A stretch of 64,000 nt of DNA from Diplonema papillatum (taxonomy: Eukaryota > Euglenozoa > Diplonemea > Diplonemida > Diplonemidae). A program made the translations under genes and the position numbers. The notes beneath the pieces are model-generated. The model was not told the DNA's origin, ran no database searches, and worked only from the letters and a program-made list of their open reading frames with translations. Where the stretch lies: contig JAPJBO010000069.1 of NCBI GenBank assembly GCA_030068145.1, positions 398,007 to 462,006 of the forward strand, in the 5' to 3' direction. The stretch's first letter is position 1; each line of letters begins with the position of its first letter. Below, piece by piece: positions 1 through 64,000 of the stretch.

Positions 1-24
1 ACAGCAAGCCTTGCGGACCCGCGA

Positions 25-2898
25 CTACCGCCTTCCCTTCTGCTTCTTCTTCCGCTTCGCACTCGGCGGCGGGGGCATGTCGGGCAACGGCGCGAAGAAT
101 CTATGCGGCGGCTCGGGCGGGCAGCAGTGCGACGACGACAGCGACGACGACGAAAAGTTGGTCTGCCGCCGGGCGAGCAGGTTGGACGCGCGCGGTGACA
201 GCTTCACGCCGGTCGACCGCCGGTTCCGGGCGGCGCGTGTTGACGAGAGGGGCCTGCTATGGCCCCCCGCAGACTTCGACAGAGGCGAGGTCGGCGGCGT
301 TTTGTCCCGCTCCCACGGGTACGGCCCGGTGACCTCCATCGGAAGCGACCGGATGAAGGCGAGCGAGTCCACTGGCGCCGTGACAGAGCAAACCGGCTGT
401 AGCCGCGGCCGCGCGGTGAGCACGCGGCCGTACAGCTCGAACGACGATATCTGCAGCCGGTGGGACCCAAGCGCGTCGGGCCCCGTGAGGCCGAGCCGGA
501 ACGCGTTGAAGAACGGCAGCTCCTTCGCCGCCCTGCACCGCTTCGCCACGCCATCGATGCTCCAGCAGCACGCGGCCCCGGCGCTCTGCGTGCTCTCGTC
601 CCCGGCGTGGCTCCGCAGCAGCACCCACCGCACCTCCCCGCCGCTCCCCACCATCGCCCCGAACAACGCCCAATTCCGCGGCTGATGCCCTCCGTACAAC
701 GGGTGCTTACTCGACAACCCGTACGCGGTCGGCGTGACGAACGCATCGCCGGTACGGATTTCAATGCACGCCCCCGGCTCGTCGCCCGATAGGTAGAACC
801 CTTGGGTGCCTGCTGCATCCGGTTCTAACCCCGAACCCGAACCCCGCGACGCCGCCGGCAGCACCGAGCGAACGTCGGAGCCCCCGCCCGGCGGCGGCGG
901 GGCCTGCGAGACGGCGGAGCCGGGGCGGATGCTCGGCGGCGCCGCCGCGTCGGCGAGGAACGAGAGGACGCCGGGGGGAAGAACGGCCGACGTTTCCGCG
1001 CGGGGGCCGCCACTCCGGCACGGCGAGGGCCGGTCGGTCATTTCGATGAGAACGACGCCTTCGGGTGCGGAGGCGCCCTGGGCGGCGGCGCACGACGACG
1101 GGCGGCCTTGCGCTTCGAGGGTTGCCTCGGGGTTGCACGCGAGCGCCGCAGACTCGGCGACGAGCAGACGGGGGGCGCCGGCCATCCAGCTTCTTCTACC
1201 GTGCGAGCCCCAGACCTGGTCCTCCTGGTTCTTCCCGTGTGGCTGCTCGCGCTCGTTGGCTGAGGGGTTCTGGTCGGGTCCGGCTGATCCCTGCTTTGCC
1301 GCTCTTTTTTCACGGGTTTCTTGCATTTCTCCGCTTCCGTCGGTCCGTTCTTCCGTCTCGGGTCTCTTTGCTCCGTCCGTGCTCCGCGGCGCTTCTCCGC
1401 AGGCCACGTCGAGTGTGCCCTGCGCACGAAGGTCCACGCCCAGCCTCCCATTGCTCACGGGTTGTGCGCGGGGTGCGTCTGTAGGGTCAGACGGTGTCCG
1501 GCCGTCGGAAGCGGCAGCCGAATCGCGGCGAGCCGCGGCGGCGGGTCCTCCCGGGCGCTCGGCTCGGGTTTCGCGGTCGCGTCCGCTATTCGGTTGCCCC
1601 GGGAGTGTCGACGGATCGCGAAGCACGTCTGCTCCATTGCTTCGGACCGCTTCGTCTTGTGTGTCAGTCGGGCCACAAAGGACGTCTATCCCATCGCTTC
1701 GGACCGGTTCAGCTTGTGTGTCAGTCGGGTCACAAAGCACGTCTATTCCATTGCTTCGTCGGACCGCACCTCCTTGAGTGTCAGCGGGGTCACAAAGCAT
1801 GTCTATTCCATTGCTGCGGACTGCTCCGCCTTGAGTGGCAGTTGGGTCGTCTGCTCCATTGCTTCCGATCGCTACACCTCGCGCGTCGGCCGGGCCACGA
1901 AGCAAGTCTATTCCACCGCTTCGGACCGCTCTGCCCTTGGTGTCAGCCGGGTCTTGCCCTGCGGCGCGCTCCGTCCGCGACGCCCCCGCAGGCCCGGCGA
2001 TGCGAGCGAGGTGCCCCGCGAAGCCTTCCAAGAAGCAGTCGGCGAACCCGACCGCCCAGGGCGCGCCGGACGCGACGGCGCCGGGCAACCCGTGCACTTC
2101 GAAGACGAGGTCTCCCTTCCCGGCGACGAAGTTGACGAAGACGGCGGAGGCCAGCGTCGTGTGCCGGGAGGCCAGCGACGCGTAGTACACCTCGACCCAC
2201 TCCGGCACCGAACTCCCACGCAAGGGCGCATCTCGGGCCCCCTCGCCGCCTTTGGCGCCGCCTGGCGCGGAATGCAGGGGGCCGCCCCCCGGGTTCCAGC
2301 AACGCAGCGGCGCGGCGCATGGAGTTCCCCCAGCACCCGGCTCGCCCAGCCGTCTGGCCGCTGCGTCTTGCGGCTCGCAGCCCTGCGGAGCCGCCGCTTT
2401 GGGGCGCGCTTGGGCGCCCGTCGGCGCGCTGCTGGGCCGCTGCCGTGCGGCCGCCGGCCGCGGGCACGCGGCAAACCGCTGCACCAGCTGCGGGTGGGGC
2501 GGGCTGGCCGACGGTGGGACCGTGCAGTCCGTGTTCACCCCGCGTGTGGACAACGCCGACGCCCCTGGTTGCGGGGCCTGGCCGGGCTCCCGGGCCTCGT
2601 CCAGCTGCTGCTGCAGGGAGGCGACGGCGGCTTCGGCCTGCGCGGCGCGGGAGGTGGCAGCCGCCATGAACGAGTGGTACGTCTTCAAAAACGGGACCAC
2701 CCGCTTCAGGCAGTGCGCGATGCACCGGGCGCGGGCCGCGTCGATGGTGACGGCGTGGCCGTCGTGCGCGAGGTCGCCGAGCAGCCCCGTCAGGTAGGCG
2801 AGCACCACGCCGACCTGGCGCTCCATGCCGCTAGTCCGCTTTTCATACCGCGCTACATCGGACACAATGTCGATGCAGCGCATGCCACCCCCCCGCAT
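25..2898 (-). CDS. Large protein with C-terminal F5/8C-like (discoidin-like) domain and 20-residue internal repeats
   Basis: The open frame encodes about 957 residues if translation starts at the ATG at 2898. That ATG lies just downstream of a good 3' splice-like site (TCTGGTTTCAG, near 2960). In-frame ATGs at 2883 and 2826 are alternatives, and the frame stays open up to an ATG at 3165 whose first residues look like untranslated sequence. Order of parts: a helical N-terminus with a short coiled-coil-like stretch (about 73-99); a conserved-looking segment (about 230-290, WVEVYYASLASRH); six imperfect 20-residue repeats (about 311-426, consensus SNGIDVLCDPTDTQ); a long low-complexity linker; a C-terminal beta-type domain (about 715-825) with PRNWALFG and a closing SSFELYG; and a basic tail, KRKKKQKGRR. 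The last domain resembles the F5/8C-like folds of BTBD9 and HECTD1, which bind ligands or protein partners. The exact role is unknown. The basic tail could be a nuclear signal (inference). Confidence 0.75.
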   Translation of the reverse strand: MRGGGMRCIDIVSDVARYEKRTSGMERQVGVVLAYLTGLLGDLAHDGHAVTIDAARARCIAHCLKRVVPFLKTYHSFMAAATSRAAQAEAAVASLQQQLDEAREPGQAPQPGASALSTRGVNTDCTVPPSASPPHPQLVQRFAACPRPAAARQRPSSAPTGAQARPKAAAPQGCEPQDAAARRLGEPGAGGTPCAAPLRCWNPGGGPLHSAPGGAKGGEGARDAPLRGSSVPEWVEVYYASLASRHTTLASAVFVNFVAGKGDLVFEVHGLPGAVASGAPWAVGFADCFLEGFAGHLARIAGPAGASRTERAAGQDPADTKGRAVRSGGIDLLRGPADARGVAIGSNGADDPTATQGGAVRSNGIDMLCDPADTQGGAVRRSNGIDVLCDPTDTQAEPVRSDGIDVLCGPTDTQDEAVRSNGADVLRDPSTLPGQPNSGRDRETRAERPGGPAAAARRDSAAASDGRTPSDPTDAPRAQPVSNGRLGVDLRAQGTLDVACGEAPRSTDGAKRPETEERTDGSGEMQETREKRAAKQGSAGPDQNPSANEREQPHGKNQEDQVWGSHGRRSWMAGAPRLLVAESAALACNPEATLEAQGRPSSCAAAQGASAPEGVVLIEMTDRPSPCRSGGPRAETSAVLPPGVLSFLADAAAPPSIRPGSAVSQAPPPPGGGSDVRSVLPAASRGSGSGLEPDAAGTQGFYLSGDEPGACIEIRTGDAFVTPTAYGLSSKHPLYGGHQPRNWALFGAMVGSGGEVRWVLLRSHAGDESTQSAGAACCWSIDGVAKRCRAAKELPFFNAFRLGLTGPDALGSHRLQISSFELYGRVLTARPRLQPVCSVTAPVDSLAFIRSLPMEVTGPYPWERDKTPPTSPLSKSAGGHSRPLSSTRAARNRRSTGVKLSPRASNLLARRQTNFSSSSLSSSHCCPPEPPHRFFAPLPDMPPPPSAKRKKKQKGRR
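1618..1965 (-). repeat. In-frame 60-bp tandem repeat inside the F5/8C gene
   Basis: Six imperfect units of about 60 bp, some with 3-bp insertions, each keep the reading frame and encode a 20-residue repeat. On the plus strand each unit contains TTCCATTGCTTCGGACCG or a close variant. All indels are multiples of three, which supports translation of the array. Confidence 0.85.
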
Positions 2899-2966
2899 GT
2901 GCCTGCTCGACTGGTTGTAATTATTTGCGCGTGGAGGAACAAACCCACCCTGAAACCAGAATCTCG

Positions 2967-3352
2967 CTAGAAATGACCGGTGCCCTCGAATATGGAGACG
3001 AGCCGGTTCGCTCTTGAGTGCAGCCAATGCATCAGAATCGCGAGAAGACCTAGCCCCGCTAACTCCATAAGTACTCGATCTTGATGGCAGGCTTGACGAC
3101 GACGATAAAGGAACGCCAGCTGAAAAGTGAAAATGGATGACGTAGATGGCCACTCGTCGTGCCATGTGCCGCGCAAAAATCGACGAGTGAAAAGGGGAAC
3201 GGGGCCCACGATGCGGCGCGCTCGTGGACCGGGTGGGGGTGAGTTAAATGAAGGTGGAACTGTGCAATCTGTATCGACCCCGCGTGCGCGACGCCGAGCA
3301 AGACCCGGCTGCACACCGAAGGCAGAGCGGTCCGAAGCGATGGAGACCGACT
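2967..3352 (-). pseudogene. Decayed fragments of the F5/8C gene in its own 5' flank
   Basis: Read on the minus strand, about 3240-3312 encodes RGVDTDCTVPPS followed by PPPGPRARR. This closely matches the gene's internal RGVNTDCTVPPS (near 2500-2560). Just upstream, 3318-3352 matches one unit of the 60-bp coding repeat (GCAGAGCGGTCCGAAGCG). The pieces keep the gene's orientation but not its order or frame. They look like partial local duplications, not exons. Confidence 0.6.
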
Positions 3353-3637
3353 TGCATCGGAGAACTTACCACGACGGCCGTGGCTTTGCAGAAGCATGGC
3401 TCCTGTGTGACAGGCTTACCAACACATTTGTGCTCGCATTAAACGGGGAGGTTTCGCTGCTCGCCTACCAGATCCGTACCGGCCGGATCCACATGGCACG
3501 GTAAATCGCAAGAAAGAAGAAAAAAGGAAAGCTTGCACGAGTGAGTGGTGACAACCAGAGGATGCGTGTAATTGCATACGGGTGCAGCTGCTTCCCGGGA
3601 AGTGGCGACCGTGCTTTGGAAAAAGCGCGGGGGGTAT

Positions 3638-3666
3638 CCCTGGGCGCCTGCTGCATCCGGTTCTAA
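3638..3666. repeat. Short copy of a segment of the F5/8C gene
   Basis: About 29 bp (core TGCTGCATCCGGTTCTAA) match 801-829 inside the F5/8C coding region with two or three differences. The match is too long to be chance in this context and is another small fragment of the same gene in its 5' flank. Confidence 0.5.
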
Positions 3667-3670
3667 GTAC

Positions 3671-4313
3671 TATTCGGTTTCGAGTCTACGAGCAAAGCTA
3701 GAGCTCTGAGAAATCGTGTGTAAATGTCATGTCGTACTGCGACCGTTCGGCACATTTAACGCGGGTGCCCGAAGGCAAGCTCTGCAGGAAGATAGGTTTC
3801 CTGTAAAGCAGAAGTAGCGTAATAGCTTGCCCGATCTTCATCGTCGGCTCTAGCCTCGCTTCATTGTCCAAGGAATGAAGCAAGAGAGATGACAGCGAAA
3901 GTCCCACAAGGGACAAGACTTGTAGGCAAGCGTCCATAGCGGCGTTGCAGTGACGAAAGACGGCAACATGGGTGTCTGTACGTTTCGGACTTTGTGTCGA
4001 TCTGTGGTACTGGGGCCGTCAGAAAAGAACCGGCATCAAAAACTGTGCTTTTTGAACGGTGGCAATACGGGTCGTTCACGAATGTTACTGCGTGCTCAAA
4101 GCAGACGGTTGCCGTGAAAGATAACCCACGGAAAAACGGGGGCGCTGCAAGCAGATTAAGGCAGGCCACATCTCTTACGGCTGCGTACCCGCACTTAGCA
4201 ACTGACCTACGGTTTCCCACTCATTGGCAAGCCGCACACGGCAGAATGCAACAGCCCCCTCCTCTCATATTCAGGACGCGCAGCGAAGAACTACCGCAGC
4301 AGCCCACCCTGAA
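3671..4313. other. Spacer, nothing recognised
   Basis: Intermediate GC with no open frame of convincing composition, no tandem repeat and no match to other parts of the window that I could see. It probably holds the 5' end of the F5/8C transcript and the 3' end of the ankyrin transcript. Confidence 0.4.
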
Positions 4314-4849
4314 AACTGCCTCAGGGTTTTGAGTCGATCCAAGGCACAGGGCAACGCGTCGTCGGGGAAAGAGCAGCCGGCGGGGCCGGGTACAGGCGGC
4401 TGGGCCCGGGCGCTTTTAGCAGCTCCAAGCGGGCGACGTCGCACGGCCGCGCACCCCACTTGTCGACAATCTGCGAATTCGCCCCATGGCGTAGTGTATC
4501 CATCGAGTTGACATCCGCATCGAGTGGCACCAGCAGCCGCACACCACGTGCGATACCGTGACACCCTTCGCGTCTGCCTCGCGTATGGACCTTCAAGGCT
4601 TTGAGTCGATCCAAGGCACAGGGCAACGAGTCGTCGGGGAAAGAGCGGGCCGGGTACAGACGGCTGGGATCGGGCGCTTCTAGCAGATCGAAGCAGGCGA
4701 CGTCGCACGGCCGCCGTGCACCCCACTTGTCGACAACCTGCGAATTCGCCCCATGGCGTAGTGTATTCATCGAGTTGACATCCGCATCGAGTGACACCAG
4801 CCACGTGCGATACCGTGACACCCTTCGTATCTGACTCGCGTATGGACCT
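4314..4849 (-). pseudogene. Two tandem decayed copies of the 3' end of the ankyrin gene
   Basis: Copy A (about 4595-4849) and copy B (about 4314-4594) follow the stop codon of the ankyrin gene and repeat its last 350 bp or so with internal deletions. Each keeps recognisable stretches such as VDKWGARPCDVA, FDLLEAP and the terminal PWIDSKP or its frameshifted remnant. The same blocks are deleted in both copies (within the second and third ankyrin repeats), so one probably derives from the other. Spacing between matching points is about 249 and 279 bp. Frames are broken and the copies are unlikely to be translated. Confidence 0.85.
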
Positions 4850-7800
4850 TCAAGGTTTTGAGTCGATCCAAGGCACAGGGCAACGAGTCGTCGGGGAAAG
4901 AGCAGCCGGCGGGGCCGGGTACAGACGGCTGGGCTCGGGCGCTTCTAGCAGATCGAAGCAGGCGACGTCGCACGGCCGCGCGCCCCACTTGTCGACAACC
5001 TGCGGGTTCGCCCCGCCGTTGACCAGCTCCTCGACGCAAGGCCGGTGCCCGCGGCGCATGGCGTAGTGCAACGGTGACCTGCCCTGCGCATCCATCGCGT
5101 TGACATCCGCGCCGAGCGATACCAGCAGCCGCACGCACTCCACTCTCCCCACGCGGCACGCTACGTGCAACACCGTGACACCCTTCGCGTCGGACTCGCG
5201 TATGGACCCGCCCATTTCCAGCAGCGTCCCGACGCACTCGCTGTGCCCGTTCACGACTGCATGCACGATCGCACACTGCCCCAGCAGCGCGGCGTCGAGC
5301 CCGAGCCACGCCATAGCGGCGAGGCTCTTGTCGTCGCCCTCCCTCGCCGCCTTCACCAGCGACGCCATCCACGCCGGGCGCGCGCCGCACGGCGCGCGTC
5401 CGGAGTCGCGGCCGAAAAAAAAGGCCTTCGCGGGCGCCGCTCGGCCCGGCTCGCCCGCGCAGCTCTCCACGAACCCGCAGACCCGGCGGTCGCGGAAGGG
5501 GTCCGCCGCCCACAAAAACCGGGCCCGCTCGCCGCTGGACAGCAGCACGAGCCCGCGGGCCACGAGGAAGGCTTGCAGCGTGCTGTCGGCGTAAAAGGGC
5601 GGCTGGGCAGCAGCGGCGGCGTCGGGCTTGTGGAACGGCGCGGTAGGTAGGACCCGGAGGCACGTCAGCGGGAGGAGGATGTGCGCTCTGCGCGCAGCTT
5701 CGGTCTCTTCGGCGTGGCGGCGCAGCCAGTATTCTTCGGAGAAGAGGAAGGAGCTGTGCGGGCACTGCCGGAAGTGCGAGAACAGCCGGGTGGCCTCGTC
5801 GATGGTGTTGCACGCGGCTCGCGCCGTGGCGTTCCGGATGGATTGTTCCTCGGCCGCGAGGGAGGAAAGTTGCGACGCATGCACACAGCGGGACATCGAC
5901 CAATCGAGCAACGCTCCCGCCGCATCGCGCCGGGTCGCAGCCGCAAACCCAGCGAGCGCGAACCGCGTGCAGAGGGCCAGCACGTCCTCGAGGCCCCACC
6001 CTTCCGGGAACAACCCGATCGAGGCGTGCAGCGTCACAAACCCACGCAGCGCCTCTTCACACTCGGAGAACGACCCGTGCCGTCCCCTCTCAGACCCACC
6101 GCCCGCCCGTCCGGACCCCTCCTGCACCGCGGGCCTGCAGTGGAACGGGTCCAACGCAGGCTCGCGGGAACACGCTATCAACTGACACCCGTCGCCTGCT
6201 AGGTCCACGGCGGTGCAGGTCCGAAGCAACTCCGGCGGGACGATGAGCACGCAGTTCCCGCGTGCCGGGAGTCCCCAGAACTCCAGCAAGTGAAGGGGAT
6301 GTGCCGTCGGCTGGCTCGCCGCTTTCCGGGAGAGCGCGTGCAACGGTTTGTCGACTTGGGTCAAGCCGAACAAAGGGCAGTGCGGGTACAGGTCCGAGAG
6401 GACCACGAGGCGGCAGAGCTGGAAGGCTTGGAACGTCTCGATCGCTGTTTTCTGCGCGGTCGCCGCGAACAGGAGCTCGACGAAGGGCGACTCGGTCCGT
6501 GCTGCCTTCATGCGACGGGTTTCCAGAGCCGGCAGGTGCAGCATCACGACGAGCGGGCCCTCTTCCCCCGCGGCATCCGCGCCGGGAGCGCCCTGCGCCA
6601 TGCCGGACAAAACGCGATCCGCGCGCAGCCGAAGGGCTTCGACTCTCCGTTCTCTTTCATTCCGCTCCTCGTCGACGCCCTCCAGCCCCCCAGTCTCCGC
6701 CTCCGCTCGGCTCCGGGTCGTCCCGTGCAAAAACAGGTCCACCCGCTTCGCCTCGCAACCGCTGAACAGGCACGCGAACAACGCAGGATTCCCCTCGGTC
6801 AGCCGCCGCCGGCGGATCCCGCCCCTCCCCGACAGTTCAGCCTCCATCAGAGCGGACCTCGCTTCGAGTTCCCCGCCGAGCAACTCGAAACGACCCTCGA
6901 CGCGGAGCCGGCGGTGCGCAGCCGCGGCCGCCCGCTCGTCGGAGGAGTCGGCCTCGCTTTCGTCCGTATCGTCGTCGTGCCGTTCTGTGTCCGATTCGGT
7001 GCTCGCGACATCCTCCGTTTGTTCGGCTGCCCCCGTGGCCGACACGGCCGCGTGGAGCAGCTGCGCGGCGCGTTCTCGCTCCCGCGCTTGGCGGAGGCGG
7101 ATCACCGAGCGGGCGGTGCCCTGCATCAGCTGCAGGCTGCGCAGCGCGAAATCGCCGCGGCAGAGGTGCCCCGAGAGGGTCGGCACGCACGAAGCGTCGA
7201 GCACCGCGCGCCTCGTTTGCTGGAGGTCCACTGCACGGTGGTCGGCCCGGTTCCCTCGGAGATGCTTCGCCGCGTACGCGGAGAGCCGGAGCAGGGTGTG
7301 CCGGGAGAGGTGCAGGCAGTCGATGAGGAGAGCGCTCGACACGCTGCGTGCCGCCGAGTCGAGCGTCGCCGCCGCATGCCGCGCCACGCTTTGGTAGTCG
7401 GCGGCGTGCGCGGTTTCGACGTTGACGACGTGCGGCGCGCGCTCGTTCAGGCGCAGGTCCTCGCACAGCTGGAGGACGACCACCGAGCTCCGGGCGCACA
7501 CCACCAGCGGCGGGCCGCCGCTTTGCAGCGCCCCCCGCACACACGACGAAAGCGATTCTTCAACCACACGGCCCCTCGGACAGTGCACTCTTGGTTGCGC
7601 GCTGCCGTCTTCGCTCGTCTCCCGGACCAGCCTACGCAGGCTCTTGGATTTTTCGAGCCGGTCGGTTGTCAGGCAGGTTGGCGGCGCAGCCGTGGTCTCG
7701 GAAACAAACGCGGTGCTCTCACTGTAAAAGGGCAGGCAAGGGGCCACTGCCAAGTGGAGGTGTTCACGCAGGGCGTCTTCGGCCGGGTTCCGGTGATCGG

Positions 7801-9889
7801 TGCCGCCCTTCTGCTGCTGCGTTTCGCCGTCGCTTTCGGTCTCTTCGCTCGTGAGCTCGTCGCCGACATCGTCGCCATCGTCCTCCAGCACTGAAGACTC
7901 CGCGAAGCTGTCTTGCGAGACTACCTCTGCTTCCTCTCTCGCCGGCCTCAGCACGAACACCTTGCGGGCACCCATCAACTGCCCTGCGGCACTCGCGCTG
8001 CTCCCTGCGGCTGCAACTTCAAAGTCACCGCATAGCGGGTACAGCACGCCTTCGCCCTGCGCCGGGTCTGCGGTCGCGAACGCGATGTCTTTGCAGCAGA
8101 TGAACTCGGGCGGAAACACGTACAGCGCACCGCTCGCCTGCATAAACTGCCTGACGAGCGAAAGGTTGGACGTGACGGCAGCGGGGACTTGCCAGTGGAG
8201 ACGCGGCGGCGTGGCGGCAGCGGCGGCGGCGGCGGCGCGGGGCGGGCACGCCGGGCTCGCTGAAAGGGTGTCGAAGCGGTAGGCGGGGAGGAGGGAGAAC
8301 GGCAGGATTTCGACGGTGTTCCACAGGGCGTGGAGCAGGCCGGACAGCTTCCCGACGGCGGTTCGCGCGGGGCCGTCGAGCGACACGGGGTACCCGCGAA
8401 GCGACGCGAGTGCGCGCGAGAGGGCCGCGTGGGTCTCGGGACTGCTCGAGTAGAGGAACAGCGCCGAGATCCCTTCGACGGCGGCCTTCGCGGGCGCCGC
8501 GAGGAACGCCGTGGCCGACCGGTGGGCGAGGAACTGCCGGCGGCACTCGTCGCGCAGCCGGGCCTCCGCCCACTCCAGCGCGCGGCGCGCCGCGGCTTCG
8601 CCCGGGGAGTCGCCCTCCTGCAGGCGGGGGGCAACCACTGCGTGGTAGTACGGGGTTTTCGCGCTGCCCGCGTCGGCGGCGAGCTTGCCCTTGATGAACT
8701 GCGACCGAACCTCCGCCCGCCCAGCTGCTTCCGCCGCGACGCAGGCGAGCCAGCTGTCGTCCAGCTGCTCGGTCAGGTCGTAGACCTTGAAGGATATGCC
8801 GAGAGGGTCGCGCCAGAAGCCGAAGAACGCGCCGGCAGTCAGCCGCTCTTCGAACCTCGTGAGGACGTCGTGCAAGCCCGCGTGCAGGCAACACCGCCGG
8901 ACGCGTCCTTTCGCGTGCCCGTTGTCCCGGTGGGTCGCGCATTTTACGGCACCGCTCGGCACGATTCGGAGGGCCTGCAGCCTCTGCAGCCACGTCCGGA
9001 TCTCGGTCAACGCACAGGGCGAGTACGTCTTCGCACGCGCGCTGCGGTGCGCTTCGACGATCCGCGCGGCGCACTCTGCCTTCCAACCGTTCGCGCCGCC
9101 CGCGTACTGCGCCCGCGTGCTGCCGAAGACGCGGAGGGCGAAGTACTGGTCCGGGGGCAGGTGTCCCCAGCGCGGCGGGGTCTGCCCGTCCGGGCTCACG
9201 CCTTCACCCGCGGGGCAGAAGGCGTCGGACAAGTCGCTGGAGGAAGGCTGCCGGTGATCGCCGGGGATGCTCGACGACGACGAGAATGGGGCCCGGAGAA
9301 GCTCCGTGATGGGCTGGCCCCCGCCGCTGCGCGGCTGGGGGGGAGGGTCCTTCGGCAGCCTGCCGCTGGCGTTCAGGCCCTGCACCGTGGCCAGCAACTC
9401 CCTGCGGAGCCTGCGCCACGAGCCCGGGATGTCGTGGCTCGGGCCCTCGGCCGCCGCGGCGGGCGCGGGGGTGAGCGTATTCACCTCGACGGGTTGCGCA
9501 CACTCGTTCGCCTCCTGAGCGGTGCGACCCCCCCCGGGCTGCTGGGGAGAAGTGTGCAGGATGGACCTCCTGCCCGCAGTCGCCTCGGCCCGTTGCCCCG
9601 CGTGGGGCGGTTCCGGGGTGTGTGCGGGTGATAGGTTCGGGACGACCTCGCGGAGAAGCCAGCGGCCGCCCCGCACCTTCGTGTAGTGCAGGATGCTCCG
9701 GGTGACGTGCGGCGGCGGCAGGTGCACGAGGGCGGGCTTCTTCCGCTCGCCGGCCTTGCCGGCCGCCACCTGCGGCTTGCTGCTGCGCAGGGCTTCCGCC
9801 TTCCACGCAGCGAGCAGGTCGTAAAACTTCGGCCACTCCCCTTGGCCGGCCGCCTCCGCGAGTGCCGCTTCGTAGTTCTCGTCGAGCAT
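4850..9889 (-). CDS. 1,679-residue protein with C-terminal ankyrin repeats
   Basis: One uninterrupted frame of 1,680 codons. The ATG at 9889 (MLDENYEAALAEA) is preferred because the in-frame extension to 9979 runs into a mobile-element copy ending at 9914. The C-terminal part (about 1503-1635) contains about three ankyrin repeats, visible as VLHVACRVGRVECVRLLVSL, GADVNAMDAQGRSPLHYAMR and a following GHRPCVEELVNGGANPQ; these normally bind other proteins. The remaining 1,500 residues are not recognised. They include two acidic stretches (about 656-690 and 953-983) and hydrophobic alpha/beta segments such as GPPLVVCARSSVVVLQLCED, but I see no Walker A motif, RING or kinase signature. A scaffold or adaptor role is inferred from the ankyrin tail only. 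Two decayed copies of the 3' end follow the stop codon. Confidence 0.85.
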   Translation of the reverse strand: MLDENYEAALAEAAGQGEWPKFYDLLAAWKAEALRSSKPQVAAGKAGERKKPALVHLPPPHVTRSILHYTKVRGGRWLLREVVPNLSPAHTPEPPHAGQRAEATAGRRSILHTSPQQPGGGRTAQEANECAQPVEVNTLTPAPAAAAEGPSHDIPGSWRRLRRELLATVQGLNASGRLPKDPPPQPRSGGGQPITELLRAPFSSSSSIPGDHRQPSSSDLSDAFCPAGEGVSPDGQTPPRWGHLPPDQYFALRVFGSTRAQYAGGANGWKAECAARIVEAHRSARAKTYSPCALTEIRTWLQRLQALRIVPSGAVKCATHRDNGHAKGRVRRCCLHAGLHDVLTRFEERLTAGAFFGFWRDPLGISFKVYDLTEQLDDSWLACVAAEAAGRAEVRSQFIKGKLAADAGSAKTPYYHAVVAPRLQEGDSPGEAAARRALEWAEARLRDECRRQFLAHRSATAFLAAPAKAAVEGISALFLYSSSPETHAALSRALASLRGYPVSLDGPARTAVGKLSGLLHALWNTVEILPFSLLPAYRFDTLSASPACPPRAAAAAAAATPPRLHWQVPAAVTSNLSLVRQFMQASGALYVFPPEFICCKDIAFATADPAQGEGVLYPLCGDFEVAAAGSSASAAGQLMGARKVFVLRPAREEAEVVSQDSFAESSVLEDDGDDVGDELTSEETESDGETQQQKGGTDHRNPAEDALREHLHLAVAPCLPFYSESTAFVSETTAAPPTCLTTDRLEKSKSLRRLVRETSEDGSAQPRVHCPRGRVVEESLSSCVRGALQSGGPPLVVCARSSVVVLQLCEDLRLNERAPHVVNVETAHAADYQSVARHAAATLDSAARSVSSALLIDCLHLSRHTLLRLSAYAAKHLRGNRADHRAVDLQQTRRAVLDASCVPTLSGHLCRGDFALRSLQLMQGTARSVIRLRQARERERAAQLLHAAVSATGAAEQTEDVASTESDTERHDDDTDESEADSSDERAAAAAHRRLRVEGRFELLGGELEARSALMEAELSGRGGIRRRRLTEGNPALFACLFSGCEAKRVDLFLHGTTRSRAEAETGGLEGVDEERNERERRVEALRLRADRVLSGMAQGAPGADAAGEEGPLVVMLHLPALETRRMKAARTESPFVELLFAATAQKTAIETFQAFQLCRLVVLSDLYPHCPLFGLTQVDKPLHALSRKAASQPTAHPLHLLEFWGLPARGNCVLIVPPELLRTCTAVDLAGDGCQLIACSREPALDPFHCRPAVQEGSGRAGGGSERGRHGSFSECEEALRGFVTLHASIGLFPEGWGLEDVLALCTRFALAGFAAATRRDAAGALLDWSMSRCVHASQLSSLAAEEQSIRNATARAACNTIDEATRLFSHFRQCPHSSFLFSEEYWLRRHAEETEAARRAHILLPLTCLRVLPTAPFHKPDAAAAAQPPFYADSTLQAFLVARGLVLLSSGERARFLWAADPFRDRRVCGFVESCAGEPGRAAPAKAFFFGRDSGRAPCGARPAWMASLVKAAREGDDKSLAAMAWLGLDAALLGQCAIVHAVVNGHSECVGTLLEMGGSIRESDAKGVTVLHVACRVGRVECVRLLVSLGADVNAMDAQGRSPLHYAMRRGHRPCVEELVNGGANPQVVDKWGARPCDVACFDLLEAPEPSRLYPAPPAALSPTTRCPVPWIDSKP

Positions 9890-9913
9890 CGCCGCAGCAT
9901 CCCCCTCCCTTCT

Positions 9914-10123
9914 TTGTTTTGTATAAGCACCTGCTTTGTAGGAAATACTTGAGGAGGCGCACCAGCTGCAAAAGATCAAAGGAGGTAAATGTGCTGTAGC
10001 CCCACCCGAAACACAGGTGAATCTGGTCTTGGTTCAACAAAAAAGACCCACTTTGTAGTTGTATTGTTTCTCCCCCTTTAGCCTCCTTCGAAGTAAGCAC
10101 AAGGCAGCCCCTCGAGTATTTTT
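9914..10123 (-). mobile_element. Foldback (MITE-like) element, copy 1 of 6
   Basis: One end reads AAATACTCGAGGGGCTGCC and the other, inverted, AAATACTTGAGG, forming imperfect terminal inverted repeats around about 200 bp with no coding capacity. On its own strand the element ends in GGTGCTTATACAAAA followed by an A-rich run. Internal blocks (GGAGGCTAAAGGGGG, CACTTTGTAGTTGTATTG in inverse) are shared with the copies near 18660, 30286, 30464, 37072 and 56366. This copy abuts the presumed start of the ankyrin gene and may supply its 5' leader. Confidence 0.75.
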
Positions 10124-10449
10124 CACGGCCGGGGCGCGCGGGCGCGCTTTGCGGTGCCCCCAACTCGCGCTGGGGGGAGGTGAAGAGACGGGCGGGTTTC
10201 TCTTGGATCGCGGTTGTCAAACGCAATGCGTTTTAGACCGCTCGCAGCTTTTTTAATGTAATTCTAGTGTTATTTGAGGGTCCGGTGTCTAATGAGAGCC
10301 GCCGGTTGACTATAGAGGCTGGGAGTCGGGTTTCTTGGAAGGGGTGTAGACATAACAGCACACTTTAACCTTGGCTAGCCAGGTTTGTGCGTGTGATCAC
10401 GGTGAAGCTGAGAAGAGCGAGGGAGGTCGACCGGAGTATTGGAGTGGCA

Positions 10450-10730
10450 TCCGCAGGGCTCTCGCAAGGCAAGCTGCAATGCCGGTTGACTGGGGTCCTT
10501 CTGATCTGAAGGCAAGCGCGAAGCGACCAGCCCGGACGGACCAACAAGACGCAAGACCAGGCGACCAAGAGAAGGAGGGGGACGCGACCCAGAGAACCGG
10601 GCTAAGTAGCTTGGAACTATGTGTGATGGACCTTTCTTCGGAGAGGCTCACGCACTAAAAGAGCGACTTATACGCAGGGCTCTCGCAAGGCAAGCTGCAA
10701 TGCCGGTTGACTGGCGTCCTTCTGATTCAA
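10450..10730. repeat. 55-bp direct repeats flanking an insert that carries the UUCG hairpin element
   Basis: A segment of about 55 bp (GCAGGGCTCTCGCAAGGCAA and onward to CTTCTGAT) occurs at 10450-10504 and again at 10675-10730 almost unchanged. The 170 bp between them contain the conserved UUCG hairpin element. The flanking repeats could be an unusually long target-site duplication or a small tandem duplication. Confidence 0.7.
10612..10676 (+). ncRNA. Candidate small structured RNA element with UUCG hairpin, copy 1 of 3
   Basis: The core GATGGACCTTTCTTCGGAGA forms, with the next bases, a six-base-pair stem (CCUUUC/GAGAGG) closed by a UUCG tetraloop. An outer helix can pair GUGUG upstream with the downstream CGCAC. 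The segment continues into CGACTTATACGCA, also shared with the copies at 40268 and 55694. It could be a small RNA gene, a structured RNA relic or the end of a mobile element. Its transcription is not shown by the sequence. Confidence 0.4.
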
Positions 10731-12104
10731 GTTCGGGAATCGTCTAGTCTCGTGAGGTTCACACTTCAAAGGCATGGATTGATTTTTGGAAAAACAGGTC
10801 GTTCGAATGAAACCCGATCTCCAAAAACACGCTCCCTACGGCGTTGCAGCCTTCGCAAGGCATCCGTGGAGCAACCACTCAAGATTGCAAGAACTGAGAT
10901 CTTCTTGATTTCCAACCAGTGTGGGGGGGTCTTTTACGGTCGCTAAACGCGTGCCTATGCGTCCAGACTTGCCTGCACCCCGCTTTTCAGCAGCAATATA
11001 CTAAGTCAATGCGGGAGTGAAAAAGTGCGGGAGTGCAACTCCCGCATTGAGGGAGTGAGGCCGACCGCACAAACAACCGCAAAACCACTCCCGCAATCCG
11101 GAGTGGGAGTCCGGGGTGTGTTTCGTGTGGGATACCGCCCATTTCCTCCTGTGGGGTTTGGTTATTGCTGCATTGGGTCGGCATCATGAAACTGGTTACC
11201 GTCTCGAGTGTTCCCTGCAGGTGCTTGAGCAAAAGAAGAAGGTGAACGCGATAGGCTGACGCCGGATGAGAGACTAACGACGGTCCGTCGCCGTAGACTG
11301 TGTGACAGTGACACAGATCTTTTTCCTTTTTCGGGCAAGCGGCGGTTCAAATTCGACCCGAGGCGCATTCCTTTGCCCACCGGCACGGTTTTTGCAAGCA
11401 AAAGAAAACACGAACGCAGTGATTCCTTTTCACGGCATCTGCGGCCGTGGAGAATGGCAACTACAGTTCTGCACGCGGCGCGGGGGCTTCTGCCGGAACG
11501 TATGTGCAAGCTAGGGTGGGCGGTCCTCTTGTTTCCGGTCGCTTTTCATCCCGATACTCTCACAGTTCCGCTCTGCTGCAGCGCAGCTCAATATCCCAGG
11601 GCCAGGTGATCGGCAATGATGCTGACACCAGAGGAAGCTCGCTGACACCCTTCCTCTCTCGGCTGTGTTTCACACGACAAACCCGCAGAGCTGTTTTGTT
11701 TGTGCGCACGTGTGTAACCCTTGGTTGGTAGTTACAGCACGATATGCTGTCAAGCGTCTATTCGACAAGGGGTTCGTTAGTCTTGTTACCATAAGAAAAC
11801 AGACCGGGCAAGTTCAGAGGGAGCTGTGAACCCAACAGCCCGGAACACGACCGGGGGAAGGAAGAAGACACGCGAAGGTCAGCAGTAGACGTCGGCGACA
11901 AGCAAATGCGAAGGGCTGCTGCGCACGGACGGCACGGGGGTTGTAACTTGCCCGTCGTACTAGACACTAGACACCCTTGCATATATGCGGCTCTTATTTG
12001 CCGATTTGACTGCTGACTTTGCCTCGGGCCAATTCTGACAGACTTCAAGCCACGAGCTAGAGTCTCCTCAACGAATTGTAGCAGCATGGGTGCAGTCAGG
12101 TGGT
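10731..12104. other. Spacer with a dispersed repeat and a small palindromic cluster
   Basis: 10731-10895 is related to 20965-21060 and 30775-30875 (shared blocks around CCAAAAACACGCT, TAGCCTTCAC-type and GGGGCAACC-type stretches). 11005-11115 holds repeated, oppositely oriented GCGGGAGTG/CACTCCCGC motifs that can fold into hairpins. The rest, to 12104, shows no convincing gene. Confidence 0.45.
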
Positions 12105-12290
12105 TTCTCCCTTCCTTCTCTGTGGCCTAAGCAGACCACCCCTTGGTTCCGCATTCTCTCAAGCTTTGGCTGACCAAGCCGCTGCTTGTTTCGATGCACT
12201 TCCCGGCAGCTGCGGATGCGTGTCGCTCGTGGACGCACAACTGCGCGCGCATACAAGCGTCACGCAATTAGCAGATGAAGCGGATCCGTG
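12105..12290 (+). repeat. Dispersed repeat, related in inverse orientation to 51530-51745
   Basis: The blocks GGTTCCGCAT, TGGCTGACCAAGCCGCTG and AAGCGTCACGCAATTAGCAG occur in the same order here and on the minus strand at 51745-51530. The other copy carries extra sequence between the blocks. Both look like decayed copies of one element, possibly retroelement-derived, because the 51 kb copy lies beside a zinc-knuckle-like reading frame. Confidence 0.55.
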
Positions 12291-12341
12291 CCGAGTAGTG
12301 CAGCACGCCGTAGCCTCAGCTTTGGCCAGTGGATAGACCTT

Positions 12342-13470
12342 TCACTTCCAAAACCCGCAGGCTCGGCACTTCTTGTTCCCCTTAAAGTTGAAGATCTTGC
12401 ACTCGCTACAGTACCATCCGCCGTCGCGAGAATACGGATCGAACTCGTTCACACCGAGGCGTGTCTGTGGGTACGTTTGTCATTGCCTTTTGCCATTTTC
12501 AGCCACATGCTCTGGCCCGTATCAGTGCCCGTCCATCACTTGTGGAAGTGGCGGGAGAATTAGTGTAATGAGCAGGCCTGGCCTACTCACTCTGGTAGTA
12601 GCGTTCTTGCCTTATAGCATCGATGTCTTACTCACAGCATTGTTGCCCAGTGCATTGCATTCGTAGTTGGATGTTTCACCCATATCATCGGGAAATGTAG
12701 TTCGATCTTCCGGTATCCTTGTACTCAAAACTTCTTACACCGCCACTAAACCCATTTACCTGGGTTCCGTGTGGGCTACAGCATTGGAGCTTGCACTCTC
12801 GTTGTCATCGTGAGTACCATACTATTGAGACTTCGCCCCCTACAAAAAAAGAAAATAAGACCTTTGAGCACGAAACGCAGGTTTCGGTGTGGTTGACGGT
12901 CTTGCACGGCTGGCAGATCCAAGCGTTGCGCGTCATGACGCCGGGGAGGGCGCGCGTGCGGGGCGCGCTGCAGTTGCGGCAGTGCGTGAATTCGGGGTTC
13001 ATCTTGTTCGGGAAGAGGCACCCCGAGCAGATCCAGCGGGGCATGTTCGGGTCTTCGGTCCCTGGCCGGTGGTGCCCGCAGGAGTCGCACGCGGGCATCG
13101 TCTTCGGCGTGAAGCTGTGGCACTTGACGCACTCCCACAGGCTCCTCGGGCCCTTCGTGCGCAGCCACTTCCGCATCGAATCCGTCAGATACGGCGCGTT
13201 TTCCTGCAGCTCGCGCTGGATCCTCTGCGCGTGGGCGGCGTCCGTCGCGAGGAAGCCGAGCCCCGCCGCAGACGACCCCCGCAGGCCCTTCAACTTCTTC
13301 ACCGAGCTCAGCTCGTGCCCCGGCTCCCGCCAGCCGATGCCAGGGTACGGGCTGTCGACTTCCGGGTCGCTGCTTTCACTCGGCTGCTTCGGCATGTCCG
13401 AGATCCTCCTCCGTTGCCCCGCCCGCAGGGCCCATTGCAGCGCGTCCGGGCTCGCAACCGACCGCAGCAT
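12342..13470 (-). CDS. Protein with four RanBP2-type zinc fingers (two exons)
   Basis: Exon 1 is 13470-12862 and exon 2 is 12464-12342. The intron has donor AAG|GTCTTA and acceptor CCCACAG|ACA, both in phase 0. The spliced product is 243 residues, or 218 if the ATG at 13395 is used. That later start is plausible because the first 25 codons belong to a repeated upstream segment. Four zinc-finger motifs of the W-x-C-x2-4-C...C-x2-C type are visible: WECVKCHSFTPKTMPACDSC, WICSGCLFPNK with its CRNC, WICQPCKTVNHTETCVSC, and, encoded by the short last exon, WYCSECKIFNFKGNKKCRAC. Such fingers bind single-stranded RNA, ubiquitin or Ran in other proteins; which applies here is unknown. The reading of exon 2 rests on a fourth complete finger and a matching splice phase. 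Confidence 0.8.
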
Positions 13471-14260
13471 CGTGTGCCTGCTGCTTCCTTCGGTGGCAAA
13501 CGGCAGGCCGCTCTCTCTTTGCGTCTGTCCTGTCTAGGGTGTGCACGTTGCGTCCACCTAGTCCCCCCGCCCACCACCACCCCTTCCTGGTTTTAAGTCG
13601 TTTGGGCAGGTGCTGGTCCCCCAGTCACTTTTGTCAGACAGTGTTCTGCAGGGCTTTCCCTTTCTCCGGAGGTGCAGCTCTGTTTTGCCGCCGGTTCTGC
13701 TTTTCGATGAGTTGTTGGCATGTCCGACACCCTTCTCCGTTGCCCTTCCCGCAGGGCTCGTTGCATAGCGTCCTGACTCGTAACCGACCGCAGCATCGTG
13801 TGCCTGCTGCTTCCTTCGGTGGCAAACGGCAGGCCGCTCTCTCTTTGCGTCTGTCCTGTCTAGGGTGCACGTTGCGTCCACCTAGTCCCCCCGCCCACCA
13901 CCACCCCTTCCTGGTTTTAAGTCGTTTGGGCAGGTGTTGGTCCCCCAGTCACTTTTGTCAGACAGTGTTCTGCAGGGCTTTCCCTTTCTCCGGAGGTGCA
14001 GCTCTGGGTCTGCTTTTCTATGGGTTGTTGGCATGTCCGACACCCTTCTCCTTTGCCCTGCCCGCAAGGCCCGTTGCAGCGTCCGGGCTCGCTACCGACC
14101 GCAGCATCGCTCTCTTCCGTCTATCGTGTCTAGGGTGTGCACGTTGCGTCCACCTTCTACTCCCTTCCCCACCACCCCTTTCTGGTTGTAGGTCGTTTAG
14201 GCGGGAGTTCGTCCCCCAGTCACCTTTTGCCAGGCAGCGTTCTCTGCAGGTTTTCGATGG
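13471..14260. repeat. Large direct repeats of the zinc-finger gene's 5' end
   Basis: The gene's start region (13421-13470) and its upstream flank recur as partial copies beginning near 13749 and 14061, about 328 and 311 bp apart. Each contains GACCGCAGCATCG (the inverse of the gene's first ATG), CTGTCCTGTCTAGGGTG, a TTCCTGGTTTTAAGTCGTTT-type block and TCTCCGGAGGTGCAGCTCTG. The third copy is the most decayed. Confidence 0.85.
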
Positions 14261-15420
14261 GTTGCTTCGACATGTCCTGCTAGACAGCGTTCTGCAGGGT
14301 TTTCACTATCTCCGGAGGTGCTGCTCCCTTTTGCCGCCGGGTCTGCTTTTCGCTGGGTTGCTTCCGCATGTCCTGCTAGACAGCGTTATGCAGGGTTTTC
14401 ACTATCTCCGGAGGTGCTGCTCCCTTTTGCCGCCGGGTCTGCTTTTCGCTGGGTTGCTTCGGCATGTCCTGCTAGACAGCGTTCTGCAGGGTCTTCACTA
14501 CTATCTCCGGAGGTGCTGCTCCCTTTTGCCGCCGGGTCTGCTTTTCGCTGGGTTGCTTCCGCATGTCCTGCTAGACAGCGTTCTGCAGGGTTTTCACTAC
14601 TATCTCCGGAGGTGCTGCTCCCTTTTGCCGCCGGGTCTGCTTTTCCCTGGGTTGCTTCGGCATGTCCTGCTAGACAGCGTTCTGCAGGGTCTTCACTACT
14701 ATCTCCGGAGGTGCTGCTCCCTTTTGCCGCCGGGTCTGCTTTTCCCTGGGTTGCTTCGGCATGTCCTGCTAGACGGCGTTCTGCAGGGGTTTCACTATCT
14801 CCGGAGATGCTGGTCTGCTTTTCGCTGGGTTGCTTCCGCATGTCCTGCTAGACAGCGTTCTGCAGGGTTTTCACTATCTCCGGAGGTGCTGCTCCCTTTT
14901 GCCGCCGGGTCTGCTTTTCGCTGGGTTGCTTCGGCATGTCCTGCTAGACAGCGTTATGCAGGGTTTTCACTATCTCCGGAGGTGCTGCTCCCTTTTGCCG
15001 CCGGGTCTGCTTTTCGCTGGGTTGCTTCGGCATGTCCTGCTAGACAGCGTTCTGCAGGGTCTTCACTACTATCTCCGGAGGTGCTGCTCCCTTTTGCCGC
15101 CGGGTCTGCTTTTCGCTGGGTTGCTTCCGCATGTCCTGCTAGACAGCGTTCTGCAGGGTTTTCACTACTATCTCCGGAGGTGCTGCTCCCTTTTGCCGCC
15201 GGGTCTGCTTTTCCCTGGGTTGCTTCGGCATGTCCTGCTAGACAGCGTTCTGCAGGGTCTTCACTACTATCTCCGGAGGTGCTGCTCCCTTTTGCCGCCG
15301 GGTCTGCTTTTCGCTGGGTTGCTTCGGCATGTCCTGCTAGACGGCGTTCTGCAGGGGTTTCACTATCTCCGGAGATGCTGCTCCCGCCGGGTCTGCTTTT
15401 CGCTGGGTTGCTTCGGCATG
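14261..15420. repeat. Two-level minisatellite of 96/99-bp units (two hexamers)
   Basis: Twelve units begin with TAGACAGCG or TAGACGGCG at 14281, 14377, 14473, 14572, 14671, 14770, 14849, 14945, 15041, 15140, 15239 and 15338. Unit lengths are 96, 96, 99, 99, 99, 79, then 96, 96, 99, 99, 99 and about 83. Diagnostic variants (TTATGCAG in unit 2, the extra ACT in units 3-5, GACGG and AGATGCTG in unit 6) recur in the same order, so a six-unit block of 568 bp was duplicated. The unit matches a collapsed version of 13635-13728 and contains GCTTCGGCATGTCC, the inverse of the gene's second ATG region (MPKQPSE). Confidence 0.95.
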
Positions 15421-15500
15421 TCCGAGACCGTTCTCCTTTCCCAGGCCCATCGCAGCCCGGGCTCGCCACCGACCGCCAGCCGCAGCAGTGCAGCGCCTCG
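15411..15500. repeat. Last copy of the zinc-finger gene's 5' segment, at the far edge of the minisatellite
   Basis: GCTTCGGCATGTCCGAGA and the following GGGCTCGCCACCGACCG match 13390-13470 at the start of the zinc-finger gene. The minisatellite is therefore bracketed by gene-derived sequence on both sides. Confidence 0.75.
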
Positions 15501-15849
15501 TGCGGAACTTTCTGTCCCTCCCCCCTCTCGGCTCCCGCCGACGGCGAAAAAAGGAAACGGTTGCGTGATTCTCGACCCGGCCGGCCCAGGGCAGGGCGCC
15601 GGGGTCTGAGCAAGCTGAGAGCAGTGGCTAGACGATGACCGTGATACGGCAAAGGGCGGGGCAAAGCCTACACCGGACGTACAATCTAACGTCTAACGAG
15701 TCCTGGACTGAGTCGGTCTACCCTGCTGGTAGGCTGCAGATAGGCTGTGATTGCCAGTGATACCTTATGGTTAGAATGCAGACGCTTGCACTCATTCAAA
15801 TCGTCGTCTTCGCACTGTGATAGACTGCAGCAGTGAGTGGCGGCCGCCC

Positions 15850-16205
15850 GGCAGCGAAGCCAGGATGAAAGCCACCTGCCGCAAGAGCTGGGCAAGGCTA
15901 CGCTATTTGTGCTGGAATTGCCGCGGGTGCTGAGGCTTTGTCCACCAACTGTGTTCGCTGGCAGGTTTAGATAATATTAGCATCCCTTGTTTCTAACGTA
16001 CTCAGTACGTATCGAGGCTATTTCTCTGCGCTGCCTCAGAAGTGTTGCTATTGGGCAATTTGCGTCCCTGCTGCCATCTTTAGATGTTGTCCGTTTCACA
16101 CAAGGCTTCAGACGTATCAGTGTCCGTTAGACCGCCAGCTCGTGAGGGAGGACTCTGCCGACTCAGGACACATGCGGGATGCCAGGCTCGGGTCCAGATT
16201 GAAGG
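15850..16205 (-). pseudogene. Broken copy of the 3' end of the helical-repeat gene
   Basis: 15850-15900 (GCCACCTGCCGCAAGAGCTG) matches 16395-16445 of the gene's last exon. 16090-16205 carries CACAAGGCTTCAGAC and GCTCGGGTCCAGATTG, matching 16445-16505. The two halves keep gene order and orientation but are separated by about 185 bp of unrelated DNA. This is a decayed partial duplicate just downstream of the gene. Confidence 0.6.
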
Positions 16206-16256
16206 TGTCGTGAGCCGCGGCTGTTCTTCTACTTCCCGCAATATGATTCATCGCCG

Positions 16257-19200
16257 TCACACCAGGGAGCCCCTGCTACACGTCAACAGCAGAGCGAGCG
16301 CTTTTTCCCACGCCGCCTGCAGCTCCCGCCGCACGCTGTTCGACGGCTGGACCGCGATTCCATCCAAGATGCCATCCGGAAGCTCTTCGCCGGAAGCAAG
16401 CGACGCCAGGACAAAAGGCACCTGCCGCAAGAGCCGGGCGAGATCCCCGCACAAGGCTTCGGACACGCCGTCGTCGGCTACGGCGGCCCGGGTCCAGTCT
16501 GCGAGGAAGGCGAGGAGAAGGGAGCGCTGCTCACCAGGAACGCAGGACGGGCAGTGCTCGACTGCTAGGGCGATCACACCGACGCAGAGCAGCTGCCGGG
16601 AGGGGGGAGTCCCCGGGTTGTAGAGGACGCGGAAGGCGGCGGGGACGAGCGCAGGGACCGCGAGGCAGGTCGTGTAGACCCGCAGGTCCGGCAGGAGCTC
16701 GAAGCAGTCGGCCAGCACGCCCTCAGCCCCGCCCAGCTGGGCCAGGCACTGGACCGTCGACCGCAGCCTGCTCGCCACCGGCGCTGCGACGCCACGCAAC
16801 GGCACGCAGCCGACCAGGTTCTGGATGATCCCGACGCACTGTGACCGCGTTATGCGGTTCGCAGGACCCGACCCGACGACACTCGCCTGCCACCCGGCCG
16901 CTGCCGTTGCGAAGTAGTCGACGGCGGCGAGGAACGCCGCGAGGTGCGGCTCCGTCGTGAACACGGCGGACCGGACGCTGAACAGAATCGCGACCAAATA
17001 CCCGCTGGTGGTCACCTCCGCGTCGCTGGTCGGTGCCGACAGCAGGTACTTGAGCTCGAGGCCCGGTTTGACGGCGGCCGCTTCGTTCTCGGAAGGCCAC
17101 AGCGCGGACAGAATCTTGACGTGATTCACCTCCGGGCGCGTGTCGAGGTCGCGAATATCCACCGGGAACCCGTGCAGCCTCGGCTCCTCGGCGAGGAAGT
17201 ACTGCGGGAAGACGGCGCGGAGCTGCCGCTCTAACCGAGCAACGGGCTCCCTTGTAGCCGGATCGTCCATCAGCTGCGCGCTTTCACGGAGCAGCAGCTT
17301 CAGCGGAGCCCTGCAGAGCTCTTCGTACATGTTGCCCTTCTCATCCGGCCCTGTGGCCTGGTCGAGGAGCGCGTTGAAGACCGACGACGCCAGGGCCGCC
17401 GCGACGTAGACTGTGCCCCGATGGGCGCCGGTTGCGACCGCCTTCTCGATCCTGCTGCGCACCTCGCACGCGGGCAGGGGCAGCCTTCCCCGCAGCCTCT
17501 CGTTCAACGCGTCCCACGCCCCCGCCGCCGCCTTGATCAGCCGCAGGTCCCCCCGCTGGAGTGCCTGCCGGTCGAGCCACTCGAAAAGAAGCGCCGGGGG
17601 CCGGTCATAGTCACCGGCACAAACCTATGGGTTGTTTTTCGTAATAACAATTAATTGTAAATTCGAAAGAGAGCGCTGGCAGCGTGTTGGGAGGAGACTA
17701 TCATGTTCACCCACTAGCAGGCTAACTTCCCCGGCACGTACAAACCAACATCGGGCCTGTTCTTTTTTTTGGTACCAGCAAGCTTGCGGCTGGTAGCCCT
17801 TCAATGTCAGAGGTGCAGTAGGGGGTTGTTTAGGGGGTGCGTGTTTGGTCGACGCTGTCGTTTCGGTGGCTCGGGTGGGTCCTGGCTGAACACCGCGGCT
17901 TGTATCACATGAGCCGGCTCTGCTTTCCAGCGCTCCTTTCCGCCCGGCGCCGTGGCCTGGTCAGTCGAGCAGCGCGTTGAAGACCAACGACGCCAGGGCC
18001 GCCGCGACGTAGACTGTACTGCTGGGCCCCGGTTGCGACCGCCTTTTCTTGCCTTCTCGATCCTGCTGCGCACCTCGCACGCGGGCAGGAGCAGCCTTCC
18101 CGCAGCCTCTCGTCCAACGCGTCCCACGCCCCCGCCGCCGCTTTGATCAGCCGCAGGTCCCCCCGCTGGAGTGCCTGCCGGTCGAGCCACTCGAAAAGAA
18201 GCGCCGGGGGCCGGTCATAGTCGCCGGCACAAACCTATGTTGCGTTTTGTTTTGTTTTAGGAAAGTCTTCTCTGGCGAACCCTGCAGGAAGAAAAGCCAA
18301 GACTCCGCAAGTTCGGGTGGTGGATCCCGTGCCTGTTGCAAACGAACGCGAGCGTACACAATGGAACGCCAACAAAAATGGTGCATAAAAATACCTGGTG
18401 GTTTTCCAAAGTGCTCTTCACGGCCATACGCAAGATGTGCTCCACCATCGGCAGGGATACATCAATCTCGCTCAGCTCGACTGAGGTCAAGAACTCGAGT
18501 ACCTGTAATTTGCCTTGTTCTTCGTTGTGTACACAAGGTAGAAACCTCTCTCTGGGGACTCTGGGGAGGTTTCCTGCGTACTAGCACGCTTTTGCTGTCT
18601 TCGTTTTCTCCTTCATTGTTTCGGAAAATGCTCCCGTCAGTACAAATGTGCCATCAGTACAATACTCGAGGGACTGCCGGTGCTCATTTCGACGGAGGCT
18701 GGAGGGGGAGAAAACAATACAACTACAAAGGGGGTCGTCTTCCTGTTGAACGCTTACGCCCGCCACTAAAACCCAGAGGTACCTGTGTTTCGTGTGGGCT
18801 ACAGCACATTCACACCCTTTGATCTTGGAATATTGTTGCGATAGTGGGGAGTCGCCGGCATGCCGATGAGCTCCATACTATGCATTTGATCTTGCGCAAC
18901 TGGCAGTCTCCTCAAGTATTTCCTACGAAGCAGGTGCTTATACAAACCCTGCTCTAACAGCATGCACAAAAGGAAAACCCCCTCCCCCCCCGCCTCACAA
19001 GTCAAACGGAGACTTCAAAAACCCGGCCGCTTAAAGGGGGGGTCGAATAATAACACTTGTGTTATTATTCGATGTATCGAATACTAAAAGAGTTCCGGGT
19101 AGCCGAACAGTAGCAGGATCAAGTAGTGGTAGTGTTTTTAGACAACCAGACGCGTGTCAAATAACTGTTATTATTCGACCCCCCCCCCCTTTACTACGAG

Positions 19201-22022
19201 AAACAGTCTACAAAAAAAGGAATGGGAGCAAAATCGCACCTCGGTCGCCGGCAGAACGCCAGCAAAGAGGGACCGGCCGCCGTCTCGGAAGAGAACCTCC
19301 GGCGGCGTCCACCCGACGGCCAGCTCCTCGCGGGAGGTCGTCCCAGCGAGCTCGAGCAAGGCGACGCCGACTTCTCTGAACTGCTTCGGGTCGCGCTCCT
19401 GCGCGGTGATCGTCAGCCACACGGCCAGCAGCGCGGCGGCCGGCTTCGCCGTCGCAGCTATCAACAGCTGGTCGTCGCCTGCGGCGAGCGACGGCAGCAT
19501 CGCGAGGCCTACTACGGCCAGCAGGCTGCCGTCCGGTGAGTCCAACCCGAGGGCTTCGTCGACCAGCGAGCGGAGCGCGTCGTCGAGGCCGTCGTCGCCG
19601 GCCTGCCCGCCGAAGCAGCTGGCGGAGAACTTCAGGCGCAGCGTCAGCGACCGGTCTTTGCAGGCGGCCAGCAGCGGCCACGCGTTCGCGTTGAGGCGCT
19701 GGTTCCGCTGCCGGGTCACCTTCGAAAAAGTGGTCAGCGCCGGCTTCTGCTTGAGGATGCCGCACGTCTCGGCCTCGTGCCCCGTGATCGGGTGCTGCAG
19801 GGCGTGCGTCACCGCGGCTGCGGAGCCGGCCCGCAGCCAGTGTTTGCACACGGCCCAGCCCACCTCGAGGCACCCGTGGATGTGCACCGCGGCTTCGACG
19901 ATGTGCCCCCACGACACGCTCGCGTCGCCGCCGCCGACGTGAACGGCTTGGACCAGGGATTCCGTCTTCGCCGGGCCGAGGGTGACCAGAAACGTGGCGG
20001 AATAGGCGGCCTTCAGTGACTCGAGTCCTGCGGTTGCCTGCCAAAGGGCTTGGAACGCCTGCATCTGGCCGGCTTTCGACGACGCGAACACGGCGACGGT
20101 CCACGCTATCAGGTTGATCGCCTTCGTCTCATACCCTGAGACATCCTGTGTGGAATGACGAATGCAAGTACACGTGGTACCAGGAAAGACTTCGCACATC
20201 GCATGTCGCAATGTCACATGCAATGTGTGAGGAAACTGAACCGCCCAAGTAGGACCTTCTGATCATGATCATTTGCCAATTTGCCCCCGAACCCACGTCC
20301 AGGATTTTTTGGACTCGGGGTAGTGTGGTCAACAAAAACACGAGTTTCCCTTTTCGACTTTCTCCTACACTCGCGGTGCACGGTTTTCTTTCTTCGTCCG
20401 GGGCGGGTTCGTATTTGCTTGCAGATTGGCCAAAGCTTTTGTGTTCAACACCGACAACCCCGCGCCTTCTCTCTCTCCCAGCTAAATGCATACGAGGACG
20501 TCCATCCAAGCCTGAGAGGCGACACTGCGGATCGCGGCTCCGAGCGTGCGAAGTGGCTCGTTGTACGCGTTGTTCCACGTGCTCACAGCAGGGGCAGGCT
20601 CGGTCGCTACAATACGTCCGTTCTGCGCCGCCCGCAGGAGACTGGCGGTAGCGTAGTACGCCGCTCGCAGCAGCGGCCGGCTGTACAGCGCCTGCAGCCG
20701 AGAAGCCATCGCCGCCGCAACAGTGTCATTCGAAAGCTCTTCCTCTACAAGCGCGATGCAAAGCCTGCGTTTGTTTGGGTACTACTATCCGACAGGCACA
20801 TACCCAAGTCTCACAGAAGTCCGAATTTTCGAATTTGGGGCAACATGTGAATCAAGATGTTGTCGCAAAACCTTCTGATCGGCAGACCTTCCAAAGTCAG
20901 CCGGCTGATTATCAGCCGGTCAGCTTTTGTTTGCGCGTGCCGGTTGATCGTTTTCCCACTTGTGTGTATTCAGGTAAGGAATTCTGATCAACCACCAAAA
21001 CACGCTGTTTACGTCTTTTTAGCCTGCACAATACATTGAAGGGCAACCCACAAGATTGTTAGTACTAAAAAAATCCGGCTGAAATCAGCCGCTGTTTTCC
21101 TTACCGCGAACACTGCCCACCCGTATGAGGAACCCCAAAAAAAGTACGTGGGTGCTACGACTCACCTAGCAAGCTTGCTTGAGCACCTTCGGCGCGTCAA
21201 GTTGGAATTCGTACTTTTCTGGGCGAACTCCTCATATCCTCTCGCCAAAAGCGAGGTTGGAGGGGTAAGCAACCCCTGACAAACGCAGGCCCCACCGTTT
21301 GCCCCCTTTTTGTACTCCCCCTTCGAGTCTAGAGAGCCCGTGTTGCTCTGGGTTCCTTTCAAGTTCGGCGTGTTGGCAGGTTCAGGGTCGTACCCGGGGG
21401 GCTCATGATGCGAAGTTCGACGTCTGATGGCAAGTTCGGGGTCCTTACACGCTAGGCTGCTTTGAGAGCCGACTACCTGTCTTGAAGAGGATGAGAAATC
21501 TTTTGGACGTGTGTGTCGTGACAGGATCGACAATGCAACTAATCTCCTGCAGGCGCAAGCCAACAGCTTGCACCGATCGCGTCCCTGCCGTTTGCACACA
21601 CCGCCCGTCGTTGCGGGCGGTCGCTTTCGCACATCGTAGGACAGGCGTTAGAGGCCTTTTTGGTGCGAGTCAACTTTTCCGAAGGGACTGGCTTCAGAGG
21701 CATTGATGAAAGGCAACCTTTCCTGAAGGGACTGGTCTTGAGAGGTCTCGATGTGTAGCGGGCTACGATATCGGCAGCATCGCACAGTATGAGACGAACC
21801 CGCATTCTGCCTCGTGCAGTCAACTGCACAATAATTCCTAGGCCGCTTGGGGCTTCGGTTGACTCAGGAGAACGACTAGAGAAAGGCGAAAGACCTGGGT
21901 AGCAGCAGTAAGAGCGCGGTGTCGCTTTCGTCGGCGAGCTCCTGGAGGGCATCGGCTTCCGCGGCCAGAGCACTGAATCGCTTCGTGGACAGCTGGTCGG
22001 CTATGAACCGGCTCTTCTGCAT
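16257..22022 (-). CDS. Four-exon all-helical (HEAT/ARM-like) repeat protein
   Basis: Exons: 22022-21895, 20764-20494, 20145-19240 and 17624-16257. Splice sites are CCCAG|GTCTTT, ACGCAG|GC, CTC|GTATGC, CACACAG|GAT, GAG|GTGCGA and CATAG|GTTTGT. Exon lengths (128, 271, 906 and 1368) join in frame to 890 residues. The protein starts MQKSRFIADQLSTKRF and is rich in Ala and Leu with alternating amphipathic helices throughout, as in importin/exportin or HEAT-scaffold proteins. I cannot assign it to a named family. No membrane segments or catalytic motifs are seen. The stop at 16257 closes the frame; a further exon is possible because a GT occurs shortly before it. The last intron contains a broken copy of the start of exon 4, and two other introns contain dispersed repeats. 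Confidence 0.75.
17905..18236 (-). pseudogene. Intronic frameshifted copy of the start of exon 4, with 3' splice site retained
   Basis: This segment of the last intron repeats about 330 bp of the exon 4 start, including the acceptor CATAG|GTTTGTGCCGG (boundary at 18234) and the coding stretch for DYDRPPALLFEWLDRQALQR. One G is missing from the GGGG run in the codons for LRGR, which shifts the frame. Further small indels follow and the copy fades near 17905. Splicing into it would give a premature stop, so the true exon is the copy at 17624. Confidence 0.85.
18660..18945 (+). mobile_element. Foldback (MITE-like) element, copy 2 of 6, intronic
   Basis: It starts at AATACTCGAGGGACTGCC and ends at CTCCTCAAGTATTTCCTAC followed by GCAGGTGCTTATACAAA. 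This copy is longer than the others because of an internal segment (GTTGCGATAGTGGGGAGTC) that it shares with copy 3. It lies in the last intron of the helical-repeat gene, on the opposite strand. Confidence 0.75.
19032..19193. mobile_element. Short foldback element with 23-bp inverted ends
   Basis: The left end TAAAGGGGGGGTCGAATAAT and the right end ATTATTCGACCCCCCCCCCC...TTTA are inverted copies, with GTTATTATTCG also repeated inside. The element is 162 bp, non-coding, and sits in an intron of the helical-repeat gene 47 bp from exon 3. Confidence 0.7.
20215..20400 (+). repeat. Dispersed repeat of about 180 bp (pair with 63277-63460)
   Basis: It shares ATGCAATGTGTGAGGAAACT, CCTTCTGATCATGATCATTT, CACGTCCAGGATTT and GTGCACGGTTT/GTGTACGGTTT with the copy near the right end of the window, same orientation, roughly 85-90 % alike by eye. 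It lies within the second intron of the helical-repeat gene. Confidence 0.75.
20965..21060 (+). repeat. Dispersed repeat related to 10731-10895 and 30775-30875
   Basis: Blocks such as GGAATTCTGATCAACC, CCAAAACACGCTG, TAGCCTGCACAAT and GGGCAACCCACAAGATTG are shared in the same order with the other two copies, with point changes and small indels. It lies in the first intron of the helical-repeat gene. Confidence 0.55.
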
Positions 22023-22599
22023 GGTGCCGGGGCAACACTGCGGGTCAGCTACATGCCCGTGTCCCTTCCGCCACCCTGACCTTGTTTAGACTTTAGGTTC
22101 GCTTGAAACTCCGGGGGGTTAGGATCTCCGTGTGACCGTTGTTAAATAGGTTCTCTTAGAGCAAGAATTTTCTTTGGTGTACACTTTCGTTATGGGGTAT
22201 GGCTAGCCGTGTCCGGGACTGTTTGTGCGCATGTTTGTTCGGGGAGTCTGCCTTGCAGGGGCGGCTTCGCGACCAGAAGAGGGCCCTTTTCTTGCTGATA
22301 CGCAGCACGTCCAGCTAGCGGGCATCGCGTTCCCTTCCCGCCAGACTATTTGTAGCTCGAAGCCAATCCCCAGCCAACGAGCCATCGACAATGGAGGCTG
22401 ACAGGGAGATGCCGAGGGCTTCTCCACACCCCAACGGGCGCAGCTACCCTTTGTGGCGGGACCTGGTTGGTTAGAGCGATTTGCCAGGTTGAGACCCCGA
22501 CCCTTAAATAGGCGGGCGTGTCGTTGTAGGGGGGCGTCTTCTGGCATCGGCGACTTCCTGCTTACCCGCTACTTCTTGAGGGGACTGTGCATGACTTAT

Positions 22600-22984
22600 G
22601 CGAACGATCGATCGCGCGCCGCTGCGGCGGCCTGCTGCGGAGGACCCTTCCGTCCCACGCACCCCCCCAGCGCGGCGGCGCCGACGCACTCAACTGCCAA
22701 CGCGGCTATTCCGGGCCAACACCCCCGCCCGACGAACGCCGCCCAATGCGCAGCCCCCGGCTGCGTCCATCCGACGCGCGAACCGACGCAAATGCGAAGA
22801 AACGAGCGAAGGGTCATCCAACGATGGCTCCGGCCGGGAGGCCACAACGACACCCACTCGTAGGCCGCCCCCGCGGCGGCGCAACAGGCGCGTTCCATCT
22901 GCTGTGACGTAGACACGGAGTGTGCATAGTGCGTTGCTCAGGGTAGTCGAAGGCCTGACAATCACACTAATGCAACAAATTTAC
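22600..22984 (+). mobile_element. 3' fragment of a retroelement-like repeat (pair with 51837-52225)
   Basis: About 380 bp are nearly identical to the minus strand of 51837-52225. Both contain the end of an open frame rich in Arg and Pro (ending PPPRRRNRRVPSAVT) and then a shared 3' tail that stops at the same base (GCAACAAATTTAC). A common 3' end with different 5' extents is typical of 5'-truncated non-LTR retrotransposon copies. No reverse-transcriptase sequence is present. Confidence 0.6.
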
Positions 22985-23600
22985 GACGTATGCGCGCGGA
23001 ACAGCACGCCAATGTTGCTCCTAAATGTCCTGAGGTTGCCCGCGCACTACTGTGACACTTTGAACGAGTTTGAGAACCCTTCGGCTTCCTACTTTGAAGA
23101 GGGTGGGTACCTTTTCTTGCGTCCCCCCGGTATCCAGCGGCCACCCGTAGCGTGCAGCCGGCCGCTCACCTTTCCGTCAACGAACTCCCGGATTAGAACG
23201 GTATTGTCCGACCCGCTGGTTCAACTTTGCTTCATTTTCATTTTCAGTACAATGTGTCCGGGTGATGATTGTCCACTGGGTCGTCGGACTTTCCCGGGGA
23301 ACCCGCAAGGCTCCGCAGCGGAACCGGGCGCAAAAGGCACCCGAGGTGTGGGTCTTGCCACAGTCGACGCAGCACTCCACGTCCTCGTCGGCGGCCCAAC
23401 CGTTGGGGGCGAGGACGACCTCCATGGGCAGCCTTCAGGTCAATCGCCATCTGCACGAAAAATATATTTTTCGAGACTGGGGGTCCTCTGAACATGTAAT
23501 GTGAATAGCCTCTATTCGAGCCAACCCGGCTTTTGTCTACACTAAAAAGGTGTATTGTTTTTGGACTAGATAATAGTGCGGAGCTAACTTTTCTTTTGGC
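22985..23600. other. Spacer, nothing recognised
   Basis: Open frames here are short and of random composition. A possible 3' splice-like CATTTTCATTTTCAG near 23240 is not backed by a coding signal. Confidence 0.35.
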
Positions 23601-23604
23601 ATAG

Positions 23605-23675
23605 GGGTGGAAGAGTGAGCGGGCGTCGGCCTTTAGGCCGGTAGGCCCGGGTTCGAACCCCGCCCATCACACTTT
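23605..23675 (+). other. tRNA-like sequence (pol III A/B-box pair), probably a pseudo-tRNA or SINE head
   Basis: It contains GTGGAAGAGTGAGCGGGC (A-box-like), a GGCC-rich anticodon-like arm with TTT in the loop, and a perfect T-loop block GGGTTCGAACCCC, followed by GCCCATCACA. The 3' acceptor half has no complementary 5' half, so a functional tRNA is unlikely. A tRNA-derived repeat head is a better reading. Confidence 0.35.
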
Positions 23676-23894
23676 TCCGATCGAAGATTGTTTTCGAGGT
23701 TAGTTGCGTTTCGGGGTCTAATGTGCCCGATATTAGCGATTTTTTGCGGAGTTTCTCAGTATCTCGCGGTATTTGGGTCACCCCGGAAACGGAGTCGGGG
23801 GGGGTCCGGGGGGGTCTCCCCCCCCCGGGTACTGGCACCGAACTTGCCATCACAGGCCAAACTTGCGCTACCACACGCCGCCGAACTCAGCATC

Positions 23895-24330
23895 TCCAAA
23901 ACCCAAACTTTGCTTCGCCCGAACTTTGCTTCGCCCGAACTTTGCTTCGCCCGAAATATGCAGCGCCCGAACTTTGCTTCGCCAGAATCGCCCGAACTTT
24001 GCTTCGCCCGAACTTAGCATCGGCCCGAACTTTGCTTCACCAGAACTTAGCATCGCCCGAACTTTGCTTTGCTTTGCTTCGCCCGAACTTAGCATCGCCC
24101 GAACTTAGCATCACTCGAACTTAGCGTCGTCCGAACTGTGCTTCACCAGAATCGCCCGAACGTTGCCTCGCCCGAACTTAGCATCGGCCCGAACTTTGCT
24201 TCACCAGAACTTAGCATCGCCCGAACTTTGCTTTGCTTCGCCCGAACTTAGCATCGCCCGAACTTAGCATCACTCGAACTTAGCGTCGTCCGGACTTAGC
24301 TTCGCCCGAACTTTACTGTTTCCCGAATTT
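23895..24330. repeat. Minisatellite of about 14-20 bp units (CCCGAACTTTGCTTCG)
   Basis: About 25 imperfect units alternate between CCCGAACTTTGCTTCG and CCCGAACTTAGCATCG types, with occasional CACCAGAA insertions. A block of roughly 110 bp (around 24020-24110) recurs at 24190-24285, showing secondary duplication. Confidence 0.9.
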
Positions 24331-24805
24331 TAACTGCTGCCTCCAGTCTCGCCGCGCCGGTCTTTAGCCGAGCGCACGTACTGTGTTTGTGCGATTTAAC
24401 CTACATGCGTTTTGGTTAAACCGCTGTCAACGTTCTTTTTAGCTGTAACAAATACCGTCTCCAGGGAAGCAGAAAATTGGTTGTCGCAGCAAAAAAGGAA
24501 AGGAAGGCGTCGAAGTGGACATCTAGCTATATCGGAGCTCTAAAAGCGGGTTAGGAACGAACGTGGCAAAGCTCCTCTTTTCATTGGCTAATTGTGCACC
24601 TTGGCTCGTTGTCACTCGACGCGTCGGTTCGCAAGTGAGCGTGGTGTCGCGGGGACTCTTGGGAGATCACTGAAACAACACCTCTATCGCTGAGTTCCGT
24701 GCGCGCGATGCTATTTTCCTGCAGTCGCGCGCTTAGCGCTTCTGTTTTTGTTCCCACGGCACTAGACACACGGCAGGGTTCCGTAGTTGCGTACCCGCGC
24801 GCATT
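24331..24805. other. Spacer, nothing recognised
   Basis: No open frame with convincing composition and no repeat shared with other parts of the window was seen. Confidence 0.35.
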
Positions 24806-25130
24806 GACACGTATGTCCAAAAAGATAAGCCGTGCATCCCGTTGCGTGGAAAGCTCTCGTCGGCAGAGGCCATCAGCACGATGAACTGCTGCGGCGGCGC
24901 ATGGCTTTCTCGGGTATGAAAACCTCTCAGCTGCACGCGCTTCCTCAGCTGATCCAGATGTAAGCGCAGACCTTCATCAAAAAGATGCCCACCTTCAAGG
25001 AATGTGGAGACACCTGTCATGAGCAGCGCGATGAGCTGCTGCTGCGGTGGCATGAATGGCCTGATCTTGTTCTCGGCTACATGTGCTCCCGCGGCTTCGT
25101 GCACTCGGGCATGAGAGCCTAAGCCATTTT
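24806..25130 (-). pseudogene. Decayed partial copies of the last exon of APC2
   Basis: Segments at about 24815-24935, 24970-25080 and 25083-25125 each repeat part of the APC2 terminal exon in the same orientation. On the plus strand the shared blocks include GTCATGAGCAGCG, GAGCTGCTGCTGCG, CACCTTCAAGGAA and GGCCTGATCTTGTTCTCG. On the minus strand they read as ENKIRPFMPPQQQLIALLMT and shorter remnants. Frames are broken. They lie directly downstream of the APC2 stop. Confidence 0.85.
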
Positions 25131-25199
25131 CACTTGCATGGCAAGGTGGCAATGCAATGTGCCGTCTCGGAGGCTCCCCAGATTTGTGCTACCGCCGTC

Positions 25200-28100
25200 T
25201 CAGATCTTCATCGAGAAGGTGCCTGCCTTCAAGGAAAGCTCGTCTGCGGTGACCATTGTCATGAGCAGCGCTACGAGCTGCTGCTGCGTCTTCGCGTACT
25301 CTGGCATGAAGAGCCTGATCTTGTTTTCGATGAAAGGCGCGTCAGCGGGGCCGAAGTTCGTCAAGATGCTGCGAACGAACTCTTTCGTCATCTCGTTCCG
25401 CTCGTGATCCTCGGCAGCCATGATTTCAGCGCCGCACTCCTTGTCACCCTGTCGTTGAGGATATCGTTTCAAACTTGGCGGGAGTGGGGTAGAAGGAAAA
25501 AAAAACAGTGACGAGTGAAGGGTGCTGGAATTGTGAATAGGCGCCGCTCAAAAGTACGTGCGAGACAACGGGGCAAGATCGAGCAAAGTTTCGTAGCTGT
25601 TCAGCATCTTAGAGTGGGTGCAAGATTAGAACAGCCTGAGAGTATGTGTGCCCAAGTCAAAGAAGGTACGCGACCGAATCTATCTAAACGAAAGGGGGCG
25701 CGAGACTCGAGCCATCTATAGTATCTGTTCCGCATCAGTAGGTGCAAGAATAGAACAGCCTGAGGTATGTATGCCCAAGTCAAAGTGGGTACGCGACCGA
25801 AATCTATCTGGACAAAAAGAGGCGCGAGACTGGTGCCATCTATAGTATCTGTTCCGCATCAGTAGGTGCAAGAATAGAACAGCCTGAGGTATGTATGCCC
25901 AAGTCAAAGTGGGTACGCGACCGAAATCTATCTAAAAACAAGGAGGCGCGAGACTGGTGCCATCTATAGTATCCGTTCCGCATCAGTAGGTGCAAGAATA
26001 GAATAGCCTGAGGGTAAGTCAAAGTGGGTACGCGACCACAACTTACTTATCAAACGAAAGGAGGCGCGAGACTGGAACCATCAAATGTATCTGTTCAGCA
26101 TCGAGGTTGATCAAGTTACACGATCTAGGTATTACGTGCAAAGGGTGCGAGAGCAAAAATGAGAATTACTGCATTGCAAACAGAGGAACCTCTCCATCGC
26201 ATTAGCGGAACTCACCTGCGTTGGTAAGCTTCATGTAGCACGCCCCCACAACTACTACGATTTAGGACACACAACGCGTTGGTACAAAGAAACACACCTC
26301 CGTGGCCACAGCAACGCCCTGGCGCGCCTTGTACGCGACGCACTTGTACACCGCGCCTTCCAGGGAGACCATGGAGGACGACGTCCAGTGCGCCATTTTC
26401 TGCGTGACCAGCGGAGCCGCCAAACCGCACTTGTCGGCGAGCTGTTCGGTGGTCAGCCCGCCGGTCTCGGTGGACTGCGCCTCCGCCAAGTGCAGGAGCA
26501 GGGTCGCGTGGTGTAGGGTGGATGTGATGTCGACGGTTTCCCGCTCGGTGCCCGCGGCGTTCGAGAACACCGAGATGGACAGCGACACGGTGCCGACGCC
26601 CGGCTGCCACTGCAGCTTCCTGGGCTGCCGGCGCTGAGCGTACTGCTGCTCGTAGGCGGTTTGCATGGCGGCGACGATGGGGTGGGCGACGAATCCTTCG
26701 AGGGTCGGCAGCTTCGGCCAGTACAGCTTGCTTTGGATCAGCGCGGTCATCTTCTCCGACGCGGATCGCGTGAACGGCGTGCTGGCGGCTGCCGGTTGGT
26801 CCGACTGCGACTTGTGGACGACCTGGCAGAACCGCTTCGAGTCGGCGACGTCCTTGATCATCACTTCGCAGTTCTGCAGCGACGACTCACCGAACCGCAC
26901 CTTCAGCAGCTCCAGCGCTGTGATCTCTGAGTCCGTGTCGAAGCCCGTGCGCGCCACCAACTTCTCCGCGAGCACGCTCCTATACAGCGCGAGGACGTTG
27001 TCGCGCGATCCGAAAGTGTTCACCAGCCTCTTCAGCACATCGAGCCGCCGGATGTGCTGCTGCTGGCCTTTCCCGTTCTCGAGGATGTCTTCTTCTTCGA
27101 CGTCGTAGAGCTCGGACCTCCTCACGTGCAGCTCCGGGTGCAAAATACTCGCCAGCTGCGAGCTGCTGTCGTCGATGAGCCCGAGGACGAACAGCGTCGT
27201 CCCGTCCTTGCGCTGCCGGAGGTAGTTCTGAATCGTTCCTGCGTTGGATTGAGGTGCGACATTCTGTTTTGCGACAACCGGCAACTGCTTTCTCAGAGAG
27301 CACACCCTGCTACAGCTAAAAAGGAACGGTGGCAGGCGGTTTGACCTGAACGCGTACAGGTCGATCAAGTGAAGAGCCAACTTGTTTTGATTAGCTAGCA
27401 GCTCGTGGCCACAAACTGGACTTTTGGCTGAAGTATGCAACTTGGGACTTTCGCTCGGTACAACATAATGTTACGAACACGGTACGTCTTTTTCATTTTT
27501 GAGCAATCCGCGAGAATGGTAGTGTAAAAAAACCCGCCCGAATGAGCGTAGGATGCACCCCCACGCACGAACTTACGCGCCCAACATATCAGAAACTGTC
27601 ATCCTCGCGCATACCGGTGATGGCGTCGACGGCTTTGTGCTGGCCTGGGAACAAGAGGTCGACGGCCTTCATCGCGTCGATGTAGACCTGGATGATGATC
27701 TCAGTCTTCGCGCCGGCGTGCAGCAAACGGCGGGAGAGCTGCTGGCGCGCCGAGGCGACGAGGAAGGCGTACAGCTCCGGAATGTCGACCAAGCACTGCT
27801 TCAGGTCGAGCAGCGCCGGGCGGCTGTCTGGGTACTCGACGAGAATGTCGAAGAACTCGGACGCGCGCAGCTTGCCGAAGCGCAGGTGCGTCGTGTGCTC
27901 CATCTGCTCCCTGAGCTTCTGCCGCTCCTCCGCGGTGACCCAGCGCCACGTAGCGTTGGTTTCCGCCGCCAGCGAGAGCAGCCCAGACAGCTTGTGCTCG
28001 TCTAAAACGTGCTTGACCTCCTCGAGCCCGGCAGTCAAGGCTTCTTCGAAGATCTGCACGGACAGACCGAGCAGAAACGGCTGCTGGTAGAGCCCGACGT

Positions 28101-28563
28101 TTTGCATCGCGGAAGCGACGGATTCGGCGCGAGCCGCGCAAGAAGCGTCGCTGCAGGAGCGCAGGAGGTCTTTCAGGCCTTTTTGCACGAGTTTGCCCTT
28201 CATGTCGTCCGTGCCGCTGGAGTACAGGAACATCGCCGGCGTCTCCAACCGCAGCTTCTGCGCGGACGCGGCACCGAAGGTGGCCTCGAAGTGGCTCATG
28301 AAGCCGTCGATGGCGTGCAGCAAGGCTTCGATTTGGGCTTCGTCCTCGCGGCCGGACACAGCGGCCACCATCTGCCTGACGTGCTGCTTCCCGCACTCGA
28401 GGATCCAGCCTTCTTTCGTCACGTCTTGCATCGTCAGGCGGGTGTGCGGGGGGAGGCGCGCTTGGCTCACCCCCGACGCCGCCCCGCACGCGTTCCTCGT
28501 CTCCCGCAGCCAAGCCTCGCTGACCGGCTCTTCCTTCTCATCGTACAAGTCGTAGACCAGCAT
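25200..28563 (-). CDS. APC2: Anaphase-promoting complex subunit 2 (cullin-like scaffold)
   Basis: Exons: 28563-27615, 27238-26298 and 25448-25200. Splice sites are ACCG|GTATGC / AACGCAG|GA and GAG|GTGTGT / CGACAG|GGT. Lengths of 949, 941 and 249 join in frame to 712 residues. An in-frame TAA four codons upstream of the ATG at 28563 fixes the start. The middle of exon 2 carries the cullin-homology signature LELLKVRFGESSLQNCEVMI followed by KDVADSKR (about 425-450), then the WPKLP segment and the alpha/beta region LQWQPGVGTVSLSI. The last exon encodes the C-terminal winged-helix (ILTNFGPADAPFIENKIRLF ... LSLKAGTFSMK). In known APC/C, APC2 binds the RING subunit APC11 and forms the catalytic core that ubiquitylates cyclins and securin in the nucleus. 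The protein is somewhat shorter at the N-terminus than animal APC2. Confidence 0.92.
25585..26105. repeat. Satellite of about 124-bp units inside the second APC2 intron
   Basis: Four to five units carry GTAGGTGCAAGAATAGAACA, GCCTGAGGTATGTATGCCCA, AGTGGGTACGCGACCGAAAT and GGCGCGAGACTGGTGCCATC. Matching points lie near 25735, 25860 and 25985 (period about 124-125 bp), with a more diverged first unit near 25610 and a last partial one near 26090. The array fills most of the 849-bp intron. Confidence 0.9.
26202..26262 (+). repeat. Short dispersed repeat (pair with 57127-57185)
   Basis: AGCGGAACTCACCTGCGTTG and the following GTAAGCTTCATGTAGCACGC match 57127-57185 with few changes. It lies in the APC2 intron close to exon 2. 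On the plus strand it contains a TTG|GTAAGC donor-like site. Confidence 0.5.
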
Positions 28564-28660
28564 CCGCCCCGGTTAGAGGTCCTATCCGTCGGCAGCCAGC
28601 CGCCCCCTTTGCTCTTCTGGATCGCTTTTTGTTTCCCACGCCGACCCCCGCCCCACCTCG

Positions 28661-29420
28661 TTTTTTAGCGTTATTTGTGGATTAGAAGGTCGGTATTTTA
28701 AAGTCTCCGGTTGACCGTAGAGGCTTGGGTATGGAGGGGGGTTGAGAGGGTTGAGAAAAGTGAGAGGGATGCCGCTCGTTTCGGGTGATGTGTCACTCGA
28801 TGCGTCCTTTGCGCCTTTTCGTTACCGGCCGCCACGGAGTCCGATGATGGCACGAGTTCACACGCACAATCACAGTAAACGCTAGAAAAGCACCCGGCGT
28901 GCCCATTGTTTCAGAAACCCGGCAACGGCTGAAGAAAAAAGTGCACCACGCGAACGTTCACTCTAAACGCGGGCGCTCATTCACAACAGTGACAGTAAAC
29001 AGAAAAGCAAAATTCGACCTAAACTACGAAGAACACGGCGTGACACATCCACCCACCCCTACCGATCTAGACGCTGCTCTAACTGCACAAACAAAAAACA
29101 AAAGCCCCGCACACACAAAAAATAGGGCACCGGGATCTTCCTGACGAGCACGCAACCCGGTGACCATAATCAAGAGTCGAAGATTAGCGTCGAAACTTCC
29201 TGGCTTTTCACGCCGTAGCAGAACGACCACACCCTACCCAATCCCAAATACCCCCTAAACGCGTTAGGGGACTTCGCAAGGTTTCACAACGGAGTGACAC
29301 ATCACCCGAGACGAGCGACCATCTCTCATTTTTCGCAACCCCCTCCATACCCAAGCCTCTACGGTCAACCGGAGACTTTAGAATACCGGGCTTTCTAATC
29401 CACAAATAACGCTAAAAAAC
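28661..29420. mobile_element. Foldback element of 760 bp with inverted ends of about 135 bp
   Basis: 28661-28798 and 29289-29420 are inverted copies: TTTTTTAGCGTTATTTGTGG, TCTCCGGTTGACCGTAGAGG, CTTGGGTATGGAGG and GGGTGATGTGTCAC at the left appear inverted at the right. The interior has no transposase-like frame. The element sits 98 bp upstream of the APC2 start codon, where it could carry or disturb the APC2 5' region. Its end motif TCTCCG..TGAC recurs in several other places in the window. Confidence 0.8.
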
Positions 29421-29804
29421 GGGGAGTTCAAAAGACGGACCGCTTATCACAAGAAACAGTCTAAAAACAACAAAAAAACACCCACACGCACACGTACTGC
29501 CATTACCACAGACATACGATGCGCATACTAGCATACGATAACTTAAAGGAACCCTTTCGGCGATGGTCGTTTGGTTTGGAATGCAAAGAATCTGTGGCGA
29601 TAATCTGCATCGCCGACGGCGCGGTTATCTCCTCGCACGTGATGTGTCATGTTTTCGCCTCTTTAGCTCGTCTTGATCGTCGCGCTCAGGCGCGCGTTTG
29701 GTGCTTCGCTTCTTCTTCGATTGCTCGTTCACTGTCGGCGCCTTACGGTGGGTTTGCCATTCTTCACATACCTGACATACGGTAGGTTCTCCTCAGTCAG
29801 CATA

Positions 29805-30055
29805 GTCCATTCGGATTCATATCTTGTCAGATCCGACATAAGCCCATGCAGGTTGGTCCCGTTCAGATTCATATCTTGTCAGATCCGACATAAGCCCATG
29901 CAGGTTGTTCCTGTTCAGATTCATATCTTGTCAGATCCGACATAAGCCCATGCAGGTTGTTCCCGTTCAGATTCATATCTTGTCAGATCCGACATAAGTC
30001 CATGCAGGTTGTTCCCGTTCAGATTCATATCTTGTCAGATCCGACACAAGCCTCA
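29805..30055. repeat. Minisatellite of five 52-bp units
   Basis: ATCTTGTCAGATCCGACATA starts at 29821, 29873, 29925, 29977 and 30029, exactly 52 bp apart, with units nearly identical (CAGGTTGGTCCCG versus CAGGTTGTTCCTG variants). Such uniform spacing suggests recent expansion. Confidence 0.95.
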
Positions 30056-30285
30056 TGGGTTATTCGATGGTCGACGGCGCTCTGCTCGCAGTGAAACCCG
30101 CATTGGCATGCGTCTCGTTTGCAGCGCGCAACCCGGCAGAAGAGGGAGAACAAAACGATACATAGACTCTTGGGAATGGAGCGCGCGTGAACGGGAGGTT
30201 CGAGGGTTGTCGTTCGGCCGACTGGGCAAACACAAAAAAAAAGGAGACAAGGCCAAGAAGGGCATGGCCGTAAGAACTCGGAAAA

Positions 30286-30463
30286 TAAATACTCGAGGGA
30301 CTGCCGCCGGACATTTACCTCCTTTGAGACTGGAATATCGTTGCGATAGTGGGGAGTCATCGGCATGCTGATGAGTACCTGCAACAAGTACTTCCTTTGA
30401 GACTTGGATACTGGCAGTCTCCTCAAGTATTTCCTACAAAACAATGTGCTTATACAAAAAAGA
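30286..30463 (+). mobile_element. Foldback (MITE-like) element, copy 3 of 6 (internally deleted)
   Basis: It starts with AAATACTCGAGGGACTGCC and ends CTCCTCAAGTATTTCCTACA, then GTGCTTATACAAAA. Most of the usual interior is missing, but it keeps GTTGCGATAGTGGGGAGTC, the segment shared with copy 2. Confidence 0.7.
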
Positions 30464-30690
30464 ATACTCGGAGACGCCGCCCAGTGCTTACCCTCGGAGG
30501 CTAGAAAGGGAGAGAAGAACCAATACAACTACGAACGGGTCTTTTCTTTTGAACATAGACCCCCGCGGCACTTTGTTCCGGGTTTACCTGTGCTTCGTGC
30601 GTATTGCAGCACAGTTTGTCCTGTATGATTTGCAGCTGGCGACCTCCTCGAGTATTTTCTACAAAGCAGGTATTTGTTCAAAAAAAAAGA
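30464..30690 (+). mobile_element. Foldback (MITE-like) element, copy 4 of 6, head-to-tail with copy 3
   Basis: It begins GAATACTCGGAGACGCC directly after the A-run of copy 3 and ends CTCCTCGAGTATTTTCTACA, then AGCAGGTATTTGTTCAAAA. The interior keeps AATACAACTACGAACGGGTC and GGTTTACCTGTGCTTCGTG. It is more diverged than copies 5 and 6. Confidence 0.7.
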
Positions 30691-31220
30691 AAACGTCAAA
30701 TAAAATAAAATAAAACAAAGAGGTGACGTCGTCTTGTTGCTAGGCGTGCGAAGGTTGACCGGCTTCCCTTCTCCGCCCCAGTTCGGGTGCGGAAATCCTG
30801 ATCAGCCCTCGTTGCTTTAGCCTTCACAATGCCTTGTGGGGCAACCCCGGTGGCGGGTTTCCAAAGCATGTTCAGTTCCTTTCAGAGTGCAACTTCGCTT
30901 AAGACTCCGGGCCTGTAGAGTCTTCGGGACTTGACTTTCGGCAAATGGTTTTTAGACTGAATTTGTTTGCCATGCGCCTGGTGCACCGTTAGCGTGGGTT
31001 CAAAAACCTCTAGAAAGACCAACTCCTTAGCACCCTTGCAGCCACTGCCCTGGTAAACAACAAAGAAAAGTAGGAGAAGAAATGACCGAAAGAAAAGGTA
31101 CATCAAAGAAAAGCCGCGAGAAGAAGAAAAACAGGAACAACCAGTCTAAAAAAAAGGGGGATGAGAGGGAGATCAGCAGCTAGTTTTCTTTGTCTTTTCT
31201 CTTGACCGGGGCGAAAAGGT
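30691..31220. other. Spacer with two dispersed-repeat remnants
   Basis: 30775-30875 belongs to the family also found at 10731 and 20965. 30880-30930 carries CGCTTAAGACTCCGGGCC, related to the TCTCCG end-motif family. No gene is seen. Confidence 0.4.
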
Positions 31221-31340
31221 TGTCGGAGGGGGAAAGCTTAGTTTAGTCTCTGGGCTGAATATTGCCTCTCATGTATGTTTGATGCTTGCATCAAGTCTTC
31301 TTCGCGGGAATGCAGAATTGTGTGGGGGGGGGGGGGGGGA
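31221..31340 (+). repeat. Dispersed CATGCATGGTTGATGCTAGC-type repeat, copy 1 of 4, followed by a poly-G run
   Basis: CTCTCATGTATGTTTGATGC followed by AAGTCTTCTTCGCGGGAATG is a diverged copy of the segment at 48025, 49895 and 58410. It is followed by a run of 16 G (31324-31339), as the copy at 49895 is followed by a shorter G run. Confidence 0.6.
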
Positions 31341-31832
31341 TCTTTGAGGGGGAGAAACGGGGGGTAGGTATAGGTATATGGTTAGGCTTTGGCCTCACAT
31401 CTGCTAAGTCAGGCGGCCTTCTAGAAATGGCATAGCCGTGGGTCCCAATCGGACCAGAAAGACTCCCGATCGGAACGTGGATGGTCTTTGACCAGACACG
31501 AAAGTAGCGAGTGTTCGCCTCCCAACCGTACGTTGAGACGCGCGCGCAGCTGATGAAGTAGCAGAGGCTGCGGCTGGGGGGGTGTGGACAAACGTATCGC
31601 TTTTTCGATCATCGCTATGACTAGGACCCTGTCTGAGCTTCATGTAGCTCCCTCGCCCTTCCATGTTCTTTGATCGGGCGTATTTGTCGTTGAGCAAATC
31701 CTCATTGCAAAGGAAAAATGGAGCTCTTAGCCCGGAGATAAGGGGGTAAACTGATTATCACCTCCAAGCTGCGCACACGCGTACAAAAAGATACTTCCCT
31801 TTGCATAGCTTTTTCTAGCCTGTTCCTTGTAG

Positions 31833-31885
31833 TAAGCGGTCGGTTTTTTGAAGTCTCCGTTTGACTTGTGAGGCGAGGGGGAAGG
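31833..31885. repeat. TCTCCG..TGAC end-motif, solitary copy
   Basis: GCGGTCGGTTTTTTGAAGTC and then TCCGTTTGACTTGTGAGGCG match the ends of the foldback element at 28661/29420 and motif copies near 10290, 18995 (inverted), 22095, 40965, 42990 and 56870. These may be single ends left by excised or decayed elements. Confidence 0.5.
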
Positions 31886-32506
31886 GGGGGTTGTATTTTA
31901 GTCTTTTGTGCTTCCGGCGAAAGCAGCTCAAGCAGTTGCCTTTGAGGCACTGTTTTATTTTTTGCCTCTGATTGCGCCTGATACGCTTCTCCCCGCACCC
32001 GTCCGCTTCGTTCGCTGATGTGGGATGCAAGTCGATGATGCAAAACAAACGTAGAAAAGCCAAACAATGATTCTCGTGTGCCTGTCATGAACGCGTGACG
32101 CGTCAGCACACACTGGACTTGAACAGGGGCAAGCGAGGGGTGACGTACAGGGGAATAGGGTGTTCTCGACAGGAAGTTTTGCGGTGAAAAATCTCAATCC
32201 CATACCGCGAAACCGTGAAGAAGTCGGAACCACCCTAGCCCCCTGAGTGAAATACCGTATTTCTAATTTTAAAAAAAAAACCCCACAAAGTGCCGTAATT
32301 GGATTGGTGTTGAACCGAACCGGGTGGGTGTTCCCCGGTTTTCCCCGGTGATCATTTTCTTGTTGCGTTAGTGGTATGGTCCTTTGACAGAGTGAGCCGA
32401 TGCCTCTCATCTCACCTTTAAAACACGGCTCCGTCACGCATGCTCTCGACAGACGCTAGCGTCCGACGTTTCGCGTTTATGCAGTATGCAGCGAGCCCAG
32501 GGCCTA

Positions 32507-32531
32507 GGGGGGGGGGGGGGGGGGGGGGGGG
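32507..32531. repeat. Run of 25 G
   Basis: An uninterrupted G run, one of several long ones in the window (31324-31339, 41275-41298, 43609-43633, 57711-57726). Such tracts can form G-quadruplexes and are prone to length change and sequencing error. Confidence 0.9.
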
Positions 32532-32544
32532 CCGGCTGGGCTGG

Positions 32545-32625
32545 CTGCATACGTGCATACGTATGCGTATGCGTATGCAGATTTTAAAATATGCATACGC
32601 ATACGGCTGCATACATATGCATATG
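32545..32625. repeat. CATACGTATGCATACG-type palindromic repeat cluster 1
   Basis: Alternating purine-pyrimidine motifs (GCATACGTATGCGTATGC, GCATACGCATACGG, CATATGCATATG) occur densely here. They are self-complementary and can form cruciforms or left-handed DNA. A second, longer cluster is at 33205-33375. Confidence 0.85.
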
Positions 32626-32683
32626 TGGGGCTGTGTGAGGCCAGCCCGGCCTTCTGGCTGCTGCATGACGGGCCTATGAGTGA

Positions 32684-32811
32684 ACACGGTGGTGGCCAGA
32701 GCCCCAGAAACTGGAGTTAAAGCTGGAGCTGAAAAGCGGGTATCACACGCTTTTTAGGTGTGGCTCGCGCCCTATTTGACTGCAGTTTCTGAGGCTGGAC
32801 CTCACCGTGTA
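32684..32811. mobile_element. Foldback element with CACGGTG ends, copy 1 of 2
   Basis: The ends ACACGGTGGTGGCCAG and CTGGACCTCACCGTGT are inverted copies. Inside, CCAGAAACTGGAGTTAAAG is inverted as GACTGCAGTTTCTGAGG. The copy at 42741-42897 shares the ends and the AAAAGCGGGT core. Confidence 0.75.
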
Positions 32812-32871
32812 ACAATGCAATGTACTGGCAAGTGTTAGACTACGAGGTAGAAAGCAGGTCGATGAGGATGC

Positions 32872-33219
32872 GTGCCACGGTCAATGTCTGCCTCGCTTTT
32901 CCCCGACGACGTCGAACGCCAGCTCGAAGAACTGAACGAGCATGCGTCATGGCGCACGACAGGCTGGCGGAAATGGCCCGCACCACGTGGGCGGGCCTTT
33001 CCGCCAGCCCAGATCCTGAGACAACCAGCTTCGGTTGCCTCATCGGAGCGCGGCTTGTCGGCATACGGGTGTGAACACACTTGTCCGGTACCCCGGGTTG
33101 CGGCGGACATAGGTTCCGTCGACACTCACGAAACTCTGCTTTTAAGTATCCTTTTCGACTTCCCCTTCGTTCTGGACGAAGGAGGTGCATTGCTAGAGAA
33201 GTCACAGCCATATGCATAG
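32872..33219 (+). other. Open frame of uncertain status
   Basis: The frame beginning MPRSMSASLFPDDVERQLEE has fairly protein-like composition for about 115 residues, but it runs into the palindromic repeat cluster and the opposite strand is also open. No family is recognised. It could be a decayed exon or chance. Confidence 0.2.
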
Positions 33220-33375
33220 CCGTATGCATACGTATGCATACGTATGCATAGCCGTATGCATACGTATGCATACGTATGCATAGCCGTATGCAGCGCCGTA
33301 TGCGTATGCAGGTTTGGGTGCATACGCGTATGCAGCCGTATGCAGCCACCATAGCCCTAGGCATACTGTGCATAC
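33205..33375. repeat. CATACGTATGCATACG-type palindromic repeat cluster 2
   Basis: Tandem GCCGTATGCATACGTATGCA-like units, about 20-26 bp each and themselves palindromic, run from 33207 to about 33300, then loosen into GCGTATGCAG motifs to 33375. Same motif as 32545-32625. Confidence 0.9.
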
Positions 33376-33377
33376 GA

Positions 33378-33532
33378 GTCGTTTTCTCGTCTAAACTCGT
33401 ACTTTTTTTCGGTTTTCGGAGCAAATTCTCGCCAAACGACTCGTATTCTCGTGCCAAACTCGTCTAAACTCGTATCATTCTCGTCAAAACTCGTCTAAAC
33501 TCGTCTAAACTCGTAGTGACGAGTTTAGACGA
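33378..33532. repeat. CTCGTCTAAACTCGTA repeat cluster 1
   Basis: About eight imperfect CTCGTCTAAACTCGTA units end in an inverted pair (CTCGTAGTGACGAG centre) that can form a hairpin. A smaller cluster with the same inverted structure is at 34395-34470. Confidence 0.85.
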
Positions 33533-34394
33533 GTACAGGCTATTTTCACTGTGAAACACGGTATTTGGCCTTCTGTGCTACTTTCCTTCACCACAAGACC
33601 GGTATCCTGCGACCCGCTGTTCCTCAAATCCTTCAGCTCCTGTATTCCAAGAATTCCTGCTCCCGAACTGTCGCTTTTCAGCCTACAGTTTTCAGCACTA
33701 CGGTTGGATAATTTGAGGATGACCAGCCGCACGAAGAAGTGCGTAGTTTTGTTGCTGAAGACCAAGAAGGTTCGCAACAGCATCGGCAAGATAGGCAAGA
33801 CGGGGGTCCGGTACACTTGAATGTCTCCCAACCAGCAAAGTACCCCATCACGACTTCAGGTCAAGCATATGGAGGCGGTGCCGCGACGACCACGTGCTGT
33901 GCACCTCGTTGAGAAGGGAGCGATTCTCAGCAGGATACTTGGTGCTCGCCGTGACTTCTTTGCACCAGCAGGGAAATGCTAACGAGGGTTTAGCACGAGA
34001 CGGATGAGCCACATGATTGGTCCCATGATTGGTCATAGCCCATAAGCAAGCACGCTCGGCCACCATGTTTCCCCAGTCACCCACGTATGTTCCGTCGATC
34101 AGGGACGTCAGGCCCAGAGAGTTTCAAGCCTCGCGAGTTCTTGACTAACGAACTGCACCAACAAGCGTGAAGGTCAGAATGTTGAAGTTGCTCATTGATG
34201 TTGGCAGCATCGACATCAATTTTATCACGGTGAAACGCTTCTGCAACTGCCGTCACTTCCTCTTTGGTCGCGTTGCGTCTTTTATGGACCAGAACCAGCC
34301 CAGGAAAGGTTTTCCTCCGGACACAACATTTCTTTGCACCAAAGAATATGTCCCAAAAATGACGTTGTGGCCAAAATACCCCCCTTCTTCCAAA

Positions 34395-34470
34395 AATTCT
34401 CGTCTAAACTCGTATGACGAGTTTAGACGAGAATCTGATACGAGAATACGACTCGTACACGAGAATACGA
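34395..34470. repeat. CTCGTCTAAACTCGTA repeat cluster 2 (perfect hairpin)
   Basis: CTCGTCTAAACTCGTATGAC continues into GAGTTTAGACGAG, a near-perfect inverted repeat. CGAGAATACGACTCGTA units follow. Confidence 0.85.
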
Positions 34471-34844
34471 CTCGTATGCACTGTATGCGGACCCCCCCCC
34501 CTCCCCCAATCCGTTTTCTTCATCCGACGGGTGTGAGTATGGCGCGCTGCTTTCAGAAGACTGCTTATCGCTCTTTGAATGGGAATGCGGCAACATGGTT
34601 TCTTCGAATCGCATGCCCTCATCATTTTCCAACACCAAAAAAGGTCTCATTGACACCAGCAACTGAGAACAGGGTTGCAACTTCGGGCAACGAGCGCGGT
34701 GCCCATATTGTGTGAAGCTTGTCGGCACTATCCCTGCTTTCTTCCTTCGACGGCTGCTTGCCGTCGATCGGTTTTCAATCCAAACAAACACATTTTTTTT
34801 TTTGGGGGGGGAAGGGGCAAGAATTTTTAGAAATACGGTCCAAT

Positions 34845-34879
<35 letters not shown>
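34845..34879. repeat. Long poly-T run
   Basis: About 34 consecutive T, a few bases after another T-rich/G-rich stretch. It could be the poly-A tail of a retroposed sequence on the minus strand, but no source gene is recognised upstream on that strand. Confidence 0.7.
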
Positions 34880-34882
<3 letters not shown>

Positions 34883-35379
34883 GGGCTGGCGACGGGGTAA
34901 TATCCTTTGTACACGTGTTAGTACTCGTCGGAATACTAAATCTTGAAAAAGAAACCAAATAAAACCCAGACAGCAGCTGGATCCGGGGGCTACGTATATA
35001 GGCACCGTCTGGTACAAACACGTTCGTACATCTTGAGTTTACGGGGTTTTTTCTGGCTTTCGTTTGCTCCCCTGACTGAGCCCCGGTACCCCTTTAAACA
35101 GCCAGCTAGACCTGCCAGAACCTGAAAACCTCCTTCAGGTTTCGTGGCTGTGTCGGAAAATACATTCCGAGGACGGTTTTGAACGCTTTTGAATCCGTTG
35201 AGCTCAAGGACAGTCTGGGGCCCTGGAATGGAATAGTAAACGAATTGCATCTCTTCCTTTGGCAATCGGTCAGGGCCAAAACCCCTGGAAGATTTTACAG
35301 GGCCCGGGCCCCGGGTTGCAGGTAACCTCTGCCCCTCCCCCCCAGCCCTCCCCACCTCCCCCATCCCACGACAACACAC

Positions 35380-35712
35380 GGTGCACTAGTAAGGCCATGC
35401 ACTAGTCATTTACTGTAAAAAATCTGACTAGTAATATTGACTAGTACCACCAGGCATTCTTACTTGTGCACTAGTCATTTTTCTAGAGAATGAGTGCACT
35501 TTTCTGGAAAATGAAAAGAGCCCAATCATGCACAAGTCACCATGTCATTTGCTAGTCATTTTACTAGTACGAATCTTACTCGTGATTTGACCACTAGTAA
35601 GAATGACTAGTAAGAACTCACTAGCAAATGACAAATCACAAGTAAGGTATCTTCACTAGTAGTATTGCCAGTAAGTACACTGGGTTTCCAATGACTAGTG
35701 CACAGGTCGTTG
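35380..35712. repeat. ACTAGT/ACAAGT-rich cluster 1
   Basis: More than fifteen ACTAGT or close variants (ACAAGT, CACTAGTCATTT) occur in about 330 bp, often in both orientations since ACTAGT is self-complementary. Similar clusters are at 43650-43790 and 47160-47240. Confidence 0.8.
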
Positions 35713-36610
35713 ATTCCTTTTTGGCAGGTTTCTCTACCGGCGGAAGTTTCTTGGGTTGGCTGTTGTTTTTTTAGAATTTATCTCGGTTGGCAGATACGAA
35801 TTACTAGATTCCAGAGTGAAAGTTCGCTTGAGAATTAGTAGCCCTTATTTGATAGTCTTGGCCCGATTAGTACGCTAGCTTCGAATAATATATGATGAAT
35901 TATAACGGCTTGAGGCAGATTCCGCAAATCGCATGACAGGTTATAATCGTGCTTATCTGCCAAACGTGTTCCATTTTACTTAATTTTCCTTTGATGTTCA
36001 ACAGCGCGCTTGTGCTCGAGTCAACAACTCTGATCATCACCACGACCAACGAATGCCTGAAGACAAGTATTTAGCACATCCTCATCTACTTCCATCTAAT
36101 GGGAATGAGCCGGTCGGCGAACGACGAACAACTTGATGATCGTGTACCGGGCGACACTGGCTCGGAGGACTGGCAAGAGGACTAGGTAGTTGTGCAGGAT
36201 CTCGTGTCTGCAGACTGTCCTTGTCAAGCTTGTTGTTGGAGCCTTAGCGTGTTCGTGCACACTGGAGGTGTGCTGGTCCTGTTTCTCAAGTCGCGAGCAC
36301 TCCTTCGAGCAGGGTAGGTGAACCCTCTTCTCCTCGGGACTTCAACTGGCTGGGGGGGGAAACAGCCCTCTGCCCGGCTAGTATGATCCCTTGCCACTTT
36401 TTGCCGAAGGAGCTAGTCGTACTTTTTCCAACACGCGGGTAGTAAAGGGGTACAGGGGCACTACCGGAACACGCGACTTAGTTTCAAGTTCAAGATTTTC
36501 TTCCCTGGACTGGGACTCTCCGTTGAGATCACTGCTTGCTCGCAGCGTGCAGGCGGCGCCGAAGGAGAAGGCGGGAAGGCAATCGGTTCCTTTTCGGAGA
36601 GAACGGTCGA
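35713..36610. other. Spacer, nothing recognised
   Basis: AT-richer than the genes, without a convincing coding frame. A few short exon-like stretches are not backed by splice signals on both sides. Confidence 0.35.
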
Positions 36611-36619
36611 CCCCTCCCA

Positions 36620-36695
36620 TCTGGATGGATATGTGCTCAACACCGCACTGGTCCCGTCTGCGCCGTGTTTCGGTCCTTTAAGCCACGGACACACA
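36620..36695 (+). repeat. Dispersed repeat, copy 1 of 3 (others 46665-46745 and 63783-63860)
   Basis: GTGCTCAACACCGCACTGGT, CCCGTCTGCGCCGTGTTTCG and GTCCTTTAAGCCACGGA recur inverted at 46665-46745 with near identity, and more diverged (also inverted) at 63783-63860. Confidence 0.75.
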
Positions 36696-37071
36696 AGGCG
36701 GACCATCATCAGCGCGGAACCTAGTGTCTGCAGACAGGACAGCGGTGTGAGTCTGGTTTGTCAGGCGGCTGTTCGTAGCTCGTCACAGCCAGGACCACCC
36801 GTGCTACCAGAGCACAGGTGAACCCGTCACGGGGAGGAGGCCCCTGCAACCGTGGGTGTGGCTATCCATCCTACCACTGCCCAGGGGTGATGTGTATCGT
36901 TTGGGCCGTCCTACGCAGATTCGGTACCTGCTAAGCAGGGAGATTTACGTGCCCGATGCGCATTTAATCGTGGACGCGTGATACGGATCGCGTCTCATGG
37001 ACACAGCAGTCCGCGTACCCGCTGGCCGTGAAAACGGGATAGGGATCACGCGCCCACGTATCAAAAATACT

Positions 37072-37286
37072 CGAAGGACTGCCTTGTGCTCATTTCGAAG
37101 GAGGCCAGAGGGGGCAAAGCAATACAACTACAAAGTGGGTCTTTTTTGATGCATGCTTACGCCCGCCACTAAACCCAGATTTACCTGTGTTTCGTGTGGG
37201 CTGCAGCACATTTACCTCCTTTGATCTATCGCAACTGGCAGTCTCCTCAAGCATTCCCTACAAACCAGGTGTTTATACAAAAAAAG
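37072..37286 (+). mobile_element. Foldback (MITE-like) element, copy 5 of 6
   Basis: It starts CAAAAATACTCGAAGGACTG and ends GGCAGTCTCCTCAAGCATTC, followed by CCAGGTGTTTATACAAAAAA. The interior GCTCATTTCGAAGGAGGC is inverted as TTACCTCCTTTGATC near the other end, so the whole element can fold back. Confidence 0.8.
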
Positions 37287-37904
37287 ACCGCGGCGACGAC
37301 ATTTTCTGGTGGTCGCTATGGCGGTGGGTCACTGTCCGGGTCGGCGGGAGCAGGTTCCACTAAACGAACTGTGGGAGGATCATCGTGAGGGCTGGGGCCT
37401 CACCCCAAACTGCTGGCAACCCCTCCCCCCAGCATTTCTGAGCCGGTCCGTCCCTATCTCTTGAAACTGCATCGAAGTGCCTGCCGCTGTTTATCACAGT
37501 GAATCACAGTCCACGGTCTATCAGGTCCATCATGTTCCTAGAGCTGCATCGAATTTCCCGGTGCTATCTCATCATCATCAAGGGGATGGACCGGCTCAAT
37601 TTCCTGTGGGCCAACGGTTCACGTTTTTTTTTTTTTTTTTTTTTCACTTTTTTTTTAGACAAAGTGTCATTTTTTCTGTTTATCTTTTCTTTTTCTTTTG
37701 AATAGGGGTTCGAAGACACGCCACAAGCAGCTGCCTACGGCCCGCACGCCCTCGAAAAAAAGAAGAGAAGGGTCGGTGTGCACTATTCTATGTGGCTGCC
37801 ACGTCGGCGGCGCGGGAAAAGTCGTTCACTTGAAACTACTGCCGCTGTCCCGGCAAACCCCCAGGGTCCGGCGCACGTCCGCGCATCCTGTTGCTGATGG
37901 TGAC

Positions 37905-38050
37905 AAAACGGTGCTGACTCTAGCATTGGAAGGGAGAGGGTAAGAAGGATGGAAGATGGAATCCATGGCGGAATGTAGAGGAAGGAAGACGGGTAATGTG
38001 TGTTTGGAATGAGAGAGTGTGCATTGGAATCGAAGATACAAGAAAGAATG
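37905..38050 (+). repeat. Dispersed repeat of about 140 bp (pair with 39002-39150)
   Basis: GCATTGGAAGGGAGAGGGTA, AGAAGGATGGAAGATGGAAT and GGAATGAGAGAG recur 1.1 kb downstream in the same orientation. The sequence is purine-rich, and a weaker relative lies near 41755-41830. Confidence 0.75.
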
Positions 38051-39001
38051 CGCGTGTGGAATACAATGGGAGTAGCGGAAGGATACTAAGGCAGCAAAGC
38101 AGTTTGTTCGTCACTTTTTGGGTGTACTACACACTACACACCCGGTTGAAAGGCGCATCAAACATGCGGAACTCTCGTGTGTAAGTCGAGTCTTCAGCGC
38201 GTGAGTCGTCGGGTGATGAGGCCATCACTGCTCCAGACCTTTCTTAGGTAGGACTGGATCTCCTTGGGACGCCCAGGTTGGCTGGTTTCTTGCACTGCCT
38301 GTAACACGGGACCGCTCCATTGTACCTCGCCTCCGTGTGGTCTGCTCTGTATCTGCCTCCTGTGGCATCTGCTGCCTCCCGCACCACCGGAAGAGAGTCG
38401 CACGTACGAGAGACGGCAGACGCCACCAGATGGCATGCAGAGCAGCACGAAAAAACAACAGCCAGCCCTTAATGCCTTCCCCCCCGGTTACATCGACGAT
38501 GGCGATCCAACGAGGAGTATGATCCCTTAAGGCTGACCGAGGCGGCGAGTCGAGGAAGTTTTTTTTTGAGACGCGGGGGAAGGTGGCACTACTGACTTGG
38601 CCGCACGACGCGACTTTTTCGGGCGGAGTAGTTTCAGGAATCATGGTTTCCCCCTGCGGCCGATTGTAGGGCGGGGAGGTAACTGTGCCACGATGCGCTG
38701 CAACGAGCGGGCACGGCGCCGGTGGTTCGTCGGACCCCTCTCTCCGTTGAAACCACGGCGCGCTGATTGTCGAACGCGGGAACTCATTTTTCGACGGAAA
38801 CGTTGACCCGACTCGAAGCGCCCCACTCATGGGAACAGGGCTATCCCACCGCTGCCGCCGGCACGATGCAAAAACGTTCGGGGTGGCCCTATGTATTGTG
38901 TCTGCAGAACAGGACGCGGAAATCGTTGATTGAAACTACCCCTGCCCAGGGAAACAACTTGATCAATACTGGTGGCCTTGATCGATACTGGTGGCAACAA
39001 T

Positions 39002-39150
39002 TCGGTGTTGACTCCTGAATGCATTGGAAGGGAGAGGATAAGAAGGATGGAAGATGGAATGAAGGACGGAAGAAAGGGGAAGGAAGAGGGTACTGTTTCT
39101 TTTTAGGAATGAGAGAGAGCGTGTGTTTGGGAATCGTGTGGGCGTGTGAG
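39002..39150 (+). repeat. Dispersed repeat, second copy of 37905-38050
   Basis: Same order of blocks as at 37905-38050, with the middle region changed. A (GT)n microsatellite lies just downstream at 39212-39241. Confidence 0.75.
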
Positions 39151-39413
39151 TGTGTGGGAGTGTATGGAATTCAATGATGTGTAACACCTGACGCGGAGTA
39201 TAGCCCAAGCTGTGTGGGTGTGTGTGTGTGTGTGTGTGTGTGATCTCAGTAATGGGTGGGCCGCCAGGCAAAGAACCGAAGGGATCCCAAGTGCTGTAAC
39301 TACCGAACCACGTGTTGAACGGACGTGAGGTCATGCGGGTCCGCCCATACACGACAAATCAGCAGGTCAAAAGTCCTGAGTGCGAAAGCAACATCCTGTG
39401 GTGTAAGCGAAGA

Positions 39414-39546
39414 ACTGTGAAAACGGGGTTTTGTCTGGAGGCTTTTCGTGTTATTTTGCAAATGCTTTGAGCTATCTTTGTGTCTGTGCTTTCAGTCGTC
39501 TTCTGAACCATGGTTAAGTGCGCAAATGGTGTCAGCCGCAAGTGGT
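39414..39546 (+). repeat. Dispersed repeat of about 132 bp (pair with 48312-48444)
   Basis: GGCTTTTCGTGTTATTTTGC, AAATGCTTTGAGCTATCTT and GTGCTTTCAGTCGTCTTCT are shared with 48312-48444, same orientation, about 93 % alike by eye. Both end near GGTGTCAGCCG, which suggests a defined unit. Confidence 0.85.
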
Positions 39547-39775
39547 GGAAGCGAAGAACTGCCTAGTTTTGGTTTATTCTTTAGTTTTTAGTTGTCGACA
39601 ACATTATTTACTTTCAGCGTCTTTTCATGCCTTTAAATGACGGTATTTTTGGTTTTCTTTCTTCACCATGGTTTTTCTGGACTTTATGGTGCCATAGAGT
39701 TGTCGTACTAAACAACAAAAGGGGATGAAGTGTAGCAGGGAGGCCGCGGTGGGTGAAACAGGCGACGGGGCTCCA

Positions 39776-39838
39776 ACCTCTTTATTTCCTCCCTTCCATT
39801 CGGAGTCAAAGCAGCTACGTCGAGTATTTTCCGCACAC
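39776..39838 (+). repeat. Short dispersed repeat (pair with 50083-50142)
   Basis: CCTCTTTATTTCCTCCCTTC followed by CATTCGGAGTC and AAGCAGCTACGTCGAGTATT is nearly identical at 50083-50142. Confidence 0.75.
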
Positions 39839-40235
39839 AGAGGCTCCGCGGACCGATACCCACTAGCCAGCAGATGAGTAGTACATGGGACAATGCCAAA
39901 AGGGAAGGGGGTGGGCTTGAGCAGAAAGATTCCAGCAGAGCGCGATGCTGTGTGCGGGGTACGCGATTAACAGGGTGTTCTAAACTCAGGGAAACGGGGT
40001 TTCCATGCATTCAGAAGAAGGCTTGCTTCGGTCCATATTCGGTCTCAAAAATACGGCTTCTAAGGAGGTATCCCGCATGCACAGCATCGTACCTTGCCAA
40101 CATCCCTCTTTCTGCTAAAACGCCTCTTTTCCTTCGGGCATCCTGCCATGTCTGAGTTGCGGGGAGGAGTAGGGTCTCTTTCGTGGGTTCTTTATTTTCG
40201 CGGTCAACTCTTCGTCTCAGACGGCAGTGATGGCG

Positions 40236-40337
40236 CAAGCCCTGCGCAGCTAAGTAGCTTGGAACTAGTGTGATGGACCTTTCTTCGGAGGGGCTCACGC
40301 ACTCAAAGATCGACTTATACGCAAGCCCTGCGCAGCT
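40236..40337 (+). ncRNA. Candidate small structured RNA element with UUCG hairpin, copy 2 of 3, with flanking 17-bp direct repeats
   Basis: The core (about 40253-40319) matches 10612-10676, including GTGTGATGGACCTTTCTTCG. The stem CCUUUC(UUCG)GAGGGG keeps pairing by a G-U change compared with copy 1. The direct repeat GCAAGCCCTGCGCAGCT flanks it at 40236-40252 and about 40321-40337, which looks like a target-site duplication and supports insertion as a discrete unit. Confidence 0.5.
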
Positions 40338-40504
40338 CCCTGTGTTACAAGACACTTTTCTCTGTACGTAGTGTACGTGAGAGTTCTTCTTCGAAGACGT
40401 TTCCTGCGCGGTCGTCGAGGTTGACTAATCGAAAATAAAAGACTATTTAGTTCTCTGTCATTCGCATTCAGTACGAACTTAAAGTCTTCTTTTGTTTTTC
40501 TGAC

Positions 40505-40725
40505 ACTTGACGGCAGGGGACTTTGGCACTTTGTCTGACCGAGCGAAAAAGCCGGGTTCAGCGAAAACCCCCGGTTTTGGGGCTCCGCGGTGCCTGTGGG
40601 TGTCTGGGTGCCTGGACCGTCGCCCCGCGCACGCAAACAAGGGAACGGAGGGGAGTGAGGCTTGCGGTGGCGGTGTGCACGTCTATCACACTACGGAGAT
40701 GGTGAGTGACAAGCTTCGAATAGCA
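40505..40725 (+). repeat. Dispersed repeat of about 210 bp (inverted pair with 46105-46310)
   Basis: GGCAGGGGACTTTGGCA, GCGCACGCAAACAAGGGAAC, GGCGGTGTGCACGTCTATCA and CACTACGGAGATGGT appear inverted at 46310-46105. Both are moderately diverged with matching block order. Confidence 0.75.
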
Positions 40726-41009
40726 GTGACATGCCGTGACGCGCCACAGGTACAGTACTGCAGGGGCCACTTGAAATCGAATTCTTCAAATTATCTTTAT
40801 TCTTATGCAAAACCGAAACCGGGAAACCGGTTTCAAGTTTCTAAAGTCTCCTGCATGACGGGGTGCCGGCTACAATAGGTCGAAGTTCTCCGGGAGAGCG
40901 AAGCCGAGCGCCGTGTTTGCTTTTGGTAGGTCGTCTGTTGGACTGGTGTATCTCTCTTGTTTTAAGAAGCCGGTGATTTGAAGTCCGCCGGTTGGCGGTT
41001 GAGGCGGAT

Positions 41010-41274
41010 GGAGGGATCTTTCGGTCGGACTTGAACCTGGTTTGTCCCTTACACTTCTGGACAGTTTCGTGCTGCGACTTTTTTTGATAAAGGGAATGGT
41101 TCGATAGGCCGTGAATGCAGGGTGATCCACGCTGCCAATTCGCGGATGCGGCAGGCGTGGTGCTGTGGGATTCACCCGACACTCTCGTGCTGTTGCATTG
41201 ATAGGGGAAGCCCACCAGTACCACACTATGTCAGCTCTTCGGCACGCAACACCTTCGCCGTGTTTGCACAAGTC
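41010..41274. other. Spacer before a poly-G run
   Basis: No gene seen. The segment ends in a run of 24 G (41275-41298). A TCTCCG-type motif remnant lies just before it at 40965-41010. Confidence 0.4.
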
Positions 41275-42740
41275 GGGGGGGGGGGGGGGGGGGGGGGGAG
41301 GGTAGTAGTTTACACGCGGGAAGGTTACAACGTTTCGGACTGTTGCTTGCATTTGCTGGAGTCATATAAATATATGGACGTGCCGGGCAAGGAGCGGCGT
41401 ATGCCGGCTCTTTCAGTTGCATGTCACCCGGGGAGAGGTTCACTTTTTGCCGCGCGCTCTGCCACGGCGACGGTTGCAGAATTCTGGATGGCTGGTTCGT
41501 AGCCCAGAATCCTCGCTTTGCGCATTTCGGCCGAGCGACACCCACCAGGAAGGCAGTCGTGGAAGGCAGAGTTGAGCCGGGCGGGAGGAAGCTACCTTTG
41601 TGCAAACCCGCAATGGCCGCAGAGTATGGGGGAAAGGTGTAAAGGTTTTGAGCTGAAAGTCTCCGGTGGCACATTTCAGGCGCGCTACTGTGCTGCTACT
41701 CGCGGTGATACAATATTGTGATGATTCCTTGAACGAAAGGCTGGGCACGTACACGTTTGGGATGCACGTTGAGGGAATGAAGAACGGGAAGGATACAGAG
41801 GAGGGAAGGAATATTCATAGGTCAAAAGGGAAGCGTGGAAGAGCAGAACAAGAGGGGTTGATGGGGACGAGGGGAGGTTAAAGGCGGGCGCTGGAGCTCG
41901 TTAGAAGGAAGGAATTAGGGTTTCTCTCTCATTCCGAAAAGAAGGGAAGGCGGGCCGGAGGCACGCAGAGAAGGAAGGAAGTTGCTTTCTCTCTCATTCC
42001 GAAAGGAAGGGAAGACAAGACGAGTGGTGGTTGGCGGCAGAATAATGCAGCAACAACTACGAGAACGTGAGATGAAGACAGATGTGCGTAGGGTTTGGTT
42101 TGTTCTTTCACTTGCTTATTGCAGCAGAAGAGGAAGAAGAAGAAGAAGACGGAGAAGAAGATGAAGACGGAGAAGAAGACGAAAGAGTGTTAAACGGTTT
42201 GTTTTTTTTGATTTTCTTTTGCTTTTTGTGTTTTTCTTTCATTTTGCCAAGAAACAGGTCACCGCCAATGGGACGAATGCCATCGGCAAGGATGTAGCAA
42301 TCGCCACAGAGGCGCAAGAGATGCTGCTTTCACAAGGAAGGGTGCCGGTATGGCACCGTTAGCGCACCTGCCCCTTTGCGAGGTACTTACGTTCTTGCAC
42401 GGGGCCTGGTTCCTGAAGGTGCTAGTGTCTCAGCATGTTGGACACAACACTTAACATCGACGCAACGCCGAAGTGGGTGAATGCCAGGTCTGTTCATTTT
42501 TTGGCAGAGGTACCCACACAGAGGATCCCCTGCCAGCTCTTCCAGCCACGGTCTGCAGACAGCGCAAACTTGCAAGCCTGCGGAGTCGGAGTGGTGGCGG
42601 AGTAAACTCGCACACCACCTGCTACTGACTTCCTTTTAAAGCAGGGAAGCTGGTCCGGATCCACGGACACTCTGCACCACACACATCAGCAGCCCGGTCC
42701 CTATGGACCGCTGATTTTACACATATCTTTAGAACTTTGC

Positions 42741-42897
42741 CGCACGGAGAGGTCCAGCCTCAGAAGCTGGAGTTAAAGTGCCCGAGTCACGCCCGAAAAG
42801 CGGGTGTGCTACAACTAAAACGCGTGGAAATCCACACCCGAAAAAGCGGGCGTGACATCCGCTTTTAACTCCAGCAGCTGAGGCTCCACCGTGTGGT
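42741..42897. mobile_element. Foldback element with CACGGTG ends, copy 2 of 2
   Basis: The left end CGCACGGAGAGGTCCAGCCT then CAGAAGCTGGAGTTAAAG is inverted at the right as CTTTTAACTCCAGCAGCTGA then GGCTCCACCGTGTG. The 157-bp element can fold almost completely, and a second inner inverted pair (CACGCCCGAAAAGCGGGTGT / ACACCCGAAAAAGCGGGCGT) lies inside. Confidence 0.85.
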
Positions 42898-43608
42898 CTG
42901 GAGACCAGCTTTTCAACTCCCCCTCCCTCATAGCTAGTACTCTGCCGGAAGGTTCGCTGAAGCTGCAGGCTTTAGAGTGACAGTGAAAACAGTTTCTAAA
43001 AGTCTCCGAGTGTCGGAAGCGTTCTTTTTCCCTCCGGACGACTCTTGGCAATTGGATTTTAGAGAGAGAGAGAGAGAGACGAGTTAGAGTGCAGGGACCA
43101 TCTCTCCGGGGAGTTTCCGGTCTCCTCACTTCTTTTAGACTGTTTCGTGTGCTAGTCTCTCTTTCATTTCGCGGTGCGCCATGAAAGGTGGGTGGATAAC
43201 GTGAAGAGAGCGTCGGAGAGTACCCTTTGGGTATCCACTGAGTTTCTGCTTTTTGTGTTCTGCCGAGAACTGCCAAGCGAGAAGTAAGAAGGCGTCTTCG
43301 TGACTGATATCTTAGCGAGTGACTGAACGTATCCCGGGGATTTCTTTACTTTCTCTAACAACCCATACCCTGCAAGGCTGCTAAGTTTTCTTAGCTAGCT
43401 CGATGCAGATTATCGCCTCAGATTCTTTGCATTCTAACCGAAACTCTTAGCTACTTTCGTGGGTGCATCAACTCCCTCAGTGAAACTGTGATAGGCTCTT
43501 TCTCAGCATAGTGCCGCAGTAGGTGGCTGCCTGCCGTTCTTCTTTTGCAGGCTCTTGATAAAGTACTGGATCGAGTACTATGTAGCAGCATGTCAAAACA
43601 AAAAAAAA

Positions 43609-43790
43609 GGGGGGGGGGGGGGGGGGGGGGGGGTCTCATGCACGGTGCAGTAGTAAAGGCTTTCACTAGTAAATTTACTAGTGGTTTTACAAGTGAAAAT
43701 GGTTTACAAGTGCCACTAGTAAATTTTACAAGTGCACTTGTAAAATTTACAAGTGATTTCAGGTGTTTTGGCAGGTGTTTTGGGGTGAAA
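43609..43790. repeat. Poly-G run followed by ACTAGT/ACAAGT cluster 2
   Basis: Twenty-five G are followed by CACTAGTAAATTTACTAGTG and several ACAAGTG/CACTTGT motifs, then CAGGTGTTTTGG. The cluster at 47160-47240 has the same order of motifs, with a poly-C stretch beside it and the same CAGGTGTTTTT end, so the two look like copies of one unit. Confidence 0.75.
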
Positions 43791-44277
43791 CAAGAAACTG
43801 TGGCAAGTGAAGCACACATTAAGAAGAACCGGCTTCTTTTTCACCTAACTCGACAAAATGGGGCTGGGAGAGCAGAGCAAAGTGTCAACCCAGTGCTTGA
43901 GAGCCCCGCGCTTAGGCAGACCGCGTCAATCCAGGTTTCCCCCACTCAAGGCAAACGTGAACACTCGAACACGACCTCCCTGTGGCTCGATGCGGTGGGA
44001 ACACGGGACAATAACATCGGAAGAGACGGAGCGCGAGGGAGGAGGCGTCCTTGTCCTCTCAGAGCAGAGTCGTGCACAGGTACGTCCTGGTACCAGAAAT
44101 AGATGGGCGCCATTGCACGGCAAAAGATGCTCTGGTATCTTGCGTTTGGCCCAGGAGGTTACGAATATCTCTGCCTGCGTGCGTCTTATGCCGGACAGGC
44201 TTGGCATCCATTTTTTGGACTGAGTCGTGGGCAACAGTGCGGTCAACTCTGAAAGGCAAATACCGTAAACGGAAATA

Positions 44278-44352
44278 AGTTGGACCGGACAAAAAGGTCC
44301 AACTCACCTATTTTGGGCTCTGGTGGTCCAACTTTTGTCCGGCCAACTTTTT
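44278..44352. repeat. Inverted repeat able to form a hairpin (TTGGACCGGACAAAAAGGTCCAA)
   Basis: GTTGGACCGGACAAAAAGG and GGTCCAACTTTTGTCCGGCC contain the same stretch in opposite orientation 40 bp apart. No coding is seen. Confidence 0.6.
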
Positions 44353-45059
44353 TCGGGGGGTTCTGTGTACTTCGTGCAGTTTTGCGGCTGGCCAGCACTC
44401 GCTCCCCTCCGTAATCGCGCATGGGTCCGCCGCCAGGAGTTCCCGAACACTGCGCGGCGCTGCGTAACCCGCTGAGTTCCCTCCAGCAACTTGCAACGAA
44501 GCACCCTGGCCATGGTCCAGCCATTGGTCGCCGTGGCCCTGTGGTGGAATCACAAGATCTTCCTTGCGTGGAAGGATGTTTGATCGCGACCGGTTGCGGT
44601 TGGTCAGTGCCGAGGGTGGACCAAGATGCGTCCACCGTCTGTCCCATTGCTTTGGTAGAGTGCAAACGCAAAAATGCAGAGTGCAAACGAGGTGGCTCGA
44701 GGTTGGCGACCGTGAAGGAAAAAGTATGAGCCGCCAATAAACGACGATCTTGGTACGCTCAAGAAGAAACCCACGCATCTCTCGCGCCTGACTGCCCATT
44801 TGTCAAGCATGCTTATGGTATGGAAGATCCACGGGGGGTTTCGAGGACTGGAGGATTCTTGTCACACGAGGGTGCTAGGGGAAGTTGTTTGGGCTGTTGC
44901 CGTGAGATTAGTACTTCTTGGGGTTTGGCGGTTGCTTGATCGGGTCGGGGTGTTGGGAACGAACGCGGTGCCTACTGCTTCATTTTATTGTCGTTGATTC
45001 TTGGGGTGTTGCTGCCGCTGCCGTGCTTGCGTTCTCACCTTCTTCCTATGCTTGTAGGG

Positions 45060-45460
45060 CCCATGTTGCCCATTCAGTGCACTTGTCTCCCGGGCAGCTG
45101 GCACGCGTAGAGCCACACTCCGGATTACCGCGTGGTTCCATTCGCATAGGCGTTCAGGGCCTGCATTCGGGTGGGTGCCCGAACACCGGCCTTTGGTCCG
45201 CCTCCGGCTGAAACCATCTAAGGTGCGCTGTGTCGCCCGCTGTCAGAATGTGTTGAGAGGTGGCCTTTTCGTTGCACCGTAAACCACATATCTCCGTTGT
45301 GCCGTTTTGTAGAATCGATTGCCTCACTAGCGCACTGCTCCGCTGGACCTCCGGAGTTGGTGCAGCGTCTTGCCGTTGATGCTGCTCTGTGGCGCGTTTA
45401 GTCGCTCTCGGATCTGCGGTTCCTCTGATGCTCGAGGGTCCCCCGTGCAAACCTGCCGAT
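45060..45460 (-). pseudogene. Decayed non-LTR retrotransposon C-terminus (possible zinc-knuckle region)
   Basis: On the minus strand an open frame encodes TEICGLRCNEKATSQHILTA, and after an apparent frame change the downstream sequence reads WNHAVIRSVALRVPAA. The order Cys-Cys...Thr...His followed by a WNHAVIRSVAL-like segment is typical of the region after the reverse transcriptase of many non-LTR elements. No reverse-transcriptase core is present, so this is at best a broken fragment. Confidence 0.4.
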
Positions 45461-46104
45461 CTCTTCCATCTGCACTAGGCCGGCGGCATCTTGGGCGCAT
45501 ACATATTGGAGGCCTGCATCATGGTAGACCGATCCACATCAAAGACGCTTCGTCCGTTCAGCACTCTTCCTGCTGCCTCGTCCGCTTTTTCATGTTTACG
45601 AAACCTCACATGGTCGAGCCCGAGTGCTACATTGATGGGCTGTGTGGAACTCCTTACTGCGGCAACAACAATGTCACCCCCCCCCTCCCTGCTTGGGCAA
45701 AGCCTCCGTGCCGAAGCGTGTCAGGAAGTGGCAGGCATGCTCGGACCTACTGGAAGTATTCGCAACAGTCAGCTGGCCGCTTCAGCCCAGGGTTCCCCGC
45801 TCCCCGCTCACGTCGCCATTGTAGAGTGTGTTTCACTGTTGTGAATTTGGCATCCACTCTCTCTCTCTCTCTCTCTCCGCGAAGAAGCTAGGTTCGTCAC
45901 GGCAGCCATCCCAGTGAAGGGAAATAAAAGTCATATAAGACGCTAGTCTTAGAAGACTAATATTAACCGTACTGTGAAACAGGGCCTCTCGCTCCTCACA
46001 CAATCGCAGAGACTCAGACAAGGTGCAGAAGTCCTCCGCCGGCCAATGGCGGAGAAAAAAAATAAAATAAAACAAGAAATAGAATACCAACCGCTCAAGA
46101 ACCC

Positions 46105-46310
46105 ACGCAAGCTTGGATTGTACCACCTCCGTAGTTTGATAGACGTGCACACCGCCACCACAAGCCTATATCTCACCACCCCCCTTCCGTTCCCTTGTTT
46201 GCGTGCGCGGGGAGACAGTTCCAGGCACTCAGACACTCACACTCACCGCAGAGCCCGAAACCGGGATTTTGGCTGAGACCGGCTTTTTTGCTAAAGTCCC
46301 CTGCGTTAGT
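46105..46310 (-). repeat. Dispersed repeat, inverted copy of 40505-40725
   Basis: On the minus strand it has the same block order as 40505-40725, from the TAACGCAGGGGACTTTAGC-type start to the ACTACGGAGGTGGTACAATC-type end. Confidence 0.75.
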
Positions 46311-46664
46311 ATGCTCAGAACAAAGAAAAAGGGGTAAGGTGCCTTCGGGGACTTGTCCCTGTCAGAAATTGTTACCTTGACTTTTGTCAGGGAAATGTAC
46401 TTAGACGCTGGAAAAATGGGCAAAAATGGCCAAACACTGGAAAAATCGGCAGAAATCGGCAGACCCTAAACCCCCGGAATTTCAAGCGAACTTTAACTCT
46501 AAAAAGCCAAAAACGAAGTTCGAAGTTACACGGATGCGCAACCTCATGTGACAGTAAACAGTAAAGTAAAAGCGGCACAAAGTATGAAAAGGAATGACAA
46601 CACATTGCCCAGGCCCTGCTCTAACAGCACAAAAGGAAAACACCCCTTCCACCCTTACAACCGT

Positions 46665-46830
46665 GTCCGTGGCTTATAGGACCGAAACACGGCGCAGACG
46701 GGACCAGTGCGGTGTTGAGCACATACCCATTCCAAGCACGTTCTTGCAATCCCCCCATTCCAGTAGGGTACTTCGCGTAACGCGACTTGCTGCCCTCAGC
46801 ACGCAGGATAACTTCCTCGCACTCTTTTCC
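46665..46830 (-). repeat. Dispersed repeats: inverse of 36620-36695 plus a block shared with 63205-63265
   Basis: 46665-46745 is the inverse of 36620-36695. The next 80 bp (GTAGGGTACTTCGCGTAACG then TTGCTGCCCTCAGC and TTCCTCGCACTCTTTTC) match 63205-63265 in the same orientation. Confidence 0.7.
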
Positions 46831-47139
46831 CTTTTGGTGCTTCAACCATTGGTGCTGCACACGGCATTCCGACACTCCGGGCGAGTCTCGAGAAAGAGTC
46901 GATTCCTCGGGACAAAAAGGCTTTTATTTTCCGGTAATACATAGCTATTTTTGCCCCAAATACCCCAAATACCACACTTTGGAAAAATTTTGTGGGCCCA
47001 CTTTTGCCAGGGAATTTGGACCATTTCACCTTAGAGAATTTGACCACCCAGCCTCCAAGGCAACTGCACTGTAGAGGGGGGGGAGGGGGTCTGGTTTATC
47101 CGGCCATCCGGCCAAAGTGGCTGATCCTTAACAAGAGCG

Positions 47140-47240
47140 CAGCCCCCCCCCCCCCCTACTTACACTTTTACTAGTAACATTTACAAGTGCACTAGTAAAT
47201 TTTACTAGTGCACTAGTAAAAATTACAAGTGAATGCAGGT
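47140..47240. repeat. Poly-C stretch followed by ACTAGT/ACAAGT cluster 3
   Basis: A run of 13 C is followed by ACTAGTAACATTTACAAGTG, CACTAGTAAATTTTACTAGT and ACAAGTGAATGCAGGTGTTT. Structure as in 43609-43790. Confidence 0.75.
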
Positions 47241-48024
47241 GTTTTTCAGTCCAAAACAGTGTATTATAGGGGGTTTTGCGTGAAAAATTGCGAGATTGAA
47301 ATCTGGGGAGGTTTGGTCGATGTGCACTACCCCTCGGACTGAGTTGGGCAGGGTTGTTGGGAGCCTTGATGGAATCATCTCTCCTGATATACAGCCGCGC
47401 CGTTGAAAAAGGATGAGAGGAGCAGCGCGCACCCAACTGGAACTGTGCGCACTGTCCAGCCCCTTTACCCTGAGACTTTTGTTGAGCTAGTTGACAGCTG
47501 CCGAGGAAAAGCGTCTACAAAATGAGAAGAAACGGAGGCAAGAGACGCACTGTGAGTGGTGTCGTGGAGAGAAACAACAGTGAGGGTTTGGAGGAGGACG
47601 CGGCGTGCGTCGGGGCCCGTGAGGAAGCACCGGCCACCTTGCTAGATAATACCTGCCTTGGAAGAGGCACCTTATTACTCGCGGGGGTAGGCACCCCTGC
47701 GGAGGCCCTCTTCCGTGTGCCTCCACGCGGAAGGAACACTAGGCCCGAGACTCGCCCGGGAGCTTCGGTTTAGCTCTCGTGGCTTCATTCTAGTTTTCGC
47801 ACTCTTCAGGCCCTGATATGCAACGAAAATCATCTTCTTGTGTTGTGAGCATCCTTTGCAATCAAACGTCCTTGATGCGGATTCTGCGCAATTCAGCACA
47901 GCGCAAGCCACTGCAGTACACAAGGATCGCGTGTGGTTGACCGTCACGTTCCTGGACCAGGTGCGGCCTTTTTCTTTTCCTTTTCCTTTTTCTTTTTCTT
48001 CTTCACATTTGAAAAAAGGGACGG

Positions 48025-48095
48025 GGAAGCTTGGTTTAATGGCTAGACAGAACAATGCCTCTCATGCATGGTTGACGCTAGCAATCAAGTCCGGA
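48025..48095 (+). repeat. Dispersed CATGCATGGTTGATGCTAGC-type repeat, copy 2 of 4
   Basis: GGAAGCTTGGTTTAATGGCT, AGACAGAACAATGCCTCTCA and TGCATGGTTGACGCTAGCAA match the first half of the copies at 49895 and 58410. The second half is absent. Confidence 0.7.
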
Positions 48096-48311
48096 TTTGC
48101 GGGTGTCACGCCGGATTTCACACGCGCAGCTCTCTCCACCCGGTGCTGGAGCGCACCGTGTTGTTCGAAGAAGAGTGTTGGGCGGGAGGGGATGTAGACA
48201 AAGAATCATGGTGGTGCTACACTTTCGGCATTTCGTTCTTCGAGCGGCGAGGGGACACGCCCACTTTAGGCTTCGGTGAGGCACTCCCATTTTGCTTGCT
48301 GCAAAAAGAAA

Positions 48312-48444
48312 TGTGAAAACGGGTTTTTGCCCAGAGGCTTTTCGTGTTATTTTGCAAATGCTTTGAGCTATCTTCGTGTCTGTGCTTTCAGTCGTCTTCT
48401 TAACCATGGTTAAGTGCGCAAATGGTGTCAGCCGAAGCTGGTAA
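48312..48444 (+). repeat. Dispersed repeat, second copy of 39414-39546
   Basis: About 132 bp alike to 39414-39546, ending just after GGTGTCAGCCG. Confidence 0.85.
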
Positions 48445-48849
48445 AGCTTCGGCGCCGCCCACGTTATGTTTGTTTGGCATTGAGTTCTTTTAAGTACACG
48501 AACCACATGGATTAGCATGCGCTTTGGCAGCGGCTGCCAAACATCCCGTGACACCGCGCAAGGTGGTAAAACGCTCGTTTGTTTTCTTTTCGAAAAGAAG
48601 GGGGCGGGTGGGTCCGAAAATTGATCCTGCGCGACAACTTGGCCTGGAAGTTACAGGTCCGAGAAGCGGTTCTGCCTCCTCTGGTATTCGGAAGTTTGAA
48701 GCGCAGACTTAGTCATGATTGCCTCGAGGCGCGATTCTAGATGACCCCCTACAAGCTCCAGCAGGGGAGCAGCTTTCTGACCATGGCTCCCGTTGTGAGG
48801 AGACCTTGTCAAATGTATCAGTCAATGTTTGATTTTGCGTGCATGTCGG

Positions 48850-49385
48850 ATCCAAATTTAATTAGAATTTCTGAATTAATTAGAATTGGGAGTCAACGCA
48901 GGGCTTACGCTCCGTTTTCGGTCTTAGAGAAAATACGTGTGGTCCACGTGTGGGCGCTTAAGGTCCGAGGGGAAAAAAACCTTTCCCCTCATGTGCGACG
49001 GCAAAAAAAATAGCGTCGCTAGGTAGCTACTGGACTTGGCGACACCTGGCTGTGCGGCCGTGACCACTAGTGGGCCTAGACTTCCCTGCATGTGGACGAA
49101 TAAATCAAAATCCACATGTGGTACCTGTGGATCCACACGTGGGGGGACAAAGTCCAAAAAGAATTAACGTGTGGAAATCCACACGTTCCACACGAGGAGC
49201 GGAAGCCCCGAGTCAACGTCCAATTTCGGATTCCAAATTTAATTAGAATTGGTAGGCAACGTCCAATTTCGGATTCCAAATGTAATTAGAATTGGTATGC
49301 AACGTCCAATTTCCGATTCTGAATTTAATTAGAATTGGTAGTCAACGTTCAGGTTTGGATCCAAATTTAATTAGAATTGGGGGCG
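48850..49385. repeat. Minisatellite of about 58-bp units (AATTTAATTAGAATTGG), interrupted
   Basis: Units with CAACGTCCAATTTCGGATTC and CAAATTTAATTAGAATTGGT repeat four times at 49210-49385. A diverged start lies at 48850-48900. The stretch between (48905-49205) has hairpin-forming blocks (AGGGGAAAAAAACCTTTCCC, ACGTGTGGAAATCCACACGT) and looks inserted. Confidence 0.85.
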
Positions 49386-49627
49386 GTTCTGCAGCTTTTT
49401 CTGCGCTCTGTCCTCATTCTCCTGACAACTGCGCTTTTGCCCAGGCATTTTGTTCACGAGAGTCCCTCTTTCCTGCTGAACTGTTGTTGCGATTCCCCCG
49501 ATTAGTTTGAAGGCTTCCGGGGTTTGCAGATTTAGACCGTTACTATGGGGTGGTTTTGGGCGGTGTTTCGGTGCCGTTTTCGCCGATGTACGGCGTCTTG
49601 GGGCGGAGCCGACACATCTCCACAACT

Positions 49628-49775
49628 TCGTTCGGCAAAAGAGGGGTCTTCTTGGGTACCCCGTCAGTTTGGCGACACATTTTGCGGGCGTTTTTTCAAC
49701 CTACACCAGTCTGGATCAAGCTTTTCGGGGGTTTCCGAATGCTCCTGGGTTCCCTGTGGAGTTGGGTGCCGTATG
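49628..49775 (-). repeat. Dispersed repeat, third copy of the PTB-intron element
   Basis: The inverse of this segment shares AACCCAGGAGCATTCGGAAA-type, GCCCGCAAAATGTGTCGCC-type and TTTTGCCGAA blocks with 61825-61995 and 62280-62455, in the same order. Confidence 0.7.
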
Positions 49776-49894
49776 GGGGACGCGCTCCAAAAACAGTAAA
49801 AATCGGAAACAGACAGTCTCGTCAGGCCGCTAAAGGGGTGGAGGTGGACCTGGGGACCTATTTTCCTATGATTACTATGATAATAGGTCCCCGG

Positions 49895-50015
49895 GGGGAA
49901 GATCTTAGTTTCATGTTTAGGCAGAGCACTGCCTCTCATGCATGGTTGATGCTAGCATGCATGTCTTCTTCGAGGAAGATGTTGTCTAGAAAAGCGAAAT
50001 AGAAAGAGGTAAAAG
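49895..50015 (+). repeat. Dispersed CATGCATGGTTGATGCTAGC-type repeat, copy 3 of 4
   Basis: CTCATGCATGGTTGATGCTA, GTCTTCTTCGAGGAAGATG and TGTCTAGAAAAG are shared with 58410-58530. Two small hairpins are possible (GATGCTAGCATG, CTTCTTCGAGGAAG). Confidence 0.8.
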
Positions 50016-50700
50016 GGGGGGGGGATCTCAGTTGGGGAGCGGGGGGTTTGCAGTGCGTGTAGGTTTGGATTTGCCCCTTACCTCTATTTTTCCCCCCTTC
50101 CATTCGGAGTCGAAGCAGCTACGTCGAGTATTTCCCCGGCCAAGTCCGGTTTGCAGATTTAGACCGACGGTCTAAATCTGCGACGGAAACTAATCCCCTG
50201 ATTTGAGGTGCGCAAAAGACCCCTGTATTATCCTATGCAGTTTCGGCCAACTGAAGTGCCACTCTCATCCTAGGGTGCTTTGACACCAAGGAACAGGCGT
50301 CTGCGCCTTTCGGTGGCACTCCATCGCCCGGTACTCCTTATCCCTGCAAACCCGTCCTCCTGGGCGGTGTTTCTTTTGTTCGTTGGTTTTCCCCCACCCC
50401 CCCCCATGCGCGAGTTGAAAAATGGTCCGTGTCTTGAAAGTCAGTCAGCTGACCGAGTAACTTGTCCAGAGGGTGGTGTCGCTTTCTTCAGGCAGCCCTC
50501 GTCACGTCTTCCACATGTTCCTGCAGCTCCCTTGGTCTTTGGCTTGTGCTTCTCACGAGGGTCAGTGAGGTCAAACTCGACACGTGCGCCGTGATGGCAA
50601 GTAGGACAACAAGGAACACGCGACGAAGGTCTGCAAGGCTTAATGTCCCAGATTTAATCGCGACCTGCGTGGTATCGAGATTTTTTTTTTGAGACAAAAC

Positions 50701-50960
50701 CATATCGGAAGCACTTAAGTGGGGAAAATATTTATCGGAACGTTTCCGATAAATATTTTTTTGTTTCCGATAAATATTTTATATGTTTCCGATAAATATT
50801 TTTTTTGTTTCCGATAAATAGTTTTTTTGTTTCCGATAAATGTTTTTTGTTTCCGATAAATATTTTTCTGTTTCCGATAAATATTTTTTTGTTTCCTGGT
50901 GTGATCCATATGCCCGGTGCAAACCCGGCACAAACCCGGCACAAACCCGGAAAAACTCAA
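50701..50960. repeat. Array of TTTCCGATAAATATTTT units, locus 1
   Basis: About eight 21-23-bp units GTTTCCGATAAATATTTTTT run from 50738 to 50897. The left edge GGAAGCACTTAAGTGGGGAA is inverted at the right edge of locus 3 (near 55085). The right edge TGGTGTGATCCA plus CAAACCCGG repeats is inverted at the left edge of locus 2. Confidence 0.95.
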
Positions 50961-51147
50961 GGGGGGTCCGATTTTTTATTTTGCACCACCCCTTCAGGTT
51001 ATGGCAGGTGATCGCTGCAATCAAGCTAAACAGACTGCACCAGGGTCCTGTCGAGTAAAAACCAACACCAATTAATATGTAAGGCGGCACCGAAAGTGTA
51101 GGTCCACCGCAGAAGGTACCCAGAATGCTTTGCCATTGCAGCGCTGA

Positions 51148-51441
51148 ATGCACATCTCTGACAGACAGGAACCACTATTTTCCAAAGCCTCCAGAGGGCA
51201 AGCCCGGTTGTGCTTGACGCAACGGACTACAACCGACCACCAGCCAGCAATTGCCTCAAACTCCCCCGATACTACGGGAACCGAGGAGCCTAGTACAAGC
51301 AGATTAACCCTCTGCCCTCGCTGTTTCCAAATGAAGCATCATTTCCAAATTTGTGTGTCATGCTGGCTCTTGCCGGATGCTAGCGAACGAGCGTTACTTC
51401 ACCACCGCGCCGTAGCCTCCCTTGTGCCCTGGGTTCCATGA
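51148..51441 (+). other. Open frame with a Cys-rich, zinc-knuckle-like motif
   Basis: The frame contains LCPRCFQMKHHFQICVSCWL followed by HHRAVASLV. Cys-x2-Cys and Cys-x2-Cys pairs with a following His-rich segment resemble the C-terminal zinc region of some retroelements. The rest is low in information, and no start or splice evidence fixes its extent. Confidence 0.3.
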
Positions 51442-51529
51442 TTGGCTGTTCTCGGCCGGTATGCCCGAGTCGGTGTTTCCTCGTCTTTACACTTGCTAAC
51501 TCCACTGCAGAACGAGTGGTGACCTGTCT

Positions 51530-51745
51530 CTGCTAATTGCGTGACGCTTGTTTGCACGCAGTTGCGCGTCCACGAACGCCACGCACCCATGCTCGGTAGC
51601 CATTCCTCCCAGCTGCCGGGGTTGTTGGTACCCGCATTTCGGAGTGCATCAAAACCCCTGCAGAGCTCAAACAGCGGCTTGGTCAGCCACAGTTTGAAAG
51701 GATGCGGAACCAAAGGTAGCAGTCTGCTCAGGCCATCTTAAGCCA
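51530..51745 (-). repeat. Dispersed repeat, inverse copy of 12105-12290
   Basis: On the minus strand it reads CTTTGGTTCCGCATCCTTTC, TGGCTGACCAAGCCGCTG and ACAAGCGTCACGCAATTAGC. It is open for about 65 codons (beginning PHPFKLWLTKPLFELCRG), so it may preserve more of the ancestral coding sequence than the other copy. Confidence 0.55.
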
Positions 51746-51836
51746 TCCGACAGCACCTTCTAGGCGAGGGAAAACCGGTTGTACTTGATGGGCGGGGAAC
51801 CCGCCCGTCCGAACCGCTTGTTGCCGACTTCTGTTG

Positions 51837-52225
51837 TAAATTTGTTGCATTAGTGTGATTGTCAGGCCTTCGACTACCCTGAGCAACGCACTATGCACAC
51901 TCCGTGTCTACGTCACAGCAGATGGAACGCGTCTGTTACGTCGCCGCGGAGGCGGCCTACGAGTGGGTGTCATTGTGGCCTCCCGGCCGGAGCCATCGTT
52001 GGACGACCCTTCGCTCGTTTCCTCGCGTTTGCGTCGGTTCGCGCGTCGGATGGACGCAGCCGGGGGCTGCGCATTGGGCGGCGTTCGTCGGGCGGGGGTG
52101 TTGGCCCGGAGTTGCGGCGTTGGCAGTTGAGTGCGTCGGCGCCGCCGCGCTGGGGGGGTGCGTGGGACGGAAGGGTCCTCCGCAGCACGCCGCCGTAGCG
52201 GCGCAGCGCGATCGATCGTTGGTGA
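51837..52225 (-). mobile_element. 3' fragment of a retroelement-like repeat, second copy
   Basis: The minus strand matches 22600-22984 and stops at the same 3' base. Here the Arg/Pro-rich frame extends farther upstream, to about 52410, with a Cys-rich start (CCRSGHHR) that might be part of a gag-like zinc knuckle, so this is the longer copy. Confidence 0.6.
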
Positions 52226-52792
52226 GTCTCCCTGGCCGGAGCCGGAGGATTCCTCGCTCGTCTCCCCGCGTTTGCGTCGGAGCCCGCGTCGGGGCGCTGC
52301 CGGTGCCGGTTGAGGTCCCGCCGGAGGTGCAGGTGCCTCGTTCTCGTCGTCGGCGTCGTCCGGCCGGTCTCCCGCCCGGTGGTGGCCACTCCGGCAGCAC
52401 ACGGAGGCATTGGCGCAGCCGCCGCAACGCGTCAGACTTCTGTTCCGATGGCACAGCCGAGCGGGTTGAGCGTGGGAACTTCTGTCCCTCGTTCTGATCC
52501 GATGGAGATGCTGCTTCTTTTTCCGTTTTCCAAGCTACAGAAGGGGCCTCAAACCGACAAAATATTCACGATACCGAAGCCCATAGGCTGAACAGAACAG
52601 AAGGGCGAGGGACCGCAAAGAGCGGGACAAACTCCCACGAGCACCAGACGATCATGAAACGTGGCAAAATCCACCGCGAAGTCTGAAATCTCCACGGCCA
52701 AGGGTGCTAGCGGGTGCTGGGGAGACAAAAAATAAAAACCCGGACCCCCCCCCCGGTACAAACCCGGAAAAAATCCAGGGTGGATCACACCA

Positions 52793-52872
52793 TTTCCGAT
52801 AAATATTTTTTTGTTTCCGATAAATATTTTTTTGTTTCCGATAAGTATTTTTTTGTTTTCGATAAATTTTTT
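52793..52872. repeat. Array of TTTCCGATAAATATTTT units, locus 2
   Basis: Four units. The left flank carries GGTGGATCACACCA and CAAACCCGG, the inverse of the right flank of locus 1. The right edge directly abuts the foldback element at 52885. Confidence 0.95.
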
Positions 52873-52884
52873 TGATACGGGTTC

Positions 52885-53597
52885 CTGGGGACTACTGGGG
52901 GGGGTCAAATACAATAGGTATAATATTGTATTTGCTGGGGGAGGATAGAGAAAACCGGGTTTTCAAAAAAGTCCGAATTTCGACACATAGTCAAATACAA
53001 TATTATACTGGTTTTGGGTTTTGGGCCACCTTGGGGGTTAACAATGGAGGAAATTTGGCAAAAACGTTGCGGGACGGAAAGAGCTATCCCTGGCATGTAT
53101 CGGCACCTTTTCTACACTCGATATAGCCTAAAATCTGACCCCCAGGTGGCACTTCAGACTTTGGAAAAACCACTCCGCCAGGAATCGAACCAGCACCCTC
53201 AGCACCACATGTGGGTGTAGCTCGCGCTGTTTACTTCCTACCCGTGGGAACCGCTGGACCACGCGCTAAAAAAAAAGCGGGCCATTTCTATTCGGGTTCG
53301 GGTGGTTTTCAGAAATTATTGAATCCGAATCTGAGGAAAATGCCATCGACAGCGAAATCAAGCTGTAAGATTGGACTCCCGGCTTCAGGAGCGTTCCACA
53401 TTGAACTTCTCTCGAAAAAGAAGCTGCTCTCGAGTGGGGAAGCCCGTGGAAACCCCTGCAAACCCCCACTGAGGACAAATAATATTGTATTCCAAGACTA
53501 TGCTCACCAAAACCCCCTTTTCAGCGTACCTATTGTATTTGCCAATAATATTGTATTTGACTACCTACAGTATTTGACCCCCCCCAGTAGTCCCCAG
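52885..53597. mobile_element. Foldback element of 713 bp with perfect 28-bp inverted ends
   Basis: The left end CTGGGGACTACTGGGGGGGG continues into TCAAATAC. The right end is its exact inverse (GTATTTGACCCCCCCC, then AGTAGTCCCCAG). Subterminal CAAATACAATA/TATTGTATTTG motifs recur at both ends and once inside (52990-53010). No transposase-like frame is present, so the element would be non-autonomous. No clear target-site duplication was seen. Confidence 0.9.
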
Positions 53598-53602
53598 TGC
53601 GA

Positions 53603-54880
53603 AATGTGCCCAAGGGGAGTCCCATTGGGCAAGCAATTTCATTGGATTTTGCGAAATCCGGAGCCAGTGTGATAGACCTCTGTGATGTGGGCCGCTTCAC
53701 TGCTCGTCTGCATGTGGACTGCTCTGTACCTGTGCCCTTCTCCGCGCTTGCAGCTTTTCAAGCCGGCCACGCCTGCTTTCCCTTTTCTGTCTTTCGACCT
53801 CGGTGATCCCTCGCGGGCGTCCTGCTGTGCCATCTGAATCTCCTCGCCTTCCTTCCTGGTTTGCTTGGCACCCTCTGCTCGCGCAGCTTGCGGCGCGGGT
53901 CTCTTCAGAGCCGGTCGTCTTCGTGTGCGCTGTTCTGTCATCGCTTGCCTTTGTTGCCGATTTCTGCAACAAAGGCAGTTTTGGCCCGTGAAATGGGCTA
54001 GTCTTTATTGTGTGAGTGCTTTTGTCTCCAGGATTGAAATGAGGCTGACGCGGAAAATCCTACCGTCCGACATGGCACAAGTCAAGGGAAACAAATATTT
54101 TACGGGAACTAGTATGCACGGCAGCCCCGATACTACTAAGCCCCGTTGGCATACTTACACTCCATGGCTGCCTCGATGGCACTAAATCCGTAGTCGTGGT
54201 TAGACATTTTCAGGTAGGATGTTACCTGGTCAGGACCGCATGCAGTTTTGTCGTATTGGAGCCGCATAGGACCCGGATGAAGTCGTTGCGAATACACACA
54301 ACAGATCAACGGAGGGTAGAACTGGGGAACATGCAGATCAGACGGAAGTAGAATGTGCAAACTTATCCTTTTCTTGACTTACTATGCCGTTCTGAAAGCT
54401 GTTGAGGGGCCCCTACGTAGGTTCTCGCATGATTCGTTCGCCTTTGTAACACTATCCGTTTGAAGTAAGCTTTGCAGTTGTGTTCTTGCAATATCGAGCC
54501 GAATGGTGGGTGGCGGATTTCCGCGCTCGTGCGCAAGACGCAGTTTTACTGCAACGGCAGTGCAAGCCGAACCCGGTTCGTGACCTTTGTCGCGGTGAAG
54601 TGGTACAAAGTCTTCAGCTTTCAGATCCGGATACTGCTCAATGCAACCAGATAGTTAGATGCCACCACTTTACCTTTAGCCATACTACAACTCACTTGAT
54701 GGATACCCGTGTGCTGCATTCGAAAAGGTTTGCGTATCTGGTGTTGAAAATTGAACAGCCTTTGCTTGGGAGGCTTTCGACCCGAAACTAGATAGAAAAC
54801 CGATCGTATTTGGCTTCGTCGCGGTCGTCCACGGGACGAAGTAGGTGAACCTACTGTCAAAGTGATCAATACTTAATGGA
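53603..54880. other. Gene-poor spacer with a few exon-like stretches
   Basis: 54136-54360 (minus; RLHPGPMRLQYDKTACGPDQ) and 54480-54660 (plus; after TTTGCAG) have protein-like composition but no family match and no matching splice partners. 53640-53940 (minus) is open but low-complexity (Lys, Arg, Ala, Glu). None is strong enough to call. Confidence 0.25.
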
Positions 54881-54885
54881 AGCAG

Positions 54886-55090
54886 AAAAATATTTATCGG
54901 AAACAAGAAAATATGTATCGGAAACAGAAAAATATTTATCGGAAACAAAAAATATTTATCGGAAACAAAAAGTATTTATCGGAAACAAAAAAAATATTTA
55001 TCGGAAACAAAAAAAATATTTATCGGAAGCAAAAAAAATATTCATCGGAAACAGTTTCCGATAAATATTTTCCCGACTTAAGTGCTTCCC
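54886..55090. repeat. Array of TTTCCGATAAATATTTT units, locus 3 (inverse orientation)
   Basis: About eight units reading AAATATTTATCGGAAACA, then a short inversion (CATCGGAAACAGTTTCCGAT) and the edge CCCGACTTAAGTGCTTCC, which is the inverse of the left edge of locus 1. Confidence 0.95.
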
Positions 55091-55689
55091 TTATGATTTT
55101 CTCCGTTTTTTTTTTTTTTTCTTTTTTTGGATTTCGTCCGCTTTTCTTTTTTCTTCAGGGGTAGTGGTTTCGGCTGGGCCTCCTGGTACCTCGTGGGTGC
55201 GCGATGCGAAATTTGAGTGCTTGGTGAAGGAGGAAACACGCTGCACACCCAACGCCCAGCCAGAGGAGGGCTGGGAGGCTTCGTGGCCTTGCCTGCACTC
55301 CTTGGGGAACGATCCCTTGGGTAAGGATCACAAGTTCGCGGGGCCATTCCATTCGAGGGGATCACTACCATTTTTGCGGCTTGTGCAGTCTATCGCAGAT
55401 TGTTGCTGCATATCAAGTTCAAGCCATTTCTGCTGCTGCACTATAACAAAATAAAGTGCGCCGATTCAGATGGGTCCTCGGGCTCCTCTCCACAACGGGA
55501 GTAAAATGTGCACCGGAGACAATCGATACGCGGGACGACTAGCGACCGAAACACGATGCGCGAAAGGTAGTCGGTACTTGTACGGTCTATCGTCGCAGAT
55601 TGTTGCTGCATAACAAGCTCAAACTAAGTTTACTACTGTAGGATAGTTGAGAATGACGACAGCTTTCTGTCGAAATACTGCATATAAGT

Positions 55690-55745
55690 CGAACTTTGGG
55701 TGCGTGAGCCTCTCCGAAGAAAGGTCCATCACACCGGGTCCGACT
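55690..55745 (-). ncRNA. Candidate small structured RNA element with UUCG hairpin, copy 3 of 3
   Basis: On the minus strand it reads GGTGTGATGGACCTTTCTTC, then GGAGAGGCTCACGCACC and AAGTTCGACTTATATGCA. The hairpin stem and UUCG loop are identical to copy 1, and the outer GGUG/CACC pairing is one pair longer. Confidence 0.45.
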
Positions 55746-55859
55746 ACATCCCTTGGTCGCGGGAATACTGCAGCTCAGCCGCCAAGAACACAAGAACCAG
55801 GTGGTCGGGTGTTGCTGGGTGCGGGGAGATGTAAATGATAGGTATCCGCTGGATAGTGT

Positions 55860-56160
55860 TGAGTGTTCTTCCTTCGCTCTTGCAGTCTTGCAATGAGAAG
55901 CAGCTGCAAAGGCGCAGAAAACCCACCAAGCAGAATTTCTGGAGCAAAGTGCGTACGGTCAGTATCCTTCGGTGTCCCTGCTGCTTGTGTCAAAGGAGGA
56001 GAAGCGAGACGGGGCAAGGCGAACCCGCCCCAAGAAAGGCTTCACTGCCGAGAACCCAAGCCAAGACCTGAGTGACGAGGCCAGTACCTGGCTACGGTTG
56101 TGGCCAACTTTCATCTGTCAAAGTCTAAGTTGCCTCCACACAGTAGCGACCGAGTGATAG
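55860..56160 (+). other. Exon-like stretch of uncertain status
   Basis: A 3' splice-like TCGCTCTTGCAG (near 55885) is followed by codons for CNEKQLQRRRKPTKQNFWSK, and a second frame from 55990 gives EEKRDGARRTRPKKGFTAEN. The composition is protein-like, but I cannot join the two parts or name a family. Confidence 0.25.
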
Positions 56161-56365
56161 ACGCTGGAGAGAAGCCATGTCCTGCTCTCGCGCCCACCCT
56201 TACACTCGGTCGACCTCTCTTCTCTCTGTCCTTCTCCATACGAGGAAATCAATTGTATGGATACCCTGGTAGGTCTGCGCACGCCATGCGGTGGCGGATC
56301 CATTTAATGCAACAGGGGCAGTTCAAGGCAAGCTGGCCGTTCACGCGACTTGTTGTTGTCGGGTT

Positions 56366-56590
56366 TAAAAAATACTCGAGGGACTGCCTTGTGCTCATTT
56401 CGAAGGAGGCTAGAGGGGGAGAAAACAATACACCTACAAAGTGGGTCCTTTTTGTTGAACGCTTATGCCTGCCACTACTCTCAGATTTACCTGTGTGGGC
56501 TACAGCACATTTGCCTCCTTTGATCTATCGCAACTGGCAGTCTCCTCAAGCGTTTCCTACAAAGCGGGTGCTTATACAAAAAAAAAAAAC
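56366..56590 (+). mobile_element. Foldback (MITE-like) element, copy 6 of 6
   Basis: It starts TAAAAAATACTCGAGGGACT and ends GGCAGTCTCCTCAAGCGTTT, then CCTACAAAGCGGGTGCTTAT and an A-run. Closest to copy 5, and the best-preserved pair for defining the element. Confidence 0.8.
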
Positions 56591-57126
56591 CCGTAGGGAG
56601 CGTGTGGGAACTTATGCTTTCATTTTCCCAAGCGCACAGACAAAAAAGGAGCGCTGCGTGCTAAAAATGGATGTTCTGAACCGTTTCGTCGAGCGGTCCA
56701 TTGGACCGGCTTGGTTGTACCAGATGTGCAGGACTGCAGCATCCGCTTGAGGGAGGCTCCACTCCAAACAGAATATGGGGAATACACCGCCTACCCTGAG
56801 GGGGGGGATCCTGTTCTTGTACGCGACTGAATTGGTTTCCTGCCTCTTTTTAGAGTGAAAGTTCGCTTGAAACTCCGGGTTTTTAAAGTCTCCGAGTGAC
56901 TTTTTGTGATCTGAGTGTTCACACGACGTGGTTTCCAATTATTTGACTATCGCGTGGTCGATTAGGTCAGCTTGGTTGTGCCAGACGTGCAGAGGTTGAC
57001 CTCCCACCACTGCGACATCCGTTGGGAGGAAACTCAAGAAATGATGACAGTACCAATCCCGGTTGCAAAGAAAACTCCGGAGAATACCAAAAAAGATTCG
57101 TATGGCGCTTTCTTTTGTTTGTGCGT

Positions 57127-57185
57127 ACCAGCGGAACTCACCTGCTTTGGTAAGTTTCATGTGGTACGCTGTCAACTACTAATTT
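57127..57185 (+). repeat. Short dispersed repeat, second copy of 26202-26262
   Basis: AGCGGAACTCACCTGCTTTG and GTAAGTTTCATGTGGTACGC match the copy in the APC2 intron. Here the donor-like TTTG|GTAAGT is a better 5' splice consensus. Confidence 0.5.
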
Positions 57186-57254
57186 TTAGTACCGACAATG
57201 CATTGTTAACACAGAAGGAATGCAAAGACTATTGCGGCTGACATGTTTCGTTAT

Positions 57255-57445
57255 ATCTCTTCTTCAGAAATGGGTTGGAGCCGCACAACCCAACCCTGGT
57301 CAAGGTTTGCTTACTCTGCCCGCATGGCACAACCTTCTAGAAGGAAACTCAAAGAATTCAAAAGCTTCACAACTTTCCGGGCTAGTGTTGCTTTTGCGAG
57401 AGTCATCGGCAGGCCAACGAGCAGCACACTGCGCACTGGCAGGTA
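57255..57445 (+). other. Possible exon between CTTCTTCAG and CAG|GTAGGG
   Basis: A pyrimidine tract and AG (near 57267) precede codons for EMGWSRTTQPWSRFAYSARM, then SRRKLKEFKSFTTFRASVAF, and a donor-like CTGGCAG|GTAGGG follows. Both boundaries are plausible, but no family is recognised. Confidence 0.3.
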
Positions 57446-57808
57446 GGGTTGACGCCAATGTACTGCCATCGCTACAGACGACAAATCTTGGAAGGTTTTG
57501 GAAGTCTTTTCGGTGCAGTTTTTCCTGAAGTGAGCTGCCACAAGACAGCAGTCACTCAAACCCCAGGAAACGCCATCCCGCAGGCACTCTAACGCTCGGG
57601 GAACCTAAAAATGCGGGTCCAAAAAAAAAAACATCAGCCTACGGAAGCCCCCTTCTTCAAAGCGACCCCTCCCACCTTCGGGCGCGGGCGGGGGGGAAAA
57701 TGTTTTTTGCGGGGGGGGGGGGGGGGATGCACCCCCTCGTCCTAGGGAGCGGTCCTGACCCTCGCACACGATTGTGTATCTCTGCTTATCTGTGCGTTCT
57801 TGTTGCAC

Positions 57809-58007
57809 AGATTCCATCGTGCCGGGCGGTCAATAAGGCGGCATTCGCATGGTTCGTGGCGGTTGGGGCGTTTGATAACCCTGTGGAAGAGGTGTGCGGG
57901 TGTGGGCATGAGCCGTGCAAGGACGCATTCAAAAGGCAACAACTCGATAAACTCGTAAATCCGTTTCGCGGTCGGATCAGGCTCCGCCACGCAGGAGCGC
58001 GTCACCG
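57809..58007 (+). CDS. Candidate orphan exon on the plus strand
   Basis: A strong acceptor (TTCTTGTTGCACAG) and a strong donor (CACC|GTAAGTGC) bracket an open frame of 66 codons beginning IPSCRAVNKAAFAWFVAVGA and containing CGCGHEPCKDAFKRQQLDKL. Two close Cys pairs suggest a metal-binding loop. If real, it belongs to a plus-strand gene whose other exons I could not fix, which would be the only one on that strand in the window. The opposite strand is also open over part of this region, so the call is tentative. Confidence 0.35.
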
Positions 58008-58409
58008 TAAGTGCACACCTGGGTTTGCTGCTGATGGGCTGGTTCTTGTCCTATCCAGGAGGGGGGTGCCGATTTGGTCTGCGGTTGGTAGGTTGTGTTG
58101 AATGTGCGTGTGTGGTCCTTTGTAAGATGGATTGTGTCTGGCGCTCTCTCTCCCTTAGGGTTGCCGCCCGAGGGAACCGGCTGTGAGCCGAAACTCGACG
58201 CCTTCTGGGATCGGTCGTTTCGGTTTCGGCATTCTTGAGGGGCTTCGCGGACGCAGATGCAGCAGCCTGGAATAAGCACCCTTTCCTCGAGCGCTTCGAG
58301 CTGAGCTCTCAGCTTGTCGGAGCCAGGATAGTTCGTCATCACGGCTGATGTATACCTTAACCACTTAACGACGGAGGGGGGCAGGGTTAATTTGGGAAAG
58401 GCGGGGGGG

Positions 58410-58530
58410 AAATCTTAGTTTGATGTTCAGGCAGAGCCTCTCATGCATGGTTGATGCTAGCATCAAGTCTTCTTCGAGGAAGATGTCGTCTAGGAAAGGG
58501 ATGCAGAATAGAAAGTGGTAAAAAGGGGAG
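58410..58530 (+). repeat. Dispersed CATGCATGGTTGATGCTAGC-type repeat, copy 4 of 4
   Basis: AATCTTAGTTTGATGTTCAG, GCATGGTTGATGCTAGCATC and GAGGAAGATGTCGTCTAGGA are shared with 49895-50015. This is the fullest copy. Confidence 0.8.
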
Positions 58531-58965
58531 TGTACGGCTTCCAAAGTGGGGAATGAAACCCTGAGGGACTAGCCCCCTGTGTTTTGTGTTTCCGAATCCC
58601 GAATGGACGTACAGATTGGTGTCTTTCGACCTTTTGTATGCTTGTGAAGTTCAGCTTAGTGCGTGCTTGTGGTGATCGGTGGGGTTCCCAAAAGAAATGT
58701 TCTGTGTTATCGTATCTTCGAGCTGGACTTGATCTCGTGCATTAGCCAAGTGGCTCATTCTGTTGCTTTCGCTGGGCTCCTGATAGCGGCCTCGCGCACA
58801 AACGGACAGTATGGCTGCTGTGCTGCGGGCTGCAAATTCATCCAATATTTGTCTGTAGGTTACCTCACTCTGTCCAAAGATGCGCGTGCGGTTGGCTTCG
58901 GGTCCGTAGCATAGAATATGTCGTTCATCGCCTCGCGGTGTCGCGACTGCCGGTACGGTTTCTCC

Positions 58966-59673
58966 TCACGAAGAGTCCGTTTCTTCGAGTTGCGCCAGGT
59001 CACCATTGTCGTCTTCGGTATCGTCTTCTTGCCACCGTTGGCACAGCCTAGCAACGTTGGCCTTGCGGTAGCACCATTCGACGTTGAATGTGCTGCTGTT
59101 TTGGTAAGCGGCGTTTGCTGCGGTGTCTGCTGCGTTGATGTCGCCATTGTCGCGGTGGCCCCTGGCCCACTGCACATCTGGGAGGGTGCACAGCACCATG
59201 GCGACCGGGTCTCCTTTGCGGGGGCTCCTTAACCGGGCGATGGCGCTCATGCTGTCGCTTCGCGGCTTGGCCATCGCGTGGGGCTTGACTTCCTTCAGTG
59301 CAGTCGCTAGAACCATCATCGCGCACAGTTCTGTTTGTGTGCACGAGCTGATCATCCCATGGATCTTCGCACCGTAGGCCTTGCCGTTGACGCAAATTCC
59401 GACAGCGCCTCTGCCTTCTTTTTCCAGGTAGCTCCCATCGGTTGCTACTCTGACGACATCGCCGCTTGCTTCAGCTTCTCTCGTTGCGGGCAGCTGCACT
59501 TTACGTTCGTGCTTCTGCATTGCATTCGCGCTCGCTAAGAGCTGGAGATTGAAACTGATAATCCACTGATTTTGTGCCGGTAGCCCAAGAAAGTCATGTG
59601 CACGCTTTGGCGGCAAGGAGGAGGAAGCAGCAACAACCCTTGCAAGAAAGTGTCTTGTTTTGACTCGATGTCA
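58966..59673 (-). pseudogene. RNase H domain fragment, probably from a retrotransposon
   Basis: A minus-strand frame, open from about 59673 to the stop at 58966, has all four RNase H acidic positions: Asp in VATDGSYL, Glu in TELCAMM, Asp in RSDSMSAI and Asp in DINAADTAA, with the His of WARGHRDN before it. In cells RNase H cuts RNA in RNA-DNA hybrids; in retrotransposons the domain follows the reverse transcriptase. No ATG begins the frame and no reverse transcriptase lies upstream, where the PTB gene starts its 3' end 300 bp away. This is therefore most likely a 5'-truncated insertion. A domesticated RNase H exon is possible because the frame and active site are intact. Confidence 0.75.
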
Positions 59674-59980
59674 TATCGCATGCCCGCTGGGCAACACCAC
59701 GTGGTGTTCCAACCGATACTGGCTGCAAAATGGTATCAACCTGGCACAACAACCAGGAAGGTTGGCTGCTTAGCGAGCCAACCCTGCTCCTGGCGGATCT
59801 CCCTGGCCTGCAGTACCATTCTGGTTCAAACCGGAGAATCGCGGAAAATGGGAAGATGTGAACAATACGTGTGAATTACAAGTATTGTTAATATTCCATA
59901 TTATTTACACTTACTGTTAACATGTACACTTTTTGTTAACATTTTTCGTTGGGGGGGTTAACGTGCGGAAATCAGGACGT

Positions 59981-62589
59981 TCAGCATGCTGAACGTACTG
60001 AAAGGCCTGGTGTGTTGTTAAAGCGGACCTGCTGCTGCTGGTGGAGATGCGGAGCGAGTTGGTGGAGGGGCTGCTGTTGGTGGTGCTGGTGGTGGTGCTG
60101 GTGTTGGTGGTGCTGGTGCTGGTGCTGCTGGTGTTGGTGCTGGTGCTGGTGCTGGTGGTGCTGCTGGTGGTGGTGCTGGTGCTGGTGGTGGTGGTGGTGG
60201 TGTTGCTGGTGGTGGTGGTGGTGCAGATGCACGTGGTTGTGGTGGTGCAGGTGTTGTGGTTGGTGGTACTGCTGCGGAGAAGGGTGGAAGAGAGCTGGCT
60301 GCGGGAGCGGTTGAGAAGGCGGCTGCTGCTGAGTGGAAGGGGACTCAGTCGAAGCGGACGAGGGTCCCGTTCTCGTCCTATAGTCAGAGAAAGCGATATG
60401 AAGCTTCGACGACGGATGGCCTCCAACTGCCGTTCCATGCAGCTGGATGAGCGCGGTAACAGCAGCATCAACAGTTTCCATGGTGGCGAGGCCCATCCGC
60501 TTGTCGTTCTTGAAGCTCGTGTACACACACTTCCCAACCGAAGAAAACAAATCGCTCATCTCCGTGTCCGAGGCACCGTCCGGCACATTCGAGACATGCA
60601 GCACGTGGCACGGCCGCACAATGTGTTTGAAGTTTTTCGAGTTCGGGACCCGGAAACGGTGGTGTATCGAATCGGTGAAATCCTTCGTAAGTAGGTATGC
60701 CTCACGCGACGAACCGATCTGCGGCATGTTGACGTCCTTCTGCTTGCTGGTCGTCACGAGCAGCTTCGAGCCATAAAGCGGGACACCATTCAAATTCTGC
60801 CTCCCAGCTTGCGCTTGACTCGCGTCGCGAAACTGAACGAGGGCCGTGTCGCGCTTCGTGTAAAGAATCTTGACTTTCATGACATCGCCGCAGGTCGAAA
60901 AAAGCATGAAGATGTGATCTGGAGTGATTGAAGTAGGAAGTCGGGAAACGAGAAGGATGCTGCCTTCCGTGGACTGAGAAGAGGTTGCTTCGGGGGCGCT
61001 TGGTGGTTCGGGGATCGCAGGCAGCGCGTCCCCGCGGCAGAGGTGGGAGAAGTCTCGCGACTTTGTGTTCGACTGGTTGATCCACAGGGGGGCAACCGTG
61101 GTCGCGGGCTGGATTTTGATGGGGTGGGCGGACGGCAACGGGTGGCCCTCCAGCTTGCTGGAGGCGAGCTGCGCGTCCTCGGGGGTGACGAATTCGACGA
61201 GCCCTTGCGTCTGGCCGTTTTTTTCGAAGCAAACGATCCTGGCGACCCGACTGGGGGTCGCGGAGCTAAAGAAGATGTACAGCGTGTCCGGCAGCGAGTC
61301 CAAATGCGGCGGGGACGCGTCTTTCTGCGAGTGGCCGACGGTCACCAGCAGCACCAGCCCGCTGGACACGGCCTTCCGCGCCACCTTGTTCCGCGAGCTC
61401 TTCTTCATTTCGACGGTGTTGCCGCGAATCGTCGCGGGTTGCCACTGGTAGTACTCGATCGCTTTCCGACAGTCCTCAGCCGAGTCGAACTCGATGAAAC
61501 CCATGCTCTTGCCGCCGATCACGAGGACGCCGCGCACACTGTGTTGTGGGTTCGTATCTTCGCAAAGCATCCAGTCACGGCCACTTCGTGTCGGGTATAC
61601 TTGGACGAATAACGAATGTGTTGTGGGTTTGTATCTTCGCAAAGCATCCAGTCACGGCCACTTCGTGTCGGGTATACTTGGACGAATAACGAATGTGTTG
61701 TGGGTTCGTATCTTCGCAAAGCATCCAGTCACGGCCACTTCGTGTCGGGTATACTTGGACGAATAACGAATGTGTTGTGGGTTCGTATCTTCAAACATCC
61801 AGTCAGCCACAAAAAAACAGCCCGACTGGGACACAACCGCAAAGGGAACCCAAAAACATTCGGAAACTCCAGGAAAGTTTGATCCACACCGGTGTGGGTT
61901 CATAAAACGCCTGCAAAATGTGTCGCCAAACCGCCGGGACCCTAAAAGGACCCCAATAAACCCCTGTTTTGCCGGAAAAAGAGGGGCCCCCTGCAACCCA
62001 AAACTCGAAACCTACTACTCGGGTGGTCCTAAATTGCTCGGGAAATCTGAAATAACTGATCGGATGCTCGTTTAGGCTGAAATAATGGCTGCAGAATGCG
62101 AAAACAAGGCGAAATCACCCCCTCAAGGCAATTCCTAGGCAACTCCTTAAGGAAAAATATCAAAACCCCAAACCGCAAGGTCACTTACCTGCGGACCATC
62201 GGCGCCCTCCTCCTGGACGTATCTTTGCCGCTTTGACAAATGTGAGGATGGCCCCAGTAAAACTGCAACGGGAGCAAGCCGCGAATGCAACTAGCACCCA
62301 ACCCCACAGGGAACCCAGAAGCATTCGGAACCCCCAGGAAAGTTTGATGCACGTCGGTGTAAGTTGCTAAAACGCCCGCAAAACGTCGTCAAACCGACGG
62401 GACCCTGAAAGGACCCTGAAAGGACCCTCTTTTGCCGAAAAAAAGGGGGGGAACAGAAGCGGTAACGAAGGCATACTTTCCAAACGGCGCGCCCAGCTCT
62501 TCTAGCTCCGACTCCGATGTCTCAGGTGGAAGTTGGCGCACGAAGGCGACGGCCGTGACATCAGTCTGGTCGTCGACCCGGACCGCCAT
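59981..62589 (-). CDS. PTB-family RNA-binding protein (four RRMs, His/Gln-rich tail)
   Basis: Exon 1 is 62589-62477 and exon 2 is 61538-59981. Donor GGAAA|GTATGC and acceptor AACACAG|TGTG split a codon (phase 2) and give 556 residues. RRM1 spans the intron: VAFVRQLPPETSESELEELG before it, and VRGVLVIGGKSMGFIEF after it. RRM2 is about 100-183, RRM3 about 233-308 (LLVSRLPTSITPDHIFMLF), RRM4 about 353-428. The linker-RRM4 block TDSIHHRFRVPNSKNFKHI, then LHVSNVPDGASDTEMSDLFS, closely follows animal PTB. Family members bind pyrimidine-rich RNA and regulate splicing and mRNA handling in nucleus and cytoplasm. Unusual is a tail of about 100 residues made almost only of His and Gln. The ATG at 62589 is preceded by TTACAG, a possible trans-splice acceptor. 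Confidence 0.9.
60045..60290 (-). repeat. GGT/GCT codon-repeat tract encoding the His/Gln tail
   Basis: On the plus strand this is a run of GGTGGTGCTGGTG-type triplets. On the coding strand it gives CAC and CAG codons. Because it is a triplet repeat it can change length without frameshift. Confidence 0.9.
61541..61810. repeat. 77-bp tandem repeat abutting the PTB 3' splice site
   Basis: Units start GTGTTGTGGGTTCGTATCTT at 61541, 61618, 61695 and 61772 (the last partial), exactly 77 bp apart and nearly identical. On the coding strand the unit nearest exon 2 supplies all but the last two bases of the acceptor (CCACAACAC|AG). The other units read CAACACATTCG there, so only the first is a working splice site. 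Confidence 0.95.
61825..62455 (+). repeat. Two direct copies of a dispersed element inside the PTB intron
   Basis: 61825-61995 and 62280-62455 share ACATTCGGAAACTCCAGGAA/GCATTCGGAACCCCCAGGAA, AAAGTTTGAT, AAAACGCC.GCAAAA and a GGGACCCTAAAAGGACCC-type end before TTTTGCCG. A third copy, inverted, is at 49628-49775. Between the two copies no further feature is seen. Confidence 0.75.
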
Positions 62590-63200
62590 GGGCGCTGTAA
62601 CGGGAGCGCCGCTCCCTTCCTCGCAACGTCTGTGCTACGTGATTGAAGCCCGCTCTTGTTGAAGTCGGCCGCCCTCTTTACAGTACTAACAATCTTGCGG
62701 GTTGCCCTTCAATGTATTGTGCAGGCTAAAAGACGTAGCCAGCGTGTTTTGGTGGTTGTGGTTGAACAGAATTCCTTACCTGAATATACACAGGGTAAAT
62801 GCAAGTGGGAAAACGATCACCCGGCACGCACAAACAAAACGAAGCGCCTGTCTTTTTCCCTCCCGTGCCAGATCTGCTTTTCTTCCCCTCCCCCCCTCCC
62901 TCCTTTTCTTGGTGCCCAAAGTTCGCTCTCTTGGCTTGTTTGTTTTCCCTCGTTCGCTTTTTCTTTTGGTTCTACTTTCTCCTACTGCTTTCTTTTTTCC
63001 TTCGTCTTCACATAACCTAAGAAGTGTGGTAGTTGAGATGCGAGGTAAAAAACGTGAACTTGCGTCGTGACGATCTCCTCACAATCAGGAATGCCTACAA
63101 CGCGCGAATTATCATCAGCTTGCATGATTATATTTCTGCCATCTACACACCACCCCGTCGTTACTATCGCGAGGCCCTGAGCACGCCATCCACATCACTT
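62590..63200. other. Spacer upstream of the PTB gene
   Basis: No gene is seen. A pyrimidine-rich stretch (about 62870-63005) is notable on the plus strand only. Confidence 0.4.
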
Positions 63201-63204
63201 AGTA

Positions 63205-63460
63205 GGGTATTTCGCGGAAGCGCATTGCTGCCCTCTGCTCGCATCGGATTGCTTCCTCGCACTATTTTCTTTTAGCCACATGCAATGTGTGAGGAAACTG
63301 AACCGCCCAAGCAGGACCTTCTGATCATGATCATTTGCCACATTTGCCACCTGATACCACGTCCAGGATTTGGGCTCAGGGTAGTGCGGTCAACGAAAAC
63401 TCTAGTTTCCCTTTCTACTTTCTCCTACTCTCGCGGTGTACGGTTTCCTTCACAACCATT
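63205..63460 (+). repeat. Two dispersed repeats side by side
   Basis: 63205-63265 matches 46750-46830. 63277-63460 matches 20215-20400, starting at ATGCAATGTGTGAGGAAACT and ending in the CTCGCGGTGTACGGTTT block. Confidence 0.75.
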
Positions 63461-63782
63461 GTCACACGCGGTAATCCAATGGCAACTGTGGTGTTCCTTC
63501 GCAAATTGCCTCCGTAGGAAAGAAGGCAAGCCAGTGCGTTCGAGAGAGTCGCAGTATCGGGCGCCCTGGAGTTTTGTTTGCTGATAACTCAGTCAGTCGC
63601 GGTTGTAGGGGCCTTCTCCCGAGATGGACTTGCCTGTGCTCTCCGGTGGCATGGCAGGTCGCATGGGAAGTTCTGGCCGTGACGAGCTGCGAACAGCCGC
63701 CCCACAACTTGCCCTGTCCTGTGTCGCGGAGTGTTGTTGGTGCTGGCCCGTCGTATGTATGCCTGTGAGGATCTGCGGGCAG

Positions 63783-63860
63783 GCTCAAAGGACCGCAACA
63801 CGGTGCAGCTGAAATCAGTGCGGCGGGGGACACACAACCATTCCAGCACAATCTTGCGAC
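63783..63860 (-). repeat. Dispersed repeat, diverged third copy of 36620-36695
   Basis: GGACCGCAACACGGTGCAG, ATCAGTGCGG and ACAACCATTCCAGCAC follow the block order of the copy at 46665-46745. Confidence 0.55.
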
Positions 63861-63867
63861 CTCCTCC

Positions 63868-64000
63868 CCTGCCCCCTCCTCCCCTGCCCCCTCCTCCCCT
63901 GCCCCCTCCTCCCCTGCCCCCTCCTCCCCTGCCCCCTCCTTCCCCTGCCCCCTCCCCTGCCCCCGTCTCCCCTGCCCTCTTCCCCTGCCCCCTCTTCCCC
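63868..64000. repeat. C-rich minisatellite (CCCCTGCCCCCTCCTC) running off the window
   Basis: At least five near-identical 16-bp units, followed by shorter variants with CCCGTCT and CCCTCTT changes. It continues beyond base 64000. Confidence 0.95.

Follow-up and report, generated by a model that had tools for sequence, protein, structure and literature searches.

Genes and features of the window

All results reported here rest on a single window of 64,000 nt, a GC-rich stretch that, given the presence of an ankyrin gene, an APC2 gene and an RRM gene, is eukaryotic. Searches for RNA features gave no tRNA in the window (ARAGORN, bacterial code), no Rfam match in the window at gathering scores and 0 matches in the window, allowing up to two mismatches, to the core of the dinoflagellate spliced leader. 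Patterns taken from the dispersed repeat of the window had 0 matches in the viral_contigs and genome_contigs collections. The genes for which we delimited exons are as follows.

4850-9889, minus strand: ankyrin-repeat gene, a single exon (ORF; Pfam Ank_2, E 1.3e-33; BLAST)
12808-13470, minus strand: zinc-finger-like coding exon, start codon at 13470 (Vps36-NZF-N, E 0.083, below cut-off)
16260-17624, minus strand: exon of the helical-repeat gene (ORF; acceptor CATAG/GTTTG at 17624, read by eye)
25200-25461, minus strand: last coding exon of APC2, with the ANAPC2 C-terminal domain (Pfam PF08672, E 3.9e-7; the edge at 25461 is approximate)
59981-61537, minus strand: RRM gene, exon start uncertain (Pfam RRM_1)

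The identity of APC2 was established by the Pfam families TPR_ANAPC2, Cullin and ANAPC2 and by APC2 chains in PDB, and its last exon as the sole query found no APC2 chain in PDB. No Pfam family matched the helical-repeat gene, the name of which is a putative label, and the introns of this gene and of APC2 look GT-AG by eye. The RRM gene, which we take to be PTB-like, lies outside positions 2967-25130, the part covered by the original prediction. A further gene carries the label F5/8C; Pfam and PDB sequence searches of this gene returned no F5/8C domain match, leaving that identity unsupported by either.

Echoes of individual genes

Analysis of the ankyrin gene revealed two decayed partial copies (hereafter echoes) of its 3′ part (4850-5208, the last ~360 bp), and possibly a third.

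4593-4849, minus strand: ankyrin echo 1, contiguous with the gene and with internal deletions (alignment; BLAST, 90% to the gene over 4850-5014)
4321-4592, minus strand: ankyrin echo 2 (alignment; BLAST, 93% over 165 bp)
4140-4216, minus strand: possible third echo, very decayed (BLAST, 73%; nhmmer, E 0.0012 or 8e-5 depending on the model)

Echoes 1 and 2 are contiguous, keep the orientation of the gene and are broken in frame, with pieces 85-93% identical to the gene and a match that ends at its stop codon; the head-to-tail, contiguous, same-orientation arrangement of local tandem duplication is thus found here. Alignment showed two internal deletions common to both echoes and missing from the gene, which requires at least two rounds, namely duplication, deletion and re-duplication. 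Within the 3′ part echo 1 is closer to the gene than echo 2 is, and within the 5′ part the two echoes are closer to each other than to the gene, a pattern that repeated exchange or re-duplication would give.

The 5′ end of the zinc-finger-like gene recurs in a set of repeats.

13391-14250, minus strand: head-to-tail array of ~324-bp units, 2.3 copies by TRF, the third unit partial (TRF; alignment)
14251-15423, minus strand: 99-bp x12 minisatellite, related to the ~324-bp units and adjoining the array (TRF)
15387-15476, minus strand: outer partial copy of the 5′ end of the gene (BLAST, alignment)

The ~324-bp units hold the start codon, N-terminal codons and upstream flank of the gene, and the array, like the ankyrin echoes, is contiguous, head to tail and in a single orientation, as expected of local tandem duplication. 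Within the minisatellite, a ~600-bp stretch repeats at 97% with an offset of 568.

Echoes of the helical-repeat gene were found on both sides of its exon.

17944-18239, minus strand: intronic echo of 17345-17629 (BLAST, alignment)
15853-15896, minus strand: 44-bp downstream echo of 16399-16442 (86%, BLAST)

The intronic echo reproduces the 280 bp at the start of the exon that begins at 17624 and sits in the upstream intron, out of frame, at 90% identity with 17 gap columns. No duplicate of the 314 bases that separate it from the exon was detected in the window, so that it is a spaced copy rather than a plain tandem. With an offset of 599 bp and a length of ~290 bp, it has the form of a repair-mediated proximal duplication (non-contiguous, donor within 5 kb, 50 to ~620 bp), a form that the contiguous ankyrin and zinc-finger copies lack. 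The 3′ echo lies at an offset of 546 bp and is only 44 bp long.

Beyond the APC2 stop codon lie decayed pieces of the last exon, and the last intron carries an array.

24847-25120, minus strand: three decayed pieces of the last APC2 exon, past the stop codon (BLAST; nhmmer)
25570-26102, strand not given: 124-bp x4 array in the final intron of APC2 (TRF, BLAST)

The three pieces comprise 24967-25075 (71%, BLAST), 25084-25120 (82%, BLAST) and 24847-24944 (E 2.5e-4, nhmmer), and their matches end at the stop codon (25200-25202). The 124-bp array gave no BLAST match to exons.

For the gene labelled F5/8C, the case is weak: its echoes are two short pieces, and its coding sequence also carries a repeat.

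3638-3666, minus strand: 29-bp direct copy of the gene segment 800-828 (BLAST)
3250-3359, strand ".": chimeric piece upstream of the gene (BLAST, alignment)
1603-1953, minus strand: 57-bp x6 tandem repeat within the coding sequence (TRF)

The chimera fuses a direct copy of 2510-2559 to an inverted copy of 1898-1969, and it lacks the contiguous head-to-tail arrangement seen at the ankyrin and zinc-finger-like genes. The inverted piece is the larger part of the chimera and the best of the F5/8C echoes, so the proposal that echoes share the orientation of their gene breaks down for this gene. Similarly, the original prediction of self-copies at five of six genes is firm for four (ankyrin, zinc-finger-like, helical-repeat and APC2) and doubtful for F5/8C.

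Outside this set, the RRM gene is accompanied by an array of its own.

61540-61810, minus strand: 77-bp x3.5 array immediately 5′ of the RRM exon (TRF)

Local direct repeats across the window

Comparison of the window with itself by BLAST (maximum E 1e-3, minimum length 30) and with 30 block-wise dinucleotide shuffles revealed a large excess of direct pairs at short range. At separations of up to 1 kb there were 58 direct against 15 inverted pairs, self-palindromes being counted with the latter. The corresponding numbers were 16 against 3 for 1-3 kb, 7 against 7 for 3-10 kb and 20 against 20 for more than 10 kb, where orientation was neutral; shuffled windows held at most 1 pair per class of distance and orientation. 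Such a short-range direct excess over shuffled sequence is the pattern of local tandem duplication and minisatellites, and the echoes are mostly real, well beyond chance. Together with duplicate identities that span 71-97% and the minimum of two rounds recorded at the ankyrin gene, this excess bears out, for this window, the earlier proposal of a local, repeated duplication process; its extension to the genome as a whole is a prediction.

Grouping of overlapping direct pairs within 3 kb gave 21 clusters, or 18 after removal of three that were mostly common to dispersed families or distant copies. The 18 non-TE clusters occupy 10.5% of the window, at a rate of roughly one per 3-4 kb in both its gene-rich and its gene-poor part. 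We considered and rejected an underlying layer of fainter local duplication, as k-mer pairs in the masked window showed no direct excess at 200-1000 bp. Direct and inverted counts in five bins up to 5 kb were 48/33, 19/33, 32/44, 68/62 and 166/156 for k=10 and 31/11, 9/17, 16/22, 25/21 and 59/66 for k=11, so that repeat masking left no more than a small excess of direct pairs at distances under 200 bp, which came mostly from the gene-poor part (27/8 for k=11).

Relation to genes and exon edges

The finding that most genes examined have copies nearby raises the possibility of a gene-linked process, in which gene ends act as hot spots through transcription-associated breaks, R-loops or replication-transcription conflicts, so that nearly every gene collects copies of its own ends. 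We consider this unlikely, although it is the strongest of the alternatives. An exon-crossing local duplicate was found at 5/6, 6/6 or 5/5 genes under five definitions, with P values of 0.005-0.053, and some duplicate borders lie near exon edges. In a separate test, however, 4/6 genes were hit (65/318 rotations, P ~0.2); the two tests differ in the RRM exon end (61540 or 61640) and in the required overlap (25 or 20 nt). The gene-level tests are post hoc, confined to one window and dependent on exon edges drawn by hand. A hit at all six genes, one of the outcomes considered, is obtained only if the 29-bp F5/8C match counts and the RRM exon extends into its array.

At the level of clusters the association was absent. 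Six of the 18 non-TE clusters touched exons, compared with 5.79 expected from a rotated exon map (P 0.58), and one of the six is only the 57-bp repeat within the F5/8C coding sequence. Five clusters straddled an exon and adjacent non-exon sequence, compared with 2.73 expected (P 0.124 by rotation). Approximate, hand-drawn exon edges enter the gene-level, cluster-level and border tests, and the exon set of the cluster-level test also takes in an RNase H-like frame. The 28.6-kb gene-rich part on the left and the other 35.4 kb hold nine clusters each, giving similar densities (0.31 vs 0.25 per kb). In sum, the original claim that copies are tied to genes found no enrichment among clusters and, at the gene level, P values from 0.005 to 0.2 according to definition; a gene link is thus suggestive at most.

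Borders within 6 bp of exon edges were observed for five of the 18 clusters, compared with 0.33-0.54 expected in this post hoc test. Three of these borders are doubtful: the RRM edge was drawn when the array was already known, the zinc-finger border is one of numerous alignment ends, and at APC2 the border may reflect decay of unconstrained sequence. With these doubtful borders dropped, two of 16 clusters remained, and the post hoc rotation P for at least two was 0.014 with a 6-bp limit and 0.034 with a 10-bp limit; tightening the limit to 3 bp left one of 16 (P for at least one 0.11, also post hoc). Of the exon-edge borders, only that at the stop codon of the ankyrin gene and that at the helical acceptor are firm. 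Selection that guards exons while adjacent DNA turns over may be enough to produce such coincidence. The gene-level P values of 0.005-0.053 and the exon-edge borders above rotation suggest that random placement may not tell the whole story. A bolder reading, which we regard as quite improbable, is that exon edges set duplication borders genome-wide. When exonic sequence is copied into a neighbouring intron or flank, the copying would then halt at a splice acceptor or a stop codon, an outcome that might follow from transcript-templated repair of breaks near genes or from another exon-aware process, and it would keep seeding arrays and pseudo-exons beside most genes.

Source and decay of the copies

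The original prediction held that the copies include splice sites, introns or flanks and so come from DNA rather than mRNA. The first part applies well only to the zinc-finger array, which includes flank, whereas the helical copy extends just 5 nt into the intron (CATAG) at its 5′ border and the ankyrin and APC2 matches stop at the stop codon. The second part is favored by contiguous arrays, local position and the lack of poly-A at the printed borders, yet the proof of a DNA source is weakened, since in four of the five genes the copied segment is exonic except for those 5 nt.

An RNA source, in which transcript- or cDNA-templated repair returned exonic sequence beside the gene, would fit the echoes of four genes (ankyrin, APC2, helical and F5/8C), whose sources are exonic except for 5 nt, and the start of the helical copy 5 nt from the exon start, and transcript-templated break repair has been reported (PMC12065846, PMC11390984). 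We nonetheless judge it very improbable. The stop codons at which the ankyrin and APC2 matches end are not mRNA ends, contiguous tandem arrays typically arise by DNA duplication, and the zinc-finger units contain upstream flank, though possibly 5′ UTR. Of the marks of a processed retrocopy (a spliced exon junction, a poly-A tail and a target-site duplication), the first two were not seen in the printed alignments and borders; as each copy lies within one exon, splicing is not judgeable from the copies. Candidate microhomology at the borders is short, ~2-5 nt as read by eye, with CATAG at the helical border as one case.

A mis-joining of repeats or alleles during assembly might account for the 97% repeat within the zinc-finger minisatellite in the assembled sequence examined here. 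The ankyrin, helical and APC2 echoes differ from their sources by 7-29%, with indels, which is more than ordinary allelic or collapse errors give, making such an artefact highly improbable as a general account.

Decay of the echoes agrees with relaxed constraint. By codon position, the differences between gene and echo total 7, 4 and 18 for the helical gene plus the two ankyrin echoes, of which the latter two are related and not independent; these counts are near the 1:1:2 proportions that a constrained gene and a neutral echo would be expected to show. For APC2 the counts were 5, 6 and 6, with the phase label off, so that they are readable only as flat. Least probable of all is a function for the echoes, for example as alternative exons or regulatory elements: the intronic helical echo does retain its AG acceptor and a stop-free frame from it, but that frame shifts out of the frame of the gene, and the frameshifts, internal deletions and codon-position differences fit a neutral copy.

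A proposed model of local duplication and repair

We propose that the echoes are probably ordinary local DNA duplications at various stages of decay, formed by tandem duplication and by locally templated break repair. By the first route, small head-to-tail tandem duplications would arise, some of them re-expanded through slippage or unequal exchange. This route could account for the ankyrin 3′ end, the zinc-finger 5′ end with its minisatellite, several intronic or intergenic arrays and probably the APC2 3′ end. By the second, nearby DNA would be captured at a distance during imperfect break repair, through synthesis-dependent strand annealing or theta-type joining, which could explain the intronic helical copy and the chimeric F5/8C piece. 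Duplication in more than one round was followed by decay. We infer both the repair pathways and the part played by selection, which would keep the working gene copy while the extra copy loses its frame and bases.

Comparison with published work gave a close precedent. Pace et al. 2009 (PMC2671141) describe repair-mediated proximal duplications in vertebrates, including 824 human cases with a donor within 5 kb, a median length of 147 bp, a maximum of 619 bp and a floor of 50 bp. Among 1,136 duplicons, 20 were two-donor chimeras; exons and splice sites were among the copied DNA, microhomology was short, and copies within 50 bp were left out as tandem duplications. The echoes resemble that system in having a donor within 5 kb, lengths of 50 to 619 bp, copying of exons and a splice site and, as possible further likenesses, a two-donor chimera and short microhomology. 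They differ in that much of the material here is contiguous tandem sequence of the kind excluded there, that pieces of 44, 29 and ~50 bp fall below or near the 50-bp floor, and that the study concerned vertebrates and the window comes from another eukaryote.

Tandem duplications from break repair provide a second point of comparison. Small tandem duplications at broken ends are described in PMC8355091. According to PMC8654963, helq-1 worms acquire tandem duplications between ~100 bp and 10 kb long whose junctions carry microhomology and templated insertions, whereas wild-type worms rarely do. Such duplications are head to tail, as here, but are fresh mutations with known genetics, in contrast to the old decayed copies of this window. 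Duplications that create introns offer a further likeness, since the start of the helical exon and its acceptor are duplicated within the intron. The difference is that this duplicate is spaced and that the donor site yielded no copy, which makes any creation of an intron by it hypothetical.

The echoes thus look largely ordinary, as instances of an already known kind of duplication, and provide well-resolved examples of flanks and introns filling with decayed copies of neighbouring exons. By this route minisatellites, pseudo-exons and perhaps new introns can arise. If the coincidence with exon edges were true genome-wide, it would point to exon-aware copying; otherwise ordinary local duplication would account for it.

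Minisatellites arise and grow through slippage or unequal exchange. The 57-, 77-, 99- and 124-bp arrays of the window, whose units are contiguous, head to tail and in one orientation and one of which has a longer repeated stretch, resemble the products of that process, with the difference that the zinc-finger array is related to the 5′ end of its gene.

Dispersed repeats and other features of the window

Self-comparison of the window revealed several repeats in addition to the local gene copies. An inverted pair of 388 bp (22603-22987 and 51833-52220), 96% identical and separated by 29 kb, is a recent dispersed element. Just upstream of APC2, inverted arms of ~145 bp each (28656-28798 and 29292-29424; 85% identity) have ~490 bp between them, a structure resembling that of a non-autonomous DNA transposon (MITE). 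The same comparison identified a dispersed ~220-bp family, present in both orientations:

9910-10123
18661-18946
30311-30687
37063-37287
56368-56588

Three exact-pattern scans found no copies of this family in viral_contigs or genome_contigs. Finally, the minus-strand open frame at 58966-59670, which matches RNase H weakly (E 1.2e-4) and falls short of the Pfam cut-off, may be a retroelement remnant.

Every gene examined (28-28565 and 59981-61537) lies on the minus strand; the family searches covered frames of that strand, and the ORF listing those of the plus strand as well. One plus-strand stop-to-stop frame (13128-15638, 836 aa) runs antisense to the zinc-finger gene and its minisatellite; it may stay open because the majority of the units have lengths that are multiples of three. 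At the RRM gene, a single base separates the end of the 77-bp array (61540-61810) from a possible AG acceptor of the gene's exon, whose start is uncertain.
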